Program-made: the position numbers and the translations under genes
Part shown: one piece after another, positions 1 to 64,000 of the stretch
How the letters are laid out: each line of letters begins with the position of its first letter
Position numbering within the stretch: position 1 is the stretch's first letter
Assembly: GCF_026151205.1 (NCBI RefSeq)
Contig: NC_087073.1
Span: 9,872,411 to 9,936,410 of the forward strand
DNA length: 64,000 nt
Source of the DNA: Bolinopsis microptera
Taxonomy: Eukaryota > Ctenophora > Tentaculata > Lobata > Bolinopsidae
Direction of reading: 5' to 3'
Notes under the pieces: generated by a model
Databases searched by the model: none
What the model saw: the letters and a program-made list of their open reading frames with translations, nothing else
Told to the model about the DNA's origin: nothing

Positions 1-875
1 ACATGCACGTTTTACAAAAATAATTACAAGTGTAAAATTACCAATCTTTAAAAATACACGTGTTACAAATACAAATACACGTGTAACAAAATACTGAGCA
101 CATATCAGGCCATATATTTGCTTAAATTTGAAGTGAGTTAAGTTTTAGAACCCTTTAAAAGCAACTCTAAAATTCAAATTCTTACCATTCTGAGAGGATT
201 GGATGCTAAAACGATGAGTATCGTTGATCAGGAGCTCTATTTATCAGGTTTTATAAAAACGCCAATAGAAAAATGCGAAGATTTTTTATAGGGTCTCCCA
301 GGAGATTCTATGTACTTCCAAAAGTATACATCCATTTTTTTTCCAGGTGTATTCGAGGAAATGTCTAAGCTTGTTATGTATGCAGTTTCATTGACCTAAT
401 ACAAATGATGGAATTTAAGTGAATTTAATCTGGCGGGTGGTATTTTTTTATGCAGATAAAGAGCTGAGTTGTGGTCTAAGATGGGAAGCCATAACTTATC
501 TCTGGATCTCAATCGGGTTGACATAATTAAAATAATAGTGCAATCTTGTCCTTGTCCTCTCCCCAGAATCCACAAGATGGTTAGGAGAATCGTCGAGGGA
601 CAAGCTGCGTCCGAAGAGCTCCGAAGGAGGGTTTTCAATCAGTTCCAGCCTGAAATGAACAGTTTTCACAGACTCTGCATCATATACAATTAATAATAAA
701 GCTGGACTAGCTGGACCTGTTCTTATGATAAAATTAATTAAAAATAAACCATGTTCCCCACTTGGAAACGATGTCACAGACAACAGCCACAATTTAACGG
801 TAAACATTCTTCACTAAATAACTGACCCAGTTTTAACAAATTCGAGTCATGAGGAGGAGACTGAATCTTACTTAC
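1..875 (+). repeat. Left arm of long inverted repeat
   Basis: The reverse complement of this segment recurs at 20275-21146 with only scattered substitutions and small indels; for example, a duplicated CTGGACTAG-like stretch near 705 is absent from the right arm. Homology begins at the splice donor of the sixth-from-start to last transposase junction (GTAAGTAAGATTCAG on the minus strand) and continues to base 1. It contains the terminal coding exon of the transposase (649-496). The outer 130 bp carry two ACACGTGT palindromes (56-63, 77-84). Confidence 0.93.
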
Positions 876-3800
876 TCGTCTGCGTCGTCCAAGCGTGATA
901 TCCGCAAGAAATTGTGCAGATGCACACAGCTTTTCAGAATCAGCCTAGTCACCTCCTCATTTGTGGTCAGGTGACTCAGGATCTTCCATTTCCTTGATAG
1001 GTGTCCGAAGACGCACTCTATGACCATCCTGCCTCTGAAACAGTGTACAATTCAATCTACATAAGGTTCTACAAAAGTTTTCAGTTTTGCGATGATCACT
1101 TTACAGGAAAATACAGGAAAACAGCTCAAAGAGCACAAACGGTAATTCTTGATCAATTCATACAAAAACAATCATGACTGTCTAATCTAATTAGATGTAG
1201 TTTTCTGAATTGTCGAGGCTACAATTTATTTATTTATTTAATTCGTGACGTTCCAGTACCTGGATAACCTATAGTTTGTCATCCGCTGAGATTTTGACAC
1301 CTTCCCCCTGTACGGCTTCATACAATGAGCATGAAGGGGAAAGGCATCGTCACCGACAATGTAGTAATTGACTCTACCAAGTCGCTCCTGAAAAGAAGAC
1401 GTAAACATTATATTAATTAAGTATCTTACAGCCTAGATAACATATAAGCTCATATTTTTATGTCCTAAAGGATGCAGACCAATGGCGCTGTTTTTAGCGC
1501 CCAGAACCACTCTCCAATCAAGGCCCCCCATCAAAGTCCGAAAGCGGGGTTAAATTAAATCTTTCTATGAACACACCCTGTTCCATTGTTAAAACGGTAA
1601 TCATGTTCAAGGGCTGGGATTCCGGGTAAAGTATTTACTGAGTTAATGAAGCCTCGAGCATTTGGTATTCACGAGTGTTCGCATATTATCATCAGTTCTT
1701 ACCTGATCATCATTCGGCAGAATCTCAGCAGCAGGTATAAAACCCCGTTCTAGGAATTCTCCAGAGGCCAGTCCTCGTCCCAGTCTGTCCTCTGACCAGA
1801 TTCCTCCGTCTGATCGACCGCCAAAGCTTCCAACGTTAAAATGACGGATTCTGAATAAGTAATTGTAGTAAAGAAGTTAGAGAATGATGTTAGCATTTAA
1901 GTTACATCTCTCATAGATCGCCCGCAATCCTCGCAAGTTTTAACTCCAATCTACCCATTCCTGTTTTTTGCAGAATGCAGCAATTTTTATTGAAAGCATG
2001 CAAAAAACGATATTCATGAGCGGTACATATGATATTGTTTTAAGATTACATATCTCATTTCAATAAGTTAGTAGGAATCTGGCTACATAATCTTGGTTGA
2101 AGAGGAGAAGTGACAATGTTCTTCACTACACTAGCATTTAAGTTGAACCATTTTTTTAAAGATGACATGTGAAAATAGCACTTACATATAATCAGCGTCA
2201 CACACTGCGAGGAGAATAACAGACGGCCATCCGTGATAATTAATCGTGTAACTTCCAGTTTTCCCAAATTTTGTAATGAAGCAATGCTTGCCGTCCACTG
2301 CCCCTGAAATGACATGTGTAAATGCCTCTTCTGTCTCAGGACAGACGAGGATAATAAAATTGGTCGGCTCTGAATGTTTAAATCATACTCCTAAAATTTA
2401 TGCTACTCAAAAACATCGAAATTTAATTCGTGAATTTTTGAAACTGTGGCGAACCTTAACTAGGCTAAGTTTCGGATTTCTGTGTGTGAAATGCCACCCT
2501 GTGGCGTATAGTTTTTGCCTGCTTTCAGAATGATCCAATAAAAACTGTACGAGGAGAGCATTTGAAGTTTGAAAAATGGTCGTTTCGGGAAGTCAAGATT
2601 GAAAACTTCCCATAGTTACTGTAGAATTGCATAATATGAGCAATGATCTTCAAACTGCAACAAATATCGTTTGATCTCACTCTATTCCTCTCTTCTTTAA
2701 GGAAACGCTATAGCATCAATTTCCATGATTCACCAACTCGAGACCCTCAGCTCCCGGCGTCCAATCAAAGATAATTATATATATATATATCAACGTCAAT
2801 AGATCGCCTCCCCCCTCCCCATCCCAAGATGCCTCCCCACCGTTCAGTCAGACTTTTTCATTACCAATGCAGTGCGGCAGCTGCCATCTTTCATGGAATC
2901 TCTGAGCAATTTTTTTCCAACATTCAGTCGACCGTGGACGAAAATCTGCGTGTTCAGCCAGGCAGACAGAGATGGCCGTTGTCACCTGAAATACAATTTT
3001 TACTTGATATAATAGACTTCTGTTCCTGAGGTATACCTGGTGATAAGTAAACTCAAAGTGTCAGTGGCTCAATGAATCTATAGAATAAGCAACTAAGCGC
3101 ACCAACCTTCTTTATTATCCTACACACTCTGCACCGGGATAGTACAAACTGGTTCGCCAGATACCCTTGCGCACACCCAGACTTCAGGTAGCTGTGGTGT
3201 TAACTTCAATTAGTGATGTAAAAAGTGATATTCCACATTTACATTATAACTCTTATATATATATATATATATATATAATGTAGTATTGAATGTAGATAAG
3301 AAATAATTCGACTTTTCATCTCTCTACAGAAATTTCCAGTTCAAACAACTGAAAAGTTGAGAAATTTCTCATAACGATTGACGACAGAGATAATTCCGTC
3401 ATTTATAAATATTCATCCAAGATTCTACCCTATATTGTCCTGTCCAACCTTAGGGTTAAAATGAGCTGCTCTCTAGCTGAGATTGACGTACTTTTCCGGT
3501 TGAACTTCTTTGGTTCTAGAAGCGGTCGAACTTTCATGAAAAGTGAATGATACTCTGATCTCGTCATACCAAATTGACTCCTGCCGGGCATCATCATTAA
3601 AATCTATCGATGGATCAAAATCTCTGGCTTATCGATTTAAAAATGGACAAGGAAATTAGCGGATATTACTATTTAATCAAGTTATGAGATCACTGATCCT
3701 TGTATAATATCATTATACTACATTATACATAGTATAAATTTTACTAACTGCATTTAGCTAGTTTATAGTAAATACACACGATCGCAGAATAGAGGAGCAC

Positions 3801-5168
3801 AATTGGGCTCTTTGTTCTGCGACCGTGTTTCCTTGGTGGGCCGACAGGTTTTTGTTGTGTAGTAGTGCTGGGGAAAAAACACGCTTTAACTATGATCAAT
3901 GAGAGTAAAAATTTTTAATTCTTGACCTTAGTGCCACAGTTTCTGTGGTAAAAACAAATTTATAGTTAAACGTTATATATCGTAGAAGGGTATGATTTAC
4001 TCACATCACTAAGCATCTGGATGGATTATTAGCACACAAGGATAAACATGACCACCAGCTATACCACGTAACCATAGCTCCGAAAGAAATAAATTGCTCT
4101 ACATAGAAACATCTGATTATTCTGGCCTGATCCTATCACATTGTAGTCCCCAGGGGTTCGGTAACAGGCAACTGGGACCTGGGTCCTTTTACCAGCCACA
4201 ATAACATTGGTCATGCCAGTACTGTCATAAACTGTAACCAACTATTAAAAATTAGTTATCTTTAGCTTAATTTTAAATTTTAAGTCATAGAGCAATCTTC
4301 TTAATTTTAAAATTTTTAAGAATAATATTTTACCCTAACTATGACGTGGTGGCACAATCATTATTCCACAATTTGTATTTCTCTAGATATCTCCAAGAAT
4401 TATGTAAATATTAAGGCTCGCTAATATCATAGATATATATATAATAAGGCATGTCTTCTCCTTGCCACTAATTTTCCAAAAACTATGTCCACTAATATTC
4501 CAATAGCTCATGGATTCGAAAATGGACAGGACACCCCCAATCATACTAGGTTGAGCGATGAAAACATGATGTGGCATAAACTCATTTCGACTAGGCATTT
4601 CGTATTGTAAGATGGTAAATTAATCCGCAAATACACAACTCATTTCTTAAGCATGAGAGCGTTGCTAATCATGTAGGTTACCGGTAATGTTGCCTAAATA
4701 TTGTGTAAGTCTGCTGTGTAAAATTGGACTTAATTTAATTATTTAGTTATTTAAACCCTTTAAACAAAATATTGAATTAAATTGAATTGAATATAATATA
4801 TATTGCCAGAATTTACTTACTTGTACATTTCTGTTGTCCCATATTTTAAGAGACGGTTGATCTGAGTATTATAGGCTCCGAATTCCTTACGTCCTTGGTA
4901 GTAGTACTTTACAGGTGCTCTATAATACAATATAGAATGTCAACAGCTTTTTTTTAAATTGTCACAAGGAAACACGATCAAGCGAACCTTGGCCCTTTAA
5001 ATTATGGAAAAGTCAGACAATTCAAAATAAAAAGTTTGTAAATCACAATACTCGCCTTTTTGCACAGCGATAACTTATTGTACTGTAAACTGCTTTTCTT
5101 GATATTAACCGAGCTAGATGAATCAGCTTCCCAAGCAGCAGCCCACATCTCCTTTTCGTCATCACCAT
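496..5168 (-). CDS. PIF/Harbinger transposase (DDE_Tnp_4, HARBI1-like), 10 exons
   Basis: The transposase cuts and joins element ends; it is a nuclear DDE nuclease. Exons on the minus strand are 5168-5110, 4919-4821, 3580-3449, 3191-3107, 2985-2865, 2303-2186, 1850-1703, 1387-1260, 1034-876 and 649-496. All junctions are GT/AG and keep phase, giving 1203 bases (400 aa plus stop). Family landmarks in order are GRKEFGAYNTQINRLL (about 35-50), ISAREQLILTL, HERWQLPHCIG, AVDGKHC (D169), VCDADYI, GSFGGRSDGGI, YIVGDDAFPL (D267), RMVIECVFGHL (E303), SCVHLHNFLR, and a tail resembling the usual R-x-x-L-x-x-YF ending. HARBI1 is slightly shorter (about 350 aa). No frameshift or stop was seen, so it looks intact. 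The start is the ATG at 5168-5166; two upstream copies of the surrounding 34-bp repeat give only 8-codon ORFs. The first two exons are less certain than the rest. Confidence 0.88.
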
Positions 5169-5249
5169 CCTAACGTCAAAATCTCCTTTTCGTCATTACC
5201 ATCCTAAAGTCAAAATCTCCTTTTCGTCATCAACATCCTAAAGTCAAAA
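5147..5249 (-). repeat. 34-bp tandem repeat (3 copies) over the transposase start codon
   Basis: Units begin ATCTCC at 5147, 5181 and 5215. On the minus strand each copy offers ATG-x-x-x-ATGACGAAAAGGAGA. In the copy nearest the gene this opens the transposase reading frame. In the two upstream copies it continues TTTTGA, giving short upstream ORFs of 8 codons each. Confidence 0.8.
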
Positions 5250-5544
5250 TTTTCGATGTGAATACATAGAACATGATAATTAGATTAGATTATGATGAAA
5301 ATCTTTTAAACATACTGGCTACAAAAAGCATTTTAGTAGTCCGAAGCTGTTCCAACATAAATTGAAACTGAGGTAAAAAGATGCCTAGCATCAAGTTAAA
5401 TTTTAAATCATTATGACTGAGTTATGAATATCAAAATAAGGTAGGTGGTCGTTTCGAAGTAAGAATCCTGCAGCTGCACTGAATTAACAGCAGTAAGCTT
5501 AGTACATTCCATGAAAAGTTAGTTGCTGAGAACAGGACTTGAAC

Positions 5545-5793
5545 CAGTGGCGTAACGAAGGGCCCTGCTGACCCTGCTGTGCAGGGGGGCGCTGTCTTAT
5601 GGGGGGGGGGGGGGGGGGCGCCAAATCGTCGTTTGAATGTGGGACAATTTTGAAAAAATTTTGAATTACCGGCGTATCCTCTTATATTGCCTAATTTGTT
5701 CAATTTTAGGGAGGGGCACCAAAAGGAGAGGGGGCGCCAACAGGGGGGCACCTTTTCGGCAGGGGGGCGCCAACAGGCGACGTTACGCCACTG
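5545..5793. mobile_element. hAT-type miniature element with 8-bp target duplication
   Basis: The ends are inverted: CAGTGGCGTAACG at 5545 and CGTTACGCCACTG ending at 5793. The flanking direct repeat ACTTGAAC occurs at 5537-5544 and 5794-5801, the 8-bp size typical of hAT. The interior is GC-rich with a long G run (about 5600-5618). No transposase is encoded, so it is non-autonomous. Confidence 0.9.
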
Positions 5794-5894
5794 ACTTGAA
5801 CCCACAATCTCCCAATGAACGCTTGGATGCTTTAAGTTATCTCGGCCCCACTCAGTCCCAACAATTCACTTATTTGTACTACTAAATTATTTAC

Positions 5895-6125
5895 AAGGAA
5901 ATATTCAAAAATATTCATATTTACCCTTCTGTACTGAAGGGGACCCTTGGCAGGGTCACTCATTTAACCCTCGCATATGGTTTCCAAACATTCGGCTGAG
6001 CAGACCGAGAGGCTGCATAGACCCGATAGAGTCCTTAGCTGAGCGTCAATGACGCTCACCTCAGGGACTAATGATGCACCAGCGGGGAGTCTAACCACTA
6101 ATCTTTCGATAGTGAAATCTGAATA
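5895..6125 (+). repeat. Dispersed repeat, copy A
   Basis: Starts near ATTCATATTTACCCTTCTGT and runs through a block shared with 11232-11400, including GCTGAGCGTCAATGACGCTC and GGGACTAATGATGCACCAGC. The first 70 bp also recur inverted at 10985-11060. No coding sequence or clear tRNA-like promoter boxes were seen. Confidence 0.7.
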
Positions 6126-6359
6126 CCGCCCCTACACCACCAAAGACCTGCAATTTAATCTTTCAAAATTCCGTTGGGTGCACATACCCAACAGAGTCTT
6201 TAGCTGAAAATATCTCAGATCGATTTTGGGCGTTTTCGACCACTTGTAGTTGAAATTCTTAAATAATAGATATCCTAATTTATAACTTTTAATCAGAGTG
6301 AATTAATAATTGATATTTGATAATTTATTTATTTGATAGTTTAGTCTGATATTGATATT

Positions 6360-8609
6360 AATAAGCTGGTATCTCTAAGCACCTAGCTGGTTTCCTAAAC
6401 TCATTCATGAAGCTGGGTCTATTTCCAAATATTCTCAAAATAGGTAAGGTCACCCCCGTATTTAAGAAAGGAGACCCACAGCTGTTTGATAACTACAGGC
6501 CTATATCCATTCTACCTATCTTTGGTAAGATATTTGAAAAAGTAATTTACTGCCGACTATATAGCTTCTTTACTTCACATATGGTCATATACGATAAACA
6601 GTTTGGATTCAGATCCAACCACTCAACGGCACATGCCATCAATTACTCCATTGACCACATTCTTAAAAACCTAGAAAGTAAGAATCATGTAATTGGCATA
6701 TTCATTGACTTAAGCAAAGCGTTTGACACAATCGACCACAGAAAATTACTTGTCAAACTTGAACACTATGGCATAAGAGGGCCCTGTCTTGACCTAATTG
6801 AAAGCTATTTGTGTAACCGACAGCAGTATGTTGATTTCCAAAATACACACTCTGATCACTGCGAAATTGAATATGGGGTACCACAGGGATCAGTTCTAGG
6901 CCCTCTCCTCTTCTTACTCTACATTAATGACATAACCAACTCTAGCAAACTTGGACACTTCATACTGTTTGCAGATGACACGAACATATTTGTTGCTGGA
7001 AAAACTGAACAAGAAGCCTATTTGAATGCTAATAAAGTACTTGAATCTGTAAATGACTATATGGAATCTAACTTGCTGCACATTAACCAAAGCAAATCGG
7101 TCTACATGTTATTCAGACCTGGCCGGTACTCGTCCTGTGCACGTGCTCGTGAATATGGCTCTGAGAACTCACTCACGTTATCAGGCAACACGCTTACACG
7201 AGTAGATAAAGTGAGATTCCTTGGTGTTATCATAGACCATGAACTATCCTGGGAACCCCAACTAGATAACATAAAAAGTAAACTAACTACAAGTATAGCT
7301 ATAATTAAACGTATTATGAAGTTTATTCCAGAAACAGAGTACCATAAGCTGTATGACTCCTTATTCAAGTCTCATATGAGCTACTGTATCAGTAGCTGGG
7401 GTGGTGTCACACCTTATAGACTATCTAAACTGTTCTCCATCCAAAAAAGATGTGTACGCCTTCTATTTGGAAGCAAACCAAGCTTTGACCGGGCAGAGTA
7501 TTATGAAACATGTGCACGTGCAAGACCATACAGTGAACACATCGCAAAAAGGAGCTTTGCTTTGGAAAACACTAAGCCAATATTCAATACCGAGAAAATC
7601 ATGTCAATCCACAACCTGTACACCCAACATATATCCACTGAACTGTTTAAAATCTTGAAACTGCATCAACCTATCTCTCTGACAAGTTTATTCCAAACAA
7701 GTTCCAGAGCATGTAGCCAAACTATGCGGGTCCCCCGACACAAACTTGAAATTTCTAAACACAATTTTGTCTTCAAAGGTACGACTATATGGAACAGTTT
7801 GGTTGATAAAATATTCGACAAATGCACTCCTAATGAAAACAATGTCATGGTCCCTGGCTCTAGTAAATTTTCCGACCTTTCCTCCCCCATCTCAATTATC
7901 AAGAGCCGTATCAAAAAGCTCTTACTTGAAACCCAGCAATTGACAACACCTGGGCGTGAAATTGAGTGGCTCCCCCTAAATAGCTGGGGCATTGAACCAG
8001 CTTAGTCAATCAGCATCCCATCCCTTGCATACAACTAATTACAAAAGCGCTAATTATACCTGTTTCAAAAGCATCCTGTCTGGAAGTTCCCTGACTGCCG
8101 TGTGAATCTTTGGATCTATTTTTGGATCTATTTTTATATTGATATGATTTTTATATACCTATATATTCCTCGCATAATTTCCATGTCCGCCTGAACAAAC
8201 CTGGCACCATCAAATCTTACTCTAGAAACCCCAGAAATCATCAAGCCTAGTCTGAATTCAAAACTAGTTGACCAGCTACGTACAGTTTCCTGGACAACTG
8301 GAACCTTTTGGGCCATGCACAAGCCAATAGCATGTATGGTCCTGCAGTGGGGTCTCCTTGTCCTTGGATCTGTGTTTTGATCCGTCTTTTCTTAAAATTT
8401 TCCATTTGTGTCACTTAGAATCACTTTTTAAAATGTTAATCGACACCACTGGTCCTAGTTAAATTTAGCCATGGCACGACTACTCGAACGTAACAGTTAA
8501 ATAGGTGTGACATACTATTATATTCTTATAATTATATCATATGAATTGATTGCACTGCTAATAAATAAAATACTTTGTTTTACTAAAATACTTTGTTTTA
8601 CTATTGATT
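6360..8609 (+). mobile_element. 5'-truncated LINE (CR1/L2/Jockey-like) with target-site duplication
   Basis: The reverse transcriptase ORF (6371-8005) is followed by about 600 bp of 3' untranslated sequence ending in a doubled AAAATACTTTGTTTTACT, the short tandem tail seen in CR1/L2-type elements. Direct repeats ATATTGATATT at 6349-6359 and 8610-8620 bracket it. They are AT-rich, so this could be chance. Endonuclease and ORF1 are missing, consistent with abortive target-primed reverse transcription. Confidence 0.75.
6371..8005 (+). CDS. LINE reverse transcriptase, C-terminal part of ORF2
   Basis: An open frame runs from about 6365, with the first ATG at 6407 (532 aa). It begins inside the RT domain (FPNILKIGKVTPVFKKGD, NYRPISILPIFGKIFEK), then FIDLSKAFDTIDH, GVPQGSVLGPLLFLLYIND and the catalytic FADDTN box, followed by the thumb and the C-terminal region usual for CR1/Jockey elements. 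The reading frame is uninterrupted over more than 1.6 kb, which argues for a recent insertion. The upstream in-frame sequence ISKHLAGFLNSFMKLG is also RT-like and is cut off at the left insertion boundary, so translation from 6407 is unlikely to give a working enzyme. Confidence 0.9.
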   Translation: MSKHLAGFLNSFMKLGLFPNILKIGKVTPVFKKGDPQLFDNYRPISILPIFGKIFEKVIYCRLYSFFTSHMVIYDKQFGFRSNHSTAHAINYSIDHILKNLESKNHVIGIFIDLSKAFDTIDHRKLLVKLEHYGIRGPCLDLIESYLCNRQQYVDFQNTHSDHCEIEYGVPQGSVLGPLLFLLYINDITNSSKLGHFILFADDTNIFVAGKTEQEAYLNANKVLESVNDYMESNLLHINQSKSVYMLFRPGRYSSCARAREYGSENSLTLSGNTLTRVDKVRFLGVIIDHELSWEPQLDNIKSKLTTSIAIIKRIMKFIPETEYHKLYDSLFKSHMSYCISSWGGVTPYRLSKLFSIQKRCVRLLFGSKPSFDRAEYYETCARARPYSEHIAKRSFALENTKPIFNTEKIMSIHNLYTQHISTELFKILKLHQPISLTSLFQTSSRACSQTMRVPRHKLEISKHNFVFKGTTIWNSLVDKIFDKCTPNENNVMVPGSSKFSDLSSPISIIKSRIKKLLLETQQLTTPGREIEWLPLNSWGIEPA

Positions 8610-8620
8610 ATATTGATATT

Positions 8621-10758
8621 TTTATTATTGAATGAAGCTAACTCCAGACATAAATAATACTACTTCTATTAACAAAGGGACTTGGAGTATAAACGACCAA
8701 TTTTGCATAATTGTCTATCTAACCAAGAATTCAGGAGGCAAGGGTGGGTGCGTAAACTTTATGGTCTGCACTCTCAGATCCTGTATCACCCTGGATTCAT
8801 TTCGACGTATTTTTGGTAAAAGTATATATACTTTCTGGTCACTCTCTTGCTACTCCAAGTCCCCTTTAGAAGATATATGGTCTAAAGTTTGCGCTAGTTA
8901 TATTTATAAAATATGTTTTTGTCTGCTTTAACTGATACTAAATAAAATTGTTGTTTTCTTGAAAAAATTGTTGTTTTCTTGAGTTTTATTTATGCTATTA
9001 TGAAAAATATATCAAAACCTCAGGAAACAACAATAGATGGCAGATTGAGCAGCGATGCTTGAAATTTGTGCAAATATTGTTTGGTTTGCATTTATCAAGA
9101 AAACGACACCGTAGAATCGTTTGTCGTCATGCAGTAACTTCAGTAAGCTACTAACTCACTAATGTGCAAATCTGAGAAATTTTGAGTAAGCGCTCGATTT
9201 TTGAATTAGGATATATGATGGAGCGAATGTGCGCGGCGCGCCTCTGATTTTCGCTTTTATGTATTTTCAGCGTGGCTGTTAAGTTTATTATATTTAAATG
9301 AAACTTTAATTGAAAACTTTAATTGAAAAATTCAATTGAAAACTTCGGTTGAAAACTTGAATTAAAAACTTTAAATGAACTTTGATTCTTATCTCGATGT
9401 CAAACCTTCGCCGCTTGGTGAGGCACAGAGGTGCAGTTTGCCGATCTACCTAAGGTTGCGAGAAGAATTATTTGATGCGCGGCGCGACCCAGTAGTGCAT
9501 CGCGCTACAAAATGAACTTTAATCTAATATTGAATTTTGATTATAAAAGATTTTAAAAATATATCTAATGTTCAAAATGTAAAAAATGCATTATTAAAAA
9601 TTGTTTAAATTGAAAAATATAAAGGAAAAAATGTTTATACCACATACATAAACTTAAAACAAAAAACATGTGTTTAAATATGTATTTCAATCTTTCAAAA
9701 ATTCATGTAGATTTGTTACATCAAAAACTGGTACTGAACAAAATTAAGGAAGAAAAAAATTGAGCCGCGCATTTAAAGACGTTTTACCTCGAACTATAAA
9801 AATCAAACGCTTTGACAACATTTGTCGAATTTCTTCAAAATTGACTTAGCAGATTTATTACTTTACTTCATGGTGAAAAAACACAATTTGCTAAATATAA
9901 AAAGTGGTGCTTTGTTGTTCAATGCCCCTTGAGCGACGTTTGCATGTATTTGGACTAATTTCTTACTTTCATATGTATTGGTGGATGATGTTTGGTTGGA
10001 TGACGGACGTCGGCCAAACAGCTACAGCTTTGAAGTAAGACTATAAATTGTGTGTAGCTAAATGAAATTGCACAAGCTTGAAATGCGGTTCTCATAAGGA
10101 AATTAGCTCCTTTGGCTACAAAATAGCACGTATGGTTTTGAACATATATAATATGTTTTTTGATATTATATATCAATTAATCGCTGTTTCCTGACTTTCT
10201 ACACTCAACAAAAATGTGTTTCTCCTATATCAGGCACAACAATGTTATGTCCTGAAACCATGCACTAGTGTTTCTATGTTTAGTAGGGTTTCCGGTCATT
10301 TATATATGTACAAAATTGTTCGTCTTGTAACCACCAGTATTATTATTTTTTCTATTATATAGAGATTTTGACATTTTGGAGATATTTGTGATGATGTTAT
10401 GTCATAATTTTGTACATTACTTTACCAGCGCCAGAAAAAATATGACATGCTGAGTCCTTCTCTTCACATGTATTTGCAGAATTATAAAATGTTTTCCCCA
10501 GCAAGTCATTCCTGACTACTGTTTGGGCAGATTTTAAGATGGGTTATTAACTGGTTTGCCCTCAGCTCAACCGACTTTTTACTTAACTTTTACTTTATCA
10601 GATGTGATGCTGCTGCACATTGGCTAAATGGATTGGCCTCGGGACATTTGGTTCAGTAATTTTCATGCTTAAACACTCCTTTTTTGACAAAACACATATA
10701 TGCTGAAATAAATACACACTTATTTTAGGCTTGGTGGTGTATGGGCAGGATTTGAGTT
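8621..10758. other. Gene-free interior of the large element
   Basis: 8621-8990 ends in AATAAA plus a doubled AAATTGTTGTTTTCTTGA and may be another LINE 3' tail. 8990-10758 is AT-rich with a few GC-rich patches (GCGCGGCGCGCC near 9231). No convincing exon was found. Confidence 0.5.
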
Positions 10759-10973
10759 TCCAAATCGTCGTTTGAATGTGGGACAATTTTGAAAACTTAA
10801 CTTAAGTACTGCGCGTTTTGCTCTAGATACACACACTTTTTTAGAGATTTTACCGGCGTATCCTCTTAAATCGCCTTGTTCAATTTTAAGGAGGGGCACC
10901 AAAAGGGGAGGGGGCGCCAATAGGGGGGCGCTTTTTTCGGCTGGGGGCGCCAACAGGCAACGTTACGCCACTG
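10759..10973. mobile_element. Second, left-truncated copy of the CAGTGGCGTAACG element
   Basis: From CCAAATCGTCGTTTGAATGT onward it follows the element at 5545-5793 and ends in the same CGTTACGCCACTG terminus. The left terminus and G run are absent, and a short extra segment is present in the middle. It directly abuts another repeat at 10974. Confidence 0.8.
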
Positions 10974-11400
10974 CAAGCGACCCTGCTAAAAGATCTAGAA
11001 TCTTGTAAGGGTCCCCTTCAGTCAGTACAGAAGGGTAAATATGAATATTTCGAATATATATGGCTGGTGATATCGAAATGGAAATGGGGGAGGGGTGGAC
11101 AATGAAAGGAGACAGTTGCCCTAGGGATAAGGGATGAAAGGGGTAAAATAAAGGAGGGTGGATGTGACTTGAGCCCTGGGATGGAAAATAGACTGTACAG
11201 AAGCCAGGAGTTCTCTCTTTCTCTTTATCTTTTAAAGGGGACCCTTACAAGATTCTAGATCTTTAATAGGGTCACTCATTTAACCCTTGCATGTGGTTTC
11301 TCATACACTAAGGAGGCTGCATAGACCCGACGGAATCCTTAGCTGAGCGTCAATGACGCTCACCTCAGGGACTAATGATGCACCAGCAGGAGGAGTTAGG
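10974..11400. repeat. Inverted pair of the dispersed repeat
   Basis: 10985-11060 is an inverted, and 11232-11400 a direct, copy of parts of 5895-6125. The two copies face each other, sharing AGATCTAGAATCTTGTAAGG and its complement, around a GA-rich spacer, so the whole can fold back. Confidence 0.65.
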
Positions 11401-13369
11401 TGACTCCTAAGTCATCCAGGTGTTTGGGTTCAATAACCACTACAATGCAATTGTATCAATTGTACATACAAATTTAGATGAACTGTCACATTTTAATGTG
11501 ATTTGACAGCTCAAATGTAATTGCTAAAACTTTAACCACATTTTGTGGCAAATCGTGGGGAGGTTACTTAACTTTTTTGACACGTGACACCGATTAACCT
11601 AACTTAAATCCCCAATCGATTTCACTTGTCAAAAAAACTGGCGTCAGCTCCCAATGAATTGCCACATCTATGGAAATTGCAAATGGTCCACAATCGATTG
11701 AGGACAAGGTACATCATATTAACATTTCATGTGAAATCAGCATCGAATATTGTCGACATCTGTAACTATCGACAATACTCGGTTTTCGATGTACACATGA
11801 CGTAGTATAGAAGGACAAAGATTTCCACAATCAAAGAATACCATCTGTTTTCAGGTACTACCGAGTGGTTACAGTTTACTGTCGTCATGTCACACTGAAA
11901 GTAATCGTGCAAGAACATTACTTTGTTAACCATAACAGCCACCAGCAGCTATGTCACGATATGGTATACGATACGATTTGTTTGAAGCATTCGCTGTCTC
12001 ATTATTTGTTTGTTATTAAAGGGCCGTATATTGCTGAAAATTGAAATAGAAATCTGAGACGTGTAAAACGGAGCTCCCTCTGTGCGATTAGAGATCAGAG
12101 GGAATTTCCATTCCACTTTCTACTGCAGTTTTGTATACTTTTGCTACAATTTTGATAGTATAAAACTGCATTAACATCAACAATTTTTATCTCCGAAATT
12201 CATAGTGCGGGAATCTTAGTCAGAGATGCAACTTCCATTATATCTTGTCGCAAAATTTGTATTCCTGCTTCAACAATTTCGTCAACGAAGGAAGAACACG
12301 AATCAGATTAGTAGCGTTTATTAAGCACCACAAAATGTGGATTGACGGTGACAGTAATTCCAAAATTACGTAGTCCAGCACTTCTGACCTCTTCATTCAA
12401 CCAATAGTTGTTTCGGTGGTGGTTTATAAATGCTTTGTTTGGCAAATGTTGTGGACTGCTCATGCTACTGTACATCATTAGTTAATATTACATCTGTATA
12501 GCTAGAGTACTTACAATTACCAATACAAATTTTTGTCAGAAAAAATCTAGGGTGTAATTTGAAATTGGACGAGAATATTTCCGACTTAAATGATAAGTCG
12601 GAAATTAATAAGGTGATGTGGTTGTCCTCTCAGGACCAAGCTCGAAGAAAATGTATTTAGTGTTTTTGGACCAGGTTTCTATTTCAAATGCGGCAATTAC
12701 AGTTTCTGCTTCTGACTTGGCGTGATTGCCTGGTCTTAACAGTATCTGCATGCTCATTGCTCATGCTGTTGGTGAATTTGTACTGTGTATTCAATAGCCC
12801 TCGGTTATTTGATGTATATGTTTTATTTGATTTGTTTTCACATTTATAACGTCAAGCAGAAGTGACGCGACAGAGGAGGTTCAGTGGGGGAGATATAAAA
12901 AAGGCCAAATCGAGGTCATTACTCATTTGTGAAGGTTTCCTTGCTAGCACACTGACCTATTCTGTGATATAGCATTATCATATGCTATTCGCCCAACGTT
13001 ATTACTTGGTTCACTATCGATACAGGAGATTATCATTGTTCTCGTGATTTGATCTTTCTGTGTGGCATGTTTGTGGATCGGAATAACAACTGGTTTACTC
13101 ATGTTTTTGATTGCTATACAGTTCGTCCTCACAGATAAGTTTCAGGCCATAGCCTATGCTGTATATAAAATGCGTTGTAGGCTAAGCTACGGGAACTTGA
13201 GCTGCATGACATCTTTTTAAGATATTATCCAATGACATTGGCTTCTCAGATTATTACAATTTATGCAAAAAGACTGTTTCTAGAGGAAACTACATGCTCC
13301 AAAGTGTTAAAAACCTTTGATAGAGCATCCTGCATCAATTCGAGTCATTTGGCCGTTATGTGTATTGAA
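11401..13369. other. Gene-free stretch before the unknown gene
   Basis: No exon could be supported. The first exons or promoter of the plus-strand gene may lie here, but I could not find a start codon with a good donor in the right phase. Confidence 0.4.
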
Positions 13370-13445
13370 CATGGGAAAATATTCTAAGCATGGGAAAATA
13401 TTCTAAGCACGGAAAAATATTCTAAGCATGGACAAATATTCTAGA
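13370..13445 (+). repeat. 19-bp tandem repeat, 4 copies
   Basis: CATGGGAAAATATTCTAAG-like units start at 13370, 13389, 13408 and 13427, just upstream of the first recognisable exon of the unknown gene. Confidence 0.9.
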
Positions 13446-13494
13446 ACTGTTGGTAACAACATCGTGAGTTCAATAAAAATTTTCAGGGACCACA

Positions 13495-16400
13495 TTCTTG
13501 GATACTCTAGGAGAAAGTGTCGCTGCCGCTCTGCGGACAGTAGCGCGGAAAGACGAAAAGCTAGCAGAGAGAATTGCTATCGACATAGAGCACCAAATTA
13601 TCAACAAAATTTATTCAGGAAGGCCATCCAGGTAAATATATATATCTATTATTATATTGTTCTATGGTGTTCACACCTATTGTTAAAATTTGCAATGATC
13701 GCGTGTCACGATCGTAGCGCGGCGTAAGTGTGCTTTTTTTGCAATTGAATTATGTAGATGTACTTTAAAGCACACTTACGCTGTACAACCGTCACACGTC
13801 TTAACAATAGGTGGGAACACCATGCTATACAATGGATATTGGCCTTGGGTTAGAGTGGAACTGCAGTATCGTGGTAGGGGTAAACCATCTGAAATTACTT
13901 GATTTAACAACGAATCTGTATAAATTACTGTTTGCATCATAAATTTAAAGAATAATTGCAGAACAACCTCAGGAACCTCGCTGATTTGTAATTCGTCACT
14001 GCGCCGCTACCTGCGGTTGCGCAACTACCCGTGACTGCACTGCTACTAAGTTTTTTATCAAGAGTATCAAACCCTGATTTTGTTTGATCATTTGTTTTTT
14101 AGATGCTCTGATATTACTCTTCTCATCATATTGATATAAAAATTGTTAATAAATTGTTTATAGTAGTAATAACTAATATGGTTCTGTGTGCAGATTTTGA
14201 TATGTCGGGTTTACTTTGTATTTTCACGAAGGAATTCTTCACCAAACTAATAATTTTATGCTGGAATGGAATCCGTTCTGTAAAAGTGTAAAGGTTTCTT
14301 TATATTTCAGAAACAGCTTTTATTTCCTAACAGCCACTGCTTCCGTCCCAGCCTTCAGCCTTGATATTTTAATTACATCATATTTGATCGAGATTGTTAG
14401 GAAAGTTTATTATCAAGAGTATCAAACCCTGATTTTGTTGCTGGTATTACTCTTCTCATCATATTGATATAAAAATTGTTAATAAATTGTTTATTATATA
14501 GTAGTAATAACTAATATGGTTCTGTGTGCAGATTTTGATATGCCGGGTTTACTTTGTATTTTCACGAAGGAATTCTTCACCAAACTAATAATTTTATGCT
14601 GGAATGGAATCCGTTCTGTAAAAGTGTAAAGGTTTCTTTATATTTCAGAAACAGCTTTTATTTCCTAACAGCCACTGCTTCCGTCCCAGCCTTCAGCCTT
14701 GATATTTTAATTACATCATATTTGATCGAGATTGTTAGGAAAGTTTATTATCAAGAGTATCAAACCCTGATTTTGTTGCTGGTATTACTCTTCTCATCAT
14801 ATTGATATACAAATTGTTAATAAATTGTTTATTATAGTAGTAATAACTAATATGGTTCTGTGTGCAGATTTTGATATGCCGGGTTTACTTTGTATTTTCA
14901 CGAAGGAATTCTTCACCAAACTAATAATTTTATGCTGGAATGGAATCCGTTCTGTAAAGGTTTCTTTCTATTTCAGAAACAGCTTTTATTACCTAACAGC
15001 CACAGTAATATGGTGTGTTTCACTGCGTTGTCATACTGGGTTTTGCATTGTTTTTTTTTGAAACCTTCATCAAGTAGATATATAGCATTGTAGGTCAATA
15101 TTTTGGTTGATTTTCCTTTTCGTATAATGTACTGCATAATGTATCTACTGCTAACTGCAAATAATTCTGTTATCTCGACTTACTTATTTGTAGGAAACAT
15201 GTTCGAAAGGGAAACGTCGGTTACCAAGATTCAAAATGATGACAAGAAGAGGAACATGTTGAAGTACCTTAATATTTTTTTGCTAACCGAAGTGAAGGAT
15301 AAGCTGGACTTTCTCCACATGTTAGTAGATGTGTAACGATCACGTTTTGAGAGCTAACAACCATAGCGCAGCTGCCAAGACAATTTTTACTGATACATAA
15401 ATTATATGATGAGCTGAAACTACACTATCAGCCTTGCAGAATAAGAATAATAGCCTACAATGATTAGAAGATATTTCAACTGTTCATATTTTCAGAAAGA
15501 CGTTCACACCTACGAACATTGACAAGTTGGTAAAAAGCCTGCAGTGCGATCTAGATTGTAAGCCCAGTGGCAAATAGTCAGGCGTCCAGGAATTTAACAC
15601 CTAGTCAAAATTTGTTGATAACCGGTAAAAAAAGATTCTTGTGGAAAAAATATTCACATTAATTTAAAATTAAATCAAAATTGGTCGCTCTCAGGGCTAA
15701 CGCGATGTTACATCATTTTATCGACTCGAAGTTCGAATCGAGCGCATTCCTAGATTCCATGACTATTTCTTACCTATAAGATTGCTTGACTATTTTTTGC
15801 GCATTCAGACACCAAAAAACGCGCAGAAAACGCGAGCTATCCATTCCTCCTTCCTCAACATCCCGGAATATGAAAAAATAGTCATGTAAAATAGTCATTT
15901 GAAATAGTCATGCAAAATTTCAGCTCTGATACGCTAAAATATCAAGTTAATCTTAAACAATCGACAATCTAATATGAATCCTCCCAATCCTCCCAGCCAT
16001 ATTAACTGGTGAACGGTGTAAATATAGAGCGGTATTTTAAAATGTAGCATTCAAAATTTTATGGATTCAAGTTGGCTCCTTTAGTCTAGATTCATTTAGA
16101 AAATTCTCGAAGTTCGAGTAATACAGTATTCTCAGGGTTTGGCGCTTAAGGAAGCTTCACATCCGAGACCGATTTCCACGAATCAATTTAATATTGTAGC
16201 TACAAGTCAACAACAGTGCAAGTGGGAAGGAAGTGAATCTAGCCATTGCTACTATATCAGGGGAACTCGTGTGTTCTAGGCTTAAGCAAGCTTCACATCC
16301 TAGATCATCTAGAGTACAGTGCAGACAACCCCCTCCATTATACATCCCTATCCCGCTTTAAGTCCGAAGTTTATCATTGTTTATTGTCCAATATTGTATC

Positions 16401-19400
16401 TAACCTGGCAGAAGCAAGCTTCAGATCCAAAGTCAGGCCATAAATATCGACACAAGGTCGATGCCACTTTCAGAGTAGCGAATCATTCATCATGCTGATG
16501 AGAGTCAAATCTTTGAACACGATCTACCGAGTTAGTATGAAGAATAGTATGCAGATGTCTGTGGGCTAGGGTCTATACTTCTTTTAAAAAATATTTCCTT
16601 GCGTTTCAAATAAATTAAAGAATTCTCAGAAATTTTTTATTTAATTTCAAAATTTGCAATTGCATATTCATCCGGTAATTATTCTAATGGATACGCTAAG
16701 CATTTCAAACTAATCTTGACCTGGGAGAAGAGCTGACCAGTGACAAGTCGGCCGCAAAGCGGCCGAAAAATATATAGCCTTTTTTTCTTCCCAAAATGGA
16801 TTCCTAGTCATATTTAAAATTTATTCCACTGGGATTGTAAGTATCCTCTGTTAGCCTCTCCTCCACACTTCTTTTTATTTGTTCATAAATTGGAAGCATT
16901 GTCATGGATTCTTTGAACAAGTGGTTGCGCAAAACGGTAGTTTAAAGGGCTTGGGTTGTGGTCTGGGTTAATGTTGTGTAACGGTAAGGGTTAGAGTCGG
17001 GGATCGAGCTATCATAGCTCGGAGCTAGGCCAGGTTTAGGTGTAAGACAACGTTTGAGATTTAAAACCAGGGGGCCAACGATCGTGAGGTGAAATGTCGA
17101 GGGGTGAAAACCCGTTTAATTCCATGTGATGGATTGTTTAAAAAAGTGGTCGAAAGGACGATTTAAAAGACCGTACTTGATCGTTGAAAGTTAATGATTC
17201 TCCTCTAAGACGTGTAGATATATGTAGATACGTTTTAAGTCATTAATATACCAGGAGAGAAAATCCGCATCTTATTGATGAACTATGCTTCCTTTCGACC
17301 ACTCTTTTATCGACCAATGAAGTCACGTATGGGTAAGGTACTATGTGATCACTGATCAGGTATCTACTCCACTTACTCATTCGGCTGTAATTACAGTGCA
17401 CATTGATGAGAAAAAAGACAAGACTTTGGCAAATAGGAAGTTGCTAATATCAACAATCTGTGAGCTGATCACCGCCCTCAAAAAGATAAAAGTAAGTAAT
17501 TATACTTGATGTCACAGATCTTCCGAAATAAGGTCCTGGCAGTGGGATCAATTAGAACATCCGTAATCAGATTGAGCTGTACATGATAAGCAGGCATTTT
17601 GCTTTGTACAAGTTTAAACAAGTTTCCCGTTTTTTACTTTACTAGGTTCCAGTTGATAATTACCGACTGCAACATCACCTTAGTTCAGTCGGGTGGAATG
17701 TTTGCAGTGTTTATAATTGCCTATGCTTCAAAAACATGCTGTGGCATACAGTATAAACAATTTCCTGAACAGGGAGGTAGGAGTGGTGATGGACAGAGTG
17801 GAAGTCTGACAAAGTTAGACGAAGACATCAAGAAAGTTTTTTGGAACTTCTTTACAGCTAAAGACGACAAGGTTTGAATATAGTTCTTCAACTTAACAGT
17901 TAATATTCTCACTGATTGAACATAAATTGATCATTCCCCCCTGAGTCCTGATAGGTATTGATTATGAATCGCTTTCACGTGGTGTATTAGATATTACATT
18001 AGCTATTAATTTTACCTACCATTGACCTTTAGCAACCCGGAGAAGACAGTGTTGATGGAGGAGAACAATTGGCAACAACTGTTAACGAGGCTCCGATCAG
18101 GGTCTCTAATATTTTCGAGAGATGCGACATAGGTATACATATTGTTACATTATAATTATACCATAGTGAAGCTCACTCATATCACTGTATGAGAATTTCG
18201 CTGTAACTCATGACCGACGATAAATTTGCCCTACCTTCTCTGATCGTCTGTATCAGTATAGCCTATCTTGGGCTTTAAAATGAATTGCTGCATTATGGTT
18301 AATCGTAGGCGATTCCCAGGTGCTATTCAGAGAGTGATAAAGAAGATGCCCCCGGTTCCCGTCACGAAACCTGGATCATTGACAGCCCCCGAGAGTGAAC
18401 AGAGTGAGTTATAGCTATTTTAAAAGTCATCCGGATGGGTCACTAGGCGCTACCTGTGCTGAATATGCTAATATTTGTTTAGTCATTTTTTGTACTATCT
18501 ACTGATCGTAGAAACAGTTTTGTGTCATCGTCAGAGCGGACTCCCAGTTTGAAATTTTATGGGTTTACAATACGATTCTTCAAGTAGGAACATCCTGCAA
18601 TAAACTTCGTTTTCATACACTAATCCGCTGTGACGTTTCCAGGTGCTGTTCAGAGAATAGCTTTGGCCATCCGGAGCGAGCCCCGGGCCCCCGTCGCAAA
18701 ACCCCCCGTTCAACCGGACACCACACCAGCAGCCGGGCCTGCGCCTCCAACCAGCAAGGTCCGAAAAGACCACATATCCAGACTTCAGAAAGAGTCCGAG
18801 AGTCGCCTGAGTGAGTTACAGCTATTTCTAAACATCATTTAGAATTATCGCCTGTAATATGGATGGGTCACCACTCACCAGGCGCAGGAAGAATTCATCT
18901 TTGGTCAATTAAAGTTGATACTTTCATCTTTGACCATTTTTTTGTACGATCTTTGTGACGAGTAAAAATTGGAAACCGCATTATTTAATCAGACTTTTGT
19001 GTGATAACTGACGCGTTCGCCATAATACAAAACTCCCTAACCTTAAGGCGTAAGGTTTCCCTCTGTGCAACGTCGAAAATAACTTAGTCACGCCTTTATC
19101 ATTTCAGAGAGACGACATCTTCACCCCAAGGGCCTCCGAGATACAATGGTTGAGGAGGCTTTGAAGATCAATCCGGTGATAGGTAATAATTCAAGTGCAA
19201 CATATCGTTTTTAAACTTTCGGACATTAATTTTTCTTCAAGTCGAAGATTGCATCGCCGTTTCCACACAAAGGTAGCTGGTTTGACGCACATCAAGTCTA
19301 TTTTAAGCGATATAATACCCATTCACGGTCGAAATGGGGGTTAGTCGATATGCAATCGAAACCACTACAGTTTTAGGTCACTATAAGTCACGTTTCACTT

Positions 19401-20504
19401 GGTATGTGTATATAACTCAGTTCTAAAGTTAAAACTAACCCACTTCTGCAGGTTATCTCAGAAATCCATCTCTTTACTTTTAGCAAATTTCATGTCTGTT
19501 TGAACCTCAGTCTTTTATCAGGAGCCGTGGCCGAACAGGCGAGACAGATCCTCCAGGAGGATAGATGGGATGTGTTCGGCAAGAGTATTGCCCAGCTGTC
19601 GGCTGTCGCATATCAAGGTAACTTATTTATAGGTATTCGATCAAACAGTCCCGGAAAAAATTGGCTCACCGGCGCGGCCCAGCCAAAATATTTGCTACTC
19701 TTTTTTTGCAACAAAAAATCCTTGATCACGTCCAAATACTAGGGTCTCCCCAACAAAATCTTGCACCGGTCGAAAGCCGCGAGATTTAACTACCTAGACA
19801 AAACAATCTGCCACAATCTGCTTTCCAATCCAATAAGTTTGCACAGGAAAAAAACTGAATTCGTTTTGTTGATATGATGTGTGGTCAAAGCAACCTGTCT
19901 CCATATAATACTATCCGTACAACAACAAGAAATGTAGGATCATTGAATCTTTGGCGACTAATGTGGGGGGGGGGGGTAAACCCTATTTTGACTCATTTTG
20001 CCTCATTTTTCCCTTTTTTGGCTGCCCGAATGAGGTAAAATAAAGTAAATTTCGGCAAAAACATTTGTCTCTAAAAAGGCTCAGAAAACTAGATTCATTT
20101 ACCTCACTTTACCTCATTTTACCTCATCCCAATTTTGGCTGCCCGAATGAGGTAAAATGAAATTGACCCCCCCCCCCCCCCCCCCCACTAATGTTTAGAA
20201 CTCTTTCAGACGAACTGGAGCTCATGGAGCACGCAGGAAAGATCCTACTCAAGATCGCGGCAGACGCGAAGACAGTAAGTAAGATTCAGTCTCCTCCTCA
20301 TTACTCGAATTTGTTGGGTCAGTTATTTAATGAAAAATTTTTACCGTTAAATTGTGTGGCTGTGTTGTCTGTGACATCGTTTCCAAGTGGGGAACATGGT
20401 TTATTTTTAATTAATTTTATCATAAGAACAGGTCCAGCTTTATTATTAATTGTATATTATGCAGAGTCTGTGAAAACTGTTCATTTCAGGCTGGAACTGA
20501 TTGA
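13495..20504 (+). CDS. Unknown multi-exon gene carried in the Harbinger element
   Basis: I do not recognise the family. Exons: about 13495-13635, about 15197/15213-15332, 15496-15557, 17397-17491, 17653-17871, 18033-18132, 18320-18403, 18643-18810, 19108-19182, 19522-19617, 20210-20274 and 20490-20504. From 15213 on, every junction is GT/AG and phase-consistent. The join between the first two exons is uncertain, since the stronger acceptor at 15196 does not fit in phase. The start codon was not found. The product of the listed exons is about 410 aa: an alanine/glutamate-rich helical start (SVAAALRTVARKDEKLAERI), a helical leucine-rich stretch (LNIFLLTEVKDKLDFLHM, DKLVKSLQ), a cysteine-containing segment around SGGMFAVFIIAYASKTCC, a proline-rich linker, and a helical C-terminus. 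It is not the Myb-like partner usual in Harbingers. The last exon is the transposase terminal exon in another frame, read as AGTD-stop. A captured host gene and an element accessory gene are both possible. Confidence 0.65.
14054..15010 (+). repeat. About 338-bp tandem repeat, nearly 3 copies
   Basis: The block beginning near TTATCAAGAGTATCAAACCC recurs with a period of 338 and then 336 bp (matching points 14216, 14554, 14890). The first two copies are almost identical and share an 83-codon open frame by chance of duplication. The third diverges after about 14990. The array lies in an intron of the unknown gene. Confidence 0.92.
15558..17396 (+). other. Long intron of the unknown gene
   Basis: No exon could be phased into the gene here, and no repeats with clear ends were seen. 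16130-16440 has a loosely repeated CTTAAGCAAGCTTCACATCC motif. Confidence 0.45.
18320..18890 (+). repeat. Tandem exon duplication
   Basis: The exons at 18320-18403 and 18643-18810 both start after CCAG with GTGCT(A/G)TTCAGAGA and end in A followed by donor GTGAGTTA(T/C)AGCTATTT. The following introns share GGATGGGTCAC and CAGGCGC or TAGGCGC. Exon and flanking intron were therefore duplicated, and the proline-rich middle of the second copy then diverged or expanded. Confidence 0.8.
19965..20186. mobile_element. Miniature element with G-run/C-run ends and 8-bp target duplication
   Basis: It begins in a G run and ends in a C run. Inside, GCTGCCCGAATGAGGTAAAA occurs twice. ACTAATGT flanks it at 19957-19964 and 20187-20194. 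It sits 24 bp upstream of the exon at 20210, so its right target copy is next to the acceptor of that exon. Confidence 0.85.
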
Positions 20505-21146
20505 AAACCCTCCTTCGGAGCTCTTCGGACGCAGCTTGTCCCTCGACGATTCTCCTAACCATCTTGTGGATTCTGGGGAGAGGACAAGGACAAGATTGCA
20601 TTATTATTTTAATTATGTCAACCCGATTGAGATCCAGAGATAAGTTATGGCTTCCCATCTTAGACCACAACTCAGCTCTTTATCTGCATAAAAGAAACAC
20701 CACCCGCCAGATTAAATTCACTTAAATTCCATCATTTGTATTAGGTCAATGAAACTGCATACATAACAAGCTTAGACATTTCCTCGAATACACCTGGAAA
20801 AAAAATGGATGTATACTTTTGGAAGTACATAGAATCTCCTGGGAGACCCTATAAAAAATCTTCGCATTTTTCTATTGGCGTTTTTATAAAACCTGATAAA
20901 TAGAGCTCCTGATCAACGATACTCATCGTTTTAGCATCCAATCCTTTCAGAATGGTAAGAATTTGAGTTTTAGAGTTGCTTTTAAAGGGTTCTAAAACTT
21001 AACTCACTTCAAATTTAAGCAAATATATGGCCTGATATGTGCTCAGTATTTTGTTACACGTGTATTTGTATTTGTAACACGTGTATTTTTAAGAATTGGT
21101 AATTTAACACTTGTAATTATTTTTGTAATACGTGCATGTATTGTTT
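20275..21146 (-). repeat. Right arm of long inverted repeat
   Basis: Inverted copy of 1-875. It starts exactly at the donor GTAAGTAAGATTCAG after the unknown gene's exon at 20210-20274 and includes a copy of the transposase terminal exon (20490-20643). ACACGTGT palindromes lie at 21056-21063 and 21077-21084, with a third at 21153-21160 just beyond the stretch that can be compared with the window's left edge. Confidence 0.93.
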
Positions 21147-21184
21147 TGACTAACACGTGTACTTTTCTAGAACGTGTTTTTTAA

Positions 21185-21650
21185 ATGTCCTCCGCAAGTG
21201 ACAAGCAGTCCACACGGCCAATGTTGCGTGAACTGCTGTCTGCTACGGTGATCTTATTCACACAAAAGGAATAAACTAAGAATAATGTTCATTTATTTAT
21301 CATACTGTGCTATGTTTTCACGTATTTGATTTAATATCTTTATCTGCCTAAAAGAATTGTGTTATCATTAAGTCATCAAGCTTCGTAAACTCGACATTTT
21401 CAATAGCTGTGGGCTAAACAAGTTTTCGCCATATTTCAGTCACCGTTAATCTTGTTATCATTATATCTGGTGGTTTTTTAACCGAACCAATGCATCATAT
21501 TCCAGTCCCGCCAAATTGTGACAAATACTGGCAAATTTTTAAAAATTTTCTAATTTGCCGCAGACGCGATTACTGAAACCTTATGAAAGCTTTCAGCGCG
21601 GCTGACATTGTCATGCTTTCAGGCGCGCGACGTTTCAGGCGCGCGACGTT
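21185..21650. other. Intergenic, with a 16-bp GC-rich repeat
   Basis: Mostly featureless AT-rich DNA. Three copies of CAGGCGCGCGACGTTT lie at 21620-21667, overlapping the 3' end of the next ORF. Confidence 0.6.
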
Positions 21651-22061
21651 TCAGGCGCGCGACGTTTCAATTTCACTCGTAGGTGGGCACACCAGTGTTA
21701 TCCTTAAGTCTTGATTATGACTAATTCGCGAGGTTCTCACCAAATTGATAGTAAAATTGTTTAAGTTTCGTGCATTTGAATTACGCTGACGCATATCTTC
21801 GGTGAAGCTATTTCGCTCTTCGGAGCAGCGAAGGAAATAAGTGCACACACAGTTGACAGCATAGGAGCGCCTTTCTTGATTCCAGGAGTCGTGCCTGAAG
21901 AGAGGAGGGGAGGAGGTGGTTCCGATCCATGTCGACTCAAAGTATCTTGCGAAGGCAGTCATCTCAGCAGGAAGAGAAGGTTTGAGAAGCCGCCACGCCT
22001 GGTCCACATCACTGACTGGAACGAAGGGGAGAGGAATAAACTCGATGGATGAGGAAGACAT
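21651..22061 (-). pseudogene. MULE-transposase-like fragment, 136-codon ORF
   Basis: The N-terminal 65 residues follow a pattern I associate with the C-terminal part of MULE/FLYWCH-linked transposases: LPFVPVSDVDQAWRLLKPSL, then YFESTWIGT, then PPLFRHDSWN. The rest of the family's domain is absent, and the ORF's C-terminus falls in a tandem repeat. A remnant is the simplest reading; a short expressed derivative with its own start (TATA-like TTTATATA near 22095) cannot be excluded. Confidence 0.5.
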
Positions 22062-22351
22062 AGTGGTATAAGATAAACACAGGCGTTGCGGGTTTATATA
22101 TTATTCCCGCTAGCTGATTGAGATACCGAGCATGTGAAGGTTCACATCACTGTATTGTCGTATAGCAGGTCATTATGGATGACTTGATCCGAACCAGTTC
22201 TCGTTAGGGCTCCTCGTTGCGTACGTAAGTCTGTGGATCACATGTCTGACAGGCCCATAGCAAGCACTCCATGAGAGCACCGGCTCAGATCACGTCATAA
22301 TATTAGACTAGTGAACTAAGATCAACTGGTAGGGATTGAGGTATATTTCAG

Positions 22352-22432
22352 GACTGAATCACTACCGGACTGAATCACTACCAGTAGTGATATTTGGGTG
22401 GTAGTGATTCCGTCCGGTAGGGATTCAGTCCT
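22352..22432. repeat. Inverted repeat around GGACTGAATCACTACC
   Basis: GGACTGAATCACTACC occurs twice and is mirrored by GGTAGTGATTCCGTCC and GGTAGGGATTCAGTCC, forming an imperfect fold-back. Confidence 0.7.
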
Positions 22433-22757
22433 ACAATCACTAATCTTCTCCCTGAGACCGGGTAATTGTAGGTTTTGTGGGCGGGGTTTTCTAGACTTTT
22501 TAATATTATATGCTGTCATTAGCAAACAGTTTATGGCTTTGTGTTAATAAAAATCCATGAAACTGAAGTTGCAGGCATTCCTCTTGAAATATTTTGCGTG
22601 TTTGACAAACCCTTTACAGAGCTGGAATTTGCCAATCTTGTATTTTAGTCTAACAAATTTGCACTGTAAGCATACCGATACATCTGATAGCCTTGTAATG
22701 ATTCTCTTGTAAACCTCCGCCTGCTCCTCGCTTTGAACTCCCATGTGTCATCCGTAC

Positions 22758-22958
22758 TTACTGATAGGGGGAGAAAGATGGGATATTGACTGAGGATAAG
22801 ATCCTTCGCACGCAACTGTCAACGTCGTCTACTTTGATCCTGCCGGCGCCCTCGCTGTCATACTCTCTCCATGCCTCCTCAAATTTGGAGATATCAAGCT
22901 GATATTTTCCAGATCTCAGTTCATTAATGACGCTTCTAGACTCTTCCGATAATAGCAT
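22758..22958 (-). CDS. Possible EF-hand exon (uncertain)
   Basis: A 66-codon ORF contains ISKFEEAWREYDSEGAGRIK followed by VDDV, a single EF-hand-like helix-loop-helix. The loop keeps D1, E3, G6, I8 and D12 but lacks a good ligand at position 5. A consensus-like acceptor precedes the ATG and GTAAGT overlaps the end, so it may be one exon of a larger gene. The next plausible exon (SEEQAEVYKRIITRL, near 22735-22680) would leave an intron of only about 30 bp, so no gene model is offered. Confidence 0.35.
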   Translation of the reverse strand: MLLSEESRSVINELRSGKYQLDISKFEEAWREYDSEGAGRIKVDDVDSCVRRILSSVNIPSFSPYQ

Positions 22959-22959
22959 C

Positions 22960-25900
22960 CTGTGGAATGTAGGTGAGTAATTGGAATTCCTATCGCAATT
23001 CTAAATATAATAGTTGCATCTTTTTGGGATTTCTTTATGCCCCACCTTTCATTTGTCTTAGGTTGCATGGTTGATGATTTGGCGAATTTTTTATCCAATC
23101 TTCCATTTAATGTTTTTCTATTGACGTCGAATTTTTCAATTGTAATATTCCTTATACAGCATCAAATACTATGACAAAAATGGGAAGCTCGATATTAATT
23201 GAAAGCAATGCAGTGCAGTATTGTGTGGTTTATTGCCTTGTCGACTTCAATAATAGGTTGAAATTTGAAACACAGGATGATAAATGATCCTATATATCAT
23301 CAATCATCATGATCACATACTCATCAGTATGTGATCTCATCGATAGACACATCACATACTGACCTAGGTAGGTTACTGGGTCACATATTGATGGTTCTCA
23401 GTACAGTATCCTTGTTGTTTGCTTCTTAGAGATCCGTAGGTTTAATAATTATCTGGGAAGTTACTATACCTGAGAGATCCTCAACTAATACTGATCATAG
23501 ATACCGAAAGTTTAAACACAGGATGATGCTGCATCAGACAACATATTGGGCAAAATCCGAAAATAGCTAATAAAAGTTTGCAAGGTACTTAACCCACAGG
23601 TTTACGAAGGAATATCTAAGAACCAGCAAGTGTGTCAGCTTATTGCAAGAAGTCATGCTATTAATTATTAAGATTCTAGCTAGATGAGTAACCAACTTAT
23701 GGAACTTTTGTAGCGAGCTGTATTGATGTAGCAGTGATATGCATGGTGTGTGTGCAGTGCGTTCTCATTGCCAGGATGTTTCTACATAAGTTCTGTAACA
23801 TTGCCTGAGTTACAAGATTCTGGTACATGTCAGCAGGTATCATTAAGAACCACCATAGTTGCACAAGCAAACAGTGTGCTTCTTTCCTCCCAGTTCCAGC
23901 TTGTCAACAAGATTCAGGTGTTACAATGTTTAAATACTGCCATCAGTTGTGTTCAGCCTGAATATCAAGTGAAGCCCAATTTTGTGACAGCAACTGACAG
24001 CACCAGCTGACAGCTCAATCACCGAATATTCGGTACTCGGTAACATTCGGTATTCTGCCAACAGAAATCGAATTAATGAATTTAAATGTTTATAGCTGAA
24101 TATAATGATATTTAGTCCAAATGAACGAATGTGTCCATTTTTGGCGATATCAATTTTAACGAAATCATTTGTATTCGAATGTAAGGAGGTAAGCTGTATA
24201 ATTTCAAAAAGAAATATTATACGTTTCTTTAACTATCTTTCGTTTGACCTCTAGGCTCTAGCCCCACTTTGCGCACCCAGAAGCTTAATTTTGAACTTGT
24301 TAGCACTTAGCTATACGATTCGATATATTTGGGCAACAATTTCTAAAGTTTTGGTTTGGCGCCCGGTCAAACATTTCACTTGAAATTCAGGTTAAATGCT
24401 TGTTGGTTCTAAGCCAAAGGAAAGACATCGTGTGATGAATTAATATCTAATGTTGAAGGATTGGCCAGTAAATAGTCGACAGTAAGACTGAACGGCAGTT
24501 AACCAAATTATTTTGAGTAATTTCCATCACTGACTTCACGTCTCTTGATGATTAATGAAGGCACGAAGGACAAATGAAACAAAGATTATTGTAATAAACC
24601 GACCTTTCGACAAATATTTGCCTTTGTCGGATCCTATTTACCTTGTCAAACTTTAATATGTGACGAAAAGTTCGGTTCATTACTATTCCTTTGTTTCTTT
24701 TGTCCTTTGTATATTAATCCCTGAGATATGCGAATTCAGTGATGAAAATTGTTCCAAATAATAGTAAAACAGTTGGCAAATAGGCAAACATTACAAAACT
24801 CATCAACTCGAGTATATTGTTGTAAAAACCAAGAGGCCCCACACGTATACTTAAATACCGAAGTAAAGAGGAAATTAAGAGTAAACAGTAGCACAGGGGG
24901 TAGTAGTATGGGGGAGTGAAGTAAATTTGATACTAATCACGTAACCCTACCCTGTGAATAGTTTGCCACAATCTCATTCCACCCCACCCGGGGCACTCTA
25001 CTTGTAATTGGGAGGTCCCTTTTGGCGGGGTTGTTTTTATTTATCTGTGTCCAACCATGTCTATGCAACCACATCATAAACCTGGCCTCACTGTACCCAC
25101 CTCCAGTCACTTATGTGAATAACAGAGAAATCTGGTCCGTACCCTTTTCATTGGGGATTTTAACAGTAGAATGCGGTCGACCAGTAATTATATTGCAACC
25201 CCTTATAAGTTTACTACTTGATGGGCAGCCGGCTTTAAAATGGAGTATGTCAAGAAATTTACCCATTTTGTAAGTGTAGGCCGTAGGGTTTCTCTTGACA
25301 TTTAAAAACCGTATTCTTTGTGTTGCGGTTTTTGCGATAGAGGTGGTAAATAAGTGAGAACGTTTTTTGTGGTGCAATTTTCATGAAATTTAGGCGAATT
25401 TGTTGGAACAGTTAACAGCACTTGACAAACTTTTTCGCACCAAACCCATTGAAATGGGGTAAAGTTCAGGCTCATTTGTCATTTAGTTTACGTTACAAGA
25501 TCCATTCTTAATAGATTTAGTGTTTGAACCTCTAATTTTGTTGCGTGTTTTGAACAACAGGTAAGCTCTTAAGATATCTAATTACCGGTTACCTCGGTAA
25601 TTAACTTAATTACCAAGGTAATTAGACTAATGGAGCCTGGTTACTGGGTAGCGAGGTTTATCTCCGTTAGTGAGAATGTAATCTTATGTCTTGTTTCGTT
25701 TGTGGTGGTGACAAGTAGAATTATAAAGAAAACAGGGATGAATTTGAAGCAGACCACTCAAAAAGTTAGCTTAAGGAAAAACATCAAGTTTAATCAAAAT
25801 ACCGTACTAAATTCAAATAATTTGATAGATTGTTCGCACGGTGCACATGTTGATGTTATTTATTACTTAAATCGTTGCTTACTATTTTTGTTGCTACTAT

Positions 25901-26990
25901 TTTGCACTGGTGATATGTACGTGATACTATTGCTTATTTGATCAAGTGATCTTATATGATGTAGGTCAGAGGTGGCATAAAACAGTGATGTGAAGTTTAA
26001 TGATCTTCACTCAGAACCCGCTGTTTGCTAACACGCTTTATTATATCCGTATCTGCGATCCAGCATGCACATGACATATGATCACATTTACTAGATTCAC
26101 TTTACCAGCAGACATCGTTTTATGCTCTTTCTGTAATTCCGCTTCAATTGATGTTTGCTCGTATAATTAGCTCAAGACTGCCGGCCCAGTTGTGGTTTGA
26201 AAATGCTCTGTATCATGTATGTGACTGTTAGACTTGGTGTATAGAGTTGTTTTGACTCGTGACAAAGTTTTGAATGGTCGCCGCTTGAAGCTGGTTGGTT
26301 GATCGCTCATGCGACGCAAAAAACATAATATTCAACAGACTCTATTATTTCAATTCGGCATTTATTTGTCTTTCTTTAAATACTGACTCGGTTAAAACCT
26401 CCTCATGCATCCTACAGCCATCCGTTCAAGAAACTCGTCGCTACTCAGCCAGCCAGTAACTCCATTCCTGTATTTATTGTTCGGCTACTGAATTAACATA
26501 ATTCGTATACGTTCAATTCTGTTAAAATGTTCACCTTTGATAAAATAGTCTTCCAATCAATGCATGCCTTTACTAAACATGATGCTGTTAAACATCTTTA
26601 GTTTAAAGAAATGCTTTACAGCCTATAAAGTAATACGTAAGTCATCTCCATATTCCCTTATATGCTCTTGCAATATATTATATAACGGTTTGCAACTCTC
26701 ACCTGACATTAGTTTTTACATGTCCCCTGTCTGTTGAGTGTGGAGCACACATGGCTCGCCATAACGTATTTTACTTGATACTTGTCTGGCATCTTCAGAT
26801 ATTATGCCATGTCAGGTTTGTGCCGTTTCCATGACACCGATGTGAGCATTCCCTGACAACCCATGTATTTCGACACGTGTGATGTGCTGACGGGCGTGGT
26901 CCTGTCTCATCATGTTTGGATTGTTGTCTTGAAAACAATGGGTGATATAAATCCAGTAGCTTTCAATGATAAACACAGCATCTCGGTGAC
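22960..26990. other. Intergenic region without recognisable genes
   Basis: Several ORFs of 60-100 codons exist on both strands, but none shows family motifs or exon borders. A short palindrome of GGTAATTA-type sequence lies at about 25580-25625. Confidence 0.55.
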
Positions 26991-27019
26991 CAGCCACACA
27001 AAAGAGTAGTTTAACAATG

Positions 27020-27130
27020 GGAGATGTGTCGGGGCACGTGGGCGTGTCACGCGCCTGTGGTTAGGCCCACGTGCAAACGGTTGTCGGCTCTGGTTGGTTG
27101 AAAGGACAACGTGGTGCTCTGACGTCACGC
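27020..27130 (+). promoter_or_regulatory. Candidate promoter: two E-boxes and a CRE
   Basis: Two CACGTG E-boxes (near 27035 and 27068) and a full TGACGTCA (27119-27127 region) lie 120-220 bp upstream of the membrane-protein start codon, in a GC-rich patch that contrasts with the AT-rich surroundings. Binding is inferred from motif only. Confidence 0.45.
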
Positions 27131-27246
27131 GCGGTAGTTTTGGGACGTGTTTTTACTAGTTGTTAACCGTATTAAGTATTATATGTACTACGTTATACTG
27201 TTACGTGTTGTCTACTATATCAGTCTCTCATTTTTCAGCGAACATT

Positions 27247-29335
27247 ATGTTTCTCCTCGTGTTCCTCCCCCTCTTGATCCCCCTGGGAGATACAGCAGAT
27301 CTGGTGCCACAGCGACCTCCAGATATATCTATGAGTACGCGACCACAAACCAGCACACAATCTCCTCCAACAACCAAGAGCCCTAAAGTCTCCTGGTTCA
27401 TGAAAAACTACACCGCTAATTTTACGGTAGGTCCAAAGCGTGTATAGTTCAGTGGGTCTCGTCTCTGTTTGAAGGCTATAGCCAACTTTTAATATATTTT
27501 ATACTTTAATCATGCATGTTTAACTTAACAGATTGTCAAATGCTCGGTCTTTAGGTCACCAGCAGCTCGTTCTGCAAATCCTGAAGTAACTCTTTAATTA
27601 TATGAATTAAGTTTTACATTATCTTTGCATAGTCATGTTTAATTCTGTACCAGTTTATATCACTATAAATAAATAATTTTGCCAACATAAGGTCGGTTTG
27701 ATTATATGCCAGATATAGATAATAGAAGTTAAGAATTAATCTAGTATTGGTTTGCTGCATTGAAATTGTACAAATTTAATTTATGTTTAACTTTGAATGA
27801 TGTAATTCGTTTTCTCTCTTTCAGGGTCCCCCAACTCACACGAAACCACCGCCTGACAAGCAGCACGTGAGCGCCTCCTTCAGCTACTCATTCCAAGGAT
27901 TCCTTAGCATGGTTGTAGACTTTTCCTCCACACCACCCCTCACTGTTGGCCCAACAGATGGAACAGGTTGGATTGATAACACCACGGGCAAGGAGGACTC
28001 CTCTAGTGACAGCTCCACAACTTACAACGGTGTAACGACATCCACAGGGGATGAAGCTGATACTAAGGGAGCTGTAACCCTGATACCAGGTGATAGATCA
28101 CCCGGGACGGGTGACAGGACTACTAGATATATGGATTCAAAAGATGGTGATATCGAGAATAGCACGACTGTGTGTGTTTTTGGGGAGGCTGACCCCAGGG
28201 TGGTTGATGTGGTGGTTTACCTGACTGTTGATTTGGTTATCTCTGTGCTGGCTCTTATCCTTAGTGGAACTCAACTTGTTATCTGGTAAGTACTAATATC
28301 TCTAACACAATTTATATAATATACAGTATACACGGAGTAGTTGATGGCTCATATTATGTAGTAAAATAGTAGTGTTATTTAAGTTTAATGTGATCGCACT
28401 TCTAGAACAAATGCTTGTGTTTGCGAAATGTACTATATACTAGCACAATCTATCCATTATATTATATAATAGAGATTCAATGGATATTAATGGATATTTT
28501 GATTGTCTGCTACGGCAATTCTTTTATGCATTATGGTGCTTTAATTATTAAGTTGCCATACGAATGCTTTTATCAATAACAACCTATTATCTAATAATAA
28601 TCTTTGTTGTACATCTAAAAATTGAGGAATGATTTTATACAAGGAAGTAACATGACCAGTGAACTTGTTATCTTCAGGTACCGCACAAAGGAGGCCCGGC
28701 TAACAAACAGATCACGTCTTGAAGGTGCTTGGCACGTCACCTACTGCACGTGTTGTCTCGTTGTTCTTGTGACGTCATCGCTCTACTGGATCGGTGCCAA
28801 GTTAACGTTTCCGCTTGACTTCCTCCTGCTCTGTACCCATTTACTTCGCACCAAAGCTGCTCAACTGCTCGTGGCAAAGATGTTGCTGTCTTGGAAGAAG
28901 ATTTCCTGTTTTGCTGGTACCTTGCTCTTCTTACTCGACATCGCTTGGTTTTCCTTGTCATTTTCCCTCACAGCAATCATGATGGACGGCTGCCAGTTTT
29001 GTCAACGAACTTTATTATCACGAGATTGTTTGGCAAACAATATCGTTGACTTCATCGGAGTGTGTGGAGGTACGGTAGTTTATTGCGGAGTTAAATTTTG
29101 TGGGCTTCTTGCTGATAAAATACAACATTCTAGAAAACTCTACAGTCAGATTCCTAAAAACTCTACTTATTTGGTAAACCACTCTAACGGAAGAGTAATT
29201 AATGGCGAAACAAACGTTCAGCTGAAATCAAAGCGGTGGCAGAATTCAATTTCACGCGTATCCATGCTATTTTCAGTGTGTCATCAAGTTTTGAGTTGTT
29301 TATTTATTTTTGGAATCTTTCCAAGCGATTTTTGA
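27247..29335 (+). CDS. Unrecognised multi-pass membrane protein with mucin-like ectodomain
   Basis: Three exons (27247-27426, 27825-28285, 28678-29335) join in phase with GT/AG borders to 432 aa. A signal peptide (MFLLVFLPLLIPLG) is followed by about 170 residues rich in Thr, Ser and Pro with N-glycosylation sequons (NYT, NFT), as in a mucin-like extracellular stalk. Hydrophobic segments follow near 190-213, 234-256, 292-318, 336-360 and 408-429, with a basic loop between the first two (YRTKEARLTNRSR) and a polar stretch before the last. That suggests about five membrane spans. No seven-helix GPCR, GAIN/GPS or channel motif was seen, and the family is unknown. The ATG chosen gives the signal peptide; an in-frame upstream ATG at 27160 would hide it. 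Confidence 0.75.
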
Positions 29336-29640
29336 CCAAACTAAGCTTTCGCCTTTAAAAGTTCACAGTATATAAACATTAAATTGAAGATAGCAATATC
29401 CAATAAGACTGACCCTCATATAAACAGTTTCAATTTCAATTTTAAAACTTATGTCTAGTCCGAAGTTACATGATGTATCTATATACTAAGTCTAAACAGT
29501 GCAAACGTACCGCTGCTCAGCATGCAGCGCAAGTAGCCTGTAGCCGCATTTTGCAAGTCAAATTCAATCCTGTTTCCCCGCAAGATTGCAGGTCTGTGAA
29601 AACTTGTTTTACTGTTTGTGAGTCAGACTCAGAGCGTTTA

Positions 29641-29841
29641 GGGGTCGTTCACATATTATTATTACGTAATCATTTTTTTGGAACATTCTTACCCCCCATC
29701 CCCCCACCCCCCCCCCCCCCCCCCCCCCCCCATAGCTATTGTGTCAAAATCACACTATGCACTAGCGTAATCATTCGGAATCGGAACCCCCCCCCCCCCC
29801 CCCCCCCCCCCCAGCTGATTACGTAATATGTGAACGACCCC
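29641..29841. mobile_element. Harbinger-type miniature element with TTA target duplication
   Basis: The left end GGGGTCGTTCACATATTA is mirrored by AATATGTGAACGACCCC at the right end, and both inner flanks hold TACGTAAT or ATTACGTAAT. TTA precedes (29638-29640) and follows (29842-29844), the 3-bp TWA duplication typical of PIF/Harbinger. The interior has two long C runs. Confidence 0.85.
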
Positions 29842-30061
29842 TTATGCGTGTTTTTTCAAACCAAATGCAACTTATACACGAATTGGCGATGTGGAGTCAT
29901 TAACTGCTATATAAATTAAGACGAGTATCATCCGTCAAATAACGGTTATAACTTACAATAACGGTTATAACCTACAATACAAATACAAAAGCCTTTATGA
30001 TACAGATAAGCACGCTTGTCAGGTTCGTTTGTACTCCCATTATATCATCAACCCTCATTTA

Positions 30062-31475
30062 CCTTGTCATACGTTGTATGACCCGCCGCGCACGAGTGCG
30101 TGGCTCCCCCTGTATCGTAGAAACTCTATGGTGAAGCGAAAAGAAAAAAGAAATTTAGACGAGTATTGACGGATGTTACTCGCGTCTAAATTTCTTCGAA
30201 GTAGCGCGCCGCTTTCTTCTCGGAATGTTACTTGCCCGACGGCAAGTGCTATACGAAGTAGCGCGATCACGGCAAGTGCTACGACGGCAAGTGCTACGAA
30301 ATAGCGCGCGCCGGGCCAGACCATTAACAATGGCCAAGACGAGTAACATCTGTCAAGTTTCGTTTTAGTGCCATGTTTGATTTTGACGATGTGCGGCTTT
30401 TGGAGCAAATAAACCGCAGCTCATTTGATTTTGAGCGATAACATAATGTTTGACGATTGGATACATGCTCGCCAACTTTTTCCATTTTCGGAAAGATTCC
30501 TTGGTCTTTTAAAGTAAGTACGTTCAAATGTCAACAGTCAAAGTGCAAAGGTTTTCGAAAAATGATGTTACTGGTAGTGCATGGTGTTAGGATTGGACTG
30601 CAACTGATGGAAGTTTTGTCGTACACGTTGTATAGACCTGCCGCGCACAAGTGCGCGGCTGTTATTGGTTATGTATCGTGGCTTATTTCGCTACTGGCCA
30701 CGATACTAGTGAAACGGGCTTTTACTAATTCGCTCGCCCAAAAATTTCACGTGACTTTGGTTTTTATGGTTTTGCAGCCGTACAAAACGGTTTTACATAA
30801 ACCCTTATCCCAACCCTAACCCTAACCATAACCCCGAAGCCAACCATAACTCTTACTACAACCCTAACCCTAACCCGAGCCCTAAACAATCGAATTCGTA
30901 TTTTACTAGCCTGTCACGTGACCAAATCGGTTTTTTGCCCATAACTCTCCAGGGAAGCATTTTAACCCTACGTCATGTGAGGTGATTCGTAATCAGCGTC
31001 CAAAAATACACCGATTCTGATCATTTTCATCCCCAAAGGGCCTTTTCACAAGAATTTTCTTAAAATTTGGGCGAGCGATTTAGTAGGAGCGAGTGAAACG
31101 ACAATGAAACAAAGGATAATGTAATGGTGTTACGACGTTTTACAACTATAGTACAAGGGAAGTTTACCAAATATGGTGCTACACGTTGTAAATGTATACT
31201 TCTTTCGTGTAAGCAAAGCGTGCACTCCGATCAAAAGGGGTTGCAGATTACTGGGCCGCGCTCAGCCTGTCATTCCGCCAAATCTTTATTTATATGTTAA
31301 TGAACATAATAGCCTGGGGTCCTCAGGTAAGGTTGCAGAATGCAGCGTGTGCCAACCAAATATTTGTATCACGTCGTGACCCCCACGGTCGTTTCACTAT
31401 GTAGAGTTTCTACGAAACAGGGGGAGCCGCGCACTCGTGCCCGGCGGGTCATACAACGCATGACAACGTTAATCA
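30062..31475. mobile_element. Nested inverted-repeat elements with about 80-bp ends
   Basis: The left end (TTGTATGACCCGCCG ... GTAGAAACTCTA) recurs inverted near 31395-31475. Another partial copy of the end lies at about 30622-30672. Inside is a second, palindromic repeat family (about 30140-30350, AATTTAGACGAGTA and GCTACGAAGTAGCGCG-like motifs) also present at 62947-63216. No transposase was found. Confidence 0.65.
30811..30880 (+). repeat. Interstitial telomere-like blocks (CCCTAA)n
   Basis: Two short runs of AACCCTAACCCTAACC-like sequence, interrupted by variants, lie inside the inverted-repeat element. The hexamer matches the TTAGGG telomere repeat of most animals. Confidence 0.75.
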
Positions 31476-32235
31476 GGATCGCGATTTTACGCCGCGCACT
31501 CGTCTTGCGCATGAAAAAATTGATTCGGCGATAGTGGATAGAAATCGAGCGCTATAAGCATCACTTTTAGCTTCTTCACTGTTTTATCAGGTTTATATTA
31601 ATTTCGAAAAACGTTTTATCATGTCATCTGTTTATGTAGATTATCATTTTGTCATTGGTCCCGTCGAGCATTCACATTATTCTCTATATACTATTTAAAA
31701 TGCGTTGATTGCTTTTGTGTTTTGAAGTCATGCAGTATGTATTGTGCATTAATATACTATGATAAATATAAATCGGCAACAATAGAGCATAGATAGTAGC
31801 AGTTACTGCGAATGATCTCAGTAAAAATATTAATGTTGTGCATAAGCTCAGTGAAAAGTAAGGCTGTAAATCTGCAATTCAGTCAAGTTTCTTGACTAAT
31901 AAATCATGGGCTTGAAGAAGGGAAAACAGTTCTTGATGATATCTTGAGGTTTTAACAGGTGTGGCCTTTTATTTTAAAATAGCTTCATAAATGTCTCCTA
32001 AGAAATAAAATATATAATAAGTATAAATGAAGTAAAAACCTCCATACCGTGCACTTATCTTTTACCCCGAGATGTCCGGTACAAAGAGCTTTGACTGTAT
32101 TTAAATGAATATAATGGTGAATTTATGACAACTTAAGTAAGCCTATTGATTCTCCTGTATCATGGGGGTTAACTCAGTTATATGCCCATTGCTCAGGAAA
32201 TCTGTAAGGGGGTGGGGGCAATAAGTTGATGCACC

Positions 32236-33757
32236 AAAGTTTCATCCTGGATTGAAGATGTTATACAACTGGCTGAGATTGCCAAAGAAGAACCTCAAAT
32301 AGCATATTCTGCTTACACTAAAGGGTTGAGTCATAGATGGTCTTTTGTTCAAAGAACAATTGGAGGGATATCAGAGCTGTTTAGACCCCTCGAAGAAGCA
32401 ATTAGAACAATACTTCTTCCTTCTATATTCAATCGCCCAGTAACAGACCTAGAGAGAGACATGGTCGCACTACCTCTTAGACACGGTGGCTTAGGAATTC
32501 AAAATCCTGTTCATACAGCAGACAGAGAATACGAGGCGTCACAGAAAATCACAAAACCTCTGGCTAATCTTATCTATAACCAAGATCATGATCTAGGCAA
32601 ACTTGACCTCAAAGCTATTGCAAACACCAAAGCAGCACTGAAAGCTGAAAAAGAAAAAGATTTTGCAGCAGAGAGACTCAGAATAGAAAACGCAATAAGT
32701 TCTCCAGCAAAGAAAAGATCGTTTTCACTGGCTACACAAAAAGGCAGTTCATCCTGGCTGTCAGCCCTCCCAATGCAGTCTTATGGTTACTGCTTGAACA
32801 AGAAGGACTTTAGAGATGGTATATGTTTGCGATATGGCTGGCCTATACAAGATATTGCTAAACACTGTGCGTGTGGAGAAAGAAACTCCGTAGATCATGC
32901 CCTTTCTTGTTGAAAAGGAGGGTATGTTTCCTTTAGACATACAGTGCTTGTAGAAACCGAAGCAGATCTACTACGTGAGGCTAAATGTAGAAACGTTTAT
33001 ACTGAGCCAGCTCTCTTACCAACGTCTCCAGAACTTCATCCCAAAGGAACTACTACTGACAGCGGAGCAAGGCTAGATATTGTTGCAACTGGATTATATG
33101 GCAGGAATGCCAGGACTTTCATGGATGTAAGAATAACACACCCAAATGCACCATCAAACCTTAATGTTCCCCTGGACAAGTTGTACAAGAGAAATGAGGA
33201 AGAAAAAAAAACTAAGTATAACTCACGAGTCATCAACACTGAAAGAGCGTCTTTCATTCCTCTACTGTTTTCTACAGCAGGGACTACAGCACCAGAATGT
33301 GACAGATTTCACAAACGTCTTGCTAGATTGATATCAAAGAAGAGAAAGGAGAGCTACACAGATGTTATCAACTACATCAGGACCAAGATATGCTTTGCTA
33401 TGCTTAAAAGCATAGTGGTATCAGTTCATGGTGTGAGGAGTCAAGAAGAAAAGAAAGTAACAAAAACGGTTGCTGACACAGCATTTGGACTTATACCTAG
33501 TATGACCTCTTATGAGTGCCGATAAATTATTAACAGGAAAATTGTCTTAATTTTGGTTGATCAAATGTTTTATATCAGATGTTGATTTCTTAAAGATAGG
33601 TGTATATTTTTGCTATTATTTCTATGAAAGGGGAGGTACAGATAAAGTACCAAACCGTATTGTGTATATTTGGTTGCAACTCCGGTAAATGATGAAACAT
33701 GTCTCTTATGAGAGTGATACCGTGAGTTGCTTCCTTTTTTTTTTTTTTAAAGAAAAA
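32236..33757 (+). mobile_element. 5'-truncated R2-like retrotransposon with 13-bp target duplication
   Basis: AAGTTGATGCACC flanks it at 32223-32235 and 33758-33770. The 3' end is A/T-rich (TTTTAAAGAAAAAA) after about 220 bp of untranslated sequence. Only the C-terminal part of the single ORF is present. The domain order, CCHC-type knuckle then restriction-like endonuclease, is that of R2/R4/NeSL/Hero-clade elements. The insertion is intergenic, not in rDNA. Confidence 0.85.
32239..33528 (+). pseudogene. C-terminal ORF of R2-like element: zinc knuckle and restriction-like nuclease, one in-frame stop
   Basis: One frame spans about 32239-33528, broken once by TGA at 32911-32913. Before it lie the RT thumb-like region (LPLRHGGLGIQNP, typical of these elements) and a C-x-C-x7-H-x4-C knuckle (CACGERNSVDHALSC). 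After it lie KGGYVSFRHT, then the nuclease-like core SGARLDIVATG with FMDVRI about 12 residues on (P/L-D ... D-x-R, a restriction-like pattern), and a helical tail. The stop falls in a conserved basic position right after the knuckle. Everything else is open, so decay is recent. No RT active site is present because of the 5' truncation. Confidence 0.8.
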
Positions 33758-33770
33758 AAGTTGATGCACC

Positions 33771-34680
33771 TTTCACAAGCAAGAGCCACTTTGGTCTACT
33801 TGCTGTGAGGTGTCTTAGCCACATGGGTTAGGGGTCCCCCCTTTAAAAAAAAAAAAAAGAAGAATTTTACCCTTTCTCTATACTTGAACCTTGGTTCAAA
33901 GTACAGTAATACTCTGATTTACTGCGCCCTGATTTACCGCAGTCCGCAAACCCTTTTCTTTCTCCCAAAACTCAGGGATAATTGGGTATTACTGTACTAT
34001 TCTAAATTAGATACTATCATAATCAGTAATCTACAATCATCTATACTATATTTAAAACTTGATGAAATCCCCCGGCAATCCCCCCGACAACACTGAAAAT
34101 TTACCAAAAACCGACCCTTCTTCCTGACCAATTTCAGCTCTCAAATGGAGTTGAAACCTCGCGATTTTTAGCAGGGTTGTAGAACCCTTAAAAATTGTAT
34201 TTTACTTAATGGCGTTATTTTAGCAAAGGATTACTGCGTCATTGCTTAGCAACCCAGAATATTGCACGTGCTCGAGCAACCGCAGATTAGCAACGCGCAT
34301 TGTCATGCTTTATGATACGTCACGACTAGCTCACATTAACGCTCACGCTAGAACTATTCTTAACTTTGGTTGTGATTGATATTTTTTGATGCAGTAAAAG
34401 GTATCGATTAGGGAATCCGAATATTGATAACGTTGTCGTCATTGTCAAATAAAATCCATATTTTCTACAGTACAAAGCTTAGATCTAAAGGGTGAAGAGA
34501 TTAGAGAAATCTAAACATAAATAATTTTTTTTAATTTCCTCGAACAAAACTTTCAATTAGCAGGTTTCTAGTAATCTATAATCCAAACCAGATAGCATTA
34601 AACTGTTTCTAATAATTTAATTTCTGATTTAGCATTTGATGACATTCTCATAGCTTAGTTTACACAACAGTCAAAAGGAA
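33771..34680. other. Upstream region of SMG8
   Basis: No exon seen before 34681. 33841-33860 has an A run. The SMG8 5' untranslated region and promoter presumably lie here. Confidence 0.5.
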
Positions 34681-37600
34681 ATGTCCTTCTTCCACTTCTC
34701 CCTACCCTCGGCCACATCCCCAGAACACATTCTATCAGAGTTTAAACCAACATGTATTGTTGGTTTAATTGGCCACAGCAGATCGGATCCCTCCTCCATG
34801 GCATCCATCATCAACTCATCTCTACCTGGTGCTCAATTTGTTCTGTCCAAGTCAACATCTGAAATACAGGTACATTGCATTGTTCGTCTTAAAAAACCAG
34901 TACAGTAGCACTTGCAAAATGTAAGGCTTTTGATTTTTAAACAAAGAACTCGAGTTGATTATTAATAGACTGGAACATCTATATGTATAGATGTCAGATG
35001 TGTTTTGTGTATTTAAGTGGGGAGGTACATTTACATGTAACATCAATAAACCAAACCAATCAGCTTCCACTATTAACCAGTCAAATCACTGTCACGTGTC
35101 AAACAGTGTGCTTTACCTCCTTACCAGAATTCATAACTATACTTATTTTAATTATTTTTGATTAGATTTGATTTGATGATAGATGTGGCAATCTTTTAAC
35201 CTTGATTGTTTCAGTGTTTCTTTGACGGTGATCAGGGCATCTTGTATATGTACGTGGGTAGACATGATGACATAAACAAGCTGAAGAATCTGCAACAATT
35301 GTTCGAAACCCAAAACTCACATCTTGTCCACCATCAAGAAATGATCAAACTTAAACACGAGGCAGGTTAACACTACTACTAGTTGTTTACATTCTATTTT
35401 AAGTTCTAGCTTAGATGATCGTTTGAAAAGGTAGAAAGTACACTTTGTTGAACATTATTGTCCGTAATGTCTCCACTAATTACCCAGCATCTGAACAAAA
35501 AACCACTGCCAGTTTCCATCAATAATTCATAACTTCCCCACAGGAAATAAAGACGTGGTTATGGTTATTTAGCGTGTGTCACTTTGTAGTGGTACTGCAT
35601 CCCTCACAATCATTTGACGTGGAGTACATCAGACTCTTCCGCACCACTCAGCAGCTCCTGCAGCACTTTGCTCCTAAGATTAAGGAGCTGTATCCTGAAA
35701 CAGAACTCCTGACCACGGCCAGGATTTATCGGCCCAGATTGTTGTTTGTTTTCCAGAGTAATAGTGCTAGCATGCACTTACCTCCTAAGAAAGGTTTGTA
35801 GAACTGATGTTGCACTTTTTATAACAATTGTCTAAAAAAGTACGTGATTGGTTAGTTTGTGTTCTGACGAATGTTTTGCATAATTTACCTGTTACATATT
35901 ATGGTCTGACACAGTGTGGTGACTGTGTCTTGTGGGAGGAGTTAGTTCTCGGCATCTATTCGACCAAAATCTTCCTCAACAAAATAAGTTTTCCCCGTAC
36001 TCTCAAAACGTTAATTTGGCACGTGCCCAAAAGTGCTCTGAGAACGACCATGATCGCCAATGGCGGCTCATCGATTGTTCCACTCCCACTAAATCTAACT
36101 TTACTATTTTCATAGTCATTCATACAGGAATTAGTAAGCAAATTTGCCAAATTTTTGCAGCTGGAGCACTGTCGCTCTTTTTCAAAGAGTGGTCAACCAC
36201 CATTTTGTCACATCTCTCAGTTCATGTGGTCTAAATTGAATTAGCAAGCGATATAAAGACTTTTATAAGTATCAAAAGTTGACGCAATCGTTCACAAGTT
36301 CTAAGTTGATCAAAGTTGCCGTTTTCGAAATGCTCTTCAACTCTTTCCAAGATGAAGTTGTGCGGCTGTCTCTTGACTTTGATGCTAATTGACCCTACTT
36401 TCTTGAGCGAACTGAAAATCTTGAGCACCCCTGATGGGAAGATTGGACCCCCACCTTGTGCAATGACTTGTGTTGGTGTCGCGAAATGGACCTCTGGATC
36501 AAGTTATCTACTTATCAATATTGGGGGGTGTGCATTTGTGACACTACCAGTAATTACAACGAGTGCCCCAATAATAGGGTGCCCATTTTTTCGTATAATA
36601 AATATTTGGTTTGATGTAGTCATTTGGTTTAATGTAGGCACTGGGGGGCTCGAAGTACCAGACTATTGTAAATTTTATTGGAGTGCATTCGGATTCGAAT
36701 GTTAATTGTTAAGGTTTCTTGAGAAACAATGACGTGATTTGCATTATTTAAGGACTAAGTATATCAAGGGTCGACCGAGTCCTCGGCCTCGGCCTCGGTT
36801 TTACCGAGGAATGGCGATTTTTCCTCGGCCTCGGCCTCGGCCTCGGTCAGGAGGACAATTCCTCGGTTCGCCTCGGCCTCGGTCAAAAATAGATTCGAAA
36901 TTCCTCGGCCTCGGCGAAATTTGACGATTTTACCGAGGATTTGACCGAGGATTTTTGTTGAAATTTTGGGAATTTTTCTACAGACTTACAGAGGTTAATG
37001 TAAACGAATTTGTAAAATTGAAAATAAAACGACCAATTGACCAGGACACAAAACTAAAAATATCATAGTAGATAAGATTCATCGTCTGATGAAATGACAA
37101 TATCTGAGCACTCTGAATCAGAATAATCTTCTGTGCACAGCTCAGAAGGGGGACAGTCCTCTTTATTTGGGGCTTCAAATTCATTTGGACAGGGGCCGAA
37201 GTCGTCCCCAAATGTTCCGATGTTCTTTTTGAGAAACAAGCACCCCTCAAAGTTTGTTGGCTTACTGAAGGGAAAGGAAGCAGTTCTAACGAGCTCTTCT
37301 CAAACACAAGGATATATTCTTGTGAACTCGGCTAGTATATATGAAACATTTGTCATGGAGTTGTAGAGGGAGTTATGTGCCTCGCCGGGCTAAAGTAGTG
37401 GATGACCTTGCTGTACGGCAAGTTAAACAAGGATCTGAAACTACTAGGTTCCGTACAGACTCAACTCTGCACCCGTGTCAATATGTTCATTATATGCAAG
37501 CCTCTTGATTTATAATCACCGAGTCTAGTAATTGTTTAAGAGAGTTCTCTGGCAGTTACGAAACTCGAGAGACTGTGGGATACTGAAGGGAAAGGAAGCA

Positions 37601-40600
37601 GTTCTAACGAGCTCTTCTCAAACACAAGGATATATTCTTGTGAACTCGGCTAGTATATATGAAACATTTGTCATGGAGTTGTAGAGGGAGTTATGTGCCT
37701 CGCCGGGCTAAAGTAGTGGATGACCTTGCTGTACGGCAAGTTAAACAAGGATCTGAAACTACTAGGTTCCGTACAGACTCAACTCTGCACCCGTGTCAAT
37801 ATGTTCATTATATGCAAGCCTCTTGATTTATAATCACCGAGTCTAGTAATTGTTTAAGAGAGTTCTCTGGCAGTTACGAAACTCGAGAGACTGTGGGATA
37901 CTGAAGGGAAAGGAAGCAGTTCTAACGAGCTCTTCTCAAACACAAGGATATATTCTTGTGAACTCGGCTAGTATATATGAAACATTTGTCATGGAGTTGT
38001 AGAGGGAGTTATGTGCCTCGCCGGGCTAAAGTAGTGGATGACCTTGCTGTACGGCAAGTTAAACAAGGATCTGAAACTACTAGGTTCCGTACAGACTCAA
38101 CTCTGCACCCGTGTCAATATGTTCATTATTATATGCAAGCCTCTTGATTTAAGGCTACAAGATGGCTGCCGGAGCTAGAGTTTTTGGTTGTACCTGATGC
38201 ACCGACACCATCCATCTCACCACGCTTCTGATAGAATATTTCAAATTTCACTGTCAATTACTCAGATCCTGCCTGAGCATGCCCACTCCTGACTCTTGGC
38301 GAACTTGCCCCTTCATAATGATTGTAGCGTGTGTACATGCAGTATATTAGTACACAGTACAATCTAGGTACAGTGCGCTTTTCCTAATAAACAATGCCCT
38401 TTTTCCCAACAATTTTTCTGCCAAAATTCCTCGGCCTCGGCCTCGGCCTCGGTCAAAATTTGCACTCCTCGGCCTCGGCCTCGGCCTCGGTCAAAAAAAA
38501 GAAACCTCGGTTGTCCTCGGCCTCGGTCTTAACTAACTGTATTTTCCTCGGCCTCGGCCTCGGTCGAAAATCCTGCCCTCGGTCGACCCCTGAAGTATAT
38601 AAAATTATTATTGAACGACCCCTAAGGCAAAATTGCTGTTTTGATGAAACAAACGTAACTCAATCCCTATCAATCTTAATACGATCCTGTGGGCCATACC
38701 AAGCCGTTTAACAAGGATACAGCTGTTACTCGGGTTTATACTTATTTGTGCTAAAATCTAGCATTTTCGAAACAATAAATGCCTCTGGCGCTATTACTTT
38801 CAACTTACTTGGTGACCTACAATTTGTGGGCAGGTCATTCCCGGTATTGGGATGGCCTGAGGTGCTTATCTCCTCGGGGGGATCATAAGGTCAGAATCGT
38901 ACGTGACGTTGGGGGGTGGGTCATTATTTTCTTCCAAATCACAGTTAGTACATGGTACATTTTCCAGAAAAACAGTTAGTTAAGGGGGTGTCCAACCCCA
39001 AAAAACCCATTTTACCTCAAATTTCAATTTTGGGAATGGGTTTTGAGGTTTTTTTGAATTTTGTCCCTGTTTTTGTAACTTTTTATCAAATTCGACTACA
39101 ATATTGAAAACAAAACCCCTACTAAATAGTGGGTATAATTTGCCCATTTCCCAATGTTTAATGAGCTGTTTAAAGCAATTTATGGGTGGGTATCTTATTT
39201 TATATACCAAGACACAGTTAGTACCGTGATTTCTCAACAGTTAGTAACACAAAAGCCGGCAAAAGGGGGTGGGTGTCTTAATTATTATCCTAAAAAACAG
39301 TTAGTACCGCGAAGGGGGTGGGTGGGTCTTTTTTGTAAACTCCAAAGTTACACTTAGTCGACGTCACGTACGGAACTAAGTACCTGATCCCCCCGGATTG
39401 AAACCTTTTAAAATTACGACTCATAATTCAGCCATCTGCTAACTTAATATAAGGTTTAATTACTGCGCGAATCGTAGACTTTTCATATTAATAAAATGTA
39501 GAATTCATCATCATTTTGAATGATGTGCACACTACGGGTCACATTCCATTGCATTGGTTAAAAGCCTTGTGATATAAATAAACACCGTATGATATAAATG
39601 ATCTTCACACACTTTAAATTTCAGGACGTCAAGGTTTTAACCAGCAGTGCAAGAGACTCGGTCTAGAAATGGAGACACAAATATTCCACATATTCAGGAA
39701 GTGCCGTCTGCTTCCCAAACAAGCCTCACGAGGTGCCCAAGACTTGGCACATTTACCTCCTCCTAATGAACTGAGGGAACCTTTTGTTCTCTTTCTCGAC
39801 GGTAAAGGGAGACCCTCCAGTGAGAGTCCTAGCTTTAAACACGTGGATACTGGTACGTTAAATATCGTGCTCACTTCTCACAGTGCATTAAATTCAGAAT
39901 TCTATCACTGTAAAGTGTAAGTCGACACTCGACATGCTCTATTGATTATTGAACCGCGAAAAACATGTCTGCCTTCAAACCACAGCATTTGAAAGTTGAC
40001 CATTATATCTAGATTGTCTTACAGGCTTACATTTTGTAACACATGGATATCACGACTCTTATCAATTGTAGTTTGTACCGGGTTTCTTTGAGATCCTGTA
40101 GCTTTGACCACCCTTATCCTCAGCACTGTATTACATTTCCCAACTATCTGCAACTGCTCCACAGTACGTACAGGACGTTAAGGAAGACACTATGACACTC
40201 GGCTCTTTTCTCAAACGTAATGTTAAGAACCTCAGGAATCAGGTCAGTAGAAAATATTATAACTCAATTTTTCTTTTGTTTGAAATCGATTTGTTTATCA
40301 TAGGCGTTCTCAACTTTTGACAATTTTAATTGTTACTGCTCCTGTGTTTACATACTAAGAAGTAAAACTTAAATGTTGATTGTTGCTGTTCGTATACTTG
40401 GATTTACTTTTCACTACTTCGCCTGATTGTGGTTAATTTTCCATTACAAAGGTGCTGCAAGAGAAGGAAGAGGGAGTGACCTTTGTGCCACTAGGGGAGT
40501 GGTACAGTGCTGCCATACTACTTTACTCCTTCTACTGTCACGCTGACAATGACGCTAACTTTAGTGAGAACGGTCCTGCTAAAATAATCATGGTATGTTG

Positions 40601-42893
40601 GGATCCTTCGTTCAAAACAAGTTAGCCTTCGGGCTTCGTTACGATGTAGAACCAGTAGTGTTCTTCGCAACATGTTTAGTCATTCAGCCTGTGTTTCAGC
40701 GTTGATAATGAAATGGAAATAACGCTCATCATTTTACTGCTAATATCGATAGTTGATACTTTCGGAAAATGGAGATAGCACAGACTTAGTTCTAACGTTA
40801 TTAACGTTATTTTTAGCAACTAGATCCAGAGGGGCAATACTCGGAGAACAGGTGCCAGAAAGCATATCCAGTCGCAAGTGCGGCCTACATGGACTCATTA
40901 CCGTCACACTATACCCATGCCATTCACCAGGTATACATTAAAACCGCGGCTTATTATTATGATCACAATATGCGGTGTTTTAAACATAGCAGAGTTAAGT
41001 TGTCTTCCGGCACTTGGTCGCATTCGAATAGTGTGCTGTTCGTAACGCGCGGGGACCTTTTTATATCGGGATACATTTGCCTCTCACATTTGACGACTTT
41101 TTATTCAAAATTTAAGTTAACAGATTTAACTTGATTTCGATCCGTTCGATATAATCTAAACTTTATGACTTTGCAGTTAATTTGTTAATCATGTTAACAC
41201 TTCGCTTGAAAACTGTTGTTCAACAAATCTATTTTCAGAGACAGCTTCAGCACGCACTGCACATACTGAGATCACGTGCTAAGGGTCCCGCCTTCAGCAC
41301 ATACGCGGCTAAACTGAAAGAAGATTGTGACGCTATATGGGAGGATGGCCGAAAGGGCTGTGAAAGCATCAGTTTAACAGGAAATGCCTGTGTCTTGCCG
41401 CTCCACGATTCAGCAAGGGTGCACAGCAACAGACTGAGGATGAGAAGCGCGTGCAGTTGCGGGAGAAGTATTTCGTATCGTTCAGACCCCTTCACTCTGG
41501 AGAGTGCTAACCATGAATTTTACATGTCCCTCTCCGACAAGTGTTGCTCTACGTTACCCCAACACAGGCTATTCGGGAGAAATCAGCTCAGTTGGATGAT
41601 TTGCAACATTGGCCCCGCGTAAGTACCCTAAGCTACCTTAGTAGCTCGTTTTAGATTGAGAAGCAGCTCTTACCACTTTATGAGTACAAATTTATCAGGA
41701 TCAAATGCAAAAAATACCATTAATCGATGCGTGAGAAAAGAAATCAATCACAATTTTGTCCTGTCTCCTAGGTCTTCGTACCAAACCACTATGGGGATTG
41801 AGCAGCCAGGATTTCTTCTCGGATCTCAGTACTTGCTACCGTGGGACCTGCCACCAGATGAAGCTTGGGCTCCCGAACCTAAGAACGCTTGGCGGGGCAA
41901 GCGCAGTGTCAGGTTAGCTCATCTTGTGCTTGATTTCAGTTTTTATGAGGGCTTTGATTCACAGACTTTGAACAATAAGTTTATGACAACATCTTGCGTT
42001 AAACTATTCTAAACGTCGAGATAGTTTAAACGAAATTTGAGAACTGACTGAAGTAACATTCCCAGGTGTTACGTAGGGTACGAATACGAATGCAGTAAAG
42101 GGCACAGGTTCTACTGTTCAGCAGGAGGAGCTCCAGTGAAGGGGTCCCCTGCTAACATGATCAAGGAGAACAGCGGGGGTAATAATGTCATGTCAGACAT
42201 GATCCTCTACACTACCTGTCCTTCTCATACCAAGTTAGCTCAGTAATCCTTTATTTCACGTAATATACAGCTGAAATTGAATATCCACGGTAATTCACGC
42301 AAAATATTCCTGATGTTGATATATGTAGGTATGTAAACCTTCCCCATTAGCCCCTAGATTTTAACATAACTTCCTCCAGTAAGCCGCTGCTTGGTCAACT
42401 CATGAGAATAGTTGTCTGCTCCCCTGAACAAGTCAGTTTGTCCGTCTGTCTGAACGTGTCTTACCGGAACATCCGTATTTCCCTCACCGCCCCCGATAAC
42501 GTCCAGATACGTGAGTTGAAGATTATTGACTTTCTTACAAACATGTTCATTGTATATATTTGGTTATAGCAATTTTGGGCTTGTGATCAATTTCATCATG
42601 CATTATCCATATTTTGTACACTATATTAATGACTAAAGTTCACACACTCAATTTCACATTTTGATTTACATTATTAGAGCATGATCATACGTTTTGAGTT
42701 ACATGTAGATTGTAGAAAGATGAGAACTGACGAAAAATGTATTTCAGCGGGTGGGAAGATGACAGTGATCAGATTACCGTACGTGTATTGTGATGAGTCT
42801 GACAACCCCCTGCCATTCGACATAGAAGCGTACCTCTGCAAGGGGGCCCTTATCCCCATGCGCAGCAACAGACGGAGAAATGATAAGAAGTGA
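34681..42893 (+). CDS. SMG8: SMG8, nonsense-mediated mRNA decay regulator
   Basis: SMG8 with SMG9 binds the kinase SMG1 and controls UPF1 phosphorylation. Exons: 34681-34869, 35215-35361, 35544-35793, 39625-39852, 40124-40242, 40452-40592, 40817-40930, 41239-41618, 41772-41912, 42066-42233, 42380-42510 and 42748-42893. They sum to 717 aa in unbroken phase. Landmarks shared with vertebrate SMG8 are CIVGLIGHS near the start (G-domain-like), LFSVCHFVVVLHPSQSFD, RPRLLFVFQ, QIFHIFRKCRLL, FSENRCQKA-like (YSENRCQKA), RAKGPAFSTYA, CSCGRSISYRSDPF, GFLLGSQYLLPWD and GKRSV. Vertebrate SMG8 is near 990 aa; the shortfall is in the low-complexity middle. Intron 2 needs a GC donor (GAG|GCAGGT) to stay in frame. 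Intron 3 is enlarged by a hAT element. Confidence 0.95.
37050..37300 (-). CDS. Acidic ORF end inside the hAT element (uncertain)
   Basis: On the minus strand an open frame of about 80 codons contains FSKPTNFEGCLFLKKNIG, then an acidic tail CTEDYSDSECSDIVISSDDE and a stop near 37063. Its upstream part lies in the 318-bp repeat. It could be the tail of an element-encoded protein; there is no family match I can name. Confidence 0.35.
37264..38150 (+). repeat. 318-bp tandem repeat, about 2.8 copies
   Basis: Units starting ACTGAAGGGAAAGGAAGCAG at 37264, 37582 and 37900 are essentially identical across TGTACGGCAAGTTAAACAAG and the rest of the unit, apart from a small indel near the end of the third. 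The lack of divergence points to recent amplification. Confidence 0.95.
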
Positions 42894-43171
42894 AGCGACA
42901 CTTTTCGGGAGTTGACATGGATAAATTTTCAGTGAACGTGGTTCAGATCTTCATTCTTCCTAGTTGAGAGGATATTATGTTCGTTGCATTGAGTTGAAAT
43001 TATAAGACAAATGACACAACACACTGTTCGTTTTACTGCTTGTTTGCTTAGAGAGTGTTTCCAGTTTGCTTAGAGAGTAAAATCCATTTTAGTTACACGA
43101 TTATTAGTAACGATTGATAAGATCCATTATCTAATCAAAATTTCCTGACCCAATATACTAGTGTAGGTAGG

Positions 43172-44407
43172 ATGGCATCAAGACATGCGACGAAGTACCG
43201 GGACAGTTCCAGCAACATTAAAGTCCTGCTGAGACAACAAACCAACATGACTCTTAATGACAGGTAATGATATCTTTATCCATCTAATCGGGACAACTCA
43301 AATAACGCCGACGTTACACGTGGACGATCCTTTTCTTCATTTCATTGGTATATAATACCGTTCAAATAGAATATCTTTTGTACAATAAGGACATTAATAA
43401 GCTTACCAAAAGCGATATACAAGTTTCAATCTCCTCTTCTCTCAGGTTCCACAAAATAATGAAGATGCCAGCCGTTGCGCCTGCACGTCCACGCACTCCC
43501 CCCAAAGATACGCGCATCAGAGAGGAGCTGCGAGCTCATCAGCGCAAACTAGAGACTCTGGAACGGAACACTCTTTCTATGATGTCCCGGTCCCTCGCCT
43601 CCCTCTCAACAGCAACTGCCAGTGCCAGCACGATACCCGTACCTACAGCCCCTGTCTACGAACCTCCTAAACAAAATGTCTCAGCCAAGGTAGAGATTTC
43701 GGTGTTTTGATTACCACATCTTCATAAAAAGCTGGAGTTTCCAACTTTTTCAGATGATAACCAGCAATACTGATTATGGCAAGTCTCAGTTCCATTATAA
43801 CTGTTCAATTTACTTGTTCAGGCTCGACTTGGAGTTGGAAGAAACGGAAACGGAATCCAGAGTAGAATAGGGGCCAAGCGATTAACACAGAAATATAGCA
43901 CATTGCAGCGAAAAAATGCGGGTGCCTCTCCTGGAGGCAGACTTGGTGAGCTACAATAAAGTTCTTTTAGATTTTTAAAACTTGATTTACCTTAAACTCA
44001 TTGATCTGGCTAATCTGCTTCGTTAAATTTTAGTTAACTAAAATCATTGAACCTTGGTTCCCTCAGCAGGCAGATTGAATAGAGGCGGAAACGCGTCCGG
44101 AAGAGGAGTAACGCGGACCACTCGAGGAGGCGCAGCTGCACGAGGGGGCGGCGCTGCACGTGGTGGAGCAACTGCCCGAGGCGGAGCAGCAACTAAACGT
44201 GGATCAGGAGCAACCGCGCGTGGTGGTGCTCGTGGGGGCGGAACTGCCAGAGGTGGAGCCGCTGGACGCGGCGGAGCAGCCAAAAAACCAGACAAGGATT
44301 CCCTGGACTCTGAATTGGATAAATATATGTCAAAAAGTAGAGCGTATCTAGATACACAGCTGGACAGTTACATGGCTCAGAAGGGAGATAAGGAAGCTGC
44401 CTCTTGA
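43172..44407 (+). CDS. CHTOP: CHTOP/FOP-like, chromatin target of PRMT1
   Basis: In vertebrates CHTOP is an RNA-binding, arginine-methylated nuclear protein of the TREX mRNA-export machinery. Exons 43172-43263, 43446-43689, 43822-43945 and 44067-44407 give 266 aa in phase; human CHTOP is about 248. The N-terminus has NMTLNDRFHKIMK, like the family's KMSLNERF. The middle has AKARLGVGRNGNGIQSRIG, then a long Arg/Gly/Ala (RGG) tract, and the C-terminal box DSLDSELDKYMSKSRAYLDT with DSYMAQ, the CHTOP signature. The last exon has a CAGCAG acceptor, so splicing may include or skip one alanine. It starts 278 bp after the SMG8 stop on the same strand. Confidence 0.95.
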
Positions 44408-46153
44408 GAAATAACAAGACAGATTATACAGACACTAGAGTTTCCCTGCCTCCCTACAACTCGCCCCTAGCTGTTCTTTTTATACACTGAAAAACTTACC
44501 AAACAATCAGTGCCGTGCCTGTTGCTAAACTATTGCCATAATGTTGTCAGTCAAAGAATGAGTTGCCTGCTGTTTTCGGCCGTTCGGCGACTTTGCCCCT
44601 TGTTTGAGTCTATTTTGATGAGAAATACTTGGAACTAAGAGCTAAATTATTCTGTGATCATCTGAAAGATTTATGTAAGGCATTTAATTCTCATCAAACA
44701 TAGAATAGCCAAATTTGTATTGAAATCTTATATCCGGATGTCTCACAATTTGTTCTTTTTACACTGTTTGACGACGGCAGGTGTATTTCAGTTATTTTAC
44801 TGTAATCGTGCAATATCAATTTTAATTTTATTCCAAGAGGAAATTAAGTTGTTTATCACTACCACTGTCTACAATCCGCTTAATCTGCCCAAACATTTCG
44901 ACTGAAAGTTCATAATTCAATGAAGAGCGTATTTTGATGTGAAACTTTGTATTTATTTCAAAAACCCACCTTGAAATGTTTGGGCATAATAGTCGGCTCA
45001 GAAAACAAAATAATACACAGTTCATCAAGTACTGTACAGAATTTAGATATTCCATAAAAATCATATTATATTAACTTAGACCAAAGATTAATTCTACAGT
45101 CTAAAAATGCGTAATGAAAAGTAAATATCATGATTTGGTCTGACAAACTTCCCACGCCACTTCATAACAAACGGTACCATTTATATCACAGTAGTATTGT
45201 TACATTTAAAGTGCAGACGAAATAAATGTAGTCTATCAATCTAGGCAGTGGACCTCCAATACAAGTGAACCATAAGAACACTAAAAAAGTCAGACTGTGC
45301 CACTTAAAAACAGCTACCAGTCAAATAATAGCCGACAAATCTTGAAAATTGTAGCTCTAGGTACAGGTGTGGATTAAGAAAAAATTACAAACTCAAAATA
45401 ATTGATACATGATAATTTCGCGAAAAATTAACAATAGTAGCCGAAAAGTCAGCAACAAAAATCAAAAGAAACCAAGAAACATTTCCCGAAACTTGCTTCA
45501 AGATCTGGCGCTGGATTTTCCAGTGCTGAAATTGTTCGGTCCAATGAATAAAAACTTTTCTGTTGTTATTGTTACCCGCCACGTCGCAGTAGCCCAACTT
45601 TTATGTTACAGCTCTATCTAGATGCAAAAGCTCTTGTAGAATTGACATCCGTTAAAACAAAAATACTCATCCTTAATTTCGTACTCAAGTCATAAACTTC
45701 ATAGTTAGTCAGATCGAAAAATAAATATTGCTCGATAACTAGAATTAATCTCTTACGTAAATTTTCAGAAATGTATATAATTTACTGTGAAAATGTGTTA
45801 AAAATTCTGTTGAAACTTATAAATATTTTATCAAAACTAAATTTATAAACCGTCTATTTAATAAAATAAATTGCTATGTTGTAACACGAAACTGTAGTAA
45901 TATCACTACACATTCTAGTTTGTTTCGTAGTTAAACAGAATTTGTCAATAAAAAGTATAACCGCGTAGCCTTAACAATGATGTTAACATAATAAACAAAG
46001 ACATATAAAAGGCTCTAAATTTATGCGGCTCTCAGGAATGGTTTCTAAACTCAGTTGTTTCATTATAATCATGCTGTGACTAATTGTACAAGGTTTGAAT
46101 CCAAATCAAGTACAAATTTGTGAAGATTAAGAAGGTAAGTTGCGTGCAATAAG
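44408..46153. other. CHTOP 3' flank and intergenic
   Basis: AT-rich with no supported exon. The CHTOP and amphiphysin genes converge here, so both 3' untranslated regions probably occupy much of it. Confidence 0.55.
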
Positions 46154-47506
46154 TTAAAAACTGGTGGTGTTATCGTCATCATCCTTTGCGTTAGCGTGAT
46201 CGTCTTCATCCTTTTGGTGATCCACACCAGATTCATCTACGCTGGAAGCTTCACTTTCCGCCTCAGAATCGGTTGCGTCCTCCGGAACTGACTCCAGCAT
46301 CGAGACCGACGCATCAAACCTTACTTTGTACTCATCTTCTTCATCAGAAGATAAGTTATTCTCATCACTGAACTCTCCGAGAGCTGCTAACTTCTGTTTT
46401 ATCTCCTCTGGACTCAGGTCATCGGAAGAATCAGATTGTTCTCCCTCTGATGCCACTGTAGGGGTCCCAACCTCCAATTCATCTAATTGTAATTCTTCAT
46501 CATATAACTCTTCATCATTTCTACCAACATCCAAAACCCCTCTTTGACATACAACCAGTCCCGGGGTTTTCACCGACACCTCCACATCGTTATCCTCAGC
46601 AGCCTGCACTGCAGCCTCTACAACAGTTTCAACAGTTTCACCTGACAATTCAGCACCTGATGATGCCATAACGTCCTCCTCCATATCAAAATTCGGGGTT
46701 TGAACTCCGATACTTACAGGTGAATTGATTTCTGGGGTCTCAACGCTAACCTCTGTGTCGACACTAAAGTCGGGAATTCCGGCACTTACTTCCGGGGTCT
46801 CAACGCTAACCTCTGTTTCGACATTAAAGTCCGGAATTCCGGCACTTACTTCAGGGGTCTCAACGCTAACCTCTGTATCGAAACTAAAGTCCGGAATTCC
46901 GGCACTTACTTCAGGTGTCTCAACGCTAAATTCTGGGGTCTCCGTTTCGACTTCGAGTTCTACCTCTGGGGTCCCAACTTCAATCGCCGCTGCAGCACTA
47001 ACTTCTGTTTCAAGTTCAACCTCCACCGAGGGTGCTTCAATTTCGACTGCTGCTACCAGATCAGGAACTTCAGCAGTAACGGAAGCAGCGATAACTGGAG
47101 CCGCTGGTCTTTTTGGCGGTACCCTGGGAGGGATCGAGTACTCGACCGGCTCGGCCTCATATGCGAGGTTGCCGTTAGTAAGTGGTAGTTCGTCTGGTAG
47201 CTCGGGTATGTTTATGTACTCCGCTTCTCTGTTCCTCCACTCATCGTCCTGACCTGATTGGTTTTATTAAGTAACGGTGGTAGCCGGAGTTTCATGCAAT
47301 AATGCACATTAATTGAGAATAGGTATGCAGTATTAGTATGTCAAATGGAACTTTAAAGTTAAGTATAAAATTAAGAGAGAGACGATGCTAGAATTATCAT
47401 TTCAAATGAGTAACGAAATCAATAGAATACAACTTACTCAAGTCGACAGCCTGGAAATTATCAGCAAGAGGATCGGGTTCCACTTTGATCTTCAAACTCT
47501 TATTTG
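46154..47506 (-). CDS. Alternative acidic C-terminal exons of the amphiphysin gene (or a separate gene)
   Basis: Exon A is 47506-47438 (NKSLKIKVEPDPLADNFQAV) and exon B is 47253-46154, joined in phase by GT/AG. Exon A needs one leftover base from its predecessor. Amphiphysin exon 14 (ending at 49376) leaves exactly one, and joining gives 930 aa with no SH3. Exon B starts with a polyproline-like segment (YSIPPRVPPKRPAAP), then Val/Glu-rich repeats and an Asp/Glu/Ser tail (SSDEEDEYKVRF). PDPLADNF resembles AP2/clathrin-type DPx/NF peptides, but this is weak. No ATG or promoter of its own was found. Separate-gene status is not excluded. Confidence 0.6.
46737..46916 (-). repeat. 60-bp in-frame tandem repeat, 3 copies
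   Basis: Each copy encodes about 20 residues of the pattern TEVSVETPEVSAGIPDF, starting at GTCTCAACGCTAACCTCTGT on the plus strand. The differences between copies are few and keep the frame. Confidence 0.9.
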
Positions 47507-48411
47507 CTGCAACATTCCAATTTTAGTTTCAAATTATAATAATAGCTTTGATTATTTAATAATTCAGTTTCATCTTCAAATAATCTTTCGATATGATCAC
47601 TGATAATCGTCAGAGACAATTCTTTAGTATCTCGCTATCCATTTTCTCACAATCAGACGGAACAACTCACTTCAGGTCTTTCTTTGTCGTGTTAGTATAG
47701 CGATTTTGAGTTCTGTGAAGAATAAAGAAAGAGAGAAAACATTTGGTTAAGTTTCGGGGGAATTACTATAACAATATAAACATTAAAAACTCTAAATTCC
47801 TAATATTTATTTCAAAAACCCTTGTCATAAAATCTAAAAAATAGTTCAACAAATCTACTGATGACTACTATATGTTTTGTGGTTCATCAGCATTTTTATA
47901 GAACAACGAAATAGCAAAAACAATTAACGAAATTGAAATAGATGATAGTATGAAAAATCTCATCGATCAATGGCAGATTTATTTCCTCAGTTTATTCATA
48001 ACAAACACGACTGAAAAGATGTTATTCGATAGGCAAAATCACTCCGTCATACATATCAAATATTTTCTGGTCAGGTTTCATGTATTATCATAATTACCTA
48101 ACACGTTAATCTTCCCAATTGATGAGGTTACTATCAGTAGGATGATAAGTTTTGATACTGGGCAATTCTCGGACTTGATTGGCCGCTGCTGGTTGTTTAA
48201 CTTTAATCACAGTCACGTGTCAATTGAAATATATATCACATCCTCATTAGTAACCAAGTCTAATATAAATGTTAAGACTATCAGAACAAGATAAAAAGAT
48301 CCGACAAGCATTCGGAGATAAAAGTCATTTGTCGAGTCTGTCGGTCAGTCAGCGCGCGGCTCTCTCACACACTCGCAGATCAAGCTCGCACACTCCATTC
48401 TCCACGGGACA

Positions 48412-51400
48412 CTAACGATTGTATTTGCGAGTGTAGTTGATGGGGAACGCTCCTTTCGCTCCCGAACCTTGTAGTTTACCCATAAACCATCCGGAATCCT
48501 GCGAAATGTACGATTTCATGCGGCTGAAGCTATAACATTAGGTACCTAATGTTATGTTAATGTTCCTCTGATTTATCTGTTTACTTGTGAGAAATTTGTA
48601 AGCAAGTTTATTTCACAACACAAATCATGCCCACCTGTTCGTCAGTACTATCCCAGGTGACCACTGTGATCACATCCCCCATACCAAACGACAGTTCATC
48701 TTCGTCTACAGCTTTATACTCGTGAATACACTCCACTACTGTACCAGTTTCTATGTTTATCGACGGGGAGTAGGGTGTTACGCCACCTGCAGAACAAAGA
48801 TAATTAAGTTACTTATTTGTAGTTCTACCGGGAAATGAATCATGAATTTCCTAATTATCGGAACAGTAACTCAGTAAGTGCAACTAGGCTTCAAAAACAA
48901 ATAAAAATTTGAAGCCCGGCTGAAGAAAAAATGAAATGAAACGATCAATATACGAGGCTTGGTGCTGAAATATTTTCCTCTCGCTCGATGATGATATTAA
49001 CGTGCTATCAAATAAAAGGTTGGAAAACAAATATGTACTAACACATCTATCTACAGAGATGCTGTACAAGAAAAACCGATTTGTTATGAATAATTTGTGT
49101 TCGTGATGACAACTGATAGGAACATTAAAAACATTAAATACGATATCATACAAATTGAAAGTACAAATCAGAAATCTCTTTTTCAATTGCAACATTTATA
49201 TGCAAATAAAGCTATGAAAGCAAACAAGAAAGTTGTTGATGGTTCCATACATATGGCGAATAATTGGTTTTGAAATCCCCCTAATTTTTCACTCTCACTC
49301 GGATGAAACGCCAATAAAGCCATTATAAAGCCATTTCAAAACCCCCTCAACACTTTAATATACTCATGAGCTCACCCTCCTCTTCTTCAATCTTTGCTAA
49401 TTCCTCCTCCACCTTTTTTATTATTTGTAACTCCGCTTCTAATATAACGTTTTCAGATTCTGATTGTTCAGGCTTTTCTTTTTCTTTCGAATCCTTGACC
49501 TCTTCCTTCTCAACCGTTTTCTTCTCCGAAATGCCGACTTCCTTGTCTTGCTGTTTTGTAGAGTCGTCAGCCTGCTCGGCGGGTGTGACTTTTGTTACAT
49601 TGGCTGCTACAGATTGGGTGGATTCATCCGCAACAGGAGATTTAGATTCTTTTTCAGTGTCAGAAGGTCCTACTGTGTCCTCTGTGTCGTCTGTGTCCTC
49701 TAGCTCAGATGGAGACGGCTTTTCGGTTTCTTTGGGAACATTTTCTTCGGGAACAACCTTGTTATCTGACTCAGCTGGAGTTGGCTCTTCAAAACAGGTC
49801 ATCAAAACTGGTTTCCTTTTATCATCGTCAGAATCTACGATATTGAAATGACTTTTCAAAATCTCAGGACTTATCGTTACATTTTCATTCGATTTGCAAA
49901 TAAAGCATGGTTACAATTACGGATTCTTCACAGTTCAAATTTGATGAACAGTGCTATTAGCCGTTGTCGGATAATCCTCATTTGGCTAGTAATACTGATT
50001 TGAAGTTTGAGATGTCCTGGTAAACAGTATAACAATAGGTAACTGTTTAATTTTTACATCTATAATGAAAATTTTCATGCCAGATTGACACTATGCAAAG
50101 TTTTGTAGTTGCAGTAATTGAGTCATTGACTAATCATGCGAATTTTCAAAGGAAAAAGTAAGATCAGTCGAGACCATTCCGAGACTTACTGGCCGGCTTT
50201 GGAATGTCAACACTTTCTAATTCTGCCTCTTGGTCAACTATGAGAACATAATCTTATGAAAATGAATGAGACATAAACTATTCAATTATCTGGAGGTGAT
50301 CTAAAATATGTAAATGACCAGATGAGTGCGTACCTGGTTCACTTTCGCTGACAGATAGATCGACCCTCGGAGGCTGGAAAAGAGATTAACTATTTAAGCT
50401 GTTCAACAATACTTTAGTCTAGTCATTGTTTCAGTAATTAGCTCTAAAGAAGCTCACGTAGTTGGCTGTCACATTAGTATAATGCAATGTTGAATGGAAG
50501 AAGTGCGGGTCGTCATAGTCAAATGTCCTTGTCAATAATGTTAAATAATTTCTATTCAATTTCATATATCAATTAAATTTTCTAAAAGGTGTGAACGGAT
50601 TTCCATGCAGAATGTGCTGAATGAATAATGGGTATTAAATACAAGGAACATACCTTCGGTCGTGCCGGTGACAGCGGTTTCACTGGACCAACTTCTAAAA
50701 TAAAACAATGTTAATTTATGTTCAGTAAACTTACTCTTGTCTAAGTTGTCAGTGGATCTGTCTGTCAGTATTGAGTTAAATGATGTCCCCGAAGTCTCTC
50801 TTAGCCTCCGTGGCTTTATTACTGTTGGTACTGGTAAATATGGTCATGTCAATATCATGAAATTTCAGCGGTATTAATTCCAAGAAATTGCGAGGATTTC
50901 TAAAATTAGACTTAGAGATAACAACCGTCAATATGGGGAGTCAGGTAGGATAATTTCATTCGGTAACAGTGGGCGTGGCTTTAACTTACTTGTGGGAGTG
51001 TAAACAGTGGCTTGTTGAGCTGGGGAAGCGTATGGGTCCACTGATATACTGAAGTATAGTTAGGTTAATTAAGGAAGACGATAGTTAAAAAAGAATTGAA
51101 TAGTCTTCATTAGTCTGTAGTCACCACTCACCATTGAGGTTAAAAATTGATCACAATTGAATTTCAAGCCAAATTTGCGTGTCGGTGAAAGGCAAGAGCA
51201 TAGTAGTTCGATCCAGTGCAAAACCTTGAACGTTCCAAGCATGGAGCAATACAAGAAAACGATCAGATCGATCATTATCATCGAATTTTCAAAGTAAACA
51301 ACGTGTGCTGCGCGAAAAGTCTCCAAAATGTACATAAAATTAATTTTCGCGCGTTCCATAATTTCCTCACACCAGGTTAATCGTCGCCCACTTACCCAAA

Positions 51401-54400
51401 TAGCGTTATGTTTCGTCCGCCAAACCTTCAACGCCACCTGGAAACAACTGCCGCATAGTTTTCTTAAGCAATACACATTTCACAAGGACAACTTACTTTG
51501 ATATACTCTGCGATGTATCCGCATTTTTCTTGGATTTCCTTAAAGCGCCCATAGATAAACTCCTCTTGAAGCTGCTGAAAAGATTGAATAACTTAATTAC
51601 AAGCGGGAAAATATGTTATGAATGTTATTGATAAAGTTTACACATTTGCGGTAACATTCTGTCTTCAATTAGAAATGATATTCAGTAATTGATGATCAGT
51701 AAAAAAAGCATTCTTGACTCTTATCAGTGCCAGTATCACTTTCATGGAATGGGAGTGGTCTCTGGGAGTGGCCTGAGTGGGTCAAGAGGTCGAAACTCGG
51801 TTTTTCTGATGGTTTGGGACATGTACAACCTATTTAACCACCAAACATGTTCCAGATACCCGGACACAAATCCCCTACAGAAATCAAGGAAACGTGCTCT
51901 CCATTCATGGTTAAACTTAACAGGTATACCCTGAAATTTGACTTTAGAGACAAATTGTCTCATACAATTCTAAATTAGATGAATGAATAATGTTTGTGTT
52001 ATCGAAATATGCGGTCGCAGATCCTAAACAATATGCTTAAATCTAATAAGGTAGAATTCTTTCGACCATTAGCCATTATTAGGAACAATCTAGGAAGTTA
52101 CCCTTGTGCGACACATCATAATTCCTGAGATGCCATCATAACATGTACCGTCCCCGTTAATAATGTTCCCGTTTATAGATACACACGATTATACACAAGT
52201 CATTTATAAAATATTGGCTGAACGATACACCTTTTGTCCCGCAAAATATGTGAAATTCTTGATCCAGGTGTTATATAAACAGCTCATCAGATTAATTAGC
52301 ATGTGCTTAGCCAACAATTCACTATTGTTACATACGTTCCACTTAAGGGGGCCGGGGGGGGGGGGGGGGGGGGGGGTCTTCATCAAAATTCTCTCGAAAT
52401 CGAGTTTATAGTTGTTTCTGATAGAGGGGAGTGATACCTATCAGCTGCTTTTGGTCCCATGGAAAAATATTGTTCCTAGCCGAAATTATCACCGGTCTAA
52501 GGTCAGCGCTTATGTGTTATTGTATTGCGCGAGCGATTTTCAATCGCACGTTCTGAAAATCGAGTCTAAAAATCTATCTTCTCCTACATTTTTTGAGCAA
52601 TCACCCTCAAACTTTCAGGATATGTTCTTAGGATCAGTTAGAAGAGAACTCTAGAGCCAGAATTTTGAGATAGGCCTTTAAAGATTTTTAACTCGATTTT
52701 GAAAATCTTGGACCTCTAAAATTCAAGGTCCAAGATTTTCAAAATCGAATTAAAAATCTTTAAAGGCCTATCTTAAAATTCTGGCTCTAGAGTTCTCTTC
52801 TTACTGATCCTAAGAACATATTCTGAAAGTTTGAGGGGGATTGCTCAAAAAATGTAGGAGAAGATAGATTTTTAGACTCGATTTTCAGAACGCGCGATTG
52901 AAAATCGCTCGCGCAATACAATTACACATAAGCGCTGACCTTTGACCGGTGATAATTTCGGCTAGGAACAACATTTTTCCATGGGACCAAAAGCAGCTGA
53001 TAGATATCACTCCCCTCTATCAGAAACAACTATAAACTCGATTTCGAGAGAATTTTGATGAAGACCCCCCCCGGCCCCCTTAATGTTGAAAATAAAACTT
53101 AGCAGCTCTTTTGCCTTGCCATCACATCTCATCATTAAGTTTCTCTCGTGGAATGGGGATCAAGGTATTTGTTTTTCAGTACTAAGTCAATTACATTGCC
53201 GAGTAATGCCGCAGTAAGGCATTACCCGCTATCTGCTCTGAAAAACTAAAACGAGTTTTCCGTAAATTCCGTGTGATCTTGTATGAGTCACAAATACATT
53301 GTAGGTAAGTTCGTCTACGGTATAAAAAGATATTTGAACAAGTGCTTCTTTTCATGAACGGTTTCCTAATTTTTGGTAATTTTATCGCAGATTTCAGTAT
53401 ATTCTTAGGAATTGTATTGATAAGGCAGACAGAGTTAGAGTCTCGACTCAATTACGACACATGTTCTTGAAAAACTAACAGACTACAGCGTAAATCAAAT
53501 TATACTTGATGTACGCCGTACATTGTACGGCCGCCTGTTTTACTTTATCTGCCGTTTGATTTAGATGAGCAAGAAAGGAAGCAGTAATGGAATGTAACAA
53601 GTAAATGTTACACTGTGATAGCAACCCGATGATAGTTCGAACCTGATTCAAGAATGTGGCTGGAGTCCAGGTTCTACATAAGTTGTCTACCACCCCATAT
53701 ATTTTAACTAACGGTTCCCATTTCCCAAACATTATAATTTATCACATACCTGCCGCCACTTTTCCTGAAGCTCTTTCTCATACTTTGTCTCTTGAATCTG
53801 TTGAATATGGACTCGTTAAGCCTGAGGAAGTAATGTTTGTTTGTCTGTCTGTCCGTTTGTAGGTCGTTTGAAGGTCACACAGGATGAGAATCTTCTTGTT
53901 TCTTTTCAGTCAAAGATATGTTTTCATATTTAGACTGTATAGTACGTGCAAATACTAAATTGTCAGTAAATATTGATTGTTTTGTTTCTACATCCGATGT
54001 TATTACTAGCTAATTATTTAGTGATGTGTGTAAGTGTGTGCCGTCTTGCCAGGGAAAATTGTAATCATGAAAACATATCACAAAGTCATCTGTATGTGGT
54101 CGAGTCGCGTGTTTTTAACAGGTCAAAACGTTCAGATTAAAAACTTGTACATTCTCACATCAGTACATTCATCAGAACCCAGCATAAGGTGTTATATTAT
54201 ACAATATAACTTTTATACAACACGTAATATAAACGGTTATCTTATCTCCAAGAAAATTGCACCCGAAAATAAGTTGAGCACGTACTTCCTGGCGTTTTCT
54301 GAGACGACGAAGTATTTGTCTACAATCGCAATGTCCCTTTGCGGGGGGAGCTCGTTCTTTATCTCCTCTTTAAGCGGGTCCAGAGCGTCTTTACTCTCTG

Positions 54401-57400
54401 AGTACACCTGCCGACATGATGTCAAGATAGTACCAGCTAGGCCAGAGGTATAGGAAGGGTTCTAGAAGTACACCAGTACAAGTTAGACTAAGATTGCAGG
54501 GAGAGAGGGAGGGAGGGAGAAGATTAACACTTTGTCTAGATAGCCCACTTTACTTTAACTTCACCAGATACTATTCACATTGATAGTAGTAGAGAGTGCT
54601 AACTATTAGAGAGTGCTAACTAGCACTCTCCAGGTGTCACATTGTTCATTAGATCATACACTACAGACGATCTACCTTTATTATTAGATGTGTATATTAT
54701 TGCAAACCTGAGAAAACTCCTTGTGGAAGTCGATGCTGCTGCGGAAGAAACCGTCCAAAAACTGCATGATGTAGGTTTTACGACTGAAAAATTATATGAA
54801 GATTAGCAGAATAGTCTTTACCATCTATGAATATTATTGACACGGAAGAAGATAGTTAAGTAAGTAGTGCAATCGAGTTATTTCTTGACGGATTAAAATT
54901 TCAAATAATCAATATTTTAACAAAACGTGAGATGAGGGATGGAATTTCGCACTGATTTTTTATTTACATAATAATTACCTGATATATTCTATTTTCAGTG
55001 AATGAATATGTATGTGTCAGTTCAAAATGTTTTAAAATAAAGTTCCTCTTAAAGCTAGACGCATTTCACTAATCGCTCAGGGACTATTTAAAATCAAATA
55101 AGGAGTTATGGGTGGTAAGATTATGTCAATTTAAACATTATAATCATACACATTAAGTTTTTAACATTGATAATTTGGTACTTATAAATTATTCATGAAA
55201 ATCGATATTAAAGAACCTCAAAAAAGGTCGCAAGGTAAGTTGTGTTATAACATAACTTACCTTGCGACCTTTTTTGCGACCATCATAAATGATGACTAAT
55301 TCTGCAGGGCAGATGGAACATGGATGTTGATCGCTGTTGATCGCTGTTGAATACCTTAGGCCTACAAGATATTACCCAGATTAGGACAGCTCACATTCAA
55401 CCCGTGCTTATAACAGCTCATCATTATCGAGCATTAATGTTTTACATTGCTACATTCTCCATATTCTATTGCAGTTCATATATTTTTTATGGAAGTTTTA
55501 AAATTTAAATTAAATTCTCTTTTTGTATGTGGCATACGTGTTTCAGAAAAAAAGTAATATAATTACAAAGTCATAAGTGGGCCTTGTGTAACGACATTTG
55601 ATAGATGATGCGAGACCTGAATCTTGATTGTATCGCATTATCGCTATGTTATTTGATTACATCCCGTGGCGAACACAGTCATTATCTTCAACTGAAAATG
55701 TTTGCACACCCTTACATACCTTTGTGAAATATTAAGGGATCTATAACACCCTATATCCTGCAACATGATTTAGGGTGGTAGCCTCGCAGACCTGCACCAG
55801 GGTGGTAGCCTCGCCCACCTGCACCAGGGTGGTAGCCTCGCCCACCTGCACCAAGGTGGTAGCCTCGCCCACCTGCACCAGGGTGGTAGCCTCGCCCACC
55901 TGCACCAGGGTGGTAGCCTCGCCCACCTGCACCAGGGTGGTAGCCTCGCCCACCTGCACCAAGGTGGTAGCCTCGCCCACCATGCATAACTGCTGTTTCA
56001 CTTCTTTCAGTTTTATATTATAGAGGTATCACAAAAACTACTGATAATTTTGGGTGCTGAGTACTAAAAGAGTAGAGGCCATTACACTGATACCGTAATT
56101 TTATGACTAATTATTTTTCAATTTTGTAAGTATCAAGCTCCAATATAAAGTGCGAAGTTGATAGCTGAATGCCAGTGTGCACTGTCTATAGATATTGCGT
56201 AACTGTGTCCCGCAGAGACCACAGCAAGTAATTATCCCATTATCTACAACACACACTAACGTACATCACCACAAGGTATTAATTAAGGGTGACAAACCCG
56301 CCTACAATAAATAACTTTTATTTCATTTCTTCCAATCTACCTTGAAATTCACGAAGTTTCTTTTTGTCTGATCACCCACTTGCAAATTGGGTGAAAATTA
56401 GAAGGTTGCACAGTAATGAGGGTGGAAATTCGCAGGTGCAAAACTTATTGTCGTGGCATTGTGATCGGTTTTATGGTTATTACGTTGTGTTTGGAGTGTT
56501 TAGGATGGATACGATTTCATACGATAATACCTGATTATCAAATAATACTATTTCCTTCCTCCCTGTGACCACTGGCTTTCTAGTATTAGATAAACTTATG
56601 ACTGTTTTGGATACTTTGAGGGGGTCAAGGCCGTTTCAATAGTATCCTAGAATTATACATTATCTATCATTTTGTTAACAAGCCCCAATATCAAGTACGT
56701 GTCCACTAGTCAAAAGCTTCTTTTGTCTACTGTCTCTGGATATTGTGTTAACATTGTGTTAAGAGAGGCAAACATTTTACCACATTAGATATTATGTCTG
56801 TGTAGACTGCAAAACTGCTAAGGTTTCTACAGACTCGTTGCCGGCACAGCTTCATACTCAGAGGATGCCACCACGTAATCAAATAAGGTAATTGATAATT
56901 AATTTTGTGATCCGCTTCACTAGCAATATAATAATATATAGGTGAGCTGACGTAACCTGTGCACGCGTGCCTGATGACTGAGTACTCTTAAATCCGGGTT
57001 GGAAGTAATTGATTAATCAGGGAATGAGGGAATTGGGCGCAGGAGATTGTTGGCATGATGTCACCACAATCCACACCTAAATACTAATGTCATTACGAGG
57101 AAACAGGCCAAATTACTGTTGTCATATTTGAAATGGTTGAATTTTTGGAGATATATTTGGTTTATGAAATAACATTTCGTCGATAACTATTTCAAAGATA
57201 CGGAATATTCTAAAAGTTGAACATATGTTTTTGAAAGGGATAAAATACAGTTAGTACACGTGAAGTGAAATAATGTTGCTTGTTATTATTGAGGGAGTAT
57301 AGTCCAACACACTTCTATGCTCAATAAACTTGATAAGTTCACGGTTATTACATTACTAAAAGCCACACAAAAAGCTTTTACTTGCGAACCTGAATCGTGT

Positions 57401-60222
57401 GTGCTCCAGATCTAACAGTTTCGTCTCTAAAAAGTAACGGGGGGGTGGGGGGGGTGGGGGTCGGGGGATCCCCCCCCCCCCCAAAGTAACCAACCTGTCC
57501 CAGAATGCGGGGAGATCTTCACAGAGTTCCGAGTTCACCTCCTCAAACACTATCTTGTTCTGCATGTAATTATCCTGAGCAAATCCCAGCTTCTCTGGCG
57601 ATATCTTATCTCCTTTCTTCAGAGTATCTAGCGTACGTTTGGTGCGGGTGTGGTCGATTAGCTTCCTCTCCCGCTTCTGCATCTTTACCTGAGAATTATA
57701 AAACCCATGTTAGAAAAATAAATTGTAGAGCTTCGAATTGCCAACAAAAATTTCCGCTTGTTAGTAAGCTATATAATAAATGCAGTGCTGTCAGCTAAAT
57801 ACCCAGGGGAATATTCTACTTTACTCTTTTATGTGTCCTGTGTCTCAGTTGACATTAAAGTGCAGCGCAAAGCACAATCTACAGGGCACAGGAAGCCTCA
57901 AGACATGTCATGCAATTATAAAGATCCACATCAGTGCTGACAGTGCTCTCCGAAATTGTGATCGAAGATTTAAAAGAGTAAATACACTTGTCATTCTGCC
58001 AACTATTCTGAACTGACCTTCATTTGTGAGAAGACTTCTACGTAGTTGTTTACTGGTACTAGTAACGAGTCTACCATTTGCTCGTTCAGCTCCTTGTTCA
58101 GCTTGTCTACTCCCTGAACAGTTGTTAGATTATAGTAGAAGCAGAGGAGGGGTAGGATTTTTGGGGCGCGGGTAGTGAAATTGGAAAGGCTAGTGTAATT
58201 TCTACACAATAGCTATGAGTAAAGACTAAAGAGGCTTACAGGGTGAGGAGGGGCCGGGAAATGTAATATTATGTGAACGATCCCTAACATATCTGACTAA
58301 CAGGGCATACAATTTATTACATAATGTAAACACACAACAGATCAATATGTAAAATGTAAAGATATTATATATTCCTAACCTGAAGTGCCTTAACAAGGTT
58401 CATGTTTCCCGGCCACGTGTACTCATGCATTTCCCTCACTGCATCTAACAAGGTCTGAGTTGAGCTCTCCATCGCTGCGAGCAAATCACGTACATTATTA
58501 TCTGTTTCTTAAAGTTACCAGGTCAGAAGAAAATGGATTGAAATAAAATAGTTTAAATAGTATTGCATTTTTTGCGGTGATAATTTATTTAGTCGGGTGC
58601 CTAAAGTCCCCGACTAAATCTTTCAGCGCAGTGCTTAACTGTGTTCATTGAGAACACTGGGCTGTATAAAGGATGTTTACATTGTATAATACATATATAT
58701 GTACCATATATCACCTTACATTATATTTAACACTGGATATTATTATAATAATATGCTGGGTTGCCGTTACCATTAAAATATTTACCGCATAAATCGTCCA
58801 TATTATTATGGTACATATTATAAAGGAGCTATTCCTTCCCGGAATCAGTTCTAGTAATGTGTAACCACTTACCAACGTTCTGAGGACAGTTTACTTACTT
58901 TTTAAGGAAGCGATGTAGCCTTTAACCTCTCTGTGGAGTCGCATGCCGGCTGCCTGAAAACAGAAATTACCTGTTAAACTAATTAGACATTACAGCGGTT
59001 TGCAAAACATTAGGTCGATGTTTATTGCACCATGCATTAAAACAAATTGGGAGTTTCTGATGTACAGTACATGTCTAGAACTACCATGCTAGTTTTAAAT
59101 AATACAAACATAGTTTGCTACTTCCACCGTACGCCACTTTGCCACAAAGTAGGCAGTCGGTTAATTACGTTACTTGCACACAGCTGGTTCAACGTTAATT
59201 GTAAATTAAATGTATTTATTAATTCTCTTCCAGCCCTGCCGAGGAAGCCTCTAATTTGACAATGTCGTCTGAAATGGCAAGGAAATTGCAATTTGGAGCT
59301 CATTGTTGTTATAGTATTATAGATAGCAAGGATTGTATCGACTGATATAGTACAATTTCTTGCAAGTGACTCTAGTGAGAAGGCACTTTGCAGTATGTTT
59401 TATATTTGTGCAACACAGCAAAGTAATTTTAACTCGATTAAATACTGGATCATTAAGCAGACTAGTGAACAAGAGGTTCCGTTAGGTTATATTTATAGTG
59501 CAGTGAGACCGTGTTTTTACAATGATGATATCCTGACCTATACAGTGCTATGAAAGCTTATAAGGCTGTGTAAATAACTCAATAAATAGGTTTGATCCGT
59601 ACATTCAAGGGTAATTTTCATACCTAGGATACAGATACGACAGTCTTATATCTTTAATACGATTTTGACAAACATAGAGTAGCCATGATATGTTCTGATT
59701 AATGACAAATGTATATCATACCCTTTTGGTCAAGTGGCTCTAAAATTAGAATTTGCGACCAAATCTCTCTGTTCATAACGCATATAATCACCCACATACA
59801 CTTTCCACGCAAAAACATATGGTTTCATTTCTCAATGACCCCGCCTCGAGAATTTGTAACTTGAATTGAAATATATCTTAATATGATCTGTGTTTTAACT
59901 CGACCTACAATGAAGTTGTAGCGCAATATAATAAATCTTAAAAGTTAAAAACAGTCTCTTCAATATTAAATATTAAATTTACCACTTTCGGCTAAAAAAG
60001 GAAAAGTTCTAAAATTAAGGCAAGGATGTAAATTATTCAAATATTATTTAAAATTGATCTAACCTGCTGTCTGTTGAAGTTGGCGGTGATCACCTGCCAC
60101 TTGTCATCCTTTGCCACCACAGACTCGGATGAACGTCCCATCTTTTGCTTGAGACGTTCATTTGTCCGACCTACTAACCTCCCTGTACTAGCCTTAATAC
60201 GATCCAGCTTTGTGCCTTCCAT
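48412..60222 (-). CDS. AMPH/BIN1-like: Amphiphysin/BIN protein (N-BAR and SH3)
   Basis: It bends membrane at endocytic necks or tubules and recruits dynamin-type partners through SH3. Minus-strand exons: 60222-60064, 58953-58899, 58474-58380, 58113-58018, 57688-57495, 54783-54708, 54461-54286, 53797-53750, 51574-51497, 51048-50990, 50694-50654, 50373-50334, 50237-50190, 49834-49376, 48786-48635 and 48498-48412. They total 620 aa, all phases agreeing. The BAR domain (about 15-225) includes WPGNMNLVKAL, KRERKLIDHTRTKRTLDTL, IVFEEVNSELCEDLPAFWD and FLDGFFRSSIDFHKEF, each aligned with BIN1/amphiphysin. Then come a basic serine-rich linker, proline motifs (VKPLSPARPK) and an acidic Glu-rich exon. 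The SH3 is split over the last two exons (DEDELSFGMGDVITVV | DSGWFMGKLQGSGAKGAFP) and ends INYTRKYNR-stop. Which vertebrate paralogue it matches cannot be told. Confidence 0.95.
52347..53079. mobile_element. 733-bp near-perfect palindrome with TTAA target duplication
   Basis: GGGGGCCGGGG begins the left end and CCCCGGCCCCC closes the right. TTAA flanks at 52343-52346 and 53080-53083. The two halves are complementary almost throughout, meeting at about 52715 (AATCTTGGACC ... GGTCCAAGATT). A TTAA duplication suggests the piggyBac or Kolobok superfamily. It lies in the amphiphysin intron between the exons at 53750 and 51574. The left G run is longer than the right C run. Confidence 0.9.
55208..55267. 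repeat. Perfect short hairpin
   Basis: AAAAAGGTCGCAAGGTAAGT is followed, after a short AT-rich spacer, by its exact complement ACTTACCTTGCGACCTTTTT. It lies in an amphiphysin intron on either side of GTTATAAC. Confidence 0.85.
55771..55985. repeat. 27-bp minisatellite, about 8 copies
   Basis: The unit GGTGGTAGCCTCGCCCACCT plus GCACCAG repeats with rare changes (CAAGG for CAGGG, one CAGACC). All six frames stay open because 27 is a multiple of three, but it is inside an amphiphysin intron and has no exon borders. Confidence 0.95.
57439..57482. mobile_element. 44-bp G-run/C-run insertion with 8-bp target duplication
   Basis: A G-rich half (G runs split by T) meets a C run at GGGGATCCCC. AAAGTAAC flanks at 57431-57438 and 57483-57490. 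On the amphiphysin strand the nearer target copy lies at intron positions +5 to +12 after the donor at 57494. Confidence 0.75.
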
Positions 60223-60301
60223 TCCTACGTGTCAACTCTCAAACCATCAGCACATAAAGCTAGCGATAGTTAGTAGTTAAAGGTAATTAAACACAGATAA
60301 T

Positions 60302-60399
60302 ACTTAACTGTTACTTAACTGTTACTTAACTGTTACTTAACTGTTACTTAACTGTTACTTAACTGTTACTTAACTGTTATTTAACTGTTACTTACCTGT
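60302..60399. repeat. 11-bp tandem repeat, 8-9 copies
   Basis: ACTTAACTGTT repeated, the last units slightly changed, 80-180 bp upstream of the amphiphysin start codon. Confidence 0.92.
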
Positions 60400-61388
60400 T
60401 AATAATATTTTACATTATATTGGTTTGTAACGTTTAGTTTTTGTCAAACAAACTGAATAGAACGTCAGAACTGTCATACATGGTACATGCAATTATATTC
60501 TGAAAAATATTCTGAAAAATAAAAAAGATAAGCAATCAGCAGCATGTATTTACTCTCACAGTTACCAAAAAAAGACAAGGTAAACTGGCCTTAGTTCTAT
60601 GTTGAGGCTGCTGATGCCAAAAATGTGGCAGGAAAGTGAACATATAATAGTTTAAAATCGAAAGTCACTTTAACTGAATTATATAGCATTAACAATCCGG
60701 TATGATATTAAGAAGTTTTTAAATGACCTAAGATTTGAATAATACGGGGTAATAATCATCCCCTGCCAACCACTGCACTGTCATAGTGGTCATAGTGGTC
60801 ATCATGTTGTACAATATTCATGTTCAATTTCCATGAGATAAATAAAGTGATAAGTTTTAAAAGAAAAGGCTTGCTAATAATAAATATATCTCAGCTCTAC
60901 AATCATAACTATGAGGGAGTCAGTTAATGTGATACCTATTCCCTGATAAAATTAGTTACATCTTAGGTGTGTTAGCTACATCAAAACCTAGTGAGGTGCA
61001 CAATCTTATTACTATGGATCATAAACTAGATCTCTACATACAGACTTAAACTATTATATATATTAGGCAAAACTTCATTGGCTGATCTTATTCCTCTGAA
61101 TAATAAAGAGCTTTTCGACTGCTTTTATCCTTGCAGCTCTCAAAAAAACATCAGCCATCTTGGTTGTACAGATTCTGGCCGAATTGACTGTAACAGAGCT
61201 CCAGATCCTTCAAACTACTGATCACTTCCTACAACACACAGTGTGGATCCATTATGACTTTTGGCCAAAAATTATCTTTTTTCAATGTCTATAATTTTGG
61301 TTTTACATGAGAGTAATAACAACGACAAAAAACCAGTTAAAAAAGAAGAAAAGCTGTCGAAATGCAAATGGTCACGTGTTGCAACAAG
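60400..61388. other. Region upstream of amphiphysin
   Basis: No exon firmly supported. A minus-strand ATG at 61158-61156 in the context ACCAAGATGGCT opens a 27-codon ORF (MADVFLRAARIKAVEKLF...), noted only because it mirrors the plus-strand start at 61389. Confidence 0.4.
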
Positions 61389-61446
61389 ATGGCCACAAGA
61401 GATCGGTATGTTGAATACATTAAGCAGAGGATAGTAATCCTGCAAG
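61389..61446 (+). CDS. Possible first coding exon of an unidentified gene
   Basis: ATG in AACAAGATGGCC, preceded by TCACGTG, opens 19 codons (MATRDRYVEYIKQRIVILQ) and ends at G|GTACGG. The CAAGATGGC start context resembles YY1-type housekeeping promoters. No following exon was identified before the window ends, and a LINE tail sits 330 bp downstream. Confidence 0.35.
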
Positions 61447-61774
61447 GTACGGTGCTGTAATAACTGCTTGAGGTGTGGGGAAGAACAATGACCATTAAAG
61501 AGCTACACAAATAATTGATTGTTTGATACTATTATGTTTATTTTAATGAGGCAAGGAAACTTGAGGCTCACAAGCCTCATGTGAATTTCACATGCAAGAT
61601 TGCTAAGAAAGAGCTGAAAATGTAAGCTAATTCATAGGGTTTTTGCAATATCATTTGCAAACAGTTGGCCTTTAAAGATTGCATTCTTTGAACCCAGGCA
61701 TACTTTTTGAAAAGATATTAGGAGTTATCTTTAAATATTTTAGAAGGTATTTTCAGCAGTTAATCAGTGATATC

Positions 61775-62130
61775 ATGTGCACGATGGAGGATGCTCGGAC
61801 ATGTCCTTCGCAGTGATAACAACTCACCTGCACAGCTTGCATTACACTTTGCAGTAGAGAGTCAGAGTACTAAAAAGGGTAGAGTAGGCAGACACCAGTC
61901 GAACTTGCTTAGGACTATTAAATTTGATTTAGGTAGTAGGAACATTCCATTTGTAAATACAGACGATTTGTACAATTTAAGACTTTTAGCCTCTGATAGA
62001 GCGGGATGGAAGAAGTTGTTATAGCTTGTGTATCAGTATTTCTTTTTTTTCTGGCTACTTATCAGATCTTTAAGATGTTCATTTAAATGTTCTATTTTTG
62101 ATTTGAATAAAGTTATATAATATATAATAA
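61775..62130 (+). mobile_element. 356-bp LINE 3' end with target duplication
   Basis: AATCAGTGATATC flanks at 61762-61774 and 62131-62143. The insert encodes the last ~80 codons of an ORF2 (RWRMLGHVLRSDNNSPAQLA ... DRAGWKKLL, stop at 62024), the common LINE C-terminal segment, then an AATAAAG-containing tail. It is extremely 5'-truncated. Confidence 0.88.
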
Positions 62131-62143
62131 AATCAGTGATATC

Positions 62144-62946
62144 TTCACTCAATCAATGCCCTGATTGGCTGGAGACTGCTTGTAGGACAGCAACCGAAGC
62201 GCTATAACGGGAAATTCTTCGGTTTTTTAAGGAAAGTCATTATCAGTATTTAATCAAAATGATCAGATCGTCATCCACCAACATGCTCGTTACCGCCTAA
62301 TGAGGCTCATTGTTGCTCGATAAATAGCTCCTGATGACATTACTAATTGGGTGATACCGAGATCACGTATCTGCAATATCTTAAAAGGGTCATAACTTGG
62401 TTAAATTGCAAACAACCAACTTGAAATTTTGGGAAAGCACTTCAATTATCAAACCAAATATGTCTACAAACTTTGAAGTTCCTAGCTGGAAGCGTTTTCA
62501 CTTTATGGTGACAATAGCAAAAAGAGGGATTGGCGTGCCACACCCACTGTAATTAATTAGATTTGACGAAACTTTCAGGAAATCTAAGTTTGACCCATAT
62601 CTATAATATCTGGAATTTCTGTGCAATTCTAAGAAGAATTACGTGAGTTATTAAAGGGTTGCGCGTGGGCAGATACTTCTGGGCCACACTGTATATTGTT
62701 TGTGCTTTAAATGCCATCAATGAAATTGAAAGAATATTCTAGGCAGTATGTGAGCTATCTTTTTCAATAAAGTATTTGCTTCTCTATATAGAATAATTGA
62801 TTGCCTCAGTTCTTTTTGCACTCTTGCAGCTATTGAAATGTCCATTTTAATTGTGGCATCCGGTCAGAGACACCTATTATACCTTAAGAACGACAAATTT
62901 AGTCTACCATTGTTAGGTGCATCTACCTTATTTAGTCACGTTATAT
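62144..62946. other. Intergenic
   Basis: No gene or bounded repeat recognised. Confidence 0.5.
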
Positions 62947-63216
62947 GTTAATGATCTGGCCCGGCGCGCGCTACTTCGTAGCACTTGCCATTGGGCCATT
63001 TCGAGAAGAAAGCGGCGCGCTACTTTGAAGAAATTTAGACGAGTAACATCCGTCAAAAATTGTTGAAAACTAAAAATTTGCAAAATTTGTGACTAAAATT
63101 ATGGTAACCAAAATTATTTTGAACCATATTTATTGGCCTTGTCGGATGTTACTCGTCTAAATTTCTTTGAAGTAGCGCGCGCCGCTTTTCTTCCGGGCCA
63201 GATCATTAACAATGGT
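62947..63216. mobile_element. Palindromic miniature element (second copy of the family at 30.2 kb)
   Basis: GTTAATGATCTGGCCCGG at the left is mirrored by CCGGGCCAGATCATTAAC at the right. GCGCGCGCTACTTC and AAATTTAGACGAGTAACATC are repeated inverted inside. The same modules occur at 30140-30350. A target duplication was not clear. Confidence 0.75.
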
Positions 63217-63569
63217 CAATTATTGGCCTTAAGGTATACTTAAATAATTATGCAATGATTTTGGTTGCCCCATAGTGTAATATGTATGATAAGCGCTGTA
63301 AATTAAGTATTATCGATATCAATACACTACAAACAACCAAGTATTATATATGTACATAGATAATGATTGTAAACATTGCATAAATTATGTCACTTTTACC
63401 TTAAAATTAAATATTTATCGCTGCTCATGAACAATTAATTAACTTTATGCTTTAACGGATGGTACTTGGATGATACGAATTTTTTGCTATAGCTGCCATA
63501 CAAAAACATGAATTGCACCCGTCGTTACGTTGTCAGTTGTGGTGGACGCTAGATTTCCTTTCACTACAA

Positions 63570-64000
63570 GCTCTAATCATACTAGATGTTTTAAATCATA
63601 CTAGATGTTTTAAATCTGCTAGTTTTAAGTGCAAGAATGGCCTATGGATGTGCCCAGATTGTGCACTTATCACAGAGGATAGGTACTGCCCCTTTGACAA
63701 TCAAAAAGATCTCGAAAAGTCGGACAGGCCCTACAATGAGGGTGCAGAAGACACCCTCATCCAAAAATTTTGTCATACCCTCGAGAGCTGTAAACGTTAT
63801 TCCAAACGTGAATTCACAGAAGTAGCTACAAAAATCAGCAGTGGTGATGGGTCCTTCCTCTCAGCACTGTTCCTCAACATTGATGGCAATGCCAGTAATT
63901 TCGATACATTCCAAGTTGAACTCAAACGGTTATCTCATCCATTTGATGTTCTTGGACTTGCTGAAACCAACGTTGGTAGTAGCTTACAAGAATTATACCA
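63570..64000 (+). CDS. 5' part of a LINE ORF2: zinc-finger-like segment and start of endonuclease (cut by window)
   Basis: An open frame to the window end reads through a Cys-rich segment (CKNGLWMCPDC, then C-P-F-D) like the PHD-type finger some LINEs have before the endonuclease, a polar linker, and SALFLNIDGNASNFDTFQVE ... FDVLGLAETNVG, the N-terminal apurinic-like endonuclease motif (N near the start, ET). The element's 5' end and any RT lie unresolved or outside. It may be the same family as the RT at 6.4 kb, but no overlapping part exists to test this. A doubled ATCATACTAGATGTTTTAA precedes it (63576-63613). Confidence 0.75.

What the first reader, a model, noticed from the sequence alone, without database searches (positions are those of the whole stretch)
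1..21184. A ~21-kb Harbinger-type transposon with >=850-bp inverted arms and a seemingly intact transposase
Seen: inverted arms and a 10-exon transposase whose junctions all keep phase to 400 aa, with D169, D267 and E303 present. Known: PIF/Harbinger elements are normally short with short terminal repeats and a second Myb-like ORF. Inferred: a giant, cargo-carrying lineage, possibly recently active because the arms are still near-identical.
Basis: partly seen in the sequence, partly recalled or inferred. Interest (0 to 1): 0.85.

Follow-up and report, generated by a model that had tools for sequence, protein, structure and literature searches.

The report
Giant two-gene Harbinger-type jumping gene
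This is a real, apparently recently moved 22.5-kb DNA transposon with very long mirror-image ends and an apparently intact transposase, several times larger than usual members of its superfamily and paired with a second gene that shows no sign of the usual partner domain.

Summary
Base 1 cuts the left arm; the element runs from C2:9871619 (792 bp left of the window) to window 21697: 22,489 bp, arms 1.4-1.7 kb, ends CA[G/C]TGGTGTGCCCACC, flanked by TNA. A paralogous empty site (C8) joins both flanks through one TTA. The minus-strand transposase (9 phase-consistent exons, 369 aa, start unresolved) matches DDE_Tnp_4 (E 1e-16) with D188/D286/E322. Eight loci carry near-identical transposase exons; seven also carry the second gene. 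Eight paired-tip elements with one or both genes are 16.6-29.3 kb. The window copy and four others share about 16 kb, mostly at 98-99.9%, so the large body itself moved; nested insertions add more. Recent movement rests on copy identity, intact frames and the empty site, not on arm identity. No cargo domain was found in the proteins scanned. Verdict: a giant, long-armed variant of PIF/Harbinger. Host fits a ctenophore; unproven.

The parts
1..889 (.). Left inverted arm, part inside the window (outer 792 bp lie at C2:9871619-9872410)
20263..21697 (.). Right inverted arm; the element ends at 21697 (...CACACCAGTG)
21698..21700 (.). Right flanking TTA (left flanking triplet TAA at C2:9871616-9871618; empty paralogous site has one TTA)
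5052..5169 (-). Transposase exon 1 of the model (true start unresolved)
4821..4917 (-). Transposase exon 2
3449..3580 (-). Transposase exon 3
3107..3191 (-). Transposase exon 4 (within the HTH_Tnp_4 match, which is just under its cut-off)
2865..2985 (-). Transposase exon 5
2186..2303 (-). Transposase exon 6, carries D188 (DGKH)
1703..1850 (-). Transposase exon 7
1260..1387 (-). Transposase exon 8, carries D286 (GDDAF)
872..1034 (-). Transposase exon 9, carries E322 (VIEC); TAA stop lies at the inner edge of the left arm
15199..15320 (+). Second gene (ORF2) exon 1 from an ATG; an upstream exon is possible
15496..15557 (+). ORF2 exon 2
17397..17491 (+). ORF2 exon 3
17773..17871 (+). ORF2 exon 4
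18033..18132 (+). ORF2 exon 5
18320..18403 (+). ORF2 exon 6
18643..18810 (+). ORF2 exon 7 (proline-rich; its start resembles that of exon 6)
19108..19182 (+). ORF2 exon 8
19522..19617 (+). ORF2 exon 9
20210..20274 (+). ORF2 exon 10, ends at the inner edge of the right arm (donor, or read-through into the arm to a stop at 20641-20643)
6363..8598 (+). RT-bearing, LINE-like insertion (RT ORF 6365-8005; 'LINE' is my inference), absent from the five copies compared over this stretch; about 11 bp repeated at its edges
15562..16833 (.). Nested repeat in an ORF2 intron; 43 genome matches at 80-100%, the window's own included (lower bound)
11488..14172 (.). Central segment missing from four short-form copies (checked at sequence level in one, by block spacing in three); bases 12000-14000 match C2:4.57 Mb (100%) and C3:7.18 Mb (89%). 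Right border ambiguous up to about 14846 because of tandem repeats
14048..15003 (.). Tandem repeats of about 338 bp

Best explanation
A giant, long-armed member of the PIF/Harbinger superfamily. Shown: an element of 22,489 bp with defined ends, TNA flanks and a clean paralogous empty site; two divergently oriented intron-rich genes (a DDE transposase running left, an unknown protein running right) whose coding regions reach the inner edges of the arms; a family of near-identical copies, 16.6-29.3 kb between paired tips. Inferred: the transposase recognises the tips and cuts and pastes the whole unit into TNA sites; the second protein is the accessory DNA-binding or targeting subunit that Myb-like proteins supply in ordinary Harbingers; the outer arms, which hold three TGAAACGT[A/C]GCGCG repeats spaced 16 bp just inside the tip, carry binding sites, while the inner arms serve as the 3' ends of both genes.
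For: DDE_Tnp_4 E 1.1e-16, Plant_tran E 2.2e-8. Paired inverted tips at other loci. In the eight pairs readable at both ends all 16 flanking triplets are TNA; the two sides agree in four (the left tip of C2:4.56 was read by eye). Paralogous empty site on C8: CCAGGG-TTA-TCCTT with both flanks contiguous (one of 12 flank-repeat copies was fetched). Four further copies match the window over about 16 kb, mostly 98-99.9%. Transposase exons of these five copies are identical except one synonymous change; 1 of 1110 exon columns varies versus 17 of 3214 non-coding columns (Fisher p 0.057). The second gene has phase-consistent exons and is found in 7 of the 8 loci with near-identical transposase exons.
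Against: HTH_Tnp_4 is just below its cut-off (26.1 versus 27 bits). In four of eight pairs the flanking triplets differ in the middle base. No expression or excision data. The function of the second protein rests only on its position. Old copies have decayed (pN/pS 1.0-2.2, rough), so selection is at most weakly visible, in young copies. The two best uninterrupted transposase relatives (C10:13.84, C7:18.85) have only 33% identity, and no phylogeny was built; they also lack a Myb match nearby.
Confidence: 0.88

Rival explanations
1. An ordinary small Harbinger merely bloated by nested insertions in this one copy; not an intrinsically large element.
For: This copy carries an RT-bearing insertion (6363-8598) and a 1.27-kb genomic repeat (15562-16833). 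Other copies have inserts of their own. Three sister-family loci with related exons show no pair of arms flanking the transposase (pairs of at least 100 bp at 80% identity: none at two loci; at C7:16.29 several, all on one side of the gene), and the two C7 loci share only about 4.5 kb with each other.
Against: Four other copies at separate loci share about 16 kb including introns and both genes, mostly at 98-99.9%, with the same central gap, so the large body was mobilised as such. Two elements that share the tips but show neither gene are 16.5 and 17.4 kb.
Confidence: 0.12
2. Copies spread by host segmental duplication or ectopic recombination rather than by transposition.
For: Mosaics exist: C2:4.56 has a decayed 89% transposase half and a 99.5% ORF2 half; C3:7.17-7.20 looks like the reverse, if its two stretches belong to one element. 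Elements or tips abut on C1 and C6.
Against: The flanks next to the tips differ between copies, the triplets in eight readable pairs are all TNA, and an empty paralogous site is exact for the window copy.
Confidence: 0.04
3. A cargo transposon: the central segment or the second gene is a captured host gene unrelated to transposition.
For: A long-form-only segment (11488 to about 14172) contains an exon-like frame (13484-13631); related frames lie on C9 and C46. The second gene has no known domain.
Against: Strong ORF2 matches lie at loci of this family; two single-exon matches (C9:11.41, C11:3.11) were not examined, and one weak match at C2:3.81 looks like chance. ORF2 is kept in 7 of 8 transposase loci, as expected of a subunit. 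The central frame is broken in the C3 copy and does not join ORF2 in phase in my model.
Confidence: 0.15
4. The inverted arms are an assembly artefact.
For: None found.
Against: The same inverted structure recurs on several chromosomes with different flanks, and left and right arms keep consistent differences in five copies.
Confidence: 0.01

Closest known systems
Animal Harbinger elements (PMC9179366, passages read)
   Same: DDE transposase plus a second gene; 3-bp target duplication
   Different: There the inverted repeats are usually 25-50 bp and the second protein is Myb/SANT-like; here the arms are 1.4-1.7 kb and no Myb match was found
Pifvine families of grapevine (PMC2528002, passages with a table read)
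   Same: PIF type, TSD mostly TAA or TTA, second ORF, some with transduplicated DNA
   Different: Complete elements are 5-7.2 kb with inverted repeats of 20-35 bp
mPing/Pong system (PMC4561436, passages read)
   Same: 3-bp TSDs of TNA type; several middle bases accepted
   Different: Small elements with short inverted repeats (recalled); mismatched TSDs were engineered there, whereas they occur naturally here
PHISTA (TET-carrying Harbinger) of rust fungi and HarbingerS (PMC12730594, passages read)
   Same: Harbinger relatives with extra proteins; the third PHISTA protein lacks a Myb/SANT domain
   Different: PHISTA has TA duplications and a TET/JBP gene; HarbingerS carries a SET gene; neither domain was seen in the proteins scanned here
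Galileo/Foldback elements (PMC3688188, title and start of abstract in a search listing only)
   Same: Unusually long inverted repeats on a DNA transposon
   Different: P-element superfamily, transposase with a THAP domain

Membership tests
PIF/Harbinger | DDE_Tnp_4-type transposase with D, D, E | tested here: met
   (E 1.1e-16, 61.3 bits versus cut-off 24.8); triad positions
PIF/Harbinger | 3-bp target duplication of TNA/TWA type | tested here: met
   All 16 flanks of eight readable pairs are TNA; the two sides agree in 4 of 8 pairs; empty site TTA. The C1 pair (TGA, TTG, unreadable, TTA) was left out
PIF/Harbinger | Transposase helix-turn-helix domain (HTH_Tnp_4) | tested here: inconclusive
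   E 6.3e-6 but 26.1 bits against a 27-bit cut-off
PIF/Harbinger | Second element-encoded protein | tested here: met
   10-exon gene in consistent phase, present in 7 of 8 transposase loci; expression not tested
PIF/Harbinger | Second protein has a Myb/SANT-like domain (typical, not universal) | tested here: inconclusive
   No Myb match in Pfam up to E 5; Myb_DNA-bind_5 lies within 3 kb of 14 of 18 full-span DDE_Tnp_4 hits but at none of the giant loci; introns could hide it; fold not tested
PIF/Harbinger | Short terminal inverted repeats (usual, 25-50 bp) | tested here: not met
   Arms 1.4-1.7 kb; a usual trait, not taken as defining
PIF/Harbinger | Transposase groups with PIF/Harbinger in a tree | not tested
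   No phylogeny was built
Polinton/Maverick | DNA polymerase B, retroviral-like integrase, packaging and capsid genes | tested here: inconclusive
   None seen in the proteins scanned; not every ORF was scanned

The most novel reading that the evidence does not exclude
A Harbinger lineage in which the Myb-like DNA-binding partner has been replaced by an unrelated protein, and in which recognition moved to long arms with subterminal GC-rich repeats, allowing bodies of 16-29 kb to move. The naturally mismatched TNA triplets (4 of 8 pairs) would reflect donor-derived bases carried on the excised ends.
Probability: 0.33. Interest if true: 0.72.

Novelty: new variant of a known kind. Interest (0 to 1): 0.55.

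Why it matters
The PIF/Harbinger elements described in the papers read here are 5-7 kb (grapevine) or have inverted repeats of 25-50 bp (animals); a family that moves 16-29 kb with two apparently intact genes would show what limits or relaxes transposon size. The second gene offers a test of whether the Myb-like partner is replaceable. Several near-identical copies and a clean empty site make activity directly testable in a living animal.

Tried and rejected
Rejected: Polinton/Maverick or other giant classes (no such domains in the proteins scanned; one search gave only a sub-threshold UBA-like match, E 0.055, a sub-threshold EF-hand-like one, E 0.18). Rejected: the frame at 13484-13631 (GTTFL...) as an exon of ORF2. 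I had joined it by hand; later phase checks do not allow it, and the segment is missing from the short-form copies. Rejected: a host relative of ORF2 at C2:3810617 (E 0.012); local tblastn at that locus did not reproduce the match, and the open frame reads like a lyase-type enzyme (my reading, recalled). Rejected: arm identity as a clock. Led nowhere: comparison of the window's ORFs with C5:13.72 and C6:12.43, where the rows shown were arm matches. The two best uninterrupted transposase relatives (C10:13.84, C7:18.85) share over 5 kb that runs off the fetched stretch, with no ORF2 match. PDB searches: no transposase match up to E 1; five weak ORF2 matches, E 0.34-1.2. Phage records: no match. 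PMC12221973 (passages read) and PMC6431247 (passages read, 'Harbinger' 0 times) gave no description of such an element. Structure prediction was not run: the stated rule takes proteins read letter for letter, and these are spliced. Paper searches for a giant or long-armed Harbinger, or one in a ctenophore; I saw nothing like it in the listings, which cover open-licence papers only and were read as titles and starts of abstracts.
Full report
WHERE AND WHAT. The window is C2:9872411-9936410 of a 264.65-Mb assembly. Base 1 lies inside the left arm. After fetching 6 kb to the left, BLASTN of the right side against the left gives 97% over 1149 and 97% over 423 aligned positions in inverted orientation; the left arm holds an additional partial duplication. 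The arms are therefore about 1.4 kb (right) and 1.67 kb (left), not 0.85 kb.

ENDS AND TARGET SITE. The outer 271-bp query at the left end finds 44 matches in the genome (40 of 114 candidates scored, so a lower bound); 12 of these are only the left flank (query 1-57), itself a repeat. Tips occur as inverted pairs at C11:8213444-8235453 (22.0 kb), C6:6128118-6157427 (29.3), C7:10882208-10900386 (18.2), C2:4557860-4582745 (24.9), C2:1728779-1748691 (19.9), C1:614763-639795 (25.0), C1:639789-656396 (16.6), and, with more divergent tips, C5:13718650-13736073 (17.4) and C6:12425289-12441817 (16.5). Unpaired tips also exist. Reading the junctions places the ends at CA[G/C]TGGTGTGCCCACC. The window copy has TAA on its left and TTA on its right. 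Eight pairs can be read on both sides (window, C11, C6:6.13, C7, C2:4.56 with a variant left tip read by eye, C2:1.73, C5, C6:12.43): all 16 triplets are TNA; the sides agree in four pairs (C11, C2:4.56, C2:1.73, C6:12.43) and differ in the middle base in four (window, C6:6.13, C7, C5). The two C1 elements abut and were left out of this count: they read TGA and TTG, and unreadable and TTA. Of the 12 flank-repeat copies one, on C8, was fetched; it holds the uninterrupted site CCAGGG-TTA-TCCTT with both flanks contiguous. This is direct evidence of insertion with a 3-bp duplication.

TRANSPOSASE GENE. On the minus strand nine exons between 5169 and 872 join with GT-AG sites and consistent phase to 369 residues plus a stop. 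Pfam: DDE_Tnp_4 E 1.1e-16, Plant_tran E 2.2e-8, HTH_Tnp_4 E 6.3e-6 but just under its cut-off. The 5' end is unresolved. The TAA stop sits at the inner edge of the left arm. In four other copies the exons have the same length, splice dinucleotides and sequence, except one synonymous change that sets the window copy apart; a further one, on C3, is also open with two changes. Across the five aligned copies 1 of 1110 exon columns and 17 of 3214 non-coding columns vary (Fisher p 0.057); the 32 gapped columns are all non-coding. This is suggestive, not proof, of selection.

SECOND GENE. On the plus strand ten exons (15199-20274) join in consistent phase to 322 residues, ending at the inner edge of the right arm, where the frame either stops soon after splicing or reads on into the arm to a stop at 20641-20643. 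Pfam up to E 5 gives only a sub-threshold EF-hand-like match; the PDB gives nothing credible (both with a 324-residue hand-joined version). In the same genome Myb_DNA-bind_5 matches 27 times and Myb_DNA-bind_4 ten times. Comparing positions by eye, 14 of the 18 DDE_Tnp_4 hits that span positions 1-158 have a Myb_DNA-bind_5 match within 3 kb; none of the giant loci does. Against a special status of the giants: the four full-span hits without such a match include C10:13.84 and C7:18.85, the two best uninterrupted relatives of this transposase, so lack of a Myb neighbour may be older than the giant size. Introns could hide a Myb domain from both searches, and Harbinger Myb-like proteins are known to be diverse (PMC9179366, passages), so 'not Myb' is likely but unproven.

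FAMILY. Near-identical transposase exons lie at eight loci (C1 twice, C2:1.74, C2:9.87, C3:7.19, C6:6.13, C7:10.9, C11:8.2), near-identical ORF2 exons at eight (the same list with C2:4.58 in place of C3). Seven loci have both. Decayed relatives are the C2:4.56 transposase half (3 stops in 342 compared codons, with gaps; pN/pS 1.18), and ORF2 at C3:7.17 (no stops in 255 codons but gaps, two exons missing; 2.20) and C5:5.74 (2 stops in 300 codons; 1.00). My exon-by-exon aligner placed many gaps, so these ratios are rough. Of the five young ORF2 copies compared with the window, L040 (C2:4.58), C1b, C2b and C11 show no gaps apart from a 9-bp length difference at exon 8; C7 has small gaps and an in-frame stop in the exon 1 match. 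Weaker ORF2 matches at C1:22.76, C9:11.41 and C11:3.11 were not analysed as genes.

WHY SO LARGE. Against four fully fetched copies (C7, C2:1.73, C1:0.64, C11), the window element shares about 16 kb, mostly at 98-99.9%, with shorter pieces at 93-97%. An RT-bearing insertion at 6363-8598 (RVT_1 E 2.8e-39; about 11 bp repeated at its edges) is absent from these four and from C2:4.56. A 1.27-kb repeat at 15562-16833 has 43 genome matches at 80-100%, the window's own included. The segment from 11488 to about 14172 is missing from the four copies, while bases 12000-14000 match C2:4.57 (100%) and C3:7.18 (89%): a long and a short form exist, and the short form is found at several loci. The body is mostly introns and non-coding DNA; the proteins scanned show no cargo domain. 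Three sister loci with related exons (C7:9.34, C7:16.29, C5:12.18; mostly 43-55% identity) show no arms flanking the gene within about 10 kb on each side: no inverted pair of at least 100 bp and 80% at two of them, and at C7:16.29 several pairs all on one side of the gene; the two C7 loci share only about 4.5 kb. Giant size may thus be specific to this lineage, with the caveat that those loci may be decayed.

AGE. Without gaps, same-side arms are 98.9-99.9% identical between five copies, the two arms of one copy 97.4-98.3%. Better evidence for recent movement is the near-identity between copies, the open reading frames, and the clean empty site. I did not convert this to years.

HOST. 13 large contigs and 264.65 Mb agree with the table in PMC11797021 (Bolinopsis microptera: 265 Mb, 13 chromosomes, but 346 scaffolds against 232 contigs here; passages read) and with PMC10232365 (13 chromosome-scale scaffolds; passages read). 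This was not tested with marker genes.

MECHANISM. Shown: insertion in the past, ends, target site, two genes. Inferred: cut-and-paste, the role of the second protein, and the role of three TGAAACGT[A/C]GCGCG repeats at 28, 44 and 60 bases from the tip. mPing work (PMC4561436, passages) proposes that PIF-type excision cuts the TNA triplets in a staggered way and finds several middle bases accepted; the mismatched triplets here could arise if donor bases travel with the ends, which I could not test.

Noticed in passing
C2:9871616-9871618 and window 21698-21700; also C6:6.13, C7:10.88, C5:13.72: The TNA triplets on the two sides differ in the middle base in 4 of 8 readable pairs, although the empty site on C8 shows a single TTA.
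   Followed up: partly
C5:13718650-13736073 and C6:12425289-12441817 (L031-L034): Large elements with the same kind of tips but no match to either gene; arms of 2.1 kb (C5) and about 5.7 kb (C6), partly palindromic interiors, an RT-like open frame in C6 (my reading).
   Followed up: partly
C1:639.8 kb and C6:6128.1 kb (L013, L004): Two elements or tips abut head to head with only about a triplet between them, possibly insertion beside a resident tip.
   Followed up: no
C2:4557860-4582745 and C3:7168500-7198585: Mosaic loci: one part about 90% and decayed, another over 99% identical to the window copy, suggesting recombination or conversion between copies; that the C3 parts form one element was not shown.
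   Followed up: partly
window 13484-13631: Exon-like open frame (GTTFLDTLGESVAAAL...) in the long-form-only segment, related frames at C9:9527140 and C46:4461; does not join ORF2 in phase.
   Followed up: partly
window 496-810 (-) and 20167-20643 (+): Open frame repeated in both inner arms (...ELIENPPSELFGRSLSLDDSPNHLVDSG...), just after the ends of both genes; could be an alternative shared 3' exon.
   Followed up: partly
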